From positions 36,243 to 100,242 of the forward strand of contig JADGJC010000140.1 in NCBI GenBank assembly GCA_027596075.1: 64,000 nt of DNA. The letters run 5' to 3'. Below, piece by piece: positions 1 through 64,000 of this stretch. Numbering within the stretch: the first letter of the stretch is position 1; each line of letters opens with the position of its first letter. The DNA comes from Rhizophlyctis rosea (taxonomy: Eukaryota; Chytridiomycota; Chytridiomycetes; Rhizophlyctidales; Rhizophlyctidaceae). The notes beneath the pieces are model-generated. The model searched no databases, had not been told where the DNA came from, and saw only the letters and a list, made by a program, of their open reading frames with translations. The translations under genes and the position numbers were made by a program.

Positions 1-219
1 ACCCACCATACAACAACGCATCATTACACATCTCAACCTATCACAACCCGGAGCGGGCTGCTTCATCAATCAAGCTGTGTTTTTGATCACCCCTTTTTTT
101 TGCAGCAGATCGTTTCTGCTCCCGTCTTGGAAGCGCCAATCGTCAATACCAACTGGTCTATCTCGATCTGCGTACACACTAGCGAAGAGCAATAAACCAT
201 TTGGACAAATAAGCCCAAT

Positions 220-1133
220 ATGCGCTTCGACCTCGCCACCGCCGAAATGCACGAGCAACACGCCAAGGCCATGCGCCCCTTCCTCAACATGAAACAGGCC
301 GATGCGATTGGGGAAATCACGTTGCTGGTTGGAGCCGAACCAGATGATGAAACGTCTTACAAAGTCAATGGGTTAGCCTGCTTGAGAAGAACTGCTAGTT
401 CATTGTGAGGGACGCTTCAATACTGACCTTTGCAACCACATCAATAGAGACATTCTCAGATGTCGTTCCCCCTTCTACCAATCGATGTTCTCCTCCGCCC
501 AGTGGAAGGAAACCGCTACCAGAACAGTCAACTTGCCGGAAATGTCACCAGACGCCGTCAAAATTGCGGTGGAATATATCTATACTGGTTTCTTGTCATT
601 GGTACGTTCGGCAACACCAGCTCTGGAGTGTGAGGTTTCACCCAGACTTGATGTAATTGCGCATTTCTGTACATCAGGACTTGCCCGAGATACCCACAGA
701 CCTCGTCAACGCCACCAAACAAATCCTCGACCTCCAAACCGTCCTCGCATACTTCCTCATCGCACCAGAGCGCGACAATCCCTTGATCAGAAACCTTCGA
801 GATCGGATGTTAAGCCATAAGAAGAATGCCGAAGGGCTCACCCAATGCTGGAAGATGATCCAAAAATCCAATTTCAAGGAATACGTGGACATGGCAATTG
901 ACATATTTGTCGGGACTGGCCTTGGTACAGAAGTCACCGCCCGTATCGCCAGTGCAACAGCGGATGTACGTGTCGTGTGCCGAATCACGCGGAAGAAGTG
1001 GCCCGACAAGCGCAAGAACGTCTCGCCAATTCAGAAGGTTTTGAAGGGGTGGTATGATTCGTTTGGAAATAGTGATGAGGGGGATGGTGGGGTCGCTTTC
1101 AATGATGCATCATCTTCCGATAGTGATGACTGA
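220..1133 (+). CDS. BTB/POZ domain protein, three exons
   Basis: I read exons 220-371, 448-601 and 678-1133, joined in frame to give about 253 residues. The first two exons hold a BTB/POZ domain: a strand ending in GEITLLVGAEPDDE, the helix LRCRSPFYQSMFSS, and VEYIYTGFLSL near residues 90-102. BTB domains form homo- or heterodimers and often act as adaptors for Cullin-3 ubiquitin ligases; no partner domain (Kelch, MATH, zinc finger) is visible. The C-terminal half is helical and ends in a serine/aspartate-rich tail. The first ATG used is the first in-frame one after a stop at 193-195. An alternative upstream exon following the T-rich tract and CAG near 110 is possible, so the N-terminus is uncertain. 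The gene converges on the exonuclease gene at 1972-3240. A broken copy of its 3' end lies at 3605-3854. Confidence 0.6.
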
Positions 1134-1971
1134 TGTGAGTCCACTGTGGATTTTGTCCTGGTTTTGGCGTGGAAACCAATGTAGTGGTCGTACTGCTGAT
1201 ATGTAGGTGCTACGATGATTCTGTGTCCACCGTCGCATGTCAATCCGCTTCATGTTATTAGCAGCCCGCTGCCCTTGACAGACTTGCATTGTCAAAACGT
1301 TGTATATATGTCTTCTGTGACAACCCTCCATGCGTGAACAGAGATATCGCTGCAAAATACAATCACGCATCTGGTACCCTCACAATCCGATTCAAATCAA
1401 AATCTGTTCCTGTCATCCCGGTGAAGAACAACAGCCGCGCACGGCCCGGGATTTATGCTTATGATATTCAAAAACACATTGCTTACAACTACTGTAACAC
1501 ATCAACGCACTCCTGAGTGCACTTCCATGCTATGAGGTTCTATACATATCCCCTCCAAAAACAAAATTCCCTTCCAAAAAACCCTATACTACTCCCTGTA
1601 CGTGATCCCTGCCGTTCCTGTTGGACCTCTTGTTGATGGAAGTTGAAAGAGGAACGAAGAGTAGAGTGGTACGCTATATGCAATGATAAAAAAAGGAAAA
1701 GAAGCTTCAATCAGTATTCAAATCAATCATATGCGACGAACATCAAAAAAGAGGTTTACAAAAGATGAGGACAACCATTGGACGCATCCACTATTCATCG
1801 CCACATGCAATGCTCGAAACAGTCGAACCACCAAAACTGGCTCTGCTGTCATCAAAGCACGCGTAGTGGGAATGACGAAAGTGTTCGCGCTGACCCGACG
1901 TTCGTGGAGAATGGGGAAGGGGGAAAAAAGGAAGCGAAAACAAGTACTCTCATCATTACCGTCGCCTACCT
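1134..1971. other. Intergenic region between convergent genes
   Basis: I see no convincing gene. The right half, about 1680-1970, is purine-rich on the plus strand. It resembles the 3' flank of the second exonuclease gene (about 4500-4790), so it probably contains that gene's 3' UTR. Confidence 0.4.
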
Positions 1972-3240
1972 TCAAAAATCAAATCCCCCGTAGCGTTGGC
2001 TCATGCTCTTGTCTATCTGCTCCTGAATGAGCGCTCGGGCTTGCTGTTGGTCCCCCAAATGCCTCTCCAACCTCATGACAATCGAGTGGAACACCATCTG
2101 CGTAGCAAAGATGTCCAGCGAGGCGTAGATTTGTTTGGATTTCGTGAGGTCTGGGTCCGCCCAAGTTCCCGATGATGGTGCTTGCCGGAGCTCAAGTCCG
2201 AGGAAGATTTTGGCAAGGTGATCCAGGCCGGGGCGCGAACTTTGGGCGTCTTGAACCAGTTGAATGTCGCCTGTCACCCGCCAAAATAGTTTGGCCATGT
2301 CTACTATATCTAAGAAACTACGGCATCTCATGTGACGTCGGGGATCTCCTTCGGGATAGGTTTGGTCTACTAGCTCTTCGAGGGTGCGGACGTCTTGGTG
2401 TGGATGATGTGTGAGTTTGATAATGGAGATTTCTTCAATGATTCTCCTGAACGACGAGGGAATACGTCGCATGTGTGCTATATGCGCGAGGAGGGCGTGG
2501 TATGATGTGCGGATAGTACCAAGTTGGACGAGTGCGGCAATCTGTTTACCGGCCGTCAGGTTCTCGAACTCGACATCCAACCCCGCCACCTCATATCTTG
2601 GCAAAAATGAACTAGGGCTTTGAACGAAATACTCTGCTGCAAGCCGCTCCAACACGAAGTAATCTGAAGTAACGCGCACGTCGATGTCGGTGAAAGCAAG
2701 AGGCCCAAGGCGGGGGTCTAGCGTGGGTACGGGGAAAGTGAATTCTTTCAGCACAACGGCTTCGTCCGGCGCAAGGTCTCTACGGCATGATGTCGTGAAT
2801 GCAATATCCTGGTCATTCGAAACTGCGCGGCCCGGTGTGGGAGCTGGAGCATTGAGACTAGCAGCTCCCCTTGTCGAACGTCCTCCTCCCGCGTTTCCGT
2901 TCAGATAGGCCGCAACTACAACCCCACCACCCAATCCAACAACCGCAGGAGTCACAGCACTCCCCGTCCCCGCCCCTGTCACCGTTGTTCCCACTCCCCC
3001 ACCTGCCCCGCCGCCTGTCCCCATACTCGTGCCTCCTGACCCATTCCCACCCCCACCCCCAACCCCACCACTCCCGGCGGCCGTCGCAATCCCCCGTGTC
3101 GACCCCGTTCCCGTAGCCGCCACACCTCCCCCCATCGTCCCCGCACTCGCACTGGCCCCCGCTCCCACCAGAACCGTTCCCTGTGTCATTCCCATTCCCT
3201 GTCCCGCCCGCCGTAGCCGCCGCCGCCGTCGTCCCGCCAC
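1972..3240 (-). CDS. DEDDy-type 3'-5' exonuclease-like protein, paralogue 1
   Basis: This is a single open frame of 422 residues. Residues 1-140 are glycine/alanine-rich low-complexity sequence with a basic start. From about 215 the RNase D/WRN-type fold is recognisable. Motif I is GLDVEFE (Asp222, Glu224). Motif II lies in KLTHHPHQDVRTLEEL (Asp283). Motif III is YASLD (Tyr372, Asp376), so all DEDDy acidic residues and the tyrosine are present. In this superfamily two metal ions trim RNA or DNA from the 3' end; the substrate here is unknown. No HRDC domain follows. The block RRHMRCRSFLDI around 301-311 is shared by all paralogues in the window. The start codon is uncertain because the upstream sequence stays open and repetitive. 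The alternative is an exonuclease-fold protein that binds without cleaving. Confidence 0.68.
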   Translation of the reverse strand: MAGRRRRRLRRAGQGMGMTQGTVLVGAGASASAGTMGGGVAATGTGSTRGIATAAGSGGVGGGGGNGSGGTSMGTGGGAGGGVGTTVTGAGTGSAVTPAVVGLGGGVVVAAYLNGNAGGGRSTRGAASLNAPAPTPGRAVSNDQDIAFTTSCRRDLAPDEAVVLKEFTFPVPTLDPRLGPLAFTDIDVRVTSDYFVLERLAAEYFVQSPSSFLPRYEVAGLDVEFENLTAGKQIAALVQLGTIRTSYHALLAHIAHMRRIPSSFRRIIEEISIIKLTHHPHQDVRTLEELVDQTYPEGDPRRHMRCRSFLDIVDMAKLFWRVTGDIQLVQDAQSSRPGLDHLAKIFLGLELRQAPSSGTWADPDLTKSKQIYASLDIFATQMVFHSIVMRLERHLGDQQQARALIQEQIDKSMSQRYGGFDF

Positions 3241-3604
3241 CCCCGAAGACCCAAGTCAATAGTCGGTCGTGCCAATACCACCAGCTACCGTATCACGCCG
3301 GAAGTATGAAATAACGACCTGACTGATATGGCGTTCCATAATAACCCCCGCTCGTCCATCCCCAGCCATACGTCCCGACCGCTCCCGGTGTCGATGCAGC
3401 AGGGTACGAGCTCATGTTGAGGTCGAAACGTGTGGGAAGGGTGACTGAGAGGTAGCTATTCCGTGTGTACTATTCCAGGAAAAGTAGGGGAATTGTTGCT
3501 GTTGAGCGTGTTGCGGATGGGGAGTGTGAGAGTTTTGGGAGGGAATTGCGAGGTCAAGGGAGAGTGTCCATCTCAGTTCAGCTAGTTGTGAGTGTGTAAT
3601 CTAA
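3241..3604. other. Upstream region of exonuclease paralogue 1
   Basis: No gene is supported. This stretch lies 5' of the minus-strand exonuclease gene and probably holds its promoter and 5' UTR. It also contains the site where the BTB pseudogene fragment begins. Confidence 0.3.
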
Positions 3605-3854
3605 GAAGCCAACACCGACGACTTCCTCAAAATGTTCATCGATGAAATTTGCCCAGGATGATGATGGCATTGATGAGGTGCCGCTCGTCGGTGCTACTTC
3701 CGATATACGCAATGTTTGTCGGATCGTACGGAAGAAGTATCCGAACAGAAGGACGTCGTATCTGAAAATCATCAGGTGTTTGATAGCGTGGTATGATACC
3801 AATGGTAATAGCGACGAGGAGGAACACCTTGAAGGTGGGCGGCATGCAGCGTGA
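3605..3854 (+). pseudogene. BTB-gene C-terminal fragment
   Basis: A plus-strand segment matches the last part of the BTB gene at 220-1133. It gives VCRIVRKKYPNRR against VCRITRKKWPDKR, followed by WYDTNGNSDE against WYDSFGNSDE. The part just upstream, reading ANTDDFLKMFIDEI in another frame, matches SNFKEYVDMAIDIF, so a frameshift separates the two. No BTB domain remains. The fragment sits 3' of the second exonuclease gene in the same convergent arrangement as the intact BTB/exonuclease pair. That suggests the two genes were duplicated together and the BTB copy then decayed. Confidence 0.6.
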
Positions 3855-4794
3855 ATTCGTTGACTTATTTGGTATGTGCTTTGACGTCCAGTATCAACAA
3901 GGTTGACGCAGTCGTGAAGTCGCTGTTATTGTTAACGGAAGGGTAGCAACAAGATTCTAACGCAGGGAGTAGGCCGTCGATGTACATAAACCCTTTACAC
4001 ATCAAGATCGTTCGAGTTGGATGTCGATATCCCCTACGACACCTGCAAATGGACGCAACACTGATAGACACTGTCATGCAACTGCCTGCAACGTTCCACG
4101 AAGCAATCATGACTGCTTCGTGCAACGTGCAGGCAGTTCAAGAGTGTCGGATACCACTCAATGCGCAAAGTTGGGGAGCGAGCCGGAAGATGTAACAAAA
4201 TGCTAAAACTTGCCAAAAACATGCTCCTCAAAGTCATGAAAATGTACGTGTGTGCTGGGCGGAAGCATTACGTGCGCTGGCCGGCCCCTTCTCAACCAAA
4301 ATCAATATTTTACAAAACATGCTTGTACTCAAACTAATGAGTGATTGTTCTTCGTACTTTGATCTCGCATATAGCAAGATGTGGACGGAAACCCTCTATC
4401 TACTCCCCGGCGTCGTAATCAAAACTCTACCATACGTGTTCAACTTCTGGACTTGAAGGGTTGTAATTGATGTTGATGAAGTGGAACGGGAGAGATGCCA
4501 ATATGATATGTGATAGTGGAAGAAAGGATTGGAATCAGTACACAGAATGCACAACGAACAGTAAGAGTGGTGAAACCCATCAAGGGCAAAACGAGCCGCA
4601 AAGCAGGACACCTGTCTCCTAATGCAACACCCCAACAGTCAGATCACCATCTGATCTTCCTGCATGGAGTATTGTGCAAGCGGAGCACGAGGGGGCAGAA
4701 CTTTGCGAGCTCGGGTGGGAAGAAAGGGGAAGGGGGAAAGGGAAAAAAACATACAATCCAAAAATCAACGGTGTCTTACCGCTCACTTACCGAC
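3855..4794. other. Gene-free stretch containing an inverted repeat
   Basis: I find no convincing coding sequence. It holds the inverted repeat at about 4081-4139, described separately. A purine-rich tail near 4690-4750 resembles the 3' flank of the first exonuclease gene. Confidence 0.35.
4081..4139. repeat. Near-perfect 25-bp inverted repeat (hairpin)
   Basis: Two arms starting AACTGCCTGCA and ending CACGAAGCA face each other across an 8-base spacer (ATCATGAC). The arms differ by one indel and one substitution. The structure could be a miniature foldback element or an RNA hairpin. No target-site duplication is obvious to me. Confidence 0.7.
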
Positions 4795-5925
4795 TCACAC
4801 ATTAAATCCCCCATATTGCTTGCACAAGCTCTTGGTAATTTGCTCCTGAATGAGCCGCTGCGCTTGAGCTTTGCTTCCAAGGTGACATTCGAGTCGTACG
4901 ACGATGGAGTGGAAGATGAGCTCCGTGGCGAACACGTCGATGGAAGCGTACATCTGTTTGGCCATTGGGATATCCACATCTGCCCATTTCCCAGCCTTTG
5001 GAGCGTTCCTCACAGTCATCCCCAAAAAGATCATTGCCAACTTCTCGAGCCCCGGTCTTGTCAATCGATTCCGCGCCTCTTGTGCCCTTTGATGATCCCC
5101 CGTTTGCTCCCAGAATAGAATGCAGAAATCCAAAATGTCAACGACACTGCGACATTTGATGTGACGGCGCTCATCGCCTTCCGGGTAGGTATCGTCTGTA
5201 ATCTCTTCAATCACCCGGATGTCCTTAGTGGGATCGCAAGTGAGCTTGATAATGTCGGCATGTTCCAAAATGCGACGGAAGGTGGAGGGGATGCGCGGGA
5301 TGTGGGCGATGTGGCAAAGTAGAGCATGGTAGGTGGTCCTCGTGGTCCCAAGCTGAATGACAGCAGCCAGTTGTTCGTTGTTCTGAATATGATCAAACTC
5401 AACGTCCAGGCTCACGATTTGGTATCTTGGGAGGATCGGTCCGGGTCCGGCGGTGAAGAATTCTTGTGAGAGCCGGTGCAATACGTGAAAGTCGGCAGTG
5501 ACTTCTACATGAATTTGTTGGTATGGCAGTTGACCTGGGCCGGGATCCATGGTTGGGATATTGAAGAAGAAATCTTTGAGAACAATCGTTTCGGTTGATG
5601 GAAGATCGGAGCGGGAGGTGGTGGCAAATGCGATGTCTTGCTGGTTCGTCAGTATTTGGCCGGGTAAGGGTGCTTTGGTGCCGATGATGTGCTGCGGCAG
5701 CGTTGCTGCATTTCCACTTGCGACTCTTCCTCCGACGTTTGCTGTACCAGCTCCTGCGCCAGCACTCGTCCCAGCCGCAGGCCCAGTTGCCGCCCCAGCA
5801 GTCGCCACACTCCCCGTTCCCCTTCCCGCCCCACTCGCCATCCCACCCCTCGCCCCACCCCTCGCCCCACCCCTCGCCCCACCCCTCCCTCCCCTTCCCG
5901 CCCCATTCGTCGCCCCAGCCCGCAA
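4795..5925 (-). CDS. DEDDy-type 3'-5' exonuclease-like protein, paralogue 2, RGG-rich N-terminus
   Basis: This is one open frame of 376 residues. The N-terminus (about 1-40) is built of repeated RGGARGG units, a composition known from RNA-binding RGG boxes. An alanine/glycine linker follows to about 70. The catalytic core has SLDVEFD (Asp174, Glu176), KLTCDPTKDIRVIEE (Asp235) and YASID (Tyr326, Asp330), so the DEDDy set is complete. The region between motifs II and III contains TYPEGDERRHIKCRS, closely matching paralogue 1. The two proteins end alike (YGGFNV and YGGFDF) and are closer to each other than to the copies at 44 and 53 kb. A decayed RRM-like gene on the same strand lies upstream, leaving little room for a separate promoter. 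Substrate and localisation cannot be read from the sequence. Confidence 0.68.
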   Translation of the reverse strand: MRAGATNGAGRGGRGGARGGARGGARGGMASGAGRGTGSVATAGAATGPAAGTSAGAGAGTANVGGRVASGNAATLPQHIIGTKAPLPGQILTNQQDIAFATTSRSDLPSTETIVLKDFFFNIPTMDPGPGQLPYQQIHVEVTADFHVLHRLSQEFFTAGPGPILPRYQIVSLDVEFDHIQNNEQLAAVIQLGTTRTTYHALLCHIAHIPRIPSTFRRILEHADIIKLTCDPTKDIRVIEEITDDTYPEGDERRHIKCRSVVDILDFCILFWEQTGDHQRAQEARNRLTRPGLEKLAMIFLGMTVRNAPKAGKWADVDIPMAKQMYASIDVFATELIFHSIVVRLECHLGSKAQAQRLIQEQITKSLCKQYGGFNV

Positions 5926-5999
5926 ACTACCTAACCCGTTTCCCCTCCCTCCCGCGGATATCTCGCCAAGATTTGTTTATTGGCGCTGTATCCGCTCTG

Positions 6000-6721
6000 G
6001 ATACTCTTGAAGTGACAATCCAACTGACCTCAGTATGGTGTCCGAATGAGTGCCGATACTCGCAACGTCTTCAGAATTGAAAGAGTAGCGGTAGTAGTGT
6101 TTTTGTTCCACAGTATTGGCCGCATTGGGTGGATTGGTGAAGTTGAGAGGAAGGTTTTTCGTGATATAAGCTTGAACGGATAAGCGGCCGCTGTACATGA
6201 TATCATGAGCACTCAATCTTCAAGCAGTCTCAACTGATTCCAGAAAAGTGACTCCACAACAATAGAAGCAATATGCGGCAATCAATTCCCTCACCTTCAC
6301 GCAACTCTGGACCTATATCAGCAGGTCCTAACATATCAGGCAAGGGAGCTACAAGGTCGCCCGCACGGATGTGAAACGTTTTCCCACTACTACTGGCAAG
6401 GGGTCCTGGTAGAATCTTGTTGAATTCCTCCATTGAACCGATCAAAACCCCGACATCGATGTGACCGCCCATTGTTTGCGCTCGACGTTCTATTTTCACA
6501 ACATGACTTTGCGCGGTGACTGGGAGTAGTTCAACAATTTCTTCATCCGTGAAATCTTCGGGAACTGCTCTTATTTCTACAAAACGGCTTTGGCGCCGTG
6601 CGGGACTGAAGGACGTGGGGTTGTCAGGGTTGAAGGTAGTGCTGACGGTACGGAGTTCGCTAACCATGCCCGGAACGGCCGGCGGCAGAGACTTGAACTG
6701 CGGGTTGGCAAAAGCTGACAT
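6000..6721 (-). pseudogene. RRM-like N-terminal module, truncated and frameshifted copy
   Basis: Exon 1 runs 6721-6295 on the minus strand: 427 bases, phase 1, donor GTGAGG. It has the same phase as exon 1 of the three paralogues at 39.1, 47.4 and 55.8 kb, with conserved blocks SRFVEIRAVPEDFTDEE and GVLIGSMEEFNKIL. Exon 2 (about 6190-6010) starts AAAYPFKLI, matching TTYPATVQL in the 47.4 kb copy. The matching remainder (HYYRYSFNSEDVAS) is in another frame, so exon 2 carries a frameshift. No downstream cryptoTudor or bromodomain exons exist because the exonuclease gene begins immediately. I chose the ATG at 6721 by homology, since the frame is open further upstream. A frameshift from sequencing error cannot be excluded. 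Confidence 0.55.
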
Positions 6722-7124
6722 AGCGACGCCTTGACAAAACCCTATGCTGAGGAAGTGGATAGGAAAAGAAGAATGGGCGAAGAAGCAAAAGGCAGCATGG
6801 GGGGTACACTTTCCAGAACACCCTTCATGCTGCAATATGTCGAGGGCGTCTCGGATCGCCATACCCGCGGGGAACGCGCAGACTGGGACACCTGATGATG
6901 CACCTTGCATCCATTGGGGATTGCAATGTGGTACAGGGAGGGGAAGTAGGTGGAAATCACATGCGGAGGGGAAGCTGGCATGTTTCATTTCGAGTTGTAT
7001 GGATTGGACATTGCACAGAACCCAGAATCATGATGCGATGTGATCACTGATTTATGAAATTCAAATTTGTGGATGGTCTTGTGGCTTGGAAGTGACGCAT
7101 CACACGTCATGGTAATCCCTTGTC
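6722..7124. promoter_or_regulatory. Divergent promoter region with bZIP-like sites
   Basis: This lies between the minus-strand RRM-like relic and the plus-strand RNA copies. Around 7095-7160 are TGACGCATCA, CACGTCATGG, TGACGCGTCATTGG and a repeated CAATCAATG. The same kinds of elements, an ATF/CREB-like palindrome followed by CAATCAA, recur upstream of the RNA copies at 34.2, 46.2 and 54.6 kb. Confidence 0.4.
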
Positions 7125-7790
7125 ATGACGCGTCATTGGGCAATCAATGCAATCAATGATCCACACACATCAAGGTTATCAAACCGTCTCTCCTTCGCTG
7201 TTTCTTCTTTCACCACGCTTCACCTTCAATCTACCAAGGAAGACTCAAGGTTCAACAATGTAAGGTGTCACTCTCTATTTGCCACACAACACATACAGCT
7301 CTACTCACATTTCTTCCACTTCCAGACCATACACCCACCCAAGAACCTCCAATCCCCGTCGGATACCCGCTGATTCGCAAGAAATTTCTCCCGGTGAGTA
7401 CGTTGGTTGGCTGGCTAGTGTGTGGGGATCGACCCGGTCTCCCCTCTGCGGGTCGTCGGTTACAGCTTGGAAACCTGCCTCTGGAAGTCGGGGTCTCAAC
7501 CCCCCGTCAACTTGTCTATCTCCTTTTTGGGGAGGCACTGAACACTGGATATGATCCCAAAAACTCCTTGGGACCACCGGTGGCATTTGGAGAGGTGGTA
7601 GGTCCGGGCCAGTAGCGGGCGGCGCCGTACGGGAGTACCTCCCTTAGAATAGGTCTTTAAGGCTTTGGTGTTCACTCCCACGTTGCATGGAATAGTTCAG
7701 TGATATGATTTTTTCTCCACTTTTATGTCCGGTCGCACGAGCGACTGTTCCGCAACCCGTTCAGCAAGTCTCCCATCGGCCTGGGCCCGT
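7125..7790 (+). ncRNA. Candidate structured RNA, copy A
   Basis: No frame is conserved against the related copies, yet sequence and structure are. An exon-like 5' part ends in CTCCCG before a GTGAGT donor at 7394. Then come CTTGGAAACCTGCC, a hairpin with GGGG facing CCCC (about 7480-7505), and a second hairpin with a TTTTT loop in TATCTCCTTTTTGGGGAGG (about 7520-7540). The tail has AGTTCAGTGATATGATTTTTTC and a 16-base palindrome GGTCGCACGAGCGACT near 7730. A second copy follows about 424 bases downstream, so the two are tandem duplicates. The biochemical role is unknown. Confidence 0.45.
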
Positions 7791-8175
7791 CAAACGTTTC
7801 AAGAACCCTCTCACTGGGTGAGTAATATCGGCCCAGCAAGCCCATAGTCTCCCCGCGTCGTCACTGCAGCTTGGCAACCTGCCTCTGGGGTTCGGGCCCA
7901 AAACACCCAAACCGCGTTTACCTTCTTTTTGCGAGGTGCACCGGGGCGAGGTTTCCAACGGCAGCGTACGGCGTTGCCAGAGGAGCAGTCTTCGTTGTCA
8001 TTCAAGTTCAATTTCCCGTCGTACAGTTCATTGATATGGTTTTTTCTTTTCTTTTATGTGGTCGCACGAGCGACCGTACCGCAAGTCTGTCTACTCGCAC
8101 GAAGGTCCTCAAGTGACGGTCCTGGCTGTTTTAACACCTTGTAATGTAATGAAAATATCAATATATGTTGCTCCA
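7791..8175 (+). ncRNA. Candidate structured RNA, copy B
   Basis: This tandem copy of the preceding element has a GTGAGT donor at 7818 and CTTGGCAACCTGCCTCTGG. Its T-loop hairpin is ACCTTCTTTTTGCGAGGT (about 7920-7937). Next come AGTTCATTGATATGG and the perfect palindrome GGTCGCACGAGCGACC near 8060. The 3' end reads GGTCCTGGCTGTTTTAACA then CCTTGTAATGTAATG. It matches the 3' ends of the copies at 46.8 and 55.2 kb (GTCCTGGCAGTTCTAACTCC, CTTGTAATGTATCA), which may mark a common 3'-end signal. Confidence 0.45.
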
Positions 8176-8318
8176 GTCATAACGAGCACATTTCAAAACT
8201 ACATAAACTGTTGTGATGGATTAAATTATTCTATCTACCTATATATCAAACTACATACATGCCATATTCACTCATTACAGCCTATCATAAAACTCCACCA
8301 CCATCACCTAACCACCAC

Positions 8319-11300
8319 CTACTTCCTCCCACTCCACTCCCCAACAACACTCTTAACAACCCCCTTAATCTCTTTATCAACCCCCGCCAAAACCGCCTCC
8401 CTCCCATGAACCCCACAAAGCCCAACCAAACTCCCCACTCCCTCCTCCAAAGCCCGTCTCCTCTCCCCCTCAACCGGCCGACTCCCCGCCAAAACCCCAC
8501 ACCACCGACTCAACAAAAACGGCGCATGCTTCGAAAACGGCTTAACATGCTGTGCGGTAAGCGTCGTCGTGTGCGATGTCGTGCCCGTAGACGAGGACGC
8601 AGTAGTCGACTTTTGTGACATGAGTAGGAGGAGACGGTTAAGGTTTTCGGCGCAGGCAACGGGTAATGGTCCGTGGGTCGTCAAGACTTGGAACGGGTCA
8701 CCCTTCCATGTTCCTCCTCCACCCGCACCCACATCCTTCCCACCCCTAACCATCCCGAAGAACCGTGGCTCCCGAATCCGGAAACAATCAATCAAATCCC
8801 CAACAATGCCCACAAACACCGGAATGATATCCACAACCTCTTCCTTCCGGACCCCCACGACGGCGCTCAACAACCGATAGATAGCGTGGAACAGCTCTAT
8901 TGCTGACGCGGGTGTCGTAACGATGCGAGCTGCGGTTTCGGGGGACGAGATGGTCACGACGGCGTTGAGGATCATGGAAAGGTCGGCGGCTTTGAGAGGC
9001 AAAGACTGCGTAACATGGATGAAAGCAAAACACGAAAACTCATAAGTAACCCTCATCTTCCCCATATTTCCCTACGCGCAACAAGCACACAGAAACCCCA
9101 TTCACCAGATAAAACATACCTTATCCCCAACCAAAGCCCTCAAAACCCCCAAACACCCAACCAAGCCCTCAACCCCCCCACCACCCCTACCACCCCCAAC
9201 CACCAAACAAACCTTCGCAATGATCGCCGCAACATACCCCTTCAAACTCCTCCTCCCAACCTCCTGATTAGACGCCTCCAACAAAACTCCCAAACTCCTA
9301 ACCAAAACTTCCACCTCCACATCCCCGTCCACATCCCGTCCCGCGCTCCGACAGCCCCCAAAGGAAATAACACCGTCCAGCGCATCCAGATGCATTTGTA
9401 CAATTGAAAGGTACTGCTCTTTGGTTGCTTCGCGTACGAGGATGGAGAGGGCGGTTGTGGGGTCGGTGGAGGGAGCGGCGGTTGTGTTTCGGGAGAGAGA
9501 GTGGGAAGATCGCATTAGATGCCACACGATACGAACAAAATCCCGCACACCAGGGCATGATAGCGGTCGATCAAGCACTCGAATCAATCCAGCGAACGTT
9601 GTCGTGAATTCCGAGGCGAGGGGAAGGTATGCTAGTTGGTTGTCATGAACCCGCTCTACTCCCACTGCGACTAACGACCCGGCGGTTTTGAGTAACTTCG
9701 ATAAGGCGGCTTTCGAATCTAATGAATGCAAACAAAGGCTTCATCAGCATCCGTGAGAAATATACGAATAACATGTACACGCAACAAACCTGCATCATCA
9801 CTCCTAATCCTCCTCCACATAACCACAACCTTAAACACATCAAAAACCCTCCCAACCTCCTCCACATCCCCTCCCCTCCCTCCCTCCTCCTCCCTATCAA
9901 CCTCCATCCCCTCCGCACCAACAAACCCCTCCAAAACCTCCAAACACCTCCCCTCAACCCACTCCAAAAAGCCCCCAACATCCCTCACAACATCCCCAAT
10001 CCCCGCCCCACCAGCCCCCTCTAACACTTCCTCAACGACACTCCCCGCAGCCGACAAAACCGACGCCGTATCCGAACCCCCACCTCCCTTCTCAACCTTC
10101 CTCCCCACCCACCCAACCAGCACACCCAAAAACGAACTAACGCCGCGCCATTCCCCGCGTTCCACTTCGGATTTCAGGATGGAGAGTGTGGAGAGGATGT
10201 ATTCTGCGGGTGTGGAGGAGGCGCCTTTCAGTTTTGCGCCGCCTCTTTGGAGGAGTTTACGTGCGAGGACTGAAATGGTGTCAAAGGTTTCGGTTTCCAT
10301 TGCTGTTGTAAAGTGTGTGGTGGTGGGCGAGGAGAGGGATGTGCATGTGTGGAAGGAGTTTAGGTACCATTGGAGGAGATCGGGGGAGTAAAGCTGTAAA
10401 GGAGAATTTATAGAGGAGTCAAATTCTTGATGCTTGTTTTCTCTTTCCGCATAACACTCAAAACACCGACACCAAAAGACCAAACTCAAAAACTCACCAA
10501 CACCCCCCTCTCACTCCCCTCCAAAACCCTCCTCCCCAAAATCCTACAAACCACAACACCCCTCAACAAACACCCAACCTCCTTCCCCTTCCTCTTCCCT
10601 CCCTCCTTAACACCCTCCCACCTCCCCAAAAGCGCCTCCAAACCGACCAATAAACACCCAACCCTCTCCTTTTCCAACCCCGTTAAATACCGCCCGGGAA
10701 CCGCATTAAAAATAGCCAAAAGATCAATCGCTATGTCTAGGCGTTTACATTTGAAGGTGAGAGAGGGCGGGTGGGTGTCGGTAAGTAAGGAGGATATGGA
10801 GGAGACGAGAGCGATACGTGCTGCGGCGACGTCAGCTGCGCTGTGTGCTTTGAAGAGGGATTGGAAGGCGGTGAAGAGGGGTTTTTCGGATGTGGACGTT
10901 GGGGTTATGGCGGAGGAGAGACGGGTTTGGAGGGTTTCGAAGATGTGGTTGACGAATAGATCTGGAATATACATCAACCAATGAGCGAGAAGTGCAACTA
11001 TCTAAGCCAAATACTCTCACAAAGCCTTACCTCGAACCCTCCCAACCTCCCAAAAACTCGCACTCCCCAACAACTGCCCGCTAACACTCCCAACACTACA
11101 CAACCTCCCCCCTTCCTCCTCCCCACCCTCCCCAACCCCACCAACCAAACTCCTCACAAAAACCCCAACAACCCCTTCAATCCCCTCCCCCGTCGCAACC
11201 CTCCCAACAGCCGCCAAATGATCCCCAACACAACACCAATTTGCCACCACAAGATTCCCCCCATCAAGACTCCGCAAATCCCTATCCCAAACCGCATCAA

Positions 11301-14065
11301 GATCCCCGCTCGCAAAATCCATATTTTCAAGTGTTTTTCCTACGATACGCGTGCATGCGGGGTCGGATGACGGGTCGACGGTCGTGGATGCGACGTGGTC
11401 GATGTAGTAAAGGGCGAGTTTGTTTTTCAGGAGAGATACGCGGGGTTCCACCGTTCCGACGTATTTCCATTTTGCGAGAACGTCCTCTACCCACTCTGCA
11501 GTGATCCATCGCTCGAAAAAATCCTCGGAAGCTTCGCATAACCAGAGAACCATGCACAACGCCGGATAACATAATTCCCTCGCAAACTCCTCCACGTTCC
11601 TCGCCTTCTTTTTACCATCTACTTCGACGCGATGCATTACGGGCAGAACAAACCCGTTGTAAATTTCGTCTGATAGGGCGTTGAAAACGGATTGTTGGGC
11701 CGCGGAGATGTGCGCGTGGCGGAGGAAGGTTTGGAGGAGGGTTGTGGGGATTATGGCGCCGCGAGGGATTGATGGTGAGGGAGAGGGGTGGGAGTTGGTT
11801 GAGGAGATGGAGGAGGAAACGTCACCGTTTGACTCGGTCTTGCGTTTCTTTTTGCGTGGGGTGGCGCTTTCGTCGTCGGTTGGTTCGGATGACGCAAAAA
11901 CGTTCAGTCGAAGGATTTCGTCTTTGATTTCGCGGAGGACTTCGATCGCTTGTGCGGGGAGGAGTTGGCCGACGCATGTTCCAAGTCTATTGGTCCAACG
12001 TGCACAGCGATGAGCACACAGGAATTGACTAAGGATGAGACAAGTCCACCACAAACCTCTGCAAACACTCCGCACTCAACACCGTGCACCCCTCCAAATC
12101 AGTAATGCCCATCCGCTTCATCGCGCTCAACGTGCTTCCCACAAACACATGCAACTGTCGAGATTTAGTGTAAGTATCGAACAACGCGCAGATGAACTGC
12201 ACGGCGTTGGGGAGAGCTGAGCGGTGGGGCTGTTGTTGGCGAAGTGTCACGACATTAGCGAGAGCATTCAGATGTGATGCTTCGAGAGCATTACATACCA
12301 TAAGGATGAAAGACCACAGTTCATCCATACGCGCTTGTACCACACCATAATCCAGAGCAAGCAGGATATCCCACAATCGGAAGAATATCCCATGGTGCTT
12401 CGCTATATACCCCGTTTCAGCACTCCTTCCTCAACATCAAACCATCCACGCCACAAAAAGACTCACCAGAAACCCGCCCCGCAACCTCCACAACCTCCCC
12501 AGCAACCTCCTCAAAAAACGCCACCATCCGCTTACTAACTTCATCATTCGTCGCGCGGTACACGTTATGTACCCTAACCACATCCAACAACTGCGTCTCA
12601 ACACTAAACAACAGCTCCAAATCCTTCGCGTTCTGAGCCTTAATCTTACCCTCCGCCCGCGACAGGATGTGCTGGATGCGACGATGGACTAGATCGTGCA
12701 GTTGGCGGTAAAATGTGAATTCGGCGGAGAAAGTGGTGTTCATGGGCGTGCTTCGTTGGGTTGATGTGCGGGATTGAATGAAGTGGGTGAAGAGGAGGGG
12801 GAAGGAGGAGAAGACTGTTGAAAGAGGTAGTCATCAGAACCCATCATTGCATGCTGGGTATTCCACAATCATTCGGACCCACCAACAAAAACATCAGCAA
12901 CACCTCCCGCCGCCTCGACCATCTCTCCCAACTTTTGGAACAACTGCTTGGGATAACTCCCAACCATATCCTTATCCTTATCCGACGTCGATTTTTGCGC
13001 ATTGAGTTGAACTAAAACGGCGTCAAATTCTGCTAGATGTTCACGATGAAAGAGCCCCTGATATATGAGTCCCTCTATAATTTCTAACAGCGGAATGCGA
13101 GACGAGGATGCAGGTGTGGAGGTTTTGAGAAGATGACGGGCAGTGATGAAGAGGGGTAAACATTTTGATATTGTGTGAGTAAAGATCTACAAATTATACG
13201 TGGAAAGTGAGTTAATTCAGTTCGCCTCGACACGGGGCTATGAATTCACAACTGCACTGACTTTCTTCTGATTGGGGTATTGCTCCTGCGTCTTCTTCAA
13301 TACAGACAACACATTGGTCGCAAACGGCACGAATGCCTCCAACACGCCGGACCCCTCCTCCAATCGCAATAAATGAATCAAAGCTTCCATACACTTGAGC
13401 GAGATGGACACGTGCTGTTCCAGCGTCGGACGCAGAATCTCGCTCAGCTCCGTTGTCAAGACTGTCCAGCAATCATTTACGACTTGCAGAAGGGATGCCC
13501 ATTGTTTGGTTGAAGACGCTGCGAAGTCATTGGATGCGAGATCGATGAGTTTGGAGGGAACGGCTAGGAAGGAGGGCATGATGGGTGTTTTGGAAGTGAG
13601 TGATAGGAAGGTGAGTATGCCTTCGTGAGCAAGGCGACTGGACTTTTTGGATGCAAAACTCTTGCAAAGGTCATGCAAGAACGACCAGTATGATGCGGAG
13701 AGGAAGAGAGTTTCTTCAATGACGCATGCCCTGAATGGTAAAGCGCCGTTAGCGCTCAAATGCCGTCAGAGAGCAGAGAACATTGAATCTGTATACTTCA
13801 AGTCACCCTTCGGTATGCTCTTCAAAAGGGCGTTCGAGACCCAGTCAAAGAGCAAGTCCGCCTTCCCCGGTATGTAAAGAGACCGCGACTCCCAAGTCTG
13901 CCGCGCGAACGCCAGCTTCTCCGCGGGGTCAGCACCAGCTGTTCTGAGCAGCCTGGTCACAGCCTCTGCTGACGCTGGTTTCTGGTCTCCCGCGACAGAC
14001 AACGATAGAGTTCGAGCGGGCATGGTTGGGACGTTGAAGTAAGCCGACGTGACGGGGACGCACAC
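8319..14065 (-). CDS. URB2: Probable Urb2/Npa2 nucleolar pre-ribosome protein, multi-exon
   Basis: This is a large helical protein on the minus strand in at least eight exons. Approximate exons are 14023-13786, 13728-13262, 13193-12885, 12814-12476, 12400-12040, 12010-11035, 10980-10500, 10470-9730, 9720-9120 and 9030-8319. The best evidence is the C-terminus: a leucine-rich stretch (LNRLLLLMSQKS), then KHAPFLLSRWCGVL, an RRRALEEGVGSLVGLCG block and a final WSGRK. This follows the pattern of the Urb2/Npa2 C-terminal domain. In the middle is a basic, nuclear-signal-like PRKKKRKTE. In yeast Urb2 acts in the nucleolus in early 60S subunit assembly, with Urb1, Dbp6 and Rsa3. The 3' half uses very biased codons, C-rich on the plus strand. 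Several exon borders are inferred; the donor after TDSM at about 13786 is GTTCTC, which is unusual. Another large alpha-helical nucleolar protein is the main alternative. Confidence 0.55.
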
Positions 14066-14717
14066 GGGGAAACAAGTTGAGAAAGCTGAGACTTGTCAAT
14101 GCGGAAGTGAGCCGACCCACTTCACACAAGCTTCCCGGTGAGCAACAGTGATGCGGAATACGACCGCCGTTCTGCCTCAACGAAGTTGCGGGATGGGAAA
14201 GTGGTATTGTAAATTCGCGTAAAGGTCTGGGAGAGAACTCTCACGGAGGCCAAAAATAAATTCAGTAAACACAATGTGTGGCTTATATGTTGTTAAGTGG
14301 CGCAGTTCGAGTGCATTGGAATAATTTCACAAAGGGTCCTACTCCCGTCCTAGGTACTTGGGGTGCACTTCTGACATTCCTAAACAGCCCATCTGGACGT
14401 TTCCATCGGTTATGAATTTTATAGATGATGATGATGGAAGATAAACCTTGTCACCCACTCCTGCTCCATCCTCCCTATAAATTTATGACTGGTTCAACCA
14501 GTCTATGCCATGCCCATCCCATGTGCACGAAAGTTGCGAATACCGATCTTAAGAGGGGTGAACTATCAACGAAGCCAAAGGCAACCGATCAGTCTCCCAA
14601 GACGACGAAGAACAATGGTTCACAAACGGTTGCAGGCTCCCAAAAAATGTCAATGTGAATACAATGCTGCGCAACTCACCATATACACGGCTGACTCTCC
14701 TCGATGGGGCCTACCCA
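14066..14717. other. Intergenic region
   Basis: This is the upstream region of the URB2-like gene and the 3' flank of the following minus-strand gene. I see no gene and no repeat shared with other parts of the window. Confidence 0.35.
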
Positions 14718-15540
14718 TTAAATGCCAGAAGCGGCAAGAAGAACAGCATCTGGCGGACCCCTGACGTGACTCTCAACCCCAATCAAATATCTCCACCTGT
14801 GGGTTCTTGTAAAATAACGGCTTCCCCTCACAGGCTCATAGTCACAGGTGGATATAGCAACGTACGGTCCCGTCCGTGGCTTGGAAGTATGTAACACAAG
14901 TTCAATCCATCCCTCCCCGTTCGCCTTCTGATCAAACCACTTGATCATCTGCTTCTCCTCCTCTGTTTTGGGGTCGTGATACTCCAACATCATCCAGCTA
15001 GCGTGAGAGATGTTACTGCGGTTGGTGGGCCGAAACACCGTCTGCCTCATCAAAAGTCCTTTTTTCTACTCGGAAGTAAAAGTGTTTTGCGGCTTTGGGG
15101 TAAGGTCTCACAACTCTACAGATGAGAAACATGGTGGAAATCAGCATTTCCACAGTAGGGCACTCCTCGCTGACGATAAATTAAACATCCTTTACCAAAA
15201 TTGCAAAATACTACTCACTCAAATCCACCACCCTCACTTTGCCGACTTCCATTTCGCCTGGCAGCAGGAGGGTTCTTTGAACATAGTCGTCCTCTGAGCT
15301 CTCAGTGGTATCTTCCGAATCAGACTGCTCCAAATCCTTGTCTTCGTCTGGGCCCTCCTCGCTCTCGTCTTTGACTGCAACCTTCCGTTCATCCCTTTCC
15401 GTCTCCTCCTCATGTTTTTCACTCTGTCGGATACTCTCAACATTCTGCTCTTCGTGTTTGACAGCAGCCTCACGTACTCCACGTCGAGGCCTCTTTGCCA
15501 TCAGTGTCCCCGGCTCCGCTGAACGTTTTTTGGGAGGCAT
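14718..15540 (-). CDS. Two-exon protein with acidic N-terminal half, unknown function
   Basis: Exon 1 (15540-15219) begins MPPKKRSAEPG. It is highly charged: a basic start with KRPRRG, then long acidic runs (DESEEGPDEDKDLEQSDSED), typical of nuclear or nucleolar proteins. It ends at a good GTGAGT donor. Exon 2 (about 15060-14718) reads SHASWMMLEYHDPKTEEEK, IELVLHTSKP and RWRYLIGVESH, and looks like a small folded domain. The exact acceptor is uncertain because the T-rich stretch around 15058-15070 allows several AGs and only one preserves the frame. I do not recognise the family. The gene lies between the URB2-like and Sel1-repeat genes and shares no obvious element with either. Confidence 0.5.
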
Positions 15541-16508
15541 AGTGGAATGTCAAGGTGGGTGATGGCACGAAAGAGGTTTGGTGACTCAGCCAAGTCAAGG
15601 ACAGTTGGAATGTGGGAAACTGTACCACGTCAAATGTAAGAATTTCGGGGAATCATGGACACGGAATGTGTTCTCTCAATTGAAGACTGGGTATGGCAGT
15701 AGTACGTACTGAGTGTACCAAGTGTTCCAAGTGTACCAAGTGTGTGCAATGCCGATGTGGCTGTTTGAAAAATGTATGCGTACTATGGCCAGTTCTTGTG
15801 GAGAGACTGTGAAGCACTTTGTGGGAAGGGGACAAGTTGGTGTTAGAGACTTTAGAGTTGAGGACTTTTTGGTGGGCTTGCCGGTTCCAAAGGTTGGGAT
15901 ATGCCAGTAAATCAACAACCAGCCGACTCAGCCCCCAACCAGGGACCGCCCATAGGAGTCAGGACTGGGCCCTGAAACGCGTCGATACTTACGAGGTCAA
16001 CGTGCAAGGAGATGCAAGGTCTTTACTGTCTTTGAAGATTGAAACGTTCGACTTACCGCCAGGATTCATCTCATCGCCTTGGCAGGCTGACTACAATTAA
16101 ACCTCACCTCCGTTTGACTCAAGCCGTCATTCAGTCCAAGCTTACGCAATCAGCCGGTGATCGCTGCAATGCATTTCCGTTGGACTGCTAAGGGGGGGGG
16201 GGCCCTAAAAAAAGAGAGATACTATGCAGGCACGCGAACGCTGGGACTTCCAATCGTTTCAAATGCACCGTACTCAATGGCATGTGAGATCTTGTGATGT
16301 AGCTTTAGCCCGAAGTTTATGTTAAGATCGTCGAAAGCGCTACGGCTTATTGTTTACGTTACCCCAACACCGAGCTGACAACATGATGTCCGATCAAGTC
16401 CGCTCAGGCACTCGTCGCAAGACCTCCGTTTCCCTAGTCCGTCATCAATTATCCTTGTAGAGTGCTAACGGAATTTGACATCTCCATCATCTTTCAGCAC
16501 TACACACC
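15541..16508. other. Intergenic region with minor repeats
   Basis: No gene is supported. It contains a short 10-bp tandem repeat of GTGTACCAA type near 15711-15743 and a G homopolymer at about 16193-16202. It also has one instance of CCTGAAACGCG (about 15971), a motif that recurs at 23471 and 24840. The promoter of the Sel1 gene should lie at its right end. Confidence 0.35.
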
Positions 16509-19500
16509 ATGACATCCATAGCACCCGCACCATCATCCACTCCCTTCGCCAAAGCCAAATCCGCCGACATAGGCAAACTCCTCTCCATATCCGATGACCC
16601 GGTCAAAAGTCCAGACACACCCGAACCATCATCAACAATCCCATACATCACACACACTCGCCGTCAATCCGCGTCCTCAACCAAAAATGACCACGCACCA
16701 AGGTCCCGCAGACAGTCGCCCTCAACAGCTCACCGCTTCGACCCCCCACTAACAACACCAACACCAACCACCAAAACCAAAACCCCCCGCCCCTTTGAAC
16801 ATGCTAAATCAGCTGATATAGGCAAACTCATGTCCATAGGCGACTCCCTCGACTCCCTCGCATCCCCCTCTCACCCCGTCCTCTCCCAACCCATCCCGGC
16901 ACTCAAGAAAAAAGACCGCCCCCGTCGCCAATCAAAATCCACAAAGGTTGCCATTGCACCTATCGCCACGAATCAGTCGGAACCGGTGTTGAATAACAGA
17001 GATCGGTATTACACACCGGATTTGGAACTGACGTTTGAGAAGACTGGAGTGGTCGGCGCGGACGATGTCGTGCATGTTTTGATTGAGTGTTGTGTGGGCG
17101 CTTGGCAGTTGGGGAAGAGTAAGGTTGGGGAGGAAGGGAGATTGTTGAAGGTGCTTGTGGAGCTTAAGGTGAGGAATGCCAGGCATACCAGATGCTACTA
17201 CGTTTCGTCAGGTTATTGACGTTGCCTTCTGGACATTGATCATGTTTGGAAAACAGGACAACTACATCGCCCGCCTCCCCGACCTACGCTACCACAGCAC
17301 GCCACCACCTCTTCCCGCCCACCCCGCGGCATCCCTTCCTTCTCCAGCCCCAGCAGCCTCGCCGGCTGACGCCGCCGTCATCTGCCATCACCTCACAATG
17401 CTGCATGAACGGGCTTGGACGCTAAACGACAGACTAAAGCGATATGCATCCGCAACATCGCCCTTGTTTTGGGTCAGAAGGAAGAAAGTACACTTGTTGG
17501 TCGAGAAGGTTTTGGAGGCTTGGAAGGAGGTGGTGAGTATGGGGGTTTCGGCTGTCTGATATATGGCGTGAAAGACATGATACCCACACCTGTTGGATGA
17601 TTTTTCAGATATTGGACTTGACATTGGCGATTGCACACTCAAGTTCGGATGTTGCCCGTGCCGCGACTGGGAATGTCGCCAAGCTTGCTGTTGCGACGGG
17701 ATCTCCAGATTGGGAAGGTTGGTTATCGTGAAGCATTGGACAAACTGCTGCTGCGATCCAGGTTTGGTGATTAAAGTGAGGCTTGCAACAGAACTGCACC
17801 CCGACGACGCGGCATACATCTTCATGCAAGGAGAGAAATACTTCCACGGGTACGGGGTTCCAAAATCATATGATATTGCATTTCGGCGGTATATGGTAAG
17901 TTTATACTCCCCTCCATGCATTGATCCAATATCGACTCCGAAACCTCAGACAGCAGCAAAATCATCCCACCCCTCCGCATGCAATATGCTCGGCGTCATG
18001 TACGAACACGGTCTAGGCCGCGGGAAGGATATGGTCAACGCCATCACATGGTATGTGTGATGATGGACTCGAACATTATCTCAGCTATTCTTCACGCTAA
18101 AGACACGTCATGTCCTTGCATCTTGCTCCATATAATTCAGGTACAAAAAAGCCCTAACCTACGCCCCAACACATACGGAGGCCCTCAACAACATGGGCCG
18201 AATCCACGAAACAGGAAAAGGAACTCCCGTCGATTTACGAACTGCTGCAGAATACTACCTAAAAGCCGCTGAGGGTGGTTCCGTGGATGCTATGTGTAGT
18301 TACGGTAGGGCTCGTCAGCATACATGAATTTTACCCATCACCTCCTATACCACCTCCACATCGATTCGGTCAATAGGATACCTCCTCGAACACGCAATGG
18401 GAGTCGAAAAGCCCGACGCAGAAGGTGCATTGAAATGGTACATGACCGCCGCGCAATCCGGGTACGCTCGCGCCCAAAACGCCATCGGGAGCTGTTATTA
18501 CCGCGGCCATGGTGTTGCGCGGGATAGGGGTGAGGCTGTTGTCTGGTATCGACGTGCTGCTGCGCAGGTAGGGGAGATGTGATATTTGTTAAGAACGAGT
18601 CCTTTCGGGAATCATAAACGAACCCACAATCATAGGGCGACCCACATGCACAAAACAACCTCGGAATATGCTATGAGGAAGGAAGCGGGGTGCAGAAGGA
18701 TTATGTGATGGCCAAGACGTATTATAAGATGGCGGCGGATGCGAGACATCCTAGTGGGTTGAATAATATGGGGTTTATGTGTGTTTTGGAGGTGAGGGGG
18801 TTGTCTTCTGAAAGAGCTTGAAAGATGTCAGAGAAATTTTCAGACTCACCGTAACTTTTTCCTATACTTCTCCTGCACCCCGTATATCTCAGAAAAACTA
18901 CATGGCGGCAGTGCGGTATTTCCATCTTGCTACGGCTGTGGGAAGGTAGGGTGTCTGCGCTGGTTGTGCTTCGCACTTTTCAAATCGAAATCTAATCCTT
19001 GTTCGCCATTTTGGATGAAATAGTATAGAAGCATATTACTATTTGGGCACACTGCACGAAGCTGGATGTCGCGATGTGCATGGCGTGGTGGTTAACCCTG
19101 ATTTTGAAATGGCGGCAAGGTACTACAGGGAGGCTGCGGACATGGTAAGTTTGTTCTTGGCGGAAAGGTTGTTGGCGTTGATGGGCGGTGTAGAGTGGAG
19201 TGAACGAGGATGTGTCGAAAGGGGCAAGAAAAGGAAGTGGAAACTGTGGTTGCGCTCTGGGGTGGAATAAGTCTTAAATTGAGCGAAGTCATCGATATGT
19301 AGGGACGAGTTCCTGCGGTTCCGATGTTCGACTTGAATGCAACAGTCACACACCTCTCACTGACCATCCCCATAACCACAACACAGAATCACACAAAATC
19401 CCTCCTCCGCCTCTCCACAATCCTCCTGCACGCCCCACCACCTCTTCAAAACCGACAAGAAGCCTACGCATACCTCCTACGAGCCGCTTCCCCAACAACA

Positions 19501-19964
19501 AAATCAAGCACCAAATCCGGAACCGAAGCCGAATCGCGGAGTGTCAAAATAGGCAATGACTCCGAAGCACAATACCTATTAGGACGGGCACTGGAGATGG
19601 GATTGGTACGGGAGAAGGGTGAGGGTGGGAAGGGTGAAGTGGTTAGTAAAGTCTCGGGCCAGAAGCAAGTCGCTTTCAAGTACAGAAACCTTGAATTTGA
19701 TGTTGATGTTAACGTCCACCACCCCCTCATTCCCCACCCTAGCCGAAACCCGACCCAGCTTCTGCCGCAAAATGGTACCGGCGTGCAACACGACAAGGAC
19801 ACGCGAAAGCGACACACCAGCTAGCGTTGTTGTATGAGTATGGGAAAGGCGTGGAAAAGGATCATGAGAGAGCTGTTGAGCTTTTTACGGAGGCAGAGCG
19901 GAGGGGGTACAAGGGTGGGCATTGGAGGGGTGGAGGCGGTGAAGTGGAGGAGGATGAAGAGTGA
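16509..19964 (+). CDS. Sel1-like repeat protein, 12 exons
   Basis: I can join 12 exons in frame to about 856 residues: 16509-17168, 17212-17532, 17609-17717, 17762-17895, 17950-18050, 18141-18304, 18377-18567, 18636-18791, 18893-18945, 19024-19144, 19303-19641 and 19743-19964. The N-terminal 160 residues are disordered and repeat KAKSADIGKLLSI and HAKSADIGKLMSI, with RRQS sites that could be phosphorylated by basophilic kinases. A helical region follows. The second half has at least six Sel1-type repeats, for example CNMLGVMYEHGLGRGKD, ARAQNAIGSCYYRGHGV and HAQNNLGICYEEGSGVQKD. Sel1 solenoids are protein-interaction scaffolds; in fungi, proteins of this layout include chitin-synthase activators (Skt5/Chs4) and kinase-pathway adaptors, but no specific match is visible. 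The 44-base intron 17718-17761 has a weak GTTGGT donor and is the least certain join. Confidence 0.72.
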
Positions 19965-20619
19965 ATGAGGAGGAGCGGACGTGGAGGGTCTGGTGGTTAT
20001 TTGGTAGATTGGGAAAATGAAAGTAGGTGTATAAGTTCGTTATTTGTTGGTTGGGTAGGGTTCCACCAAGTGATTTGTAAATACGATAAGTTTGAGCTGT
20101 GTCGTGAGGATGGTGAACGGTGGAAACTACAGATGAGAGGACGTTCGGGATTGATGGTCCTTTGACAGAGCAGTCCGTAATCATATTCCACCGCATGTTG
20201 CACTACAAAGAGTAGAAACTGCCAGATCCGTCGTGTGGATTGATTCCTCAGATTCGCCAGACCAATCATCGATTGAGCATAATATACAAAAGAATACAGT
20301 TGCTCTATCAGGCCATTCCGGTCGAGGACGGGATTTCGAAGATTGGGTGCTCGGATTGCGAATATTGGGTACTCCCATCTGTCTTTTCAGAGGCTTTGGA
20401 CTCTCTACCTCACCACTCAAGTGAAGGTAGGCGACATTAGAGCTCGAATGTTGGCGGTGAAGGTGTTGACGGCTCTGCTGTATCCCACTGAAGGGACTCA
20501 ATTCCACTGAAGGAACTCGGCCGATGGAGCTCGTGTGCCGGTGCAGATAGTGTTATCGGCTCTGTTGGACCGACCGATGAAGTTCAAATCGTGAAGTTGT
20601 TTGGCGGGCTTGGTTCTGC
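19965..20619. other. Intergenic region downstream of the Sel1 gene
   Basis: I find no supported gene. It probably holds the Sel1 3' UTR and, at its right end, the 3' part of the minus-strand RNA copy F. Confidence 0.3.
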
Positions 20620-21110
20620 ACGCCGTCAAGTCGAGTCGCTCGGTTTGCTCGTTCGGGCTAGTCATATGGTCGCTCGTGCGACCACCCAAGATAATGGCAG
20701 GAACACAATATCACTGAACTACGAAGATAGAAAACACTAAGCAACTGCGGAATACCAACTCACCAAGAAGATTTGTCAAGCGGTGCCTGTCCACCTAGGC
20801 CGGAGGGCGCTCCATCCACCAAAGCACCACCTCCCAGCGATTCGGCCATCCCTACCAATAGCTTACAACTCACCAGCCGTGAAGCTGGGGTTCGGCGTTT
20901 CTCCAAAAAGGAGAAGGCAACATCGAGGTATTGCGCTCGACATAGGAACCGCCGGCGCGAACAGAGGTGGGTGAAAGTGGATGGATTTCAACCGTTGTGG
21001 TTTGACGCCCTTGCTGACCGGCAACCTACCTGTTGGGAAAGGCCGGGTGGCGAGTCTCGGGGGTGGGGAGATAAGTGTGTCTTTTTCGGTGCAAGCGAAT
21101 CAGTGAGGTA
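20620..21110 (-). ncRNA. Candidate structured RNA, copy F (diverged)
   Basis: Read on the minus strand, the region has CCCAACAGGTAGGTTGCCGG (donor GT near 21029). This parallels CCACCAGGTAGGTGCATGCC in copy E. The T-loop hairpin follows as TTCTCCTTTTTGGAGAA (about 20910-20930), a perfect stem here. Then come GTAGTTCAGTGATATTG and the palindrome GGTCGCACGAGCGACC (about 20668-20683), shared with copies A and B. Order and spacing match those copies; the primary sequence between landmarks is more diverged. No exonuclease or RRM-like gene flanks it, so it may be a solitary copy. Confidence 0.35.
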
Positions 21111-24100
21111 CTGGTATGCTGGCAGAGTGTGAACAGTGTGTGAAGAAGGCTGGCATGGCCTGGGCATGGCCCCTGGCAGTTGGAGTCAAGTCGAAGTTGA
21201 TCCACAGCTCAGCATGCTGTGCCACCAAGCCACAAGCCACGGGTCCCAGCACGTTTTCAAAGCCCGACTGGCACCAATATGTAAGTTATGTACAGCGATG
21301 GTGACAATGAAAATGGTACAAACCCAGTCATGAAGACATGCCATCGTTGGAAGGTGCCCAATTCTAGTGTCTCATGCAATGGAGGATGACTTACTTTCTC
21401 AATGTCTCATGCAATGGACGACGACTTCTCGGAAATACGTGAGGAACTCCAATGCCATCGCCCAGCATTGTCAATGCTGCAAAAAGGAATTGCACATTCC
21501 GGGCCATATATTACACTGAGCAGAGATCCAAGCAATGATCGAGGTCTCTTTCTAGCTATTGTATCGTCCAGCCCATGCAGGGGTTTTGTTGACTTTGGAA
21601 TATGAACGGACTGTGAGCCTGCAAGAGGTATGACTGCCGCGTAAATCGAGGTGAGGTCCATTGAGTGACACTGATCTTAGATATGCAAACAGACCAAAGT
21701 TTGGCACACATTGCACATCTGGCAGCAGAAGTACATCATCAACTTCGAAGAGTGACGTAAGGGTGAATCTGGCTTGAACAAACAGTCGGCGCCAAATGAC
21801 ATGAGTGGTACGTCTTCCATTGTGATGAAAAAAAAACGACCTGTAATCACGAGGCATTGTAGGCAGGATGAATTACCCCAGCGACTCGCGACGCATTAAG
21901 TAACGTCGGCATTCATGACTAGTAATCGGCAGATTGAAGAATGCTTTGTTTGGACGGATATGAAGATTCTTCCGGGCAAAGGGGCGAACCCCACATTCCC
22001 ATAACAGTTTGTGAGTCTAAACAGAAAGTCAAATCTCGCCTCAGTGAGCAGAGCCAGCGTGAAGTAGCACGCAAAATAGCCGAATACCGCCTGTTCCACA
22101 ATTTGAAGAACAAGTGCACCTCTGCGCGGATGATGGATATATTGAGAACAGCACTCGCTATCACCGGTCAAATCATATGTGCATATCTCCGTATTTGCAC
22201 CACATCGGCATGAACATGAAAACCCGGACCACGGTTTTGTTGATTAGCTTTAGAGTGCGAATTTCCAATTCATACAGAAGGGAGTGGATGCCGGCCCACG
22301 TTATAGTCAAAATGAAGCTTGGAGCTGTCTTGCAGCATTGGTTCACAACATATATATTCAGGCACTCTCATACCCCACGTCAAAAGTGTCAGATGGATTT
22401 GATGGGCTAATATTAAAATGGAATTCTTTCCTTCTTGCTAAAGTGATTGATGCTAGGCAGTGCCTCCTAGCACAGCGAAACGTTTGATGTCAACACGTGA
22501 CGCAAGAGGTCCATCAATGATTGAATTCTATTGATACAAGTGCGAAGGCTCTACAATGGTGGCGCTTGTTGATGATGGATCGTCCTGGACTCCGCGCCTT
22601 CTTGGTACAGTAGTAGTATACTTTTTGTTCGTCCTCCGTCGGCTGAGATGAGCTGAGCTGGCAAACGGGAAGCAAAAATGGTAAGGATCGATGGTAGGCA
22701 GTCTGGATTCGTAACAACCAATCGAAGCTCGCACTCCGAGTCGGTGGAGTCTGTCATTCCATAAAATTGTCACTTAAGAAACTCATTTACCCGAGCTTAC
22801 CTGCTACCATACCTGATTGCCGTCATATGCCTTCCACTGACGGACCCCTTGTACAAGGTAATTACATATTCTATCCATTTGAATTCATCAGCTTACACTC
22901 TGATCAAAGCGATCAATGCTGCCGCATGTGAAGGCAATGTTTTAGGTTTTTTTTTTGTGCGATTCTTGACTACGATAGGGCTGTCAATGTCACGGGGTGT
23001 TGTATCCGTCGAATTAGATTCAAATGGTGAATACCGTTTGTGGTCCTATCTTAAGACCCATGGGTGAAAGCATAAAAAGTATCTAATGCTGATTTGGGTG
23101 TTGTTCGTGCAACGAAAGCTTATCCTCCAAAAACACCGCCGGCAGCTGTCACCCATAGTAGGCGATGATATAGTTCCGGCTTGAAACTAAATCACAGTCT
23201 ATTGCTACAATAACACTGATTTAGTCGTTTCAGTGAGAGCACTGATTTTGCAAAGATAGGATAAGCTGGACCATATTGCGCCCGGTGGCTTCGATGAATT
23301 GTTGTCTGAAGGAAAAATGATTGTCACATATTCAAGGAGCTTGGGCACGTCTGCGCCTTTGGGAGAACGCCGGCGCTGATGTAAAAGTTGTTGGCTGAAG
23401 TAGATCCTATGCTTTTTATCGAATGGCAACTGATGGATAGCACCAAGTATGTGAGGTTTCCGCATAGGACCCTGAAACGCGCTCAGAATGTCTTGTAGTC
23501 TTGTGCCACAAAACAAAAACGCAACGGCTAAACACTTCATCTCTCCTGAACCGTTCTGCAACTTTCATGAAGGAGATTACGGTTGTGATCATTTTTTTAT
23601 GTTCTGTGCGCCTGTGCATTGCTGCAACAGTTTGGGTTGCGTATATCTGTACAATAATCTGGGCCGTGATCCTTGCCATTACTCTGAGAACAAGTCTTGT
23701 GTTGAATACATATTGTGAGGGTCCAGTTCTTCATCGCGCAGGGGACGAGAGTTGGCAGCGGGCCAATTCTGAAAAGAGAGCAATGGGGAGGACGGAATCA
23801 GGGGAAGTGACATGAATATACGGAAATTCCATGAAGGGTGTTCTATAAATACAGTGAGATGTCGTCTAACCTTCCAACGGACCAACAAGTCGAAGAAGTT
23901 GCCAGACATTATGATACCCCTGAGATCACTGGCACCACTGCCCCCTTTTGTTCGATGCGGATTTCTCAGATCGAGACATTCATGTCACCCTTGTTTGCTG
24001 AATTTGAACTCACTCTTTTAAGATGGGTAGTAGAGTCGTAGAGCTCATCGTGCCGCAGTATGAAACATTTCGAATTGCATGGCATGTGCTCAAGGACACG

Positions 24101-27100
24101 CCGGAATGTTACTTTTTCTTCACGTGTTGGGTGAATCTTGAAAACGGGAGGGTCATTGAACGGGGTAAAATCCTGGCTGTATAGTTCGTCATTGCGTGCT
24201 TGATGGGTTTCAAGTGCATGAGCTCCAGCAGACGGCGTGTGAGCTGGAAGTCTTAGGAATCACGCTGCCGCTACTTTTTCTTTTGGCTGCTCGAGATCTT
24301 TCTCTATCGTTTGGAGCAGGAATTTTTCTTGGACCGGATACACCAACGAAGTACTTTAGACCTTCCACCGTGATGCCTTGAAACTGCTCGGACTCCACAA
24401 AAAAGATGCGATACTGTTCTGGCAAATCGCTCCCAGCTTACGACACGGACTTGATCCTCGTAAATTCATCCAGAGCTAGCCGGGTCGTTCAAGAGTTGCT
24501 GGGGTTGAGTATGCCGGACCCATTTCAACACAGCGTTTGTCGCATCGTCATATTATATGACAGGTGTAAGTCGGGCCAATAAGGACTTGCGGACCTTGTT
24601 GAGGAAAGAACGTGAATATGGAGTGACTCTTTGAAGCATGATGCTTCAGGGTAGATGAAAAAGTGTCGGCTCTTCGCTTTGTCTACACAATAGACGATCT
24701 CAAACACGTAATTTGTTTCACCATATTCCGACCGCTGCAACCGCAGGAGGTGAAACGAGCGGCATCGTCTGAACAGTTCTGAGCTCCGACATGGTCGACT
24801 TTCACTGGCATGGGAGCCCGCTTTCGAATGGAGGAGGACCCTGAAACGCGTCATCATCATCCACATACCAAGCAGCGTCTGTGATTGCTGCTGTTATGAC
24901 CGTGCAGTTCATAAGACGCCAAGCGTCTTCCAATAGCCCGGAAAAAAACACGCCATGTTGGACGCATGTTGCGATGGATCGAGGCATGAATGATAGCGCA
25001 ACTTCGATAATCGTGACATTACACCCACATTCAGTCATGACACAAGTCGTCGGACCAATCTAGTCAATCTTGCTCCCTGACCGCAACGAGTGGACATAAC
25101 GCACAGGTCGGAGAAGAGATCGAACTGATCGACTTGCCATAACACTCAACATATGATACAAGTTATTGTGAATCACATTGGTTTCGTAATCTGCTGTTGT
25201 TTCATTTATCTTTGCCGTACAGCGCAAGATGTCCCGTATGTGAATTATAACTGAATGGTGCTCCTATTGAAATGGCGGATTTGCAGGACAAGTTGACGAT
25301 GAGCACTGAAAATGTGCTCTTCAAAGGGGGTATACCCATTTGCTGGACGCGATTTTTCGAAACGTATTTAGGCATCAACGTTTCTGAGGAGCAGCTTACC
25401 CGGCATTCTCCAGAGGAATTTCTTGCATGGTGAGGATACCTTTTTGCTTTGCTTCCCAGGCGACGGCCTGGATGACATATTGCCGTGGCAACACTCACAA
25501 CTCTTACAGCACTTACCAAATGTCTTCGGCGACCTAATGGCACAGCGGGACTTCCAACTGGTCCGCACCCACAGCGCTACTGCAACTTGATACGGCATTG
25601 CTGGTGGCGTATCAATTGTCAACTCCCACAAAGCTCCCCTCCTTGCATCAGCAGTTTCTTTTCCACTTGGTCTAGAAAAAGATTTTTATGTACTCTACTG
25701 AACGCCACAAGGAGCCTGGCCAAGTGCTTGGTGTAGTGGGAGTTGGACTTTACATATGCATTCGAAGGTAATCATTGTGAGATGCAATATAACTGACTCA
25801 ACTGCAAATAACCGACTTTTATTTGCCCACCATTGAATTTGTCGGTCATAGGTCCCCATTTGTTTTCAGTTGTCAAAAGTGAACATTGCTAAAAAAGGAC
25901 GAGTTGACATGGAAGATGCAAGCATGACACATCATCATCATCGGACCAATCTTGCTGTCGTCCCCAAAGCGCAGCCATTACGTACACGTCAACGCGAGGT
26001 TGACTATCGATACATTCAACAATCGATACACTCAACATAATGCACGTGCAGTAAGTGCGTCCCCTCGGTTCGGCTGCTTGGTATCCTTTCATTTCTTTTG
26101 CTGCGCCGCGACGACATGTCCCTGTCAACTTGAAATTTCAAGGTAAATTGAAACCTTTCTTTGAACATGCTGCATCTACAGGACAATTCAGGCTGAGCAT
26201 AACAATCATTCGTTGAGGGTGCAATAACGCTGAAGGCAATGTCGCAAGGCTTAGTCATGCATCGGCGTACTCGCTCAGCAGAATTTGGGCACTGGCACAT
26301 TCTTCAGAAGGATTTGTCGGAGGTGGGGATTCTTTTGCTGCTTTCCGTACTTAAGGCAATAGCCTGGATCCCATCTTGGGATTGACTCCCCCTTTTGAAA
26401 ACCACGGCTACCTGACGGGCTCAGTGGCACATCCAAATGTTTGATTGCGGCGTTACTGCAATCCCTTTTGCGGATGCTGCTGATCGGGAGTCTTGTGGAG
26501 ATTCACGCGTGAAATTCCTCAACATCATCACATCTCTTTTGCACCCAATTTTTCCACCAGTCCAAAAGAGACATCACCGTCGTTTTCTGGAGACCACAAT
26601 GCGCCACAGCAAGTGCTTTGGTGTGTTGAAGGTCGGGATTTACACAAGTTCATGTTTCACCGTAACATCAAAAACAGTCTTGATCGTCGGATGATGTCTT
26701 TCCTAAGTTCCTACTCCGACCCACACTGACCCACCGTGCTCATAACACCCAAATACTAGGTAATCAAAGCCTTTGCAGGTTGTGCAAACAAACGGATCTT
26801 GCTGACTGTGTCAGTTGTGTCAAGCAAGGTTTGATCACCACTAGCAATGCCTCCGTACTCGCTTATGATATCAAAAAAAACAGTATCACGCACTTCTGGC
26901 CCAAACGGCAATCGCGAGTCTGAGGGACTGAGTGGAAAACGCACATTGCCAGAAACCTTTTCGCAGAGAGTCACGGGAATTGGCAAGAGAGGCAATGATT
27001 TATGCCAGAAATCTCAAAAGCAGGTTTGGGAAAAAGAAAATGTATGCGTCCCTAGATATATGTTTGTCGCGTTGCGTGCACATACACAGACATACGAACG

Positions 27101-29780
27101 AAACCGACTAAACCATGACCTCTTGGATCATTCCGTTCCATATCAAGCTCAACATGACGTGATACCGTTCAAGTAGAGCTGTCACCTATCCAGCCGATGT
27201 TTCGATCTCTTCAAAAAAGCACACCACAACACTGGAATAGTACGTACTACGAGGCTCCATATTCACTGACGAACATGGGTAGCGTGCAAGTTATTCTGCT
27301 TGACCTTGGTTCGGTCATCTGAGCATTCTTTATGAGAGAAAGAGTTCGAGTAGCTCCGGATGTGTACTGGAAAGTAATCGGCACCGCCGGGTGTGCATTA
27401 TCAAATTCAAGTTGTGCAAATTACTTGAATTGCCACCTCGGCGGCGATCCGCGTACGGCGCTAACAATCAGGATTTCATGTGCAGGATGTCATTCATATC
27501 CCTCGCCGAGATTGTGATACGGCAGTGGTTCATTCTTTGTTTGGGATTGACCTCGCCATTCCTTAGCTGCGCCCGGTATGTCCAGTACTTCTTAGTAGTT
27601 AACACTCTGTTATCGATGACGAGAAAGTACACGAGTTCAATAAGCCCTCACCGTTCGAAAGGGTCGATGGAAAACAAAGACTTTTGTGGCTTTCAAGGAT
27701 GATTACTCAACGTACACCACTGGAACCCTGATTGCTCCTTGGGAGTGTTTCTGCTGGGATCAGACGGGAGGGGAGTTACCTATTCAGATGATTAATGGCA
27801 TTGGCATGACAGTAAGATCCATAACTGATCACTGGTATGGCTCCAGCTGTCAAGATGGTCAAGAACCTATGGTACCAACTTATGTGCATTGAATTTCATG
27901 ATGTTGCGCAACACAAAGACCATGTGAGATGAAAAAAGATAGATGTATGCGCCAATGGATGTATGTTGTGTTCCGCGCACAAATGCCGGAATTCGCAACT
28001 TCCTGATGCTTCCGCAGTCCAATATGTCATTACTGGTAACCCTAGAAAATACATTCGCAATCCGGCCGGTATTTCAGATGCACCAATGACCAAGCCCACC
28101 GCAATTCTCACGAGTATGCGCAGCGACTGAGATGAGTTGCATGCAGATTAATCTGCTGGACGTCCATTCGAGTATACGTCTGAATGATATTTTTTTTCTC
28201 CGTGCGTGAAGCTGCCCATTGATTGTCAATCCAATTTTTGATTTCAAGACTTGCGAGTTTCTCTTCCGTTGCTGTTAATGGAGAGTGGTAAAGCTCCAAC
28301 ATGCCCAGGTAGCAAAATATCTTTTATCTTATTCTCGCATGCGATTCTCGTGCAATCGTGGCTCAATTTTTTGTTGATGTTGGGCAATGCCTGCATTCGA
28401 TCCACCTCCAAAATGGTCAAAAAAAGACATGGGTATGCTGTATTGGACACGCCAAGGAAGCTCGTCAATTGCTTGAGGTAGTCAAGGTCGGACTTCAGAT
28501 TGAGTTCATGAAGGGTACACATTGTAAGAAACACAAGTGCAAAGGCCAGGTTTGATATACCTATCGTTCCGGAATAAAAGTCGCCCATCCGTTTTCATCT
28601 GTTTGAGTATCACCCGCAGACGACAATGAACTCAATCCGCCTTTGCCTCTTGTGTCGGATCCCGCTCAAGTTGCAGTTTTTTGGGATGCTCAGCTTCAAG
28701 TGTACCTTGGGGCGCACGTTTTTGATCTTCGAAAAGAGATCGTCCTATGCAAGTTGTTTGCACGATCAAGGTGATTGACATTGCAGCATTTCCAAGAGCT
28801 TACACACTTCTTCACAATCAAACCTTAGCTCGCCTTGGTGACATCAAAACGTTCCTAACCGTCGAATGACTCATTCGTCACCGACATCGGATGTCCCACC
28901 GACAGTGCTGAACATGCTTGCGCAAACAAAACGGATTTTGCTGAGCGTTCCAGACAAAGTTTGAACTGACATTAGCAATGCCCTTCCCCCCCAGATCAGC
29001 AACTCCAGCAGATCTTGATACCCGAAAAAGAAAGTATCATGCAGTGCTTGCCCACAGTGCAATTGCGACGTGCGGGACTTCTGGAGGACGCGCATTGCCC
29101 GACACCATTCCACAAGGAGCTGCAGTATTTGGTAGCAGACGAGAATATTCGTGGTAGCCTAAGAATCACGAAAATGATGCCGAGATCAGGCAATCGCCTG
29201 GGACTTGTCGCTTTCATCTCCTTCTTCGTATTCTGTATTCAACACAAAAACGTAGCACCTGCAAGTAAAAATCTGTCGCCATCGCAAAAAAGGTCGTGAT
29301 ATGTGGGAGAATCAAGAAATTATCTGCTAACAAATAGAGTGTCCACCTTGGTGATCACTACAGAGCGTTCCAGAGCCATAGTTGTAATTAACACCACCTG
29401 GTCACTTGGCTGGCGGAATGCAAAAAGAGTTTGAAAGGACCCTGAGACCGTCAAAAGGTTCAAATGCCTAATCGTCTTCTCCATGGCCGATGACATGGCT
29501 TCCGTGGTAGGCATATCGCGTGATGGACTTAGAAGTGGGGAGCAGATATATCACAAACGATTCTCAAAAAAGGAAACCTACGCCGCGATTGATATGAGTT
29601 GCACTCCGTGCAGATGGTCACGAACGACCTCGTTGATCCTCAACTACATTCCCCCATTACACCCAGCTCAACAGAATATCATGACGCGGCCGGGAGTTAT
29701 CACATTCAGCAATCCAGCGAAAGTCAAAAATGTCACAAGAAACAAGTGCACCACAACCTTTGAGATGTGAATGGTCATGT
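21111..29780. other. Gene-poor, decayed region with related tandem units
   Basis: Nearly all frames are short and interrupted. Patches still look protein-derived on the plus strand: CESKQKVKSRLSEQSQREV near 22020, TRFFETYLGINVSEEQLTRH near 25350-25400 and DDILPWQHSQLLQHLPNVF near 25480-25520. Two stretches are clearly related at base level. The 26785-26860 and 28910-28985 segments share GCAAACAAA(A)CGGAT(C/T)TTGCTGA, a later AGCAATGCC, and further on ACGC(A/G)CATTGCC. The 28125-28200 and 29785-29860 segments share GCATGCA, GTATACG/ATTATACG and a T-run. The coding patches do not match a family I recognise. I interpret the region as tandem pseudogenes of an unknown gene family. Confidence 0.45.
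21941..22213 (+). pseudogene. Coding-like fragment with ExK motif
   Basis: An open stretch of 91 codons looks compositionally like protein: PHIPITVCESKQKVKSRL, then SQREVARKIAEYRLFHNLK and a hydrophobic end. The CESKQ (E-x-K) could be the remnant of a PD-(D/E)xK nuclease-type core, but the preceding acidic residue cannot be placed securely. No upstream or downstream exon could be joined. It may be a single exon of a live gene; I list it as a probable relic because the surroundings are decayed. Confidence 0.2.
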
Positions 29781-30024
29781 GCACCAACTGATACAGATGG
29801 CATGCAAGTAATTCTGCGCAACCATAGTTCGATTATACGCCGCAACGATCTTTTTTGTGGATGTAAGCCTCTTGAGGAGATTCCAGACTGATGGTATCCG
29901 CGGGGTATACGAGATATTGAAGTTGAAGTTCAGACAGAGTTTCCAATCATTCCGTTCAAGATTTCCCAGACTTCTGAGCTTCAGTTTAGGTGAATATGGA
30001 AACTCCGAGTGAAAAAGATCGAAC

Positions 30025-30198
30025 ATGCCAGAGAGCAAGATGTCCTTCGCATCCCTTGTGCAATTATGTTTAGTTGCGAGTGCATTTTTTTTGGTTCTTG
30101 GGCAGTGGGCTCAGTCCTCGATCCGTATTGTGGAGTTTGCAGACCATGTAAATGAGAATGAAAGTGCCTGGGACACGCCTGGGGAGCATGACAGGATG
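30025..30198 (+). CDS. Putative small secreted protein, first exon
   Basis: The frame starts MPESKMSFASLVQLCLVASA and continues FFLVLGQWAQS. This is a textbook signal peptide: basic n-region, long hydrophobic core and a small-residue cleavage region. About 30 polar residues follow, and a strong GTAAGG donor sits directly after 30198. Any next exon is short and uncertain. A decayed relative lies near 28300, where ATGCCCAGG is followed by a TAG and a frameshift before the matching hydrophobic stretch (KISFILFSHAILVQSWLNFL). The upstream sequence (29785-29860) also matches the upstream sequence of that relative. This therefore looks like the youngest unit of the tandem family. Confidence 0.35.
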
Positions 30199-30267
30199 GT
30201 AAGGTTTAAGTCAAAAAAAACAACTGGCCATCAAATTTTGGATGTGCATGATGTCTGCGCTCATTGA

Positions 30268-30590
30268 ACAGATAGCGAGGAGAGGATCGGACAGTGAATG
30301 GATGGAGTATGCTTGCATACAGTGAATATGTTAGAATGGGAAGAATTCTGATCAAAGCTCCCTCTGCCAGTAAAAGTAGCAAACACAAGCCGTGGACCCT
30401 GGCGACGCATAACGTAAACAACGTGCCACATGGTTGACGCGTCGTGAATCATCCGCAAGTGCTTTTTCTTTTTTTTTGTCACACAATCCGCTCCGCAAAA
30501 GCACAAAAAGTGCTCTCGATCGCCTCATCCTTTTCTTCTCCCATTTCCAAACCCTTCGAAAAATCAACAAACTGAATATCTTCCGGTTCC
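30268..30590. other. Spacer before the hairpin-repeat array
   Basis: No gene is visible. It includes an A/T homopolymer tract at about 30465-30480 and reads directly into the first hairpin repeat. Confidence 0.3.
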
Positions 30591-31325
30591 TGAAGTTATC
30601 CAACCACTGAACCTATGCCCGGAAAGGGGGTAGGCGGTAGTGGGAGGAATGGATGGGGCTGTCCTTGAAGTTTCCAAAACGTTGAACCTATGCCCGGAAA
30701 GGGGGTAGGCGGTAGTGCGAGGAAGATGGAAAGGGTTCGGAAGATTCTTCAGCACAACAAACTGTTGAAGTTTCCCAAACATTGAACCTATGCCCGGACA
30801 GCGGTTAGGCGGTAGTGGGAAGTGGATGGTTAATCATGAAGTCTTCAGAACACTGAACCTATGCCCGGGAAGGGGGTAGGCAGTAGTGGGACGTGGATGG
30901 ATGATGAGTCGATGTTCGACTACTTCGACACAACAACTGGATCTTTGTTTCTTCCTCGAGGTTCTTCAAACACTGAACCTACACCCGGAAAGGGGGTAGG
31001 CGGTAGTGGGAGAAGGGCGGGGAGGTGGGGACGATTTCCAGCTCGATACATTTTTCATACCTAGTTCATTCTCTTCACCAAGTCTGACCGGTCCACAAAG
31101 TCTTTCTGAACACTGAACCTGCACTCAGGGAGGGTCCAGGCGGTAGTGTGATGAGGACGGAGCGTTCTGGGTGGATTCACAAGTTTCTTCTTTCCCAATC
31201 TTTTCTTATCGTCACTCCAATGAGTTGGTCCTTTGATCACTGCGAATCCTCCTTCCAAACATTGTCCTCGCCCTTTTGAACCTAGTGCGGGAAGACGACC
31301 TAGGGGGCAATTGGGAGTGGGACAA
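30590..31325 (+). repeat. Array of seven hairpin-forming direct repeats
   Basis: Seven copies lie near 30603, 30680, 30778, 30850, 30970, 31110 and 31271. The conserved unit contains TGAACCTATGCCC, GGAAAGGGGGTAGG and CGGTAGTGGG. Most copies are preceded by GAAGTTTCC or a CTTCA-type box and followed by GGATGG. Each unit can fold: an outer CCACT/AGTGG stem and an inner CCTA/TAGG stem close a purine-rich loop. The copy at 31110 has ACACT/AGTGT and CCTG/CAGG instead, so both stems change in a compensatory way. Spacers of about 30-120 bases are unique. This is not a CRISPR array, since the spacers vary in length and the host appears to be a eukaryote. Confidence 0.75.
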
Positions 31326-32960
31326 ATTTATGTAGAGGTTGATTCTGCATTGTACTAAAATCCATACTTGTCATTGTGCTAGTTTTCATACACTTTCGTG
31401 ACTCCCCCGCAAATGACGGAAGCCCACCGATGCGGTAGGGAGAGAACAACTTCTGTGAGGGTTCTGCGGCCTACCTGCTGCCCAAAATCCGCTCTCGTTG
31501 TCTTGATCTTTCAAACTTTTCAACGTTTGTTCATATGTGTGTCCTGTTCTGTAGCTCAATCCTTTGCCGCACTGAATGGCCACATAATTACATGGTACCT
31601 AATATACACGCATTCGTTACCATTTGCATGTCACCATTCGTTTGACCACTGCTGTCATCCAGCCCGGTCCAATGTCGCAGAGGTTCGCAGACAACAAAAC
31701 CTATCATTACGCACTGGGCTTTGATTTGGCAACGGTTCACATTTGCAACTGTCAAATATAGATTTCTGGAAGCGCTTTTGGATTCTACACGGGAAATATT
31801 CGTGCACCAGACCAGTTGTCTAAGGCCTATGCTATCATGGCTACGGTCTATACTCAATTCATCGAAACCCGATGCATTTACCTATCCACCAACTCCATCC
31901 CATTCCACCTTGACTCCTGCACAACACTTTGCAGATGCCCGACTCAACCCCAACCACCTCACCACTCTCCCCAACCTCCAGCCGCTCTACAACAACTCCC
32001 GTCCGAAAACTCCACAACTGCGGTCAGAATCGCCTGAGGCGCACCACTCGTTCCACCGCTTTCAGGGACCTCCTCATCCGGACTTCTCTGTGCATTGAAA
32101 TCGACGAGCTCGCGGTCCACATCCCCCAATCCACTACTCCCCGTCACCACACTTCCCTCCCTATCCCCACCATCCGCATCAACCTCCTTCTCATCTTCCG
32201 CCCAGACAACATTGCAAGCCTCCTGGAAATACCACCTTCAAGTGTCAGCCGATCCACACCTACAGCGTCATCTCTCACCGACGACTCAAGATCTTCAACC
32301 TCCTGCTCAGTCCTCCCAATGATGCAATGCTTCCACTTGCGGTGCTTCCACATGCGGTGCTTCCAAATGCGGTGCTTCCACATGCGGTGCTTCCACATGC
32401 CATATAAGCACCAACACTTTTCAACATCTGCTTCAACCGCTTCAGATTGAGATTCAGTGCTGCTACCCATTTCATAACCATAATTTTTCTCTTGCTGTTT
32501 GGCTGTTCATGTATGCCTTGCCAGCACGCGCGTCATGTGTACTTCGGTTCGGCGGTATGGTGCGGGTAGTGGCGGACATGTAGATTACACTTTCCGGCAA
32601 TCACAACTTCTGAAGCGGAGAAGTTTCCACAACAGCGGATCGAGATACAATACAGCGGTTGTTTTCTATCATAAGACATCTAGTTCGTCGCATCATGCTG
32701 CTTTATACTCGGTGCCATATTGAAACAGCATAACTGGAAGTAGAAGTTATCATTGAGTTCATCGCAGTGGGATATCAGAGTATGCCAGCGGATTGCTGCC
32801 TCATGGTTGCACGCGGGTAAAGACAGTGATCAGTCAACACTTATTGTGAGGGAAGCACCTTCAAGCACAACATCCAACCCCCTTCTCTACGATTCACCCT
32901 TTCTGCACAACACATGCGGTCTTACATTCCCTCCAGCAATAGTGGGAAAGGCCTGTACAT
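31326..32960. other. Gene-poor region with a minisatellite
   Basis: Overlapping open frames at 31.7-32.5 kb are proline/serine-rich and uninformative, and no product is supported. The 15-bp minisatellite at 32328-32402 is listed separately. The right end (about 32960) marks the start of sequence shared with the 3' flanks of the 44 kb and 53 kb exonuclease genes. Confidence 0.3.
32328..32402 (+). repeat. 15-bp minisatellite, about five copies
   Basis: Five near-identical units of GCGGTGCTTCCACAT occur in tandem, with single-base variants such as ACTTGC and AAATGC. Confidence 0.85.
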
Positions 32961-32964
32961 TATA

Positions 32965-33660
32965 TTACTTCGACCAAAAACTTGTAAAATGAAAAAAGAA
33001 GAAAAGTATGGTACAATAAAAGAGAAGAAAAAAGTTCCTTCGCCGCAACAACAACATAAGTAAAAGCCTCCCATATCCATACGACAAACTATAATACTCC
33101 GTATGCGCTATTCCAACTGCTGCAGCAGCGGGAACTTCCTTGGGGGCCATTGTTGATGTTGTTTGTGTTGGGTTGGAGGAGTGAAAAGCGGGGGCCTTGC
33201 CATAAAGCAACATGAAAGACTATACCAAAAAAACTTGAATCCAAAATCAATGGATTATACCCCCCACCCTAAACTATACCCCGCCAGCAGCGCGGGAACT
33301 TCCTTGGGGGCCATTGTTGATGATTGTTTGTGTTGAGTCGGAAGAGTGGAAAGGTGTTGTGTGTGTTTTGCAAGTCGATTGTAACGCGAGGTGAGGGTAC
33401 TCTGAGATGTGGGGGGCGATAGGATGGAAGTATCAGTAAACCAACACACGCGCGCATGATCACGGAAGGGAGTAGATTCGGCAGAGTCTTCCATTGCTTT
33501 CCGTCTAGACGATGTATATTGTCAACCCACCCACCATCTGGTTCAGGTTTGACGAAGGCCGCCAGAGTTCCAGCAATGGAATCGTCGTCAGGGGAGGGGA
33601 TGGGGGAAGGGGACTATCTATGTGATATGGGGGAAGGGAACAACGCATTGCATACCTGAC
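32965..33660 (-). other. Relic 3' flank of an exonuclease module
   Basis: The sequence is homologous to the 3' flanks of the exonuclease genes at 44.4 and 53.3 kb. Shared blocks include CTTCCTTGGGGGCCATTGTT (twice here), GTTGATGTTGTTTGTGTTG with GGAAGAGTGGAAA, and a CCACCATCTGGTTCAGG block with GAGTTCCAGCAATGG following. It is probably the former 3' UTR and downstream region of the broken exonuclease copy at 33.7-34.1 kb. Confidence 0.5.
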
Positions 33661-34052
33661 TTTATGCGTCGCAACCGCTCCACTGTTTGTTCATGCTGAT
33701 TGTAATAGTATCTTGAAGAATCTACCTGGCTTGAGCGGGGGATGTTTGCGTCTCCAGCCGGTACCAAATGGAACGGAAGATATTGTCCGTTGCCCATGCG
33801 TCGAGGGATGCATACTCAAGCTTCTCGAAAGGCAACCCCTCCTCACTCCACCTAACATGCCTCATCGGTACCTCGGTCAACGAGCAACCCAAGAAAATTT
33901 CACAGAGACGGTCCAATCCACAACCATCTCGTCGGGCATCGTTTGCCTTTTGCTGCTGACCCGTGGCCTCTCAAAATGCTATCGCATCCACCACCACCTG
34001 CCCCCGCTCCGGCCGTCCCTCCGCCTGCTACGTTCGCGTTGGGATTGTTCAT
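33660..34052 (-). pseudogene. DEDDy exonuclease paralogue 3, internally deleted
   Basis: From an ATG at 34052 the minus strand reads MNNPNANVAGGGTAGAGAG, the glycine-rich start typical of the family. It then passes almost directly, in another frame, to LDRLCEIFLGCSL and LEYASLDAWATDNIF. These match the end of the 44 kb copy (LSRLCELFLG and KKYAMLDAWAVENVF). Motifs I and II and everything between them are missing; only motif III (Tyr, Asp) survives. A TAG stop follows SPAQAR, and recognisable C-terminal sequence (ILQDTITISMNKQ) continues after it. The copy therefore carries an internal deletion, a frame change and a nonsense codon, and cannot make an active enzyme. Confidence 0.72.
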
Positions 34053-34189
34053 TGTGCTTCAAAGTTGGAGGTTCGTTTCCCGACAGCAAAGAGAAGGTGG
34101 GAAGTGAAGGTGAGCTTTTCACATATCTTCAGAATGTCGTGTCAATGACTCAATCCATACTTTGATTTTGATACTGATCCAGCTGTGAG

Positions 34190-34300
34190 TCATGATGAGG
34201 CAGTGGCACAGCATAATTGTTACGTAAGAGGGCAATCTGAGGTCAATCAAAGGTGACGCACGATTCTCGCTTGCTCCGCTTTCTTTTTCTCCCTCGCGAC
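34190..34300. promoter_or_regulatory. Divergent module promoter (copy C)
   Basis: GTTACGTAAGAGGGCAATCT is followed by GGTCAATCAA and a CTCCGCTTTC pyrimidine block ending CGACATTC. The same order occurs at about 46170-46275 and 54590-54660, between the minus-strand exonuclease and the plus-strand RNA. TTACGTAA is a bZIP-type palindrome. The function is inferred from position and conservation. Confidence 0.45.
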
Positions 34301-34925
34301 ATTCTGCATCAACATGCAGTTATCGACTCGTCGCTTCCATCACCACCGACACCACCCATCCATCCAAGGTCATGTATATTTCCCCATCAGCACCATCATA
34401 CAGTTACCACTGCTCATTTTTCAACCCCCTAGACCCACCCACCAAAAAACTAACACGTCTGAGACCTCTTCACCTCCCAAACGTGGTAAGCGAAATGCCG
34501 GTACGAGCAAAAGATGTGAGGGAGCAACCATGCAACACTGCGGGGATCAACCTGCCCTTGGAACTCGGGGGTCTCCCCGGGAACTTGCCCTATCTCCCTT
34601 TTTGGAGAGGGCGACGACTCTGGTACGGCTCCTTGGGGGCCGGCGGGGTTTGGAAGGGATTGAAGGGCGCCACGCGGGTCGGAGTGTGGTTGCAGCATCT
34701 TTCCGGCTTAGCTGTAAGGTGTTTGTATACTTCAGCAATGGTAAGAATCGTTTCCTTCGTGCTTGTTTCTATCGGTCAGGAATACTTTACTGATAGTTTC
34801 AACCGCCGAGGGACAAACCGCCAAGTCACAAGCTCAACGAATTCCCGCTACCAAGAACTCTCAAGCTTCGAAACAAAATGGGTTCTGGCAGTTTCTGCTC
34901 CTTGTAATACAAACTAAATAATATA
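34300..34925 (+). ncRNA. Candidate structured RNA, copy C
   Basis: The 5' exon-like part ends before a GTAAGC donor at 34486, followed by AAATGCCGGTACGAGCAAAAG. Two adjacent hairpins follow. The first has CTCGGGG facing CCCCGGG (about 34565-34582). The second, in GCCCTATCTCC to GGAGAGGGC, closes a CTTTTT loop (about 34585-34612). Next come GGTACGGC, a GGCCGGCGGGG block and CATCTTTCCGGCTTAG. The 3' end has GGTTCTGGCAGTTTCTGCTCC then TTGTAATACAAACTAAATA. An open frame of 181 codons overlaps the region but is not preserved in the sister copies, so I treat it as chance. Confidence 0.5.
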
Positions 34926-35820
34926 CCGCTTCGCAATTTACTTTGGTACAAACAACAAGATCTAATATGTCTTCGATAAAGATGTCTCTTTATAGTCTCC
35001 ACAAATCATTTACATCCAATATGCTGTCATCCCCTGCGCACAGGAGACTGGACCCATCTGATGCCGTAGTGGATGGGGACGAACGTCCGATCTCCAAAAG
35101 GATTCAACATAATCTCCTTCTTCCCTCACAAAGCCCTCAAATCGCTGGTGGGATTTCCATCATTCCCATTGCTTCATGAGTGACCGCGGTACCGGCAGCG
35201 TGGAGAGCGAAACGAAGGGTTGGTCTTTGCGTTCTTCGGTTAGGACGTCGACGAGGAAGAAGAGGCGGTATTTTGTGACTATTATGAGGGTGCGCGGAAC
35301 GATGCGGGGGGTGGAGGAGCCGTTGAACAGGTAGGCGCTGGTGAAGTAGTTTAGTATTGAGTGGAGTTGGATTGCAGTGAGATATTCGCTACATAAGTAT
35401 CTACCGCAAAATGCAATAGCTTCTAGTTTGGGATCTTCCAACAAGGAGCGAAGCTAGTGATTCAAACCGTTCCCTCTCGTCCGCTCCCACCCGTACAGCC
35501 GGTTCCTGAGTCACCCCAAACACGATCAGCTACTGAGCAGCGATGCAACTAACTCCGCATGATACTTACTAAATAGTTCCGTCATCTCCCCTGTCCGCTT
35601 GTCCAAAACCGTTATACATGTTCGCGTTCCATGAGCAACCGGGACTATGATCCAATTTGTATGAGTCAATGGCGTTTTCAAACTCCACAGCGGCCAAACT
35701 CATACCCTTACCACTAATCTGATGTATGCCCCTTCTTATCCAAACCCCCGCTGATGCGCTGGTGCGCCGCGGGCGAAGGGTGTTGAATCGGGGAGTTGTT
35801 TCTACGCTTGAGAATATAGT
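34926..35820 (-). other. Probable exon-containing region, gene not resolved
   Basis: On the minus strand a 95-codon frame at 35444-35160 reads like protein: CGRYLCSEYLTAIQLHSILN, then a hydrophobic IIVTKYRLFFLVDVL. A donor or acceptor pair to a neighbour could not be fixed. It may belong with the ankyrin-like ORF upstream. I cannot name a family. Confidence 0.25.
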
Positions 35821-36147
35821 CTAGTCCTTATCGACCTTCCAGTCGTTTGATGAACGGAAGAGGGGTGAGAACATGACGAGAGACGTCGCTGCATGGCCAC
35901 CACATAGTCCCGCCATCAAGTGGTTTACGTCTGCGCCCTTCATGAGTAGGTGTCTGACAGCATCATACTTACGGTTCGTAGGCAACTCAAGACACGTTCG
36001 CCCTTCACCATCCGTTACGTTTAGTTCCATTTTAGAGAAGTGGTGAAACAATAGTCGTAGCACGCCCGTCGCGAAATCGTCGGTGGGAGTTGCAGAATGT
36101 GTAGAGAGTTGTTTGGTTATATCATGAGGGTTTCTTCGTCGAGGCAT
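35821..36147 (-). CDS. Short ankyrin-repeat-like protein or fragment
   Basis: This frame of 108 codons starts MPRRRNPHDITKQL. Residues 50-90 follow the ankyrin consensus: LNVTDGEGRTCLELPTNRKY then DAVRHLLMKGADVN. Only one clear repeat is visible, with a partial repeat on either side. Natural ankyrin proteins usually have several repeats, so this is either one exon of a larger gene or a relic. Ankyrin repeats mediate protein binding and indicate no specific pathway. It sits inside the region that separates the RNA from the RRM-like gene in this module; the other two modules lack it, so it may be an insertion. Confidence 0.4.
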   Translation of the reverse strand: MPRRRNPHDITKQLSTHSATPTDDFATGVLRLLFHHFSKMELNVTDGEGRTCLELPTNRKYDAVRHLLMKGADVNHLMAGLCGGHAATSLVMFSPLFRSSNDWKVDKD

Positions 36148-37390
36148 AGTAAGAGGGATTGGACCACGGGTGCGGGTTCGAGGAGCTTCACGGCGGAGTT
36201 TCTGTGTTGGAAGTGTTAGAAGGTCTGGAATTCCTCCTCGTTGTGATTTTGCTATAACTTACAGAGCTCTCACAAAGGTGGACGATTCGATGTGGTTTAT
36301 CCAAGGTACATCACCACGCCGCGGGACCTCACGCGAGAGTTTTTCGGAACTGTTGGTACGATAACTTCGTCGAAACTGCAGTGCTCGACTGCTCAATCCT
36401 CAACTGCACAAACCTGTGACGCACTCACTGATGATACTGAGAAAACGCAACTGGGCACCATCGCATAGCGTCCAGTGAGGGTGTCACCTTGCATCCAAAC
36501 CTTGGCACTAGTGATATATCCGATCAATTATCTGAGCAAGCGTTAAACAGCGTGCAAACATTCGCGTACCTGATATTCCGAAAGAACTTCAATGACGCGA
36601 CGATCACTGGTTGAGAAAGGATCCCATTGGAAGTTGCGAGGTTTTCGGAACCGCGGTGAGCTTGTTACTTTCCATTTCTGCATGTCCATAGGCACTTATG
36701 TCAGTGTGAAGTTTGCTACGCTTCGAGAGAATGATTTTGCAAGACGTACCATCAGGACAGAAGATGCGGGACTGGTCTCTCAGTTTCTGTTGAAGAATGG
36801 TAAGGTTCTGCCCACATGTCAGCACATGCTTTGCAACGTCAGCACTCACTGCTCGACAATCTTTGCCAAGTACTTTCCAACTTCCTCATGCAAGACTTCA
36901 AGTCCTTGGTAGACTTCAAGTCCTTGGTGGACTTGTGAACCGCGCAGTCGTGGACGCTCGGTCTGTTCAACGCCATGACTCGGCCGTTGGCCAATGCGTT
37001 GCGGCTAAGAATCTCAGGCATCAATAATTCGGAAACCAAATCTTTACATGCACCAATCTATCACTCACCCCATTATCCTCTTCTCGCTCGGAATCGCTTC
37101 AAAACATCCTCGCTCGGCCGCCTGTTCTCATCGAGCAATTTATGACTGTACCCCTCCAACAACTGGTTGAACTTCTGCCAGTCCTCATCGCCTTTCGTGA
37201 CCTTCTGCAACGCCCGCCGCGACGAAAAGAGAAAACGACCCATCCCCTCGCACAAAATTCAAGAGGCATAGCTCAGCGGCAAGGAACGCCCACATCCGTA
37301 CACGCATTCAAAGATTCGGGGCCATATAGTCAAGCAACACTCTGCACCACCGCCTTCTTCCCCGCACTCCCAACCTCCCAAAACTCTCCT
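36148..37390. other. Unresolved region with possible exons and a small tandem repeat
   Basis: Minus-strand frames at 37255-37073 (GDEDWQKFNQLLEGYSHKLL) and 36849-36604 look partly coding but could not be joined. An 18-bp unit AGACTTCAAGTCCTTGGT is repeated about 2.3 times at 36892-36930. No product is supported. Confidence 0.25.
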
Positions 37391-38015
37391 TCAACGCCCC
37401 TCCCCACTCACGTTCCCTCCAGCAACCGAACTCTCCGGCGTCGGACTCCTCCTAACAGTACTCAAAAAGTTGATCACGCTCATCCTCGCGCTCGCCGAAC
37501 TCTTCTTCGTCCAATTCCGCTTGTACGTATCAACGAGGTAAGTAAGCTGGACGCTATCGAACGTCCCACGACGGCGACGACAACGAACGTAATCGATGGG
37601 GTCTAGGGGTGTCATGCTGGCTTCGATTAGGATATGACGACCAGGACGGGAGCACAGGAGCACGGTCGAGCCGTGCGACGCAGTGGATGGCTGTAGCGGG
37701 ACCGTCGGGTGTATCTTTTGACCCGATGCTGGCGAAACCGTTGTCGCAGAGTGAGAGGAAGGATTGGAGGGTTGATCGCGGGTTTACGCCGCCGTCTTTG
37801 AAGGGCCAGTCGTGGCAGGCGATCAGTTGGGAAGTTAAGCGGACGCTATCGTAAGTTGGTTCGCAGAGACGGACTATGTCAGTTACAGAGCGGGAGTTTA
37901 GTTCTTCCATGTAGAGGTTGAGGTTTTCTTTGGTATGGCAGTCGAGGATTACGAAGTGGAGGTTGCGGAATTCGACATCGGACATGATGCGGGAGAAGGG
38001 GATTCGGGCAGGCAT
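37391..38015 (-). pseudogene. PRL-type (PTP4A) phosphatase pseudogene
   Basis: The frame from ATG 38015 matches PRL/PTP4A phosphatases. It has FRNLHFVILDCHTKENLNLY, then VTDIVRLCEPTYDSVRL, HDWPFKDGG and the active-site loop. PRLs carry HCVAGLGRAPVL; here the loop reads HCVARLDRAP, keeping Cys and Arg but replacing both glycines. Directly after it the frame is lost. The matching downstream part (HILIEASMTPLDPIDYVRC and GTFDSVQLTYLVDTYKR) is in another frame. The break is explained by what looks like a short duplication of GTGCTCCT plus a one-base loss. In the living family the enzyme is a small prenylated dual-specificity-like phosphatase; no C-terminal CaaX box is visible here. The damaged loop and frameshift together argue for a dead copy. 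Confidence 0.65.
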
Positions 38016-38239
38016 CCTTGTTTGTGAGGTTGTTCTGAGGGTTGGTGTTGTGTGGTATGGTTTGGTCCGTCCTAGAACGATGCAGCAACCTTTCGTTGGG
38101 TTTGTGCGAGAGTAGCAAGCCCAAAACTGAAACAGATAACACTTTGGTCGACGTCGAGGGGAGCGCTGCAGAAGGAAAGCGATGGAGAAACTGTGGACGA
38201 GTATGAGTGAAGGGGTGCAAATGAATGAGACTGTCTTGA

Positions 38240-39084
38240 AGACTTTGGTATGCGGGCTTGGAGGCATGTACCTGGTTGGCTGGTGATGGGCCCGTAGTCG
38301 ACTTCGCTGATGAGCTTCTTCAGGTTTGGGAACGCTTCTGCGGGCATGGAGAACGCGGGGCAGAGGTAATGCATGTTGAGGTAGGCTTCCTCCATGTTGC
38401 GGACGGCGCGAGCTTGGTCAGATGTAATGAGGGTATTTGCAGGTTGGTTACAAAGTGACTAGTATATCAGCAGCAGTATAAAGGGAGGAGCATTCATGGT
38501 TGGTTAACATGAAATTTAGTGCTATCGGCAAGGCAGTTCTTTTTCGAGACAAGCACCATCAACAATATGCGGGTGGGAACATGCATGTACGACTGTTTGC
38601 ACGTGCAAGTGAGGCGAGGTGGGAGTCACTTTTCCTGCCACCAGGGAACTAAGAGAAAATTTGGCACCATCATCAGTAGTCATCTCCATTTGACTTCCCC
38701 ACCTACAAGTCAAGCAACTCAACGCGACCCCGGGAACTCGCTTTGCATGAATTTGATTTCCCCCAATGGTTGCACTATTGGGATACAAGAATAGTCTATC
38801 CACATGAAGACCACTGGAAGAGACCTGACTACAATGCATGCGCCCAATGCGCGCTAGGTGCTGGAGGGCTGTGATGAAGTGAACTATGATGAGGATGGTC
38901 CCGCCTCCTACGTTGCATCGATGGCCGCAATGCGGTACACAAGCATGCTGGCGCTGTACTGGACAAGCAATTCACACCACGTAAAAGAGGGGTTTGGAGA
39001 ATCACTTTATATGTACAGGTAGTCGGCTGCTGTTCCCGTTTGAAAAGTCCTTCCTTGCAACACCCTGTAATCGAGTCTTCAACC
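38240..39084. other. Upstream region of the copy-C RRM-like gene
   Basis: A minus-strand frame at 38395-38270 (EEAYLNMHYLCPAFSMPAEA then FPNLKKLISEVDYGPITSQ) followed by a GTACAT donor looks like an exon of an unidentified gene. The remainder to 39084 shows no gene and should contain the promoter of the gene starting at 39085. Confidence 0.25.
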
Positions 39085-41875
39085 ATGCCGAACGCACTAA
39101 CGACAGCGCAGTTCAAACCCGCCGATCCCCGTACACCGGGTGGGAGTGTAGACATCACATCGGTTAGCTTTGAATTTGACGAGAACAGCCCTTTCGGCAC
39201 ACCCGCACAAAACACCGTACAGTGGATCACGCTACGGAACACCCCTGCCGGAATCAAAAAAGAAGACAAACATAGAAAATTTCTTCCTCCCGCTGTACAA
39301 CCGTGCATACAGAGGGTGGACGGGCACCACCCCGTTCCTCCCAACACTACCGTCAGGGACGTATCCTTCCTCCTTGGCGACGTCAACGCCGCAAACAATC
39401 TGATTGGCACAACAGTATCCTGTACCCACGGTAACTTTCCAGTTGTGGCGGGGCGGCTAGTGGCTCCACGAGCGCCGATAGATGGGCCATTTGCGGTCCA
39501 GCCAGAAACGCGACTTGGTGAGTTCATGTGATGTAGATTCTCCTTTATTTGTTTCATAGTCCCTTTGTCTGTGAGTGGTTTGGGAGATGATGAGCGCGAC
39601 ACCTTCTCACGTCATTGGACCATGTCATACCACCTGACACAATATTCCCATTACATAGCAACAACCAATCCGGCCACCCTTCGCATCTTCCTTCCCGCCG
39701 ATATAACTGCGTATCCGCCCGAGAAAAGTACAGGTCAGACTCAGACGCACGAATTTCTTCACGTGTTTTTCAATTCGCGGAAGGATGCGGAAGAGTACCA
39801 AACCGAGATCAAGCCTCTTAGGGTGAGTTTCGAGTATCAATACGAGTGCTCATTTTGAAGTTCATTCTCACGTCAAGTTGATTCGCTCTTTGCTCACTGT
39901 TTGGATGGACGCAGCTGGAGTCACAGGTGGCTACTGGGCGGATCGGAGACGAGAAGACAACAATCATCGATAGGCAGCGGTTCATCGACCCTGTCGAAGG
40001 TTTAGCATCCGCTTCCTCATCCTCCGGCGGTAGTGGTGCAGCCATGGCACTCCAACAGCGTCACCCGCGGCAACTTTCCATCAGCACGCCAAGCGCATCA
40101 ACACCGGCACCCGTTCCCGCCTTTCCAATCCCACGCTGCCTCAAACTCCACAACAACAGCATCCCAACCCCAACAACACACAACCACTCCCGCCCCTCGC
40201 AATCCCTCCAACGCCGTCAGCACCGTCTATTATCGTCCAGCCCATCGCACCAATCAACGCTCCCGCATCAGCAGCCCTCACACCCATTTCTGCCGCCTCA
40301 GACCCATCATGGACATCAACTACCAGCACCAACAATATCGCACCTCCTCAACCTCTCTCCGCAACCACACCCACCGAACCCACCGCTGCTAGTACCACGA
40401 CTGGAACGGAAACGGACGTTGCAAACGGCACAGCTATCGCGCCAGAGTTGAAGTGGTACAGCGGAATCACAGTTACACCATTCAATCGAACCTGCGTCAG
40501 TTCTTGGTACGTTTTCACCTCCTCCGCGGATTCACTTTATCAATGATGCCATCTTGGGTGTTTTGATCGAGATTTCGATCAATTGGATCCTTCTTTTCCT
40601 TTTTCGCAGTGGTGTGCTTGAATCTCACATCTTTCATCTCTGCCCCTTCCCACCTTTCACAGGATCAAGCAAACGGAACCGACTGCAATGCCGTATATTC
40701 CTCAGACCGGTGACTTCGTAGCGTATATCAAAGCTGGTCACGAACATTTCGTCGCCGAGTCGGGTGCGCTGTTGGGACTTTCGAGAAGTGAGCTTGGCGG
40801 AGTTGACGGGGGAGTTGATTCGGTGATGTTTGGCGAGGTTGTTGAGGTGGTGATTTTGTGTAGTCAGTTGGAGATTATTTGCGTTGAATTGGAACTTTGG
40901 GAGTCGAGTGGTGATACAGCGGGTGGTAAGGGGAGCGTCAGTGCGGCGGGTCGGGTGTCACGTCCGATTCGTGAGAAGATGCATCCCGTCGTCGTTGACG
41001 GTGCAGTTCGGAAGCTTAAACTCTGTTTTGCGATTACGGAGGAGTTTTCGGATTTCATCATTCCTTTCGAAGTGTTCGTTACGTCCATTTACGATATGGA
41101 GTGGGTGGTGGGGGAGAGGGTTGTGGGACGGTATGGGGAGGAGGAGTGGGGAGGGGTTGTTGAAAGTGTTGGGGAGGAGATGTATACTGATTGTTGGGAA
41201 TGTGTTACTCTTAAGTGGGAAGGGTTTGGTGCGGGGGTGGGGACGTTGAGCCCATGGGAGGTTAAGAAGGATGGCGGACGGTGGGCTTCGGAGAGTAGGG
41301 TCAGACTTGGGGTGGAAGGTAGGCTTTCGTCGCGGATTCATATTGCATGCCATGTTCCAATCCATAACATTGACTCGCATATATAGAAACAAACGAAATC
41401 GTCACCATCATCGAAAACTTCCGCGACGACCCTGCCAACTCCATCTTCATAGCCGACACCACAACGCACGGCCGTTCGCAACATCTCGGAACGGTGGCGT
41501 ATCCTGTCTCCTGGGCTATACTCGAAGAAAGATTGAAGAAGGGGTACTATTGGTCGAATAAGGTAAACAAAGACGTCCTACTATCCTTTCAATATCCGCC
41601 TTTCCTTCATCCCATCACTGATTGATGCAACGAATCCTCCCATCCACCAGAGCGTTGCGTTCGATCTTCGTGCAATGGCGAATAATGCTAAGCAACTTCA
41701 CCCGGAGGACGAGAGTATTTGCACAGCAGCGGATACGTTGCTGGACATTGTCTGTGAGAACGTCCTGAGTGTTTCCGCGCAGGATAAGGAGGGCAAGAAG
41801 CGGAAAGAGAGAGAGAGTGGGAGCGAAGAGGAGGGGGACGCAAAGGCGAAGAAGGTGAAGGTGGTGGAGGAGTAA
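39085..41875 (+). CDS. RRM-like/cryptoTudor/bromodomain protein, copy C (one frameshift)
   Basis: Six exons match copy D in phase: 39085-39517, 39659-39822, 39915-40506, 40663-41318, 41387-41562 and 41651-41875. Exons 1-2 encode two RRM-like blocks (NTVQWITLRNTP and HEFLHVFFNSRKDAEEYQ). Exon 3 is a Ser/Pro/Gln-rich linker of 592 bases, where the D pattern requires length 2 mod 3, so one base is missing or two are added. The frame moves from AFPIP to LPQTPQQQ. Exon 4 resembles the cryptoTudor region of PHIP/BRWD proteins: MPYIPQTGDFVAYIKAGHE at its start, and WECVTLKWEGFG with LSPWEVKKD at its end. Exons 5-6 form a bromodomain-like helix set (YPVSWAILEERLKKGYY, MANNAKQLHPEDES) with His where canonical bromodomains have the acetyl-lysine-binding Asn. 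The tail is lysine-rich. The gene would be a chromatin reader if expressed; the frameshift could be real decay, an unseen intron or an assembly error. Confidence 0.58.
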
Positions 41876-43700
41876 GGGGTGGATGCGTTTGTAGATTGCG
41901 TGTAGTGTTTTGTTGAAGTGTGGGTGTTTATGTAGATTTGATGTAAGAAAAGCGGCAGAGTAGGCTTAGATAGCTGAACGATTGGAAGGTCTTGCCTTCC
42001 TGATTCGGAATATATTGTGTTGTAGTACGCCTGGGAAGAATGTGGAATATGGCAGATGATGGCTTGTTATGATGGTTGATAGTATCTGATTTTTTGCTTA
42101 TCGCTTTTTGCTTTCAACGAGTTGAGGTGCAGTCTTCATACACTTTACTCACAAGGTTGTGCTGTTGGGCCTTCGTACAATGGTAAGTGGGTGCGACAGT
42201 TGCAAAACGTTACTATGTGGACATGTCTGCGTTGGAGTTGATATTTGAAAGATGTGCGTTGCTGTCGGTGAAGAGTCCAGGCATTGAAGGGAACGCAATA
42301 ATTGGCATATTGGTTGTATGTCCCGCTGTTCACCATCATCGCCGTGGGCTTCGAGAAATATCAAAGAAGGTTCAAAACCAGGTTGAGCAGCAGCCAAAAG
42401 GGTTGCGTTTAGCTGCGCGCGGAAGACTTTGGCTGTCTCTTCTTTGGGGGTTCGTCTTCCCGCCTTGTATTCGTCACTATCGCATCCGTCTCAGGTCACA
42501 CTCGGACAGCAACCAACTCACTCTAGAGCCCCATGCCACTTCATTTGCAACCCCTCCTTTCACTCTTGCGTTAGGATGCTCATGCACCATTGACATCCAA
42601 TCGTCGAGTCTATACTCGAATGCCGGTATTAGTTCTTGATCAGCAATATTGGAAAAGCCGATGCTGAAGGACGTCGGGCCCAAAATTTGCCAGTTATAAT
42701 CGTTCTACTTTTTCACCCATTGCTATTCCATGTTTCTCCCGGAACCATGTTATGTTCTCCGTAAGGTGCGTCACAAGCTTGACGACGTTCAATTCACTTC
42801 AGGGAGTCCCTGGCCGTCCTAACCATCGAGTGAGCTCAAAAAGGATGTGACTATAGGGTACTGGAAACTACAGCGGCCCATGGTAATGGAGCCTGGAAGC
42901 GTGAGCTCAAGATTTGTTGCGCAGATAAGTTTGGCTGATTTTGAAGCAAGTGGGAGTCATCCTATCGTAGTACCCACTTAATCCCCGGAAGCGGCAGAGT
43001 ACAAAATTTGATCGGTCCATGGGAATCAACAACCAAATGTTTGGAATGCACAAAAAGAATTTCAATGCCACACAACCGATCGCCCCACGACTTCATGTAG
43101 ATTGGAATCAGTCGAGCGAGAACGTCAGAGCATCAACTTTGCTGGGACAAGGTCATCTCCCTACATGGGTAAATAACACACAATCAGTATGGTCTAATGT
43201 CATGGATTGTCTGAGGCGAGAAGCATTCCGCAACTTCACTGTCATTAGAGTATGACGCAGAAGGTATATGTATTTCCCCGCCCATGATTTTTCATCCTTT
43301 TGTTTTTCGGCAGTGGTCGTTGCGTCTTTTCTTCTAGCATTTCACACTTTTGGCCAGACCATCTGCCCACAAGGCAACTCAATTCAACACTAATCCTCAG
43401 GACTCTGATACTATACTTCCTTCTTGTTTCCATCTTGAGGGGTCTCAATATCAAAAAGCGTGTGCTGGACGAACATTGTCGAATTCATGACACTTTCCTC
43501 CGAAGCGGTTCCATTGCACTCCGCTGTCATATGCATTCACGAATGAGAGTCATGAGTGTGAGATGTGGACAAGTCCAACCCACCACTGTGCCGCCTTGAG
43601 TTGGCACATGACCAAACAGTCCCCAATCTGCCATTCAGGGTTTGCCCATCCTTTCGTATTCAATCCTCTTTTTCCGTGCATTACGGGAAAGGCTTTCCTT
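41876..43700. other. Intergenic region between modules C and D
   Basis: No supported gene. A 150-codon plus-strand frame (42187-42639) and a minus-strand frame (42683-42477) overlap and neither shows a known motif. The start of sequence shared with the 3' flank of the 53 kb exonuclease lies near 43700. Confidence 0.3.
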
Positions 43701-44425
43701 ACCCTGAAAACTACTATTACATTACACAAATGAAACACGAAAAGTATCTTACAAAAGCAAAGGGGGAAAAAAACACAAAACCAATACTCCGCCAAAAACT
43801 GAAAAGAAAAAAGGTCCCAAACTCTACATCTGAACAAAAACCCGAACATGCCCCAACAAATATCCCGCACTACGTGAAAGAAACTACCTATTCCCGTGCT
43901 ATGGAAGAAAGCGACGGATTTCACGGAGGGCGACGGTACCGGGACTATGAGGGAGGATTACTGTTGATGTTGTTTGTGTCGAGTTGGAAGAGTGGAAAAA
44001 GGCAGCGATGTACTGGTCTGCTACTGAAAAATGGGTGTCTTTGTTGATGTTGTTTGTCTTGAGTTGGAAGAGTGGAAAGGTAGCGATGTACTGGGATGCT
44101 ACGGAAACTTGAGTGCGAGTGTTGATGTTGTTTGTGTTGAGTTAGAAGGGTGGAAAGCGCATGTGTGGAATGGTAAATGGTGGGAGTGGTATGAGGGAAG
44201 GGTCAGTAAATGAATACATTTCGGTGGGATGAAAGGGGGAGAGGGGTGGGCAGACGTTCCATTTGCCTGTCCCCCGGTGCAGGACCAATCATCTAACCCG
44301 ACCACCAAATCTGGTCCAGGTGTGACAATGACCGCCAGAACTTGAGCAAATGGAAGTCGCCGTAATCACCGGGAAGAGTCTATCTGTGCGCATAGAAAAG
44401 CAGAACGAAAATTTGACGAAATAAC
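43700..44425 (-). other. 3' flank of exonuclease paralogue 4, with tandem repeat
   Basis: A block of GTTGATGTTGTTTGTNTTGA then GTTGGAAGAGTGGAAA, with the flanking GCGATGTACTGGGCTGCTAC-type stretch, is repeated three times at about 43960, 44045 and 44120. Single versions occur at the equivalent place 3' of the other exonuclease copies (33300 and 52905). The segment ends with CACCAAATCTGGTCCAGG, also shared. Confidence 0.6.
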
Positions 44426-44429
44426 GTAC

Positions 44430-45854
44430 CTAGTAATCATAGCCAGCACCCTGCTGATGCATGCTCTCGTCCAAGATTGATTGCACGGTTTGACGGGCTA
44501 CGGCGGCACCGACTGCAGTTTCCAGCCGATAGTATATGGACCGAAAGACGTTTTCGACCGCCCATGCGTCTAGCATTGCATACTTCTTCTTCGACAGCGG
44601 CAGCTCCTTCCGCGCCCATGAGATCCCGTGCCCAGGTGCCCTTGTCAACTCGATACCCAGGAACAACTCGCAAAGCCTCGATAGGCTCATCTTCGTCTTC
44701 CTGGCTTCCGCTGCATATTGATGATTGCCGGTGAGATCCCAGTACCGTATGGCGAGCTGGTCGATTTCGAGGATGGAGCGGCACTTCATCTTTCGTCTTG
44801 GGTCTCCCACCGGAAAAGATGTGTCTTGGATCTCTTCGAGGCACTTGATGTCGCCATAGGCGTCGTGCGCAAGTTTGATGATTCGCCTCTCTTCGATGAC
44901 CCTGCGGAGGGAAGAAGGGATTCGACGGAGGTGGGCGATATGGGCTTCGAGCACATCGTATCCGTTGTTCCTTTGACACCCCAGCTGCACAAGAGCTGAT
45001 ACTTGTGAGTTATCCGACAGATGCTCGAACTCCGTGTCGAATCCCAGAAATTGATATCCTGGGATGAGGCTTCCGTTACGAGCGGCATTGAAGTACGTGG
45101 CCGATAGGGATTCTACGACGTCGGGGTCTGCGCTGAATTGGGTTAGCATCTTCTGGTAAGGGAGCGGCTCGAGGGTTTGGTGAAGGATAGGGCGGTCGAT
45201 GTACATTGTCTGTAGGGCAATTTTCTGGTTGCGCTCAAGGGTATTATTGGACTCCGCGACAAATGCATCATGCCTGATGGCATGTGCAGTCCAGAGTGGC
45301 GTGGCGGGGTTCGGACCTAATCCCCTTCTCCCGCCGGGAGCGTTCCCAACCCCCGCCCCTCTTCCAGCCGCACCTCCGCCAGGAGCATTCGCAACCCCTG
45401 CCCCTCTTCCAGCCGCACCTCCGCCGGGAGTGTTCCCAACCCCAGGCCCAGTCCCAGCCGCACCTCCGCCAGGAATGGTCCCAGCCCCGGCCCCTTTCCC
45501 AGCCGCACCACCACCCCTCCCAACACCCACCACCGTCCCTGCATTTCCGGTGCCCTGAACCCCACCCCACCCAGCGCCACTGCCCCTGCCGGCTCCACTA
45601 CCACTGCTCCCTACACCGTTGCCCCTCCCTCCTGCAGCACTGACGCCCGTCCCAGCACTCGCCATCCCACCAACGCCCCCTGCGACGACCCCTCCACCCG
45701 CCGTCCCCACCCCGTAACCCCCAAACTGGAAAGCATACCCTTCCCACCATTTCCAGTCTCCGTTGGGCCTGGAACGAACCACCCATCCTCCGTCTGTATA
45801 GGGAGCAGACCGATTGCCCCCACCCCCACCGGCAAAGTTCGCTTGTGCGACCAT
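44430..45854 (-). CDS. DEDDy-type 3'-5' exonuclease-like protein, paralogue 4 (intact)
   Basis: This is one open frame of 474 residues. Residues 1-185 are low-complexity Gly/Ala and include four imperfect 16-residue repeats of the type PGGGAAGRGAGVGNAP (about 127-174), encoded by C-rich tandem DNA. The catalytic core has GFDTEFE (Asp273, Glu275), KLAHDAYGDIKCLEE (Asp335) and KKYAMLD (Tyr425, Asp429), a complete DEDDy set. GDPRRKMKCRS lies between motifs II and III as in the other paralogues. The C-terminus is QQGAGYDY. DEDDy enzymes of the RNase D/WRN group trim 3' ends of structured RNA or DNA; the structured RNA encoded divergently next door is an obvious candidate substrate, but that is inference only. 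The glycine-rich N-terminus differs from paralogues 1 and 2 in length and repeat type. Confidence 0.7.
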   Translation of the reverse strand: MVAQANFAGGGGGNRSAPYTDGGWVVRSRPNGDWKWWEGYAFQFGGYGVGTAGGGVVAGGVGGMASAGTGVSAAGGRGNGVGSSGSGAGRGSGAGWGGVQGTGNAGTVVGVGRGGGAAGKGAGAGTIPGGGAAGTGPGVGNTPGGGAAGRGAGVANAPGGGAAGRGAGVGNAPGGRRGLGPNPATPLWTAHAIRHDAFVAESNNTLERNQKIALQTMYIDRPILHQTLEPLPYQKMLTQFSADPDVVESLSATYFNAARNGSLIPGYQFLGFDTEFEHLSDNSQVSALVQLGCQRNNGYDVLEAHIAHLRRIPSSLRRVIEERRIIKLAHDAYGDIKCLEEIQDTSFPVGDPRRKMKCRSILEIDQLAIRYWDLTGNHQYAAEARKTKMSLSRLCELFLGIELTRAPGHGISWARKELPLSKKKYAMLDAWAVENVFRSIYYRLETAVGAAVARQTVQSILDESMHQQGAGYDY

Positions 45855-46280
45855 TGTTCACACGCGCTCTGGTATGGTGCTTCCCGACAGGATAATGAAC
45901 AGGCGAGTGGGAGAGTGTGCGAGATTGTGAGGGAGTGTGAGTGAGATTGGAGTGTGCTTGAGGGAATGGAAGCAGTACAGGCACCGGGAGTGAAGTGGGG
46001 GAGAGCAGCTTTACCATTGAGGAAGTTTGCAAAGTGGAGATCGCGCCGATCGACGCGTCAATCACCCCTGATCGCGTCAGCAACCCCCAGCCACCCCCAG
46101 CCACGCGCCATATTCCGGATGAGTCATCACAAGTCAGTCACCCCCGACAGTGGCACAGTCGGGATTTTACGTAATGAGATCGACAAGCGATGCCCAATCT
46201 GATGCTCATGAAAGGAGGACAGGATATGGTCAATCAAGAATGAAGGCCGACTCCGCTTTCCTCTTTACCCCACGACATTC
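45855..46280. promoter_or_regulatory. Divergent module promoter (copy D)
   Basis: Between the exonuclease start and the RNA are TTTTACGTAATGAG (about 46166), GGTCAATCAA (about 46228) and CTCCGCTTTCCTCTTTACCC then CACGACATTC. These match copies C and E in order. CACTC-type GAGTGTG repeats near 45905-45960 may belong to the exonuclease 5' UTR. Confidence 0.45.
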
Positions 46281-46885
46281 TCAACCTCAACAGACGAAAC
46301 GGTATGCATCCACAATATAAGCTATCACACAACTCTCCACCAACTGACATTTCGCCCTCTCCATTCTCCCAACCAGATGTCCAACCCGACTTGAAGCCCA
46401 CCCGCCCGTGTTCGTGTCTTCCTCCCCACCTGGTAAAGATGTGCCGGTTGGAGCAAAAGATGTAAAAGACCAAAAGGTCACAATCCACGATGCGGAGCTC
46501 TATGGGTGTGAAACCGGCCCCTGGAACCTGGGTCTTTTAAGACTTGGGGACTTGCCTATCTGCTTTTTGTGGATGGCGGCGACCCGGTACGGCCACTTTG
46601 GGCCGGCGGTGTATGGAGGGGTGGACTAGCGGTCCATCAACTGAGGCGGTCGTTGGATCATCTTTCCGGCTAGGTTTGTAGAGTAATGAATTCCTAACTA
46701 AACGGTAAGCAACCATTCCTCAGCGATTGCATTCAGTTTGAATTGGATAGTTGCTAATGTGTCAAATTCTCCCGAGGAACAAACCATCTACGTATGGGGC
46801 AAGCAATAGCATCAGGAAGATACGTTGGTCCTGGCAGTTCTAACTCCTTGTAATGTATCATAAATAGTGTTTCGTAATATACAAA
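46280..46885 (+). ncRNA. Candidate structured RNA, copy D
   Basis: The 5' part ends CCCCACCTG before GTAAAG (46433), followed by TGTGCCGGTTGGAGCAAAAG. Hairpin 1 is GGGTCTT-TT-AAGACTT (about 46526-46545), a different sequence from copy C but the same shape. Hairpin 2 is GCCTATCTGC closing TTTTT with GTGGATGGC (about 46551-46575). Next come CCGGTACGGCCACTTTGGGC, GCGGTGTATGGAGGGGTGGA and CATCTTTCCGGCTAGG. The 3' end has GGTCCTGGCAGTTCTAACTC then CTTGTAATGTATCATAAATA. Frames are not conserved with copy E; there is a one-base length difference across the T-loop. Confidence 0.5.
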
Positions 46886-47400
46886 TTATTCTCTCTCATA
46901 ATGTTTCGTGAAACTGGAGAAGGTGAAGGGTCATTTTGTCAAGTTCGCGTTTATGGTCTTGGACCCTCGATAGTTGCACGTAGCGCCACCAGGAGTCTCT
47001 CACATGCAGCTGCATTACAGGTGCTTACCCTCCTTACCAAGGAGCGTACACTTGGGATGCCGCATCATCGGGTAATGGTAACCATCCGTGAGGTAGCACC
47101 AGCAATGCAGACTTGCGAGCGTGCATGATCCCAATTCTTAGTACTTCTCGCCACAGGATCATGTGCTATTACCACTATTTGGGTCTCTCCCCTCGGGTAC
47201 AGCCGGAGCATTGCACTGGGCATGGTTGTGCACTTGGCGCGGATGCATGGCGCCAGCCAGGCCCAGGACTCATGGCGGGTTTGGGTTTAGGTTGAGCATA
47301 ACGGGGTTTAATGGATTGTCTTCACTCTCATATTTTGATTGTTCCACTCCTGTCCTCCCAACTTGCTCCTCTAAAGTTTCATATAGTACCTAGATACGAA
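46886..47400. other. Spacer between RNA copy D and the RRM-like gene
   Basis: No gene is supported. It should contain the promoter of the gene at 47401. I see no clear similarity to the corresponding spacer of module E. Confidence 0.3.
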
Positions 47401-50359
47401 ATGTCTGCTACCCCGAACCTCGACGCCGCTGACTATGACATACCAACTCCCCGAGCTCCAGGACAAGCTATCGACATAACGACTGCGCTGGATAATACCT
47501 ACGGCCCTAAGACAGCTTTCCAACCCCCCGCTGCCAATTCCATCCAATGGGTCAGAGTCATCGGCCTCCCCGTCGAGCTTACCAAAGTCGCTACAATCAT
47601 GAAACAACTTCCCGAGTCGGCGCGGTCTTGGGTCGTAGATTATCAACGACTTCCTCATCACGACCCGACGATACAGAATATCGACTATCTGATAGGCAGC
47701 CTAACCGTAGCCAACCAACTTCTCGGCCCTCGTCATGTACAGACTCCCGGTGGAGTGCGTTCCATCGTTCCTGGTCCTATCGTGCTGCCGCCGCCAGAGT
47801 TCAGTGGAACATCAGCTGCCCAGCAGCACGCGCGACTCCGTAAGTTGAGATGATGTAATTGGGTTATCAGTTTTTTTTACTTGTTTCACATGGCAAGAGT
47901 GGGGATGGCGGACGCATTATGCATGGGCTGTCAGCGGGTTGTCTTGCATCAAGTGACGCCGTATCACGAGGGTTGTCTCATTAACTTGTCTTTCACCATC
48001 TGGCAGCCACAACATATCCAGCGACCGTTCAACTTCAACGCGGTACGATTCCGCTGAACCGCACGGTGCCGGATTATCGTCTCGACCGACGGCTGCATGG
48101 AAATGTTATCGATGTCCATTTTGCGTCGGAGGAGGATGCTAAAAGGTATCGTGCGAGTATAGCGGCGCTCGAGGTGAGGGCTTTCCATCAGGCTTTTGAG
48201 TCAATGGGTAATGGGAGTTGCGGAGGTTTCAGTTGTGTTGTGTTTCAAGCTTTCGATCCTCATGCCATTGGCGCTTTCCGCTTTCTTTTCTGGGTGTCGT
48301 TTTAGGTTGATTCACTACTCCTGAAAGGTATTATTGGGAATGAGGACGATCCGCGGACCGACCGTGAACGAGACTTGGACGAAGTCGACGTGCCCGTCCC
48401 AGCCTCCAGCAGCAGCACCTCTACGCAACCGTCGTCTTCATCATCATCAAGTCAACCAGCACCGAACAATGCGCAAACACCTTTTTCCCAACAACCGAAT
48501 ATCCCCATCATCCCTCCTCCTCACCCTCACCTGCCCACCAACCCTCTCAACACACCACTCCCGAACTCGAACGACACCCGCCCCGCCCTCCCCTCCACAA
48601 CCATTCCCTCCGCATCTTACCTCCCCTCCCTCACCGCGCCCGCATCGATTGTGCCCACTCCATCTTCCATCCCTCCACCAGTCGCGTCAGCAAACTCGGT
48701 AGATACTGGTACCAATGTGAATCCTATAGGGCAGGTGGAGCCGAACGCGGTGCCAAAGGTCGAGTCGACGGCTGCTGTTGCGCCGGGGCCGAGTGATGCG
48801 GGGCGGTTGAATGAGAGTGTGGCGATTAACGTGCCTGAGAAGTGGTTTGCGAGGTTTAGTGGTGATGGATCCGTAAAGCGAACGAGAATTAATGATTGGT
48901 AGGTTGGTTTGGCTCTGTCGAGTGCTGCAGTTGCCTTTCTGCATCGCCCCCTTTCCGCCTGGCACTTTCCGTGCTTTCTGCTTCAGCGTGGAGAAGAACG
49001 TCAAACCAAAACTGCTTTCGTACTCCACTTTTCCTCATACCAGGCTCATTTCAACCACCCCGTCCCCGAAATTGATATCCCAGGTGGGCGACTTCGTCGC
49101 CTACATCGCCCGTGGCCATGCCGAGAACAACTCCATCGCTCGAGCCACATACTCGCTCCTCAACCTCCCTACCTCCGCTCCCGGCGGCGTCGACCCGAGT
49201 TTGGGGGATATTGTGTTTGGTGAGGTTGTTGAAATGGACGTTATGGCGACACAGCCGGAGATGGTTTGTTTGGAGGTTGAGGTGTATGTTAGGGATAGTG
49301 GTGGTGCGGTGGAGGGGGGTAGTGGCGGTGATGCGGGGACGGTGTTGAGCGGGAATGGGGGTGAGGGGTCCAGCAATGGGAGTGCGGTGACATCAACGTC
49401 TGGCCGTAACGGTATGCGACCGGTGCTGGTCGACGGGGCGCAGAAGACGCTTCGTATCGCTTTTGTGGTTATGGATGCGTGCGCGGACTTTGTCGTGCTA
49501 TATGACCAGTTTGTTGATTGTGTGCTTGGACGGAGGTTGGAGGTTGGGGAGAGGGTTATTGGGATGTGTGCGGATGGGGAGAGGGGTGGAAAGGTTATTG
49601 GGGTTGCGGAGCATGTTGAGAATGAGTGTTGGAAGGGTGTGAGTGTGGAGTGGGATGGGAGTGAGGGGAAGGTTGAGGGAGTTGGCGCTTGGGAGGTGAG
49701 AAGGGAGGGTGAGGGGTGGGCGTGGGAGAGGAGGATGTGTTCAAGTGGTGAAGGTACGCTACTCTTCGGCATCATTCTTTCTCAACAGCAACATTCGTTG
49801 ATTTCTTCCCCAAACAATGCAGTCAAACACCGCATCGAATTCATCTTCGCCAACTGCAACAACAATGCGACATTGACGTCGGTGTTTGCCGAAGCGGACA
49901 CACATGCGGAGGCAAAGCATATGGGAGTGATCTCTTCTCCTATCACATGGACAATGATTCAAGGCCGCTTGGCTAACGACTATTATCGAAGTGTCAAGGT
50001 AGATATGCAACAATCATGCTCATGGAACATTCACTTTATTCCTGATTGACTGGTGGAAAGTAATTGCCATAATGTGTGCTTTCCAAATCTAGGCTATCGG
50101 CGCGGACATTCACACTCTGTGCGAGAACATCAAACTGGTGGAGTCAGATCAGGCCGGGATTACGGCGTTGATTGGGTTGAGGGAGGAGGTGTTGGGTGTT
50201 GAGACCGGCGTTGGGTTGGAAGGGGATGAGGGGAAGAGGAAGAGGGATAGGGATGAGGACGAGGAGGAGGGGGAGGGAGGAGGGTGGAGAAGAAGGCGAA
50301 GGCGTTGGAGTAGTTTAGTGATTAGGTGTATGGTAGACTCTTCAGTCAAATTATTTTAG
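47401..50359 (+). CDS. RRM-like/cryptoTudor/bromodomain protein, copy D (intact)
   Basis: Six exons join in frame to 783 residues: 47401-47839, 48007-48173, 48306-48898, 49044-49753, 49823-49998 and 50093-50359. Residues 1-200 hold two blocks with RRM-like strand-helix patterns (SIQWVRVIGLPVELTKV, IDYLIGSLTVANQLLG; then VIDVHFASEEDAKRYRASI). Residues 203-400 are a Ser/Pro-rich linker. Residues about 415-630 resemble the PHIP/BRWD cryptoTudor region: SQVGDFVAYIARGH, ADFVVLYDQFVDCVLGRRLE and CWKGVSVEWDGSE. Residues 640-730 resemble an atypical bromodomain (SSPITWTMIQGRLANDYY, then IGADIHTLCENIKL) without the canonical Asn. In animals PHIP/BRWD use this pair to bind methylated H3K4 nucleosomes; the WD40 repeats of that family are absent and replaced by the RRM-like half. 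The last residues are basic and run about 15 codons past the stop implied by copy C, probably after a shift. Confidence 0.65.
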
Positions 50360-52600
50360 TGGATAGTGGTATATGGGGGTCATTTTGCAATTAAGGTGAT
50401 AGAGTACGTTTTAGATTGCCAGTGCGAGACATCGTGCTTTAAAGTATTTGTTTAGATATCATAACGAGAATTCATCTGATATTGTGTACTGTATGGCTCT
50501 CATTGTTCATTTGTCGATATGTTGCCTAGCTGATGGTGAGCCAAAGTTCCACACAGCTACATGATAGCCGTCGCCGAACAATTGACATCACAGCAACCAT
50601 GGTGACCAATATTGGCATGATAATGGATACCGACCCCATGGCACGTCGCAGTATGCGGAATAATCACGACGGCGACTTTGAATCTCAAACGTGCAGATTC
50701 TCAGAAGTATTTCATCACCCATACCAAATGAAACACACTTGTGGAGGGAAGGATTGCAGCACAGATGGTGGAAGGAAAAAAAATACGAATCCAATACCAC
50801 ATAGTCACACGGCTTCGGCGAGTGCCCAGATGGATTGAGCACAACAGGCAAGACTTGCAATATGAGCATTGAAAAGAAAATACCACGATGGGTATGAACT
50901 TTGAATACGATGCGCAATCGACCTCCACATATGTTGATCCTCCCCCGATTACCGCCTAGGTCGTCTTCGGACACTAGGTTCAAAAAAGGGAGGATCATGT
51001 GCTAAGGGCAGATTTGCAGCAATCAAAGAAAACTCACCAAAGTATGATAGAAAGAAAAGTGGAATCCACCCAACCCGCATTGTCCTCTTTCCACTACCAC
51101 ACATCCTCCCATTCAACCCTTGCACCATTACCACCTAGGCCGTCTTCCAACACATAGGTTCAATGGATGGCGGACATCAGGAAAGAAAATGGTGCGGTAG
51201 CTTAGAGTCTTGTCCGAACGGCTCCGTCATCGCCCAATCACCGCCCAGGCCGTCTTGCATATTCCGCGGCACAAAGTTGCCACAAACCGATGATCGTGCT
51301 GTTTATGTTTTAACTTCTTGCAAGAACATCCCCGCCAGTTCCTTTTTGTGCGGATAGTTAATGGTCGGATCTTTCTTCCAACTGGTGGAATACCCCATCT
51401 GTTCCCTCGGATCCATTCCGTTCAGTACACCCACTGATGTACTCAGTGAATGGAACTGATGCCTTGAGGTTAGCAACCGTCAAAAGATCCTGTATCTTGA
51501 TGAAAACAAATGTGTGGAACCCCATGCGATCCGGTGAACCCAGCGATCCCAACATGTTGCTCGATTCTTTTTGCATTGTCACGTGGCACAATGTTGGGAT
51601 GTTCGGCAATTCAGAGGTCTATAGATTTGAACCGCTGGCAATTGATGAAAGAAACATTGAAAAAAAAGGAATGCCGGATGCGGTGATTCATCCTTGACGT
51701 CGAGCTTGCTATCGCCGACATTGCGCATGTCGCTGCAGTAGATTGAATCCTGGAACATTCCGGTAGAACCTTGTATGTTCTGATTGTCGGTCAACAAATT
51801 GAGGGCAGTTATAACTTAAGGAATGTCAAGTCTCCAACAGGCGGATGAACCGTTTTCTGACAAGGGATATATGGGCTAGCTTATTACCTTTAGCGAAAAT
51901 CGTCAATATCTTTTCGACAAGTTCCCGGCTATACTGGGTAGGCAGATGGACTAAGTTGTGGCATTAAGTGGTATAATAAGCTGGGCATTACTGCAGATCC
52001 GAAGGTATACCTATACAAGTTATACAAGCAATCTTCCAGTCTGATTTGCTGCCCAGCTGTTCATACTGCAGCTCACTGCTATACTCCCAACCATGAGGCT
52101 GCGTCGTGGGCTAGCTTGACGATTCAATTTCTTTTTCTCTTGAGTGAGACAAACTGCATTTGCAAGTTCGTGTACTTGGTATGGAACATAACGAGTCAGG
52201 AGTGTCATTATCACGTCGGGCGACAAACGAGATGTCAAGAACACGGGACATAAAAAAGATGAATGCGGTTATACTTGGATCTACATTGATACTCTCTCCT
52301 GCTGAAAGCGCGCAGGCAGTCGTGCATGAGACGTTCTCCACTCACTCATCAAACACAAAATGGCTTGCGGTGGAGCGGATTGGGAAAGCCTTGTCAGATT
52401 ACTTCAAAGTTCTAACCTCCGCTGAACGGTCTCTTGCCATCCATGCAGCATGACACCAGTGCATCTTACGAGATGTTCATCAGCTTTGCAGAGACGGGCG
52501 CCAAAGAAGGTCGCTTTGCGTCCATAGGAAGTGACACTGGAATTTCTGTCTCTCCCAATAGAAGCCCCGCCAAAGCCAGTAAGGCATGGACTTCATCATG
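50360..52600. other. Intergenic region between modules D and E
   Basis: No supported gene. It contains the reverse-oriented hairpin repeats at 50940-51290 (listed separately). Short frames at 50533-50838, 51437-51697 and 52160-52453 have no recognisable motif. Confidence 0.35.
50940..51290 (-). repeat. Three reverse-oriented copies of the 31-kb hairpin repeat
   Basis: Copies near 50945-50990, 51125-51166 and 51238-51275, read on the minus strand, carry TTGAACCTA, GAAGACGRCCTAGG and CGGTAATC. They most resemble the last copy of the plus-strand array (31271-31316), which has GGGAAGACGACCTAGG. The middle copy has CCATT facing AATGG where the main array has CCACT facing AGTGG, a compensatory change. 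The third copy is degenerate. Confidence 0.65.
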
Positions 52601-53250
52601 ATAAAAAATGGAAGGACTTCCTCTCCAAAAACTATATTTTTTGATGTGCAAAATTCAAAAAAGTTATAATACAAGAAAAGAAACACAAAACCAATGTTCC
52701 GCGCTAAATTAAAAACTCCAACCGCATCCACAAAAGCACAAACCACCCCATGAAACAGAAAGCCCAAACTCGATTAAAACTAGCTATTCCCATGCTACGA
52801 CGGCAAATGGGAGCTTCCTTGGGGGCAATCGTTGATGTTGCCGCGGAGTTATAGCGACGGATTTCACGGAGAGCGACGGTACCAAGACCACGAAGTAGTT
52901 GATGTTGTAAGTTGGAAGAGTGGAAAAGTGTTGTGAGTGTTTCTGACGGTTGATTTTAGGACCGCATTGTAGGATGTTAAGCACTGTTTGATATGGGGAG
53001 GAGATGGTGTAAGGTTATTATGCATTTTCGATGAAAAGGGACGGAAGGGAAAGAGGGCTAGACAGCTATCCCATTGCTCTCTGTTCTGGGGATGAATCCC
53101 TGTCAAACCGACCACCAATCTGGTCCAGGTAGGAACAGTGACAATCCCAGAACTCGAGCAATGGAAGCGTCTTCGCCGGGGAGAGAGGGGGGGGGAAAGA
53201 GTGAAGACTATCTAAGATGTTGAGCAACTAACAGAGACCTCGGGCTGTGA
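52600..53250 (-). other. 3' flank of exonuclease pseudogene 5
   Basis: It is homologous to 43740-44400 and 32970-33660. Shared blocks are AAACACAAAACCAAT, CTTCCTTGGGGGCAATCGTT, GACGGATTTCACGGA then GCGACGGTACC, AGTTGGAAGAGTGGAAA and ACCAATCTGGTCCAGG. It probably corresponds to the 3' UTR and module boundary. Confidence 0.55.
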
Positions 53251-53256
53251 CATACC

Positions 53257-54345
53257 TTAGTAATCAAAACCCGCGCCTTGCTTGATCAACCCCTGGGTAA
53301 TAACTCGTTGAAGGATTTGCTGGGCGGTTGCGGGGTTGGTGCGGGATTCGATGCGGTGGAAGATGGACCAGAATACTATATGGTTCGTCCAAGGGTCCAA
53401 TCAGGCGTACTTCTTTTTGAGGAAGGGAAGGTCTTTTGTTGCCCATGACGTGCCAGAGCAAGGTGCCTTCGCCAGCGTAAATCCACAAAAGATCTCCGCA
53501 AGTCGCGACAGCGCGACTTTGTTGTTCTTGGCCTGGTTTGCAAGGTCTTGTTCCCCAATAAGTTCCCAGTACGCGATCGCCATGGTGTGAATCTCCAAGA
53601 AAGACCTGCACTTCATCCTTCGTCTCGGGTCCCCCACCGGATAGCTGATGTCCTCCAGTTCCTCCAGCGTCTTGATATCCCCGCTGGCGTCATGTGCCAG
53701 TTTAATGACTTGGCGGTCTTCAACTACTCGCCGGAAGGAGGAAGGGATACGGTGAAGGTGCGCAATGTGGGCTTGCAACACGTCATAACCGCCGTCTCTC
53801 TGGCACCCGATTTGGGTGAGTGCCGCCACCTGTGACTGATCCTGAAGAACTTCAAACTCGCAGTCGATTGAAAGGAACTGAAAGCCAGGAAGTACGGGCG
53901 AGGTTGGGGTAGCTTGCGAGAAGTATGTGGCAGCAAGAGCTTCCACGATGTCGGGATCCGCGGTGAAACTTGTGAGGATTTGGCGGTAGGGAAGGGGCTC
54001 GAGGGCGGGGTCGAGGTTGGGACGGTCAATGTGCAGGGACTGCATGGCGATCTTTTCATTTGGAGCGAGGGCGGCCGTGGAATCTCGGATGAATGCTTGG
54101 TCCCGGGTCGCGTGCGTTTGCCATCGATTTTGAACGGCCGTCTGTGAAACCGCAGCACCTCCCCCCCCAGCCGGCCCTGCCCCACCCCCCATTCCGTTGT
54201 TAACACCCCAAACCACACCCCAACCACTACCACCCCCCCCCGTACCGGGAAAACGACCCACCACCCACCAAACCATCCCCCCACCACCTCCCATCCCGCC
54301 CCAAACGCTACCTCTACCCCCACCACCCCTACCAGCAGACAGCAT
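53257..54345 (-). pseudogene. DEDDy exonuclease paralogue 5 with stop codon in motif III
   Basis: From ATG 54345 the frame reads MLSAGRGGGGRG and a Gly/Trp-rich N-terminus. The core then has SIDCEFE (motif I) and KLAHDASGDIKTLEE (motif II), and is otherwise well preserved to FLKKKYA. There a TGA at 53401-53403 replaces the codon that is Met in paralogue 4. Sequence beyond it continues in frame and is clearly homologous (LDPWTNHIVFWSIFHRIE and GLIKQGAGFDY) to a TAA at 53257. The stop falls inside YA-x-LD, so a terminated product would lack the last catalytic Asp. Reading the TGA as recoding is possible but unsupported. Loss is probably recent because the rest of the frame is open. Confidence 0.7.
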
Positions 54346-54660
54346 GATTGAATGTGTAGGTGGATGTAGGGAGATCGGTATCGCGAAATGTCGCGGACAG
54401 TGAATGTGTACAGAGGTGAAAGAATGAGTTAGGAGGAATTTCATGATGCGCGGGTCCTAACATCCCACTTTGGGTGCCAAATGTCGATCAATCTGATTGC
54501 GTAACGTTGTGCCAGCCACACGCCACGGGTTCTGGGTCAGACTGATTCATTAAGGCGAAGTCACTACGCGCTCAATGGGACAGGCGGGTTACGTAAGGAG
54601 GGCAATCTTTTGGGTCTTGGTCAATCAATGGTCGTCGCTTTTCTCCTTCCCTCACAACAT
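54346..54660. promoter_or_regulatory. Divergent module promoter (copy E)
   Basis: GGTTACGTAAGGAGGGCAAT, a GGTCAATCAA box (about 54618) and a TTTTCTCCTTCCC block then TCACAACATTC lie between the exonuclease relic and the RNA. The order is the same as in copies C and D. Confidence 0.45.
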
Positions 54661-55275
54661 TCACGGCATTTCGACACACTTGCAAAGTACGTACCTTCCA
54701 TCCCGCTATCCATCAATTCATCTCACGCATCCATCACGCATCCATCCATCACACTCTAGATTCAACATATAATTGCCATGGCGTGCCCGTGTCGCGCATT
54801 TTCCCCACCAGGTAGGTGCATGCCGGTTGAAGAAAAAGATAGCAACCCCATTCGACATTAAGGGGCGCGCTGCTTCTCGCGAAACCGGCCCTTGGGACTT
54901 GAGTCTGACTCGGGAACTTGCTTTCCTCCTTTTTGGAGAGGGCAACGACAGCGGTACGGCCACTTGGGGGTCGGCGGTGTATGGAAGGGTGGTCGGTCCA
55001 GGAGTGGGGGACGCCGCGTATTTGGGGTAAAAGCGTCTTTCCGGCTAGGTCTGTTTAGCAGATATATAATTTTTTGAAAGGTGGGCAGTCGTTCCATTGC
55101 TGTTTGCTTGTGTGTTGAGTGAATCCATGCTAATGTCATTATCTTTACCGAGGAACATACTACCGTTTCGCAAGCAATCCAGCGCTTCATCGAATCTACC
55201 CCAGGAACAAGACGATTGGTCCTGGCAGTTCAAACTCCTTGCAATGTATCAAATACACAAATAATATATGATCGC
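54660..55275 (+). ncRNA. Candidate structured RNA, copy E
   Basis: The 5' part ends TTTTCCCCACCAG before GTAGGT (54812), then CATGCCGGTTGAAG. GAAACCGGCCCTTGGGACTT precedes hairpin 1, GAGT-CTG-ACTC (about 54902-54912). Hairpin 2 follows as TTGCTTTCCTCC closing TTTTT with GGAGAGGGCAA (about 54917-54944). Next come GCGGTACGGCCACTTGGGGG, GCGGTGTATGGAAGGGTGG and CGTCTTTCCGGCTAGG. The 3' end has TTGGTCCTGGCAGTTCAAAC then TCCTTGCAATGTATCAAATA. Conservation with copy D spans about 600 bases, including both ends. That is far more than expected for decaying spacer in modules whose protein genes are breaking. Confidence 0.5.
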
Positions 55276-55769
55276 TCTCGCGAGCATATTTCCATAAAAT
55301 TCAGTGATATTATCACCTCATCGTCCAGCTCTTTGTGAGAGCACTGAATATGACATTCAGGAATGTCCTTGAGGAACGCGAAGAAACGCGTCCCGCCACA
55401 AAGTCGTATCTGCACGTGGGTCTGCATGAACGATGCTTCCCCTGCATACCACCATATGCATCTAGGGTGACCGAGTTTTGGGTGCAGGGACCTGCGGACA
55501 AGCGCGAAAGGGTACCATGCATGGCGCGACTGTTGCACCACAATGGTCTCTTGGGACACTCTGAGTCAGAATGGGGCATTAACATGCTTTTGCACTTGAC
55601 AGGGGGGTATATTGGCGCCCATCCAGACGTCAGGATTGCAAGAGGGGTTCAGAGTCTGGCTGAGGTAGCGGGGGTTTTGATGTTGTTTTTCATATTGCCG
55701 ATCTATGAGTGTGTGGACTCTCATCCAACTCTCCATAGTTGTTACCTTTTCTTCAATGGACAATAGAAA
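55276..55769. other. Spacer between RNA copy E and the short RRM-like gene
   Basis: A 143-codon frame (55335-55766) overlaps but shows no motif. I see no supported gene. It should contain the promoter of the gene at 55770. Confidence 0.3.
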
Positions 55770-56679
55770 ATGCCTCCAAGGAAAACTATTAAGACTCTCG
55801 GCTTCGAGCCCGTCCAGCAAATACAAGGCCAGCCAGTTAACTTGGCAAGGTTTGACAACTCCACCAGCAGCGGTTTCAGCTACAATGTCCCTACCGACTA
55901 CCGAATCCAATGGATACGAATAAATGGTGTACCTTCCTACCTAAACACCAAAAAGCTCCTTCTACGCTTTCTCCCAACCCGCCTACAAGAGTACGTCCAT
56001 AACTCTCGGATAGTGGGACACCACCACCCCTCTTACAACGACGTCGAATATCTCCTCGGAGATATCCATATTGCTTCGCAACTGATAGCAGTGGGTCATA
56101 TCAACACCTCCAGCGGGAGGTTGGATGTTTTTGGAGGCCAAATCGTTCAGCCCCCGCCGAACATCCACGGGCCGAGCGACGCACAACTTGAGCCTCGATT
56201 GGGTGAGTTTCAGTGATGTAATGATTTGTCTAGTGTTTCAGTTCATTATGAGGGAGACAAGTGAAGGAGAGCGCGACACTATCACGTCAGTGGAGTCAGA
56301 TTCAGAATGATTTCTAATGCATATGTTTTATGACAGCCACGCGAACTCCTTGTTATTTTCGCATCCGCAAAACCGCCATTGCAGCTGCCCATACGAACCC
56401 CTCGTATTGCATCGGCCGTGATGACTCCGGGCTCTTCTACGATGTGTACTTCAATACGTATGATGATGGGTTACGCTTTGAGTGCCAGATCCGACAACAT
56501 ACTGTGAGTGTTCTTTTGAGGAGTCGATGCCGCCAGTGGTTTTCTCTGATCCGACTGCACAAGTTCGACTGATTGTTTTCTAACTTCCGTTGCCTTCTTG
56601 GCGTTCTCAGACACTGACCTGGTCCGTCAGAAAAACACTCAATAAACGTTGCCGGCGGAATTTCAAGTTCACGCTTTGA
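55770..56679 (+). CDS. Short RRM-like protein, copy E (N-terminal module only)
   Basis: Exons 55770-56202, 56337-56503 and 56611-56679 join to 222 residues, with the same phases as copies C and D at both shared junctions. Block 1 is YRIQWIRINGVPSYLNTKKL and VEYLLGDIHIASQLI. Block 2 is YFRIRKTAIA with LFYDVYFNTYDDGLRFE. After the second junction the paralogues enter the linker and chromatin-reader part. This copy instead has a 23-codon basic exon (TLTWSVRKTLNKRCRRNFKF) and stops. It could be a truncated relic, or a free-standing version of the RRM-like half. The two RRM-like domains are inferred from strand/helix patterning; the aromatic RNP motifs of classical RRMs are not clear. Confidence 0.5.
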
Positions 56680-57443
56680 GTGCCGCAACCGCTTGAGGAA
56701 AAAAACCTCTTCGCAGTGTCATTGAGGATCATTATGCCATAATCAAGATATATCACAGAATGCACCTCATTCAGCATCTGATTGGATCGGCGCCTTTAAT
56801 CATCTTCACATCCGCCCAGCCCTGTGTGAAACAAATTTTGGACTCGATAGCATAATTGTTTGGACCGACCGCCGATCCAAAACACTTACATCTGTAAGAC
56901 TTCGCTGCATATCAATGAAACCCAGGCTGGCATTCCACCCTCTCAACTTTCTTATCTCAAGCGATCAGCTCTCCCAATGGCGCGATGCATGTTCGGACAC
57001 CTCGCGCAACCTCGCCAGGGGCGAAAACACTCATTGAAAGGGATCTGGTAACCTCATTCAAATGGCGATCCCATTTTGAGTAGCCACCTACCAGTAAGTG
57101 CACATCACCATATATCACTGAGTATCATGTCATGTGTACCGATCCCTCGTTTCAAATGGAGCGTCAGCAGCGACGGTAGCGATAACGCGTCATCACATGA
57201 AGCCACAGGAATGGGCAGTGGTCATGCGCGACGGCGACCGCTGAATTTGAGACCGCAAAAGGAAAGCTATTTAACTTGCTTCTTTATATGTATCATTTTC
57301 GCCCCGTCCAAAAGTTCCAAACTTCGCCAGCAGATTTGTACATCACTAACTTCACCACTCCGCATCCTCGGTGAGGCCGCCTCCCCTACATATCTTCCCT
57401 CAGCCAATCCAAATATTGAGAAAACGTACACCATCCCACCGAA
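56680..57443. other. Intergenic region
   Basis: No gene is supported. No exons resembling the cryptoTudor or bromodomain parts of copies C and D are visible downstream of the short copy. Confidence 0.35.
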
Positions 57444-57704
57444 ATGTGTGGTCCAGTACCCACAATTACCACCTATCCTCAAACCCACAACGTTACCATC
57501 ATCAGGAACCTCGTCCCCGAACATGTACAACAGGAGCTCCTCCCGAAGTTTAACCTCCCCCACTGCATTCAAACTTTTCCCGACGGGTGGCGCGTTTACG
57601 ATTTGCAATTGGATACTTTGCACTCCTTTTCTTTGGAGTGGGAGATAATGTCTATAGGAACCAGTTTGAAAAATCTGGATAAAGGATGCAACTCATCAGC
57701 ATGA
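57444..57704 (+). CDS. Hypothetical ORF with RRM-like pattern
   Basis: A frame of 86 codons reads MCGPVPTITTYPQTHNVTII, RNLVPEHVQQELLPKFNL, then IQTFPDGWRVYDLQLDTL. VTIIRNLVPEHVQQELLPKF has the strand-turn-helix layout of the first block of the RRM-like family (IQWIRINGVPSYL). It could be a small diverged member or a fragment. The start follows pyrimidine-rich sequence and the TATC/TTCCC context is ordinary. Confidence is low because no splice junctions support it. Confidence 0.25.
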   Translation: MCGPVPTITTYPQTHNVTIIRNLVPEHVQQELLPKFNLPHCIQTFPDGWRVYDLQLDTLHSFSLEWEIMSIGTSLKNLDKGCNSSA

Positions 57705-60700
57705 AATGAGTCCAAAACGCTGGCAACATGTGGCACAAATTGATCTTTGCTGCCTTCAATCTATCATCTCAGTTGAGAACGCGCGTTTTTTTTTTTGTGC
57801 CATAGACGATGTCTGCAAAGGAGTGGGGCAGAACGATCCATGCGCTCACAGTTGGGTAAAATGAACCGGAATGCTGCATGACAATTGAATGAATGGCAAC
57901 ATACGATGCGGAGTCACATGTCTGGTGGTGTCATGAAACCCACTTGCATGTAGCGTCCCTAACAGCTCGGAGACGTGGAAGCATTAGGAGCTCGGATGCA
58001 CACGATCGAAGAGCGCACATACCAAGAGTCTGAGGATTAATGCATAAAACTCTCTCTACCATTGCCGGATCACATCAATTTATTACTCGATGGGAAGATT
58101 TGAGCACACCGGAGAGAAATGCATGTGAGGCATAAACTGTGAGCTGATCCGCCAATTGATACATTACCTCTGAGCCGATTGTAATTCTGTGTCCCACCCC
58201 ATACTCCTTTTTGCATCTATCACCTGAAGATCCATTTGATATCTGACACGGGTAGCCCATACGTCAGAATGAGTGCCATAGGCGTTAGATTTGGCATTTA
58301 TTACCTTTATGAGGTGGATTGTGCGCTCAGTTCCCTCGTCATGTTGCTTCAATAACAAAATGCGATGGCTAAAAGAGAGAGCCTTGAACCATTAACCTAC
58401 GTTTTACTGCCCCATTCGGCTGAGGCGCTGATCAACTAACCCGATGGGAATCATGGTTGATTGTTGCATACTGTGCATGACGATGCGGGAAGACGGTGAA
58501 GATCATTTCTAATGAAGTGAATGCTCCACGTTCAACAATTGCTAGTTAGGCTGATCTAACGCAATCATCGAAGGAGACTGAACCTCAAGCATCCTCGTCA
58601 ATGGCGACAAAAAGGATACATAACCAAACATGAGGAAAGTTGATAGCATGTTTGCACACAGAATGCTACCATCTAGGGGCGCCGAACATCTCCAGCCAAG
58701 AATTGGGAAGAGGACAAGATGTGCTTCCGCGGAGAGTGTCAAACACCAGATACGCGACACTTCTGCAGAACATGGTACACATCAAGAGGTAGCTGTATAT
58801 GATGTTTTTCAAGTAGAATAATCGCATCGCAATGGGGCCGGACGGTCTGGGTCTCCAGTCTTCCCTTAAAGCCGAAGGAAGAGAAGGTGAAGAGGAACTC
58901 ACCACGCAAGCTTTGCGTGGAAAACGCACACCGCACGTGCAAGCAAATATACAAATCACCATTGATTATATCAAGCAGGTTCATTCTACCGACCACATCG
59001 CTTCCGATGAGATGATATACGGAACTTGGTGATGAATGGGTTGGGCTTTCTTGACGGTCAGGAAATACAGCCAATTAACGAGCCGGAGCGCACGTTACAT
59101 CAGACATACGAAATATACGAGGGGGCCCGGAGGTATGGGATTCAGGTCCTATGTACGATGCCGACATCCAGGCAGTATGTAACCATCCGCTGAAGAGCGT
59201 TATGGAAGTACAGTCGCGTACGCGGGTTGTTCATGGGTGGCATGTGCGCCCCACATGTGAAGTATGTTGAAGAAATGACTTTTTTTTTTACCTTTTGAAC
59301 AATAGTATGTGTATATGCAAATATTGCTAGGGGTTTGGACCCCGAGGTTCGCGTAGAAAAAGGTGGACAACTCAAATTTAGTCACATCACGGCAACTTGA
59401 AGCAACGGTCGCCACCAAAGTTATGAAACGGAGGAAACCAATTGACCTTGACTTTCAAGCGAATGGATTATAAGTTGTTTCAGGAAGACCTCTTCAATCC
59501 TTACATGAGGAGCGTGGTGTTTCGTCGTTTTCATGAGCACGGCGAAGAACGCATCCTGGTCAAGTGAATCTGATCAGCCAACCGATAAGCACCGATACAT
59601 TCCGCAGTTCATCAGCTTCGCCGAGCCGTTAGCTGTCTAAATCGATACTACTGATACTATCGATATGCAAGAACATCGTTTTGCATTTCCAATCCACTTC
59701 AATGAATACTTCCAGGGATCCTTATGTGGACAGTGCTTGCGTCCAGACAAGCAGCAGCAATTTCATCCCTCGTCAGCTCGGCGTCAGATAGTGAGGCCTG
59801 GATTTTACAGACCAAGTAAATTGTCCACTGCTCTAGCCAATCCTTTCCTTTTTGCATTCGAGGGCGAATGTTTGGATGTAAAGAGGGCAACGCGATAAAA
59901 GAGAAAAAGGTTTCAGCATTAGTACAGATTGGATGGCGGCCCGAAATGCTTATCTCCTTTGGCTGCTATGATCTCCATTTCGAAGTTGACTCCTTCGAAA
60001 GATGGATCATCATCTATCCTTCGTTGGCTGTCCAACGTACGGACGCGATTTACAGTTGGCTGAGCAAGATGGTGGTATTTTTGTTTCCAGTATCTTCGTT
60101 CGCTTTCGGGAGAAGGAAAAAGGGAGCTTCTTGAAGATTACTGGACTGAGCTTTGACGGATTTCTCACATCAGCAACACGGACGCTCATTGAAATGAGAG
60201 TATGGAAAACAGCGTCACAAAGAGTGAGAGACCATATGCAAACCAGGCACATAGATGGACTCGGGCCAAGGGCATCCTGAAATGAAGCCAGCCGGTTAAT
60301 CTTCCGCGAGTGTTGGTTCCTCAGCGTCACTTCTACCTTCGTGACCACCACCTGCTTCGTCATTTCCCTTGGACGCTCATCTTGCAGAATTGCAGTATTT
60401 GCAATTTTGGTACGTCAGTTGGGGGTATCCGAGAGCGCACGCGGGATAAGGGGTTGCTTTTTGTCTTGAGTTTGAGGGGTGCGGTGACTTGATCTAGCTA
60501 ATCTAGCTGTTGAGCCATTAGTGGAGGACAGCTTAGACTGAGAGTTGGTCCGGCAATTTCTCGACAGGCCACTTTTGTGGCGTAGAGGGCGGAAGGGAGC
60601 ACCAATGTTGACATCAACTGCATGTGTCGTTGTGGATGGGTGGGAAACATGACGCAGGAACGGGTGTCCGAAGCCTAGTTGGAGAAAGGACCTCCTGGGC

Positions 60701-60779
60701 GGCGAAGAAAGTGTAGTTACAGGAACGGGCTTTCCCAGTGCGTGACTGCAAGAGAACGGGGTATCGTGACGCAACATCT
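57705..60779. other. Gene-poor stretch
   Basis: Only short, mutually overlapping frames are present; none has a recognisable domain. Weakly coding-like plus-strand pieces lie at 59665-60290 (GFYRPSKLSTALANPFLF and YGRDLQLAEQDGGIFVSSIF). I could not assemble them into a gene. Confidence 0.35.
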
Positions 60780-62023
60780 TCATCCAGCCCCTTCACGCCC
60801 ATCATACTGCCGACGCACTTGATCCCACTTCCGATCCAGACTCTTCCGCAAAACCTCAGTCGCTCTATAAGCATTGCACCCGACATCTCGCCAACGTCGT
60901 CCTTCACTTCCCATACTCCTTCCCGTCACCACCACTGCTCCTGTCCCAAACACCCAATAGCAACGCAACAAGGGAAACAGCACAATTTTGAAATCCCAAT
61001 CTCAATGCGAGTCCGTGTACCGAATAATCCCTTCTGGTCTAAGTAGTCGATCAAATTCAACTCCGCGTGGACCGGGACATGTTGAGGTCCCCCAGGAAAC
61101 GATGACAACTGGCTGCACCCAGATCGAATTGCCCCCATTCCCGCATCGGTGACGTGGTGGAGATCAGCTATTGCTTCCCATCTTCGGATACTCAGGAAAA
61201 TAACCTTTTCTGATACGGTGATGATGGTTAGGTCCTTATGATTTTTCGTGTGGTGCCTTTCTCAGCCAGATCCATCAATTTCGCAATAGCATTGGCGTAT
61301 CGCGCTATTTTCGTAATGTATTTGTGAATAGTTGGGTTGATAGTTTGGGAGGTTGGAAATGCTGTACAGTGTGTGAGTGTGCATGCAGCTGTGCTGATGG
61401 CGTGTAGGTCGTCGGGAGAAGGAGCGACGAGAGAGGTATGACGGATGAGGTGACGGAAGGAGAGGAGATGTTGGCGGAGGTGTTCGATTCCTTCCGCACA
61501 ATGGGCGTTGTCTAATGAGGGGAAAGGGGCGAGGAAGGAGTGGACAGCGTTATATTGGCGGAAAACCCGTCCTGTTTCAACCAGATGCTGTAGATTTGAC
61601 CATCATGGTGTGTTCGTCTGTTGTATATACTAGATGGAGTTGCTCTTTTCTAGCATCAGTTTTGCTCTCTCCAGTTGAATCTGCATACTTGAAGAGTGCT
61701 ATAATGCGGTTTTTCAGGCTTTCGGTTGCGGCTCCTGAGTCAAGGTTGGCGGCGATGTAAAGCGATGGTGGATGCACGCCGTTGCGTAGACGGAAGTGGA
61801 GGGCAACAGCGTCGCGGTATGCTGGAATGAGAGTTGCAGTGCTGTCTAGCACTTGCAGGAGATCTTTGGATGCGGCCGGAAGAGTGTATGGATCTCCATT
61901 ACCGGGGACCCCGTCAATGACGTTGTCGTCAAAGTTCTTGCCCAAGCAGTTGAAAAAGGCCAGCTCTCCGGCGAGAGCAGCTCGCGCAATTTCGTCATGC
62001 GCGGTGAAACTGGCACTTGACAT
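60780..62023 (-). pseudogene. OTT_1508-type deaminase family gene, frameshifted
   Basis: Exon 1 starts MSSASFTAHDEIARAALAG at 62023 and runs to about 61638. A 43-base GTATAT...CAG intron follows. The next exon reads HLVETGRVFRQYNAVHSFL. Near 61000 the frame contains PVHAELNLIDYL and then ISKLCCFPC, the HAE and Cys-rich zinc-site layout of the OTT_1508-like deaminases that are widespread in fungi. Members of this cytidine-deaminase-fold group are thought to act on nucleic acids or nucleotides; the substrate is unknown. Two breaks prevent a continuous reading: one near 61225 (consistent with one A missing from an A-run) and one near 60975, before the C-terminal block RRWRDVGCNAYRATEVL. Either the gene is dead or the assembly has homopolymer errors. 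It stands alone with no obvious partner. Confidence 0.55.
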
Positions 62024-63176
62024 TTCGGATGTTCTCAGAGCTGCCTGCTTTCAATGTGCAAAGAGGGTGCCCAGATACCAATTCAATGTGTTCGTGAGGC
62101 AACGGAATGCCGACGCAGAAGGGAGTGGGATTCCACCTCGGTTCCATCATGATTCCAGATTGTGATCGTGGACTGGGCGTGGAGCCTCGGAGCCACTCGG
62201 AGGTATGTCACACGGGGTGTCACCCATGACTCAGCAATGATGCGATCTGGACCCACGAGTTTGGAGACCACCCCTTGCCGGTGGCGTCCCCACATTGATC
62301 TCAAATGGGGTATTATGGGGGGTCCGATCGCAATGCGCACAATTGGGTGTCTCCCATCATGGGATGTCCGAACTGAGAACCGAAAGTTCTCAATATGCAT
62401 ACCAGTGCATGAGATGTAAGAAATCCCGTTGATTGGAACTGTTGAAACGATTGGATTGACGGATGCACTGACGTACATAGACTATCGGATAGGGCACACA
62501 GGCAGACACTCCCCGTACTAGTGAGCCGGTATATTGGTGATTGCTTTGGTTTACCATGAGCAGACTCAGCAGACTGAGCAGATGAGGGGCGTGGGCGTGG
62601 TTACAGCATACCTGCACACTCTGCAGCCCTCAATTTCTTGGACCTTGGCTTTGAACCGTTTGATTTGATGCAAGTTGCCTGCCGTGTCTCCGAACATCCT
62701 TCTGTGCAATTCTTGGAAAGGGCCCTGAGCCTTCTTGCAATATGTCCAATGATCACCCCCCACCAGTTGGATGGCCATTTCCTACATATGGAGTTTCGTG
62801 GAGCCCCCCCACCACGCAAAGTCTTTTCCCACGCTTCGATCTTGACCCTCCAATCGAAACGATCGAGCACCCCCCGGTAATCCCGCCTCCTTTTCCTTCC
62901 AACCCGCCTTGCTCTCCCTCCCCGGGTCCCACCTAATCCGCTTTGAATGGGTATCCCAAAAACGATATCATATCGTCGAAAACAACGAATCCGACTTTTA
63001 GGATTGATGAAGACACTCTGATTTCAAAACCCGCAATTTCGATTCACGCTATAACCTCCCCCGCTCATTTACCGGTAACACTTTCCAACCACCCGGAAAC
63101 AATAACCGTAAAAACCACCGTTCCATTCAATCTCCTCCGACTTCATCCCCTTTCCTGATAGTCGTCATATAATTTC
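62024..63176. other. Upstream regions of the deaminase and coiled-coil genes
   Basis: A proline-rich plus-strand frame at 62742-62936 (PPPVGWPFPTYGVSW) and another at 62943-63158 may be upstream exons of the coiled-coil gene. I could not place convincing splice sites, so they are not listed as genes. Confidence 0.3.
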
Positions 63177-64000
63177 ATGGACACGGTCGACAACGACTAT
63201 GTTTTGCTGTCGTCTCAACCGCTTGCTTGGACTGCACCGATGGATGCCATAACAACACTCGACGCAAACTTAGTATCACCAACAGACACTTCTTCCGCGA
63301 ACTCCCTTCCACCGACCCCAGTTGTCGTCGTTGAAGATCACCTTCTCCCGTCCCTCCTTACGAGCACGTTGCCTTCCTCGGAAACTTTGGCTGACACGGG
63401 AGTAGATGCAGGGACAATGTCGTCGTTGGAAGCACAGCTTCACCAACTCAGAAAACAGGTCGCAACCCTCCAAGCAGCAAACGATGCCCTCTCCCAAGAG
63501 AACCTCGCCCTCAAAACCGAGCTCGTCGATACGAAACACGAAAACACCACCCTCAAACGCCAACTCTCCGACCTCACCCAATCCCACACAGCCATCCAAT
63601 CAAAACACTCCAAACTAACTCTCGAAAACATCTCTCTAAAATCCCAAACCCTCTCCCTCACAAACCAAAACACCCACCTCACAGCCCTTCTCCAAACAAC
63701 CCAATCCCAACTCGCCAAACTCAACGACTCAAACGCATCTCTCCTCGATCAAGTCAAAATACTCGAAATGTTCTTCTATAACCCACATATTGTCATGGGT
63801 GTTGTCGAGTTGGTAGAGACTGATCGTGGAGAGGATATCAGGGTGTTGCTGATTAACAGTGTGGATATTCAAACGCCGAATGGAGTTAGTATGGCGGTGA
63901 AGAAGAATACGTTTTGTAGGGATGTGTATGGGGAGCAGTGGGTGGAGTTTTGGGTGGGGAAGTATAAGGAGGCTATGACAAATGGGAAAGGTGGGTGTTG
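63177..64000 (+). CDS. Coiled-coil protein, 5' part (runs off the window)
   Basis: The frame starts MDTVDNDYVLLSSQPLAWTA and stays open for about 274 codons to the window edge. Residues 1-80 are acidic and Ser/Thr/Pro-rich. Residues about 85-195 form a long heptad coiled coil (LEAQLHQLRKQVATLQAAND, then LKRQLSDLTQSH and further Leu/Ser/Thr heptads). After that a folded domain begins: MGVVELVETDRGEDIRVLLI, TPNGVSMAVKKNTF and QWVEFWVGKYKEA. The last part has the spacing of a PAS-like sensor domain, but this is a guess from pattern alone. Base composition shifts from C-rich in the coiled coil to G-rich after it. The next intron or the stop lies outside the window. Confidence 0.55.
   Translation, partial: MDTVDNDYVLLSSQPLAWTAPMDAITTLDANLVSPTDTSSANSLPPTPVVVVEDHLLPSLLTSTLPSSETLADTGVDAGTMSSLEAQLHQLRKQVATLQAANDALSQENLALKTELVDTKHENTTLKRQLSDLTQSHTAIQSKHSKLTLENISLKSQTLSLTNQNTHLTALLQTTQSQLAKLNDSNASLLDQVKILEMFFYNPHIVMGVVELVETDRGEDIRVLLINSVDIQTPNGVSMAVKKNTFCRDVYGEQWVEFWVGKYKEAMTNGKGGC

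Follow-up and report, generated by a model that had tools for sequence, protein, structure and literature searches.

Gene sets of the window

The window, i.e. the whole stretch of DNA analysed here, comprises 64,000 nt of the Rhizophlyctis rosea (Chytridiomycota) genome (assembly GCA_027596075.1, contig JADGJC010000140.1, positions 36,243-100,242, forward strand). Three stretches of it, named units 1 to 3, carry the same parts in a common order and orientation, as described in an earlier note: a repeated 3' flank, similarity to a DEDDy-type exonuclease on the minus strand, an RNA on the plus strand and the first exon of an RRM-like gene. The set had been regarded as threefold; the three units are indeed there, but two further members had been overlooked, a fourth set and an RNA gene named T. 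The features are listed below.

1.97-8.2 kb: fourth set as a whole: exonuclease pair, RRM-like gene and two-core RNA gene, in differing order
1972..3240, minus: DEDDy-type exonuclease, fourth set copy a (PF01612 35.8 bits, cut-off 23.6)
4795..5925, minus: DEDDy-type exonuclease, fourth set copy b (PF01612 31.8 bits)
6230..6721, minus: first exon of the RRM-like gene, fourth set; similar to units 1 and 3, weakly to unit 2 (28-24% identity)
7394..7741, plus: predicted intron with core a (7471-7596), fourth set; 48.7 bits, E 2.1e-11; ends taken from donor and CGAG acceptor
7818..8070, plus: predicted intron with weaker core b (7875-7984), fourth set; 15.7 bits, E 0.06 over 162 kb and 0.00052 over 1.4 kb; same acceptor hairpin
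8122..8146, plus: 3' motif of the fourth set RNA host; 2 mismatches, none expected by chance
20201..20225, minus: 3' motif of host T; exact match
20371..20443, minus: twister-P1-like ribozyme within the final predicted exon of host T (RF03160 55.0 bits, gathering 67.2, E 1.4e-9)
20673..21029, minus: predicted intron with diverged RNA domain, host T; donors, closing stem, CTCCTTTTTGGAG hairpin and acceptor hairpin; only 7.9 bits by the core model
33.1-33.4, 43.9-44.2 and 52.85-52.93 kb: repeated 3' flank of the units
33660..33990, minus: exonuclease remnant, unit 1; similarity with in-frame stops
34220..34227: TTACGTAA word of unit 1, flanked by exonuclease remnant and RNA
34486..34810, plus: predicted intron from donor 1 with core 34548-34659, unit 1; 113 bits; second donor at 34741
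34885..34909, plus: 3' motif of the unit 1 RNA host; 1 mismatch
39085..39528, plus: first exon of the RRM-like gene, unit 1
40664..41318, plus: PHIP/BRWD-like exon of the unit 1 RRM-like gene; 37% identity to unit 2; BRWD_AD 12.7 bits, cut-off 40
44430..45854, minus: intact DEDDy-type exonuclease, unit 2 (PF01612 43.6 bits)
46167..46174: TTACGTAA word of unit 2, flanked by exonuclease and RNA
46433..46776, plus: predicted intron from donor 1 with core 46511-46622, unit 2; 109.2 bits; second donor at 46705
46831..46855, plus: 3' motif of the unit 2 RNA host; exact match
47401..47850, plus: first exon of the RRM-like gene, unit 2; predicted beta-alpha-beta-beta-alpha-beta; no Pfam match
49045..50010, plus: PHIP/BRWD-like and bromodomain-like exons of the unit 2 RRM-like gene; 34-37% identical to C238 and unit 1; bromodomain at 17.2 bits (cut-off 21.7)
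53260..54444, minus: exonuclease interrupted by an in-frame TGA just ahead of the ExoIII Asp, unit 3 (PF01612 26.8 bits)
54589..54596: TTACGTAA word of unit 3, flanked by exonuclease and RNA
54812..55152, plus: predicted intron from donor 1 with core 54882-54990, unit 3; 114.4 bits; second donor at 55081
55222..55246, plus: 3' motif of the unit 3 RNA host; 1 mismatch
55770..56678, plus: RRM-like gene without reader tail, unit 3

Exonuclease, RNA and RRM-like gene were indeed duplicated together, though incompletely, and the case is strongest for the RNA. Every unit had been credited with an exonuclease gene, but only that of unit 2 is intact, unit 1 holding a remnant and unit 3 a frame with a TGA. 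In the 64 kb the word TTACGTAA is found three times, once per unit, always between exonuclease and RNA.

The four window exonuclease genes tested all scored above the curated cut-off of PF01612 (43.6, 26.8, 31.8 and 35.8 bits against 23.6), a family of DEDDy 3'-5' exonucleases that includes Rrp6 and WRN. While this domain score is shared with Rrp6/WRN-type enzymes, the glycine-rich N-terminus and the RRM-like gene as partner are not. At the positions that we take to be the catalytic motifs, four acidic residues and the motif III Tyr were read in the exonucleases of unit 2 and in both of the fourth set; the stop of unit 3 presumably precedes the last catalytic Asp, and the first motif of the exonuclease at locus C340 presumably reads DVD, not DxE. 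The unit 2 exonuclease gave no PDB relative at E 0.01, and a search for exonuclease relatives at E 0.001 among 7984 scored candidates returned only the window's own protein.

The RRM-like proteins had no match in Pfam, and their RRM fold is a prediction. In the structural model of the unit 2 protein, strands and helices follow the RRM order, with pLDDT about 80 over residues 48-128 and 76 of 150 residues at 70-90; Foldseek found nothing at E 0.001, the best match having E 0.024 and RRMs being among many ferredoxin-like matches. A PHIP/BRWD-like tail had been described for two copies of the gene, and it is present in units 1 and 2 only, at scores under the Pfam cut-offs (BRWD_AD 12.7 bits against 40, bromodomain 17.2 bits against 21.7). 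The assignment depends partly on a relative at C238, whose bromodomain passes the cut-off with 35.5 bits. The GDFVAYI..GH and SPWE blocks of the tail are, we assume, like those of PHIP; the tail differs from PHIP/BRWD readers in its BRWD_AD score and in the RRM-like blocks in front of it. Its best PDB profile matches were auxin response factors, and its predicted structure was unusable (pLDDT 34.8).

The structured RNA and its host genes

The RNA domain is about 230-250 nt long and consists of three hairpins on one closing stem (GCCGG/CCGGC), which starts no more than about 20 bases from the splice donor ahead of the domain (donor 1). A multi-hairpin fold is common to 10 cores, with 91.9% of the alignment cells paired. 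In the alignment of these cores, which had been fitted to the model, two-sided pair changes occupied 24 cells against 9.9 in shuffles; none of 500 shuffles reached 24, and sliding the fold along the alignment gave 1-7 such cells. The signal was less clear for the number of base pairs changed on both sides (10 against 7.3, reached by 39 of 500 shuffles) and for further pair types (35 against 30.9, reached by 22 of 500). The compensatory changes point to selection on the RNA fold. The conserved plus-strand RNA reported for all three units has a fold backed by covariation.

Judged on the window copies, the RNA is absent from the public RNA-family library: Rfam 15 contained no family for the domain of these copies (E 1) or for that of unit 3 alone (E 10). 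The window scan and the unit 3 domain gave no match to snoRNA families of Rfam, C/D and H/ACA boxes being sought by eye only, and no TPP riboswitch was matched in the window. The twister-P1-like element of host T was aligned over all 68 positions of the RF03160 model at a score under the gathering cut-off.

By models, profiles and 3'-motif searches, the RNA was found at at least 13 loci of the 44.1 Mb genome, five of them inside the window and one, C340, a half copy that retains the 3' half and lacks the 5' half. A weak core-like match of 9.1 bits in the C13 array and one of 13.4 bits (E 0.2-0.27) near the C63 exonuclease were left out of the count. The RNAs of units 1-3, conserved over 34549-34658, 46510-46624 and 54881-54992 and 78-79% identical in the two pairs reported by blastn, do not form one clade. 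Outside this genome, viral contigs contained no exact match to the RNA pattern and prokaryote contigs 37, about twice a rough chance estimate of 17; on these 37 stretches the sole match of the RNA model up to E 1 had 12.8 bits and E 0.69.

The dispersal of the copies, the partial C209 copy, which runs from core to acceptor hairpin, and the decayed exonucleases alongside the RNA would fit a spreading element without host function, the gene cluster being lineage-specific tandem growth. We consider such an origin improbable: there are only 13 loci in 44.1 Mb, the compensatory changes indicate selection on the fold, and neither a reverse transcriptase nor a target-site duplication was noticed in passing.

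A splice donor precedes the RNA domain in 12 of the 14 cores read, the exceptions being C209 and C340 (5' half missing). By predicted splicing, the RNA appears to lie behind a donor in host genes that are spliced but share no reading frame. The host genes of the fourth set (7.1-8.2 kb, plus) and T (21.2-20.2 kb, minus) follow this plan; the former has its two cores in consecutive predicted introns, and the latter has no exonuclease or RRM-like gene nearby. The joined predicted exons of five host genes yielded no common reading frame, the first intron of C442 in this comparison being a guess without a GT donor. One frame runs through three exons in the unit 2 host, and inspection by eye showed that in each of the five hosts the last exon is open in the frame that ends at the 3' motif, with the phase the same in four; from these sequences, a short protein encoded by the host exons retains some likelihood.

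We rejected the idea that the RNA is the leader of the RRM-like gene, because the host has a 3' motif of its own and the RRM-like gene of the fourth set lies on the opposite strand. Upstream words and predicted introns also belong to the RNA gene itself, and its conserved 3' motif ends 0.5-4.2 kb ahead of the RRM-like gene. Matches to this motif with 3 mismatches were overall at control level (13, against 12 for the reversed pattern) and were not counted, C492 among them, save for the already known C442. Inspection by eye showed the motif pairing with the core in some copies, but the pairing is broken in others, and the idea was dropped.

A second donor follows the RNA domain in nine of the 14 cores (units 1-3, C442, C13a, T, C13b, C360 and C340), and in units 1-3 and C442 it defines predicted introns of 70-72 bases, near the 64-75 bases predicted for first introns in the window. 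Together with the short distance from donor 1 to the closing stem, this would suit a cis-acting splice switch, in which the fold picks the donor just before or just after the domain. Fungal TPP riboswitches likewise place a structured RNA by two competing donors and one acceptor, but the present RNA matches nothing in Rfam, lacks a conserved coding gene downstream and occurs in many copies. Since the second donor was not found in the fourth set, C28, C209 and C181, and no shared downstream frame is available as the regulated product, we think a switch unlikely. A structured RNA directly followed by a donor and a short intron is also seen in spliceosome-cleaved fungal telomerase RNA (PMC4299874). 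The present RNA differs in its 13 loci and in having another donor before the domain as well, and such a copy number speaks against a telomerase RNA.

Recurrence of the three parts in the genome

A PF01612-family exonuclease lies within 5 kb of the RNA at six of the 13 RNA loci, i.e. four in the window (one a remnant), C360 and C340, and five of these six also have an RRM-like gene. With 10 kb windows, the 13 RNA loci amount by rough arithmetic to about 0.3% of the genome. Conversely, seven of the 13 exonuclease genes (behind 14 genome matches) have the RNA within 5 kb. The RNA copies beside exonucleases outside the window were found with broader profiles, not by the earlier core-model searches, and the C340 and C360 exonucleases were assigned by similarity only. 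At C360 the exonuclease and the RNA, strongly diverged, stand head to head with a TTACGTAA word between them; the exonuclease frame is broken. At C340 the exonuclease, an RRM-like frame (E 1.1e-13) and the RNA 3' half (E 9.5e-12, without a match on the reversed sequence) lie within about 5 kb, both scores being from untrained matches. An RRM-like frame adjoins the exonuclease at C492 (E 4.6e-5, untrained; none on the reversed sequence) and, weakly supported, at C606; these two loci group as sisters in the exonuclease tree (99/99) and again in the RRM-like tree (98/95). The order and strand of the parts vary, unit 3, the fourth set and C340 being instances.

The association is evidently older than the window cluster, because exonuclease and RNA occur together at C360 and C340 and RRM-like genes at C340, C492 and, weakly, C606. 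The functional unit proposed in the earlier note thus gains from an association exceeding one recent tandem duplication, and it loses from the loci where the RNA stands apart. At seven of the 13 RNA loci no exonuclease was found near the RNA, so that in the comparison that the earlier note set as a refutation, made here within one genome, the RNA is together with and apart from the exonuclease about equally often (six and seven loci). Likewise no RNA was found within about 5 kb on each side of the C492, C63 and C606 exonucleases, or within the flanks of only about 1.5 kb covered at the two of C442 and that of C145. The suggestion of chromatin control is not supported: the tail is present in only two of seven RRM-like genes, the stretches of C340, C492 and C606 gave no reader-domain match, and around the other reader-like gene, at C238, the 9.9 kb read contained no match to the exonuclease or the RNA.

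The RNA might instead be an independent trans-acting RNA in introns of noncoding hosts, resembling snoRNA hosts, with neighbours that share only a duplication history and a divergent promoter. In keeping with this are the donor ahead of the domain, the two consecutive introns of the fourth set, the loci where the RNA is alone, and the divergence of the exons, which in some pairs are near the shuffled background while the cores are well above it (U2-C13a: exon 52% vs 49% shuffled, core 86% vs 50%; T-C13b: exon 56 vs 52, core 78 vs 48), although the U1-C442 exon is higher (64 vs 49). Intron-hosted snoRNA genes are known in fungi (PMC2780460, PMC3596301); they share with the present RNA a structured RNA in (here predicted) introns, more than one per host (as in the fourth set) and multiple copies. 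The present RNA differs from them in matching no Rfam snoRNA family, in its three-hairpin domain and in the second donor that follows the domain in nine of 14 cores. The exonuclease linkage at C360 and C340 speaks against full independence, the second donor would be left unexplained and no known snoRNA family was matched; we regard this explanation as rather doubtful.

A possible RNA-protein system

The recurrence of the RNA beside exonuclease and RRM-like genes leads us to propose, tentatively, that the predicted DEDDy exonuclease, the RRM-like protein and this RNA without Rfam match may work together as one RNA-protein system. The proposal builds on what the sequence itself establishes: a fold backed by covariation, 13 RNA loci with their gene neighbourhoods, and a donor that precedes the domain. 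The RNA would probably be released by splicing from a presumably noncoding host transcript, the RRM-like protein would bind it and the exonuclease would trim or use it. Since intact domains adjoin the decayed exonucleases of units 1 and 3 and occur at loci with none, we would expect the RNA to act in trans. A bolder version is a new eukaryotic RNA-protein class, in which a dedicated DEDDy exonuclease and an RRM-like partner mature or wield a multicopy RNA cut between two competing donors, some partners being chromatin-tethered via the PHIP/BRWD-like tail; this we hold to be a long shot.

In Rhizophlyctis rosea, the RNA is accompanied by exonuclease and RRM-like genes at loci of a single genome that diverged long ago. 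Should these proteins handle the RNA, they would constitute a new RNA-protein system, and if the fold chooses the donor, the RNA would be a new eukaryotic splice switch.

Repeated stretches and exonuclease genes

The window corresponds to C47:36243-100242 in an assembly that comprises 44,103,614 bases in 634 contigs (C numbers below). Comparison of the window with itself bore out the three colinear stretches described earlier (units 1-3, each with exonuclease, structured RNA and RRM-like gene) and revealed further genes, which belong to a fourth set. The features outside units 1-3 are as follows.

1.97-7.0 kb, minus strand: two extra exonuclease genes and one RRM-like gene (fourth set)
7471-7596: match to the RNA core model, 48.7 bits (fourth set)
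7875-7984: second, weaker core, 15.7 bits (fourth set)
21.2-20.2 kb, minus strand: RNA host gene T
20371-20443, minus strand: twister-P1-like match, 55.0 bits (below the gathering threshold of 67.2), in the last predicted exon of T

All four exonuclease frames tested passed the PF01612 cut-off. The claim of an exonuclease in every unit held for unit 2, where the gene is intact, but in unit 3 a TGA lies ahead of the last catalytic Asp and unit 1 retains a remnant; the frame on C360 is also broken. Fourteen exonuclease matches, corresponding to 13 genes, were obtained in the genome, and 7 of these genes have the RNA within 5 kb.

A word of about 37-50 bases is repeated behind the exonuclease genes (33122-33353, 43962-44157 and 52853-52927), with two copies in unit 1, three in tandem in unit 2 and one in unit 3; it is also carried by C431, C112 and C197, and a word neighbouring this repeat occurs also on C46 and C312. 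An exon of the Urb2/Npa2 family (8319-9065, minus strand, 93.2 bits) adjoins the fourth set. Another coding stretch (440-923) is duplicated, inverted, upstream on the same contig (7302-9307 of stretch L046). The chitin synthase N-domain gave six matches above cut-off in the assembly, as would suit a fungus, and none in 14 control genomes.

The structured RNA and its fold

The unit 3 RNA, used as a DNA query, detected six copies, one in each of units 1-3 and the others on C13, C181 and C442, and folding of these first six gave a closed domain with three hairpins. In their MAFFT alignments, RNAalifold found compensatory pairs at 7/33 (core) and 12/50 (whole domain). A DNA search with the fourth-set RNA stretch added C28 and C209, both supported by the core model of 114 positions (42.8 and 48.8 bits). 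In an alignment of 10 cores fitted to that model, 91.9% of the cells were paired against 84.2% in shuffles, and 24 cells showed two-sided changes against 9.9; less clear were the pairs with two-sided change (10 against 7.3, 39 of 500 shuffles being equally high) and the pair types (35 against 30.9, 22 of 500). The window copies had no match in Rfam.

Downstream of the C13a RNA lies a diverged repeat array with a spacing of about 181 bases (L037, 5660-6250), whose hairpins and CGAC words recall the RNA core; its top core-model score was 9.1 bits. The gene divergent from the C181 RNA (around 4150-4430 of L038, minus strand) resembles, as judged by eye, an L17-type mitochondrial ribosomal protein gene.

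The named motifs in the available part of PMC5640933 do not describe this RNA, and a term search of PMC8216456 gave no match. No description of an association of RNA, exonuclease and RRM-like gene was found in the literature searched, which covered few subscription journals.

Predicted host genes

The host genes are predicted spliced transcripts carrying the RNA in an intron and ending with a 3' motif, and all their splice sites are predictions. C28 and both cores of the fourth set share with the first six copies a donor (donor 1) that stands 57-78 bases ahead of the core; one is also found in T, C13b and C360, 12 of 14 cores in total. It is absent ahead of the C209 core, and at C340 the 5' half of the RNA is missing. 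In nine cores (both of the fourth set, units 1-3, C442, C28, C209 and T) the downstream sequence has branch-like words and a CGAG acceptor, the acceptor being unsure in the others. A second donor after the domain was seen at 9 of 14 cores; the intron predicted from it measures 70-72 bases at C442 and in units 1-3, and 91 in T. On these sites bears the reading of the RNA as a splice switch in cis, which we consider unlikely.

At up to 3 mismatches, the window has five matches to the 3' motif, where none is expected. Genome-wide, the same search gave 13 matches against 12 for the reversed control; new matches with 3 mismatches were therefore disregarded. The match with one mismatch at C13:133446 marks a second T-type gene (C13b), and that with two (C615:79282-79306, minus strand) may mark another host gene. 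No common reading frame was found among five host genes tested with their predicted exons joined, the first intron of C442 being conjectural, with no GT donor; the unit 2 frame continues across three exons and, by eye, the frame ending at the 3' motif is open through the last exon in 5/5 and in the same phase in 4/5.

T was seen on reading around the twister-P1-like match. Its core reaches only 7.9 bits with the core model, but T has in common with the other copies the donor and closing stem, a CTCCTTTTTGGAG hairpin, the acceptor hairpin and an exact 3' motif. In a common fold of T and C13b, 10/61 pairs are compensatory, from two sequences only. Self-cleavage at the twister-P1-like site would sever the transcript on the 3' side of the structured domain.

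Components together and apart

Profiles of the RNA types detect each other partially: two of them found the C360 RNA (E 6.5e-5 and 1e-3), and C340 was borderline in the same two (0.071 and 0.0086). When eight copies, C360 among them, were used to train a combined profile, the 3' half of the C340 RNA gave E 9.5e-12 and reversed sequence no match. The C360 RNA has both donors, is preceded by a TTACGTAA word, and stands head to head with its exonuclease. The C340 exonuclease and RNA flank an RRM-like frame (E 1.1e-13, outside the training set), and the three share one strand. An iterated RRM profile, without matches on reversed sequence, detected a frame on C492 (E 4.6e-5) and, weakly, two collinear pieces on C606 (0.024 and 0.12), in each case adjoining an exonuclease. 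C492 and C606 pair as sisters in the exonuclease tree and in the RRM-like tree; the branch of C63 is very long, and support is weak at several other forks. The RNA was not found at C492, C606 or C63. Among nine exonuclease neighbourhoods with several kb of flank, the RRM-like gene is firm at six (the fourth set, units 1-3, C340 and C492), weak at C606 and not found at C360 and C63. Searching the genome with the RRM-like exon of unit 2 gave only four matches, all on the window's contig; its reach is short, because C340 was also missed.

The RNA loci number 13, with 14 cores: the fourth set, T, units 1-3, C13a, C13b, C181, C442, C28, C209, C340 and C360. Six of the 13 have a PF01612-family exonuclease within 5 kb. 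None was listed in the genome search for C13, C181, C28 and C209; on C442 there are two, each more than 110 kb from the RNA, and the nearest to T is about 12 kb off. A translated search at E 0.01 gave no exonuclease match in nine stretches around five of the seven exonuclease-free loci; for C13b the sequence covered 501 bases. An independent intron-hosted RNA, to which these counts speak, is somewhat doubtful.

The earlier note had the components kept together. They do recur at several loci, but the RNAs of the units are not one clade (unit 1 groups with C442, 96/97, and unit 2 with C13a, 87/88), order and strand differ between loci, and decayed exonucleases stand beside retained RNA. The PHIP/BRWD-like tail of the chromatin reader is rare, which likewise speaks against a strict unit. 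To the reading as a spreading element we give little credence. The RNA spreads and persists by itself; therefore any partnership could only work in trans. A partnership of the structured RNA with the exonuclease and the RRM-like protein is, tentatively, possible, and an RNA acting in trans is the claim common to this partnership and to the independent intron-hosted reading.
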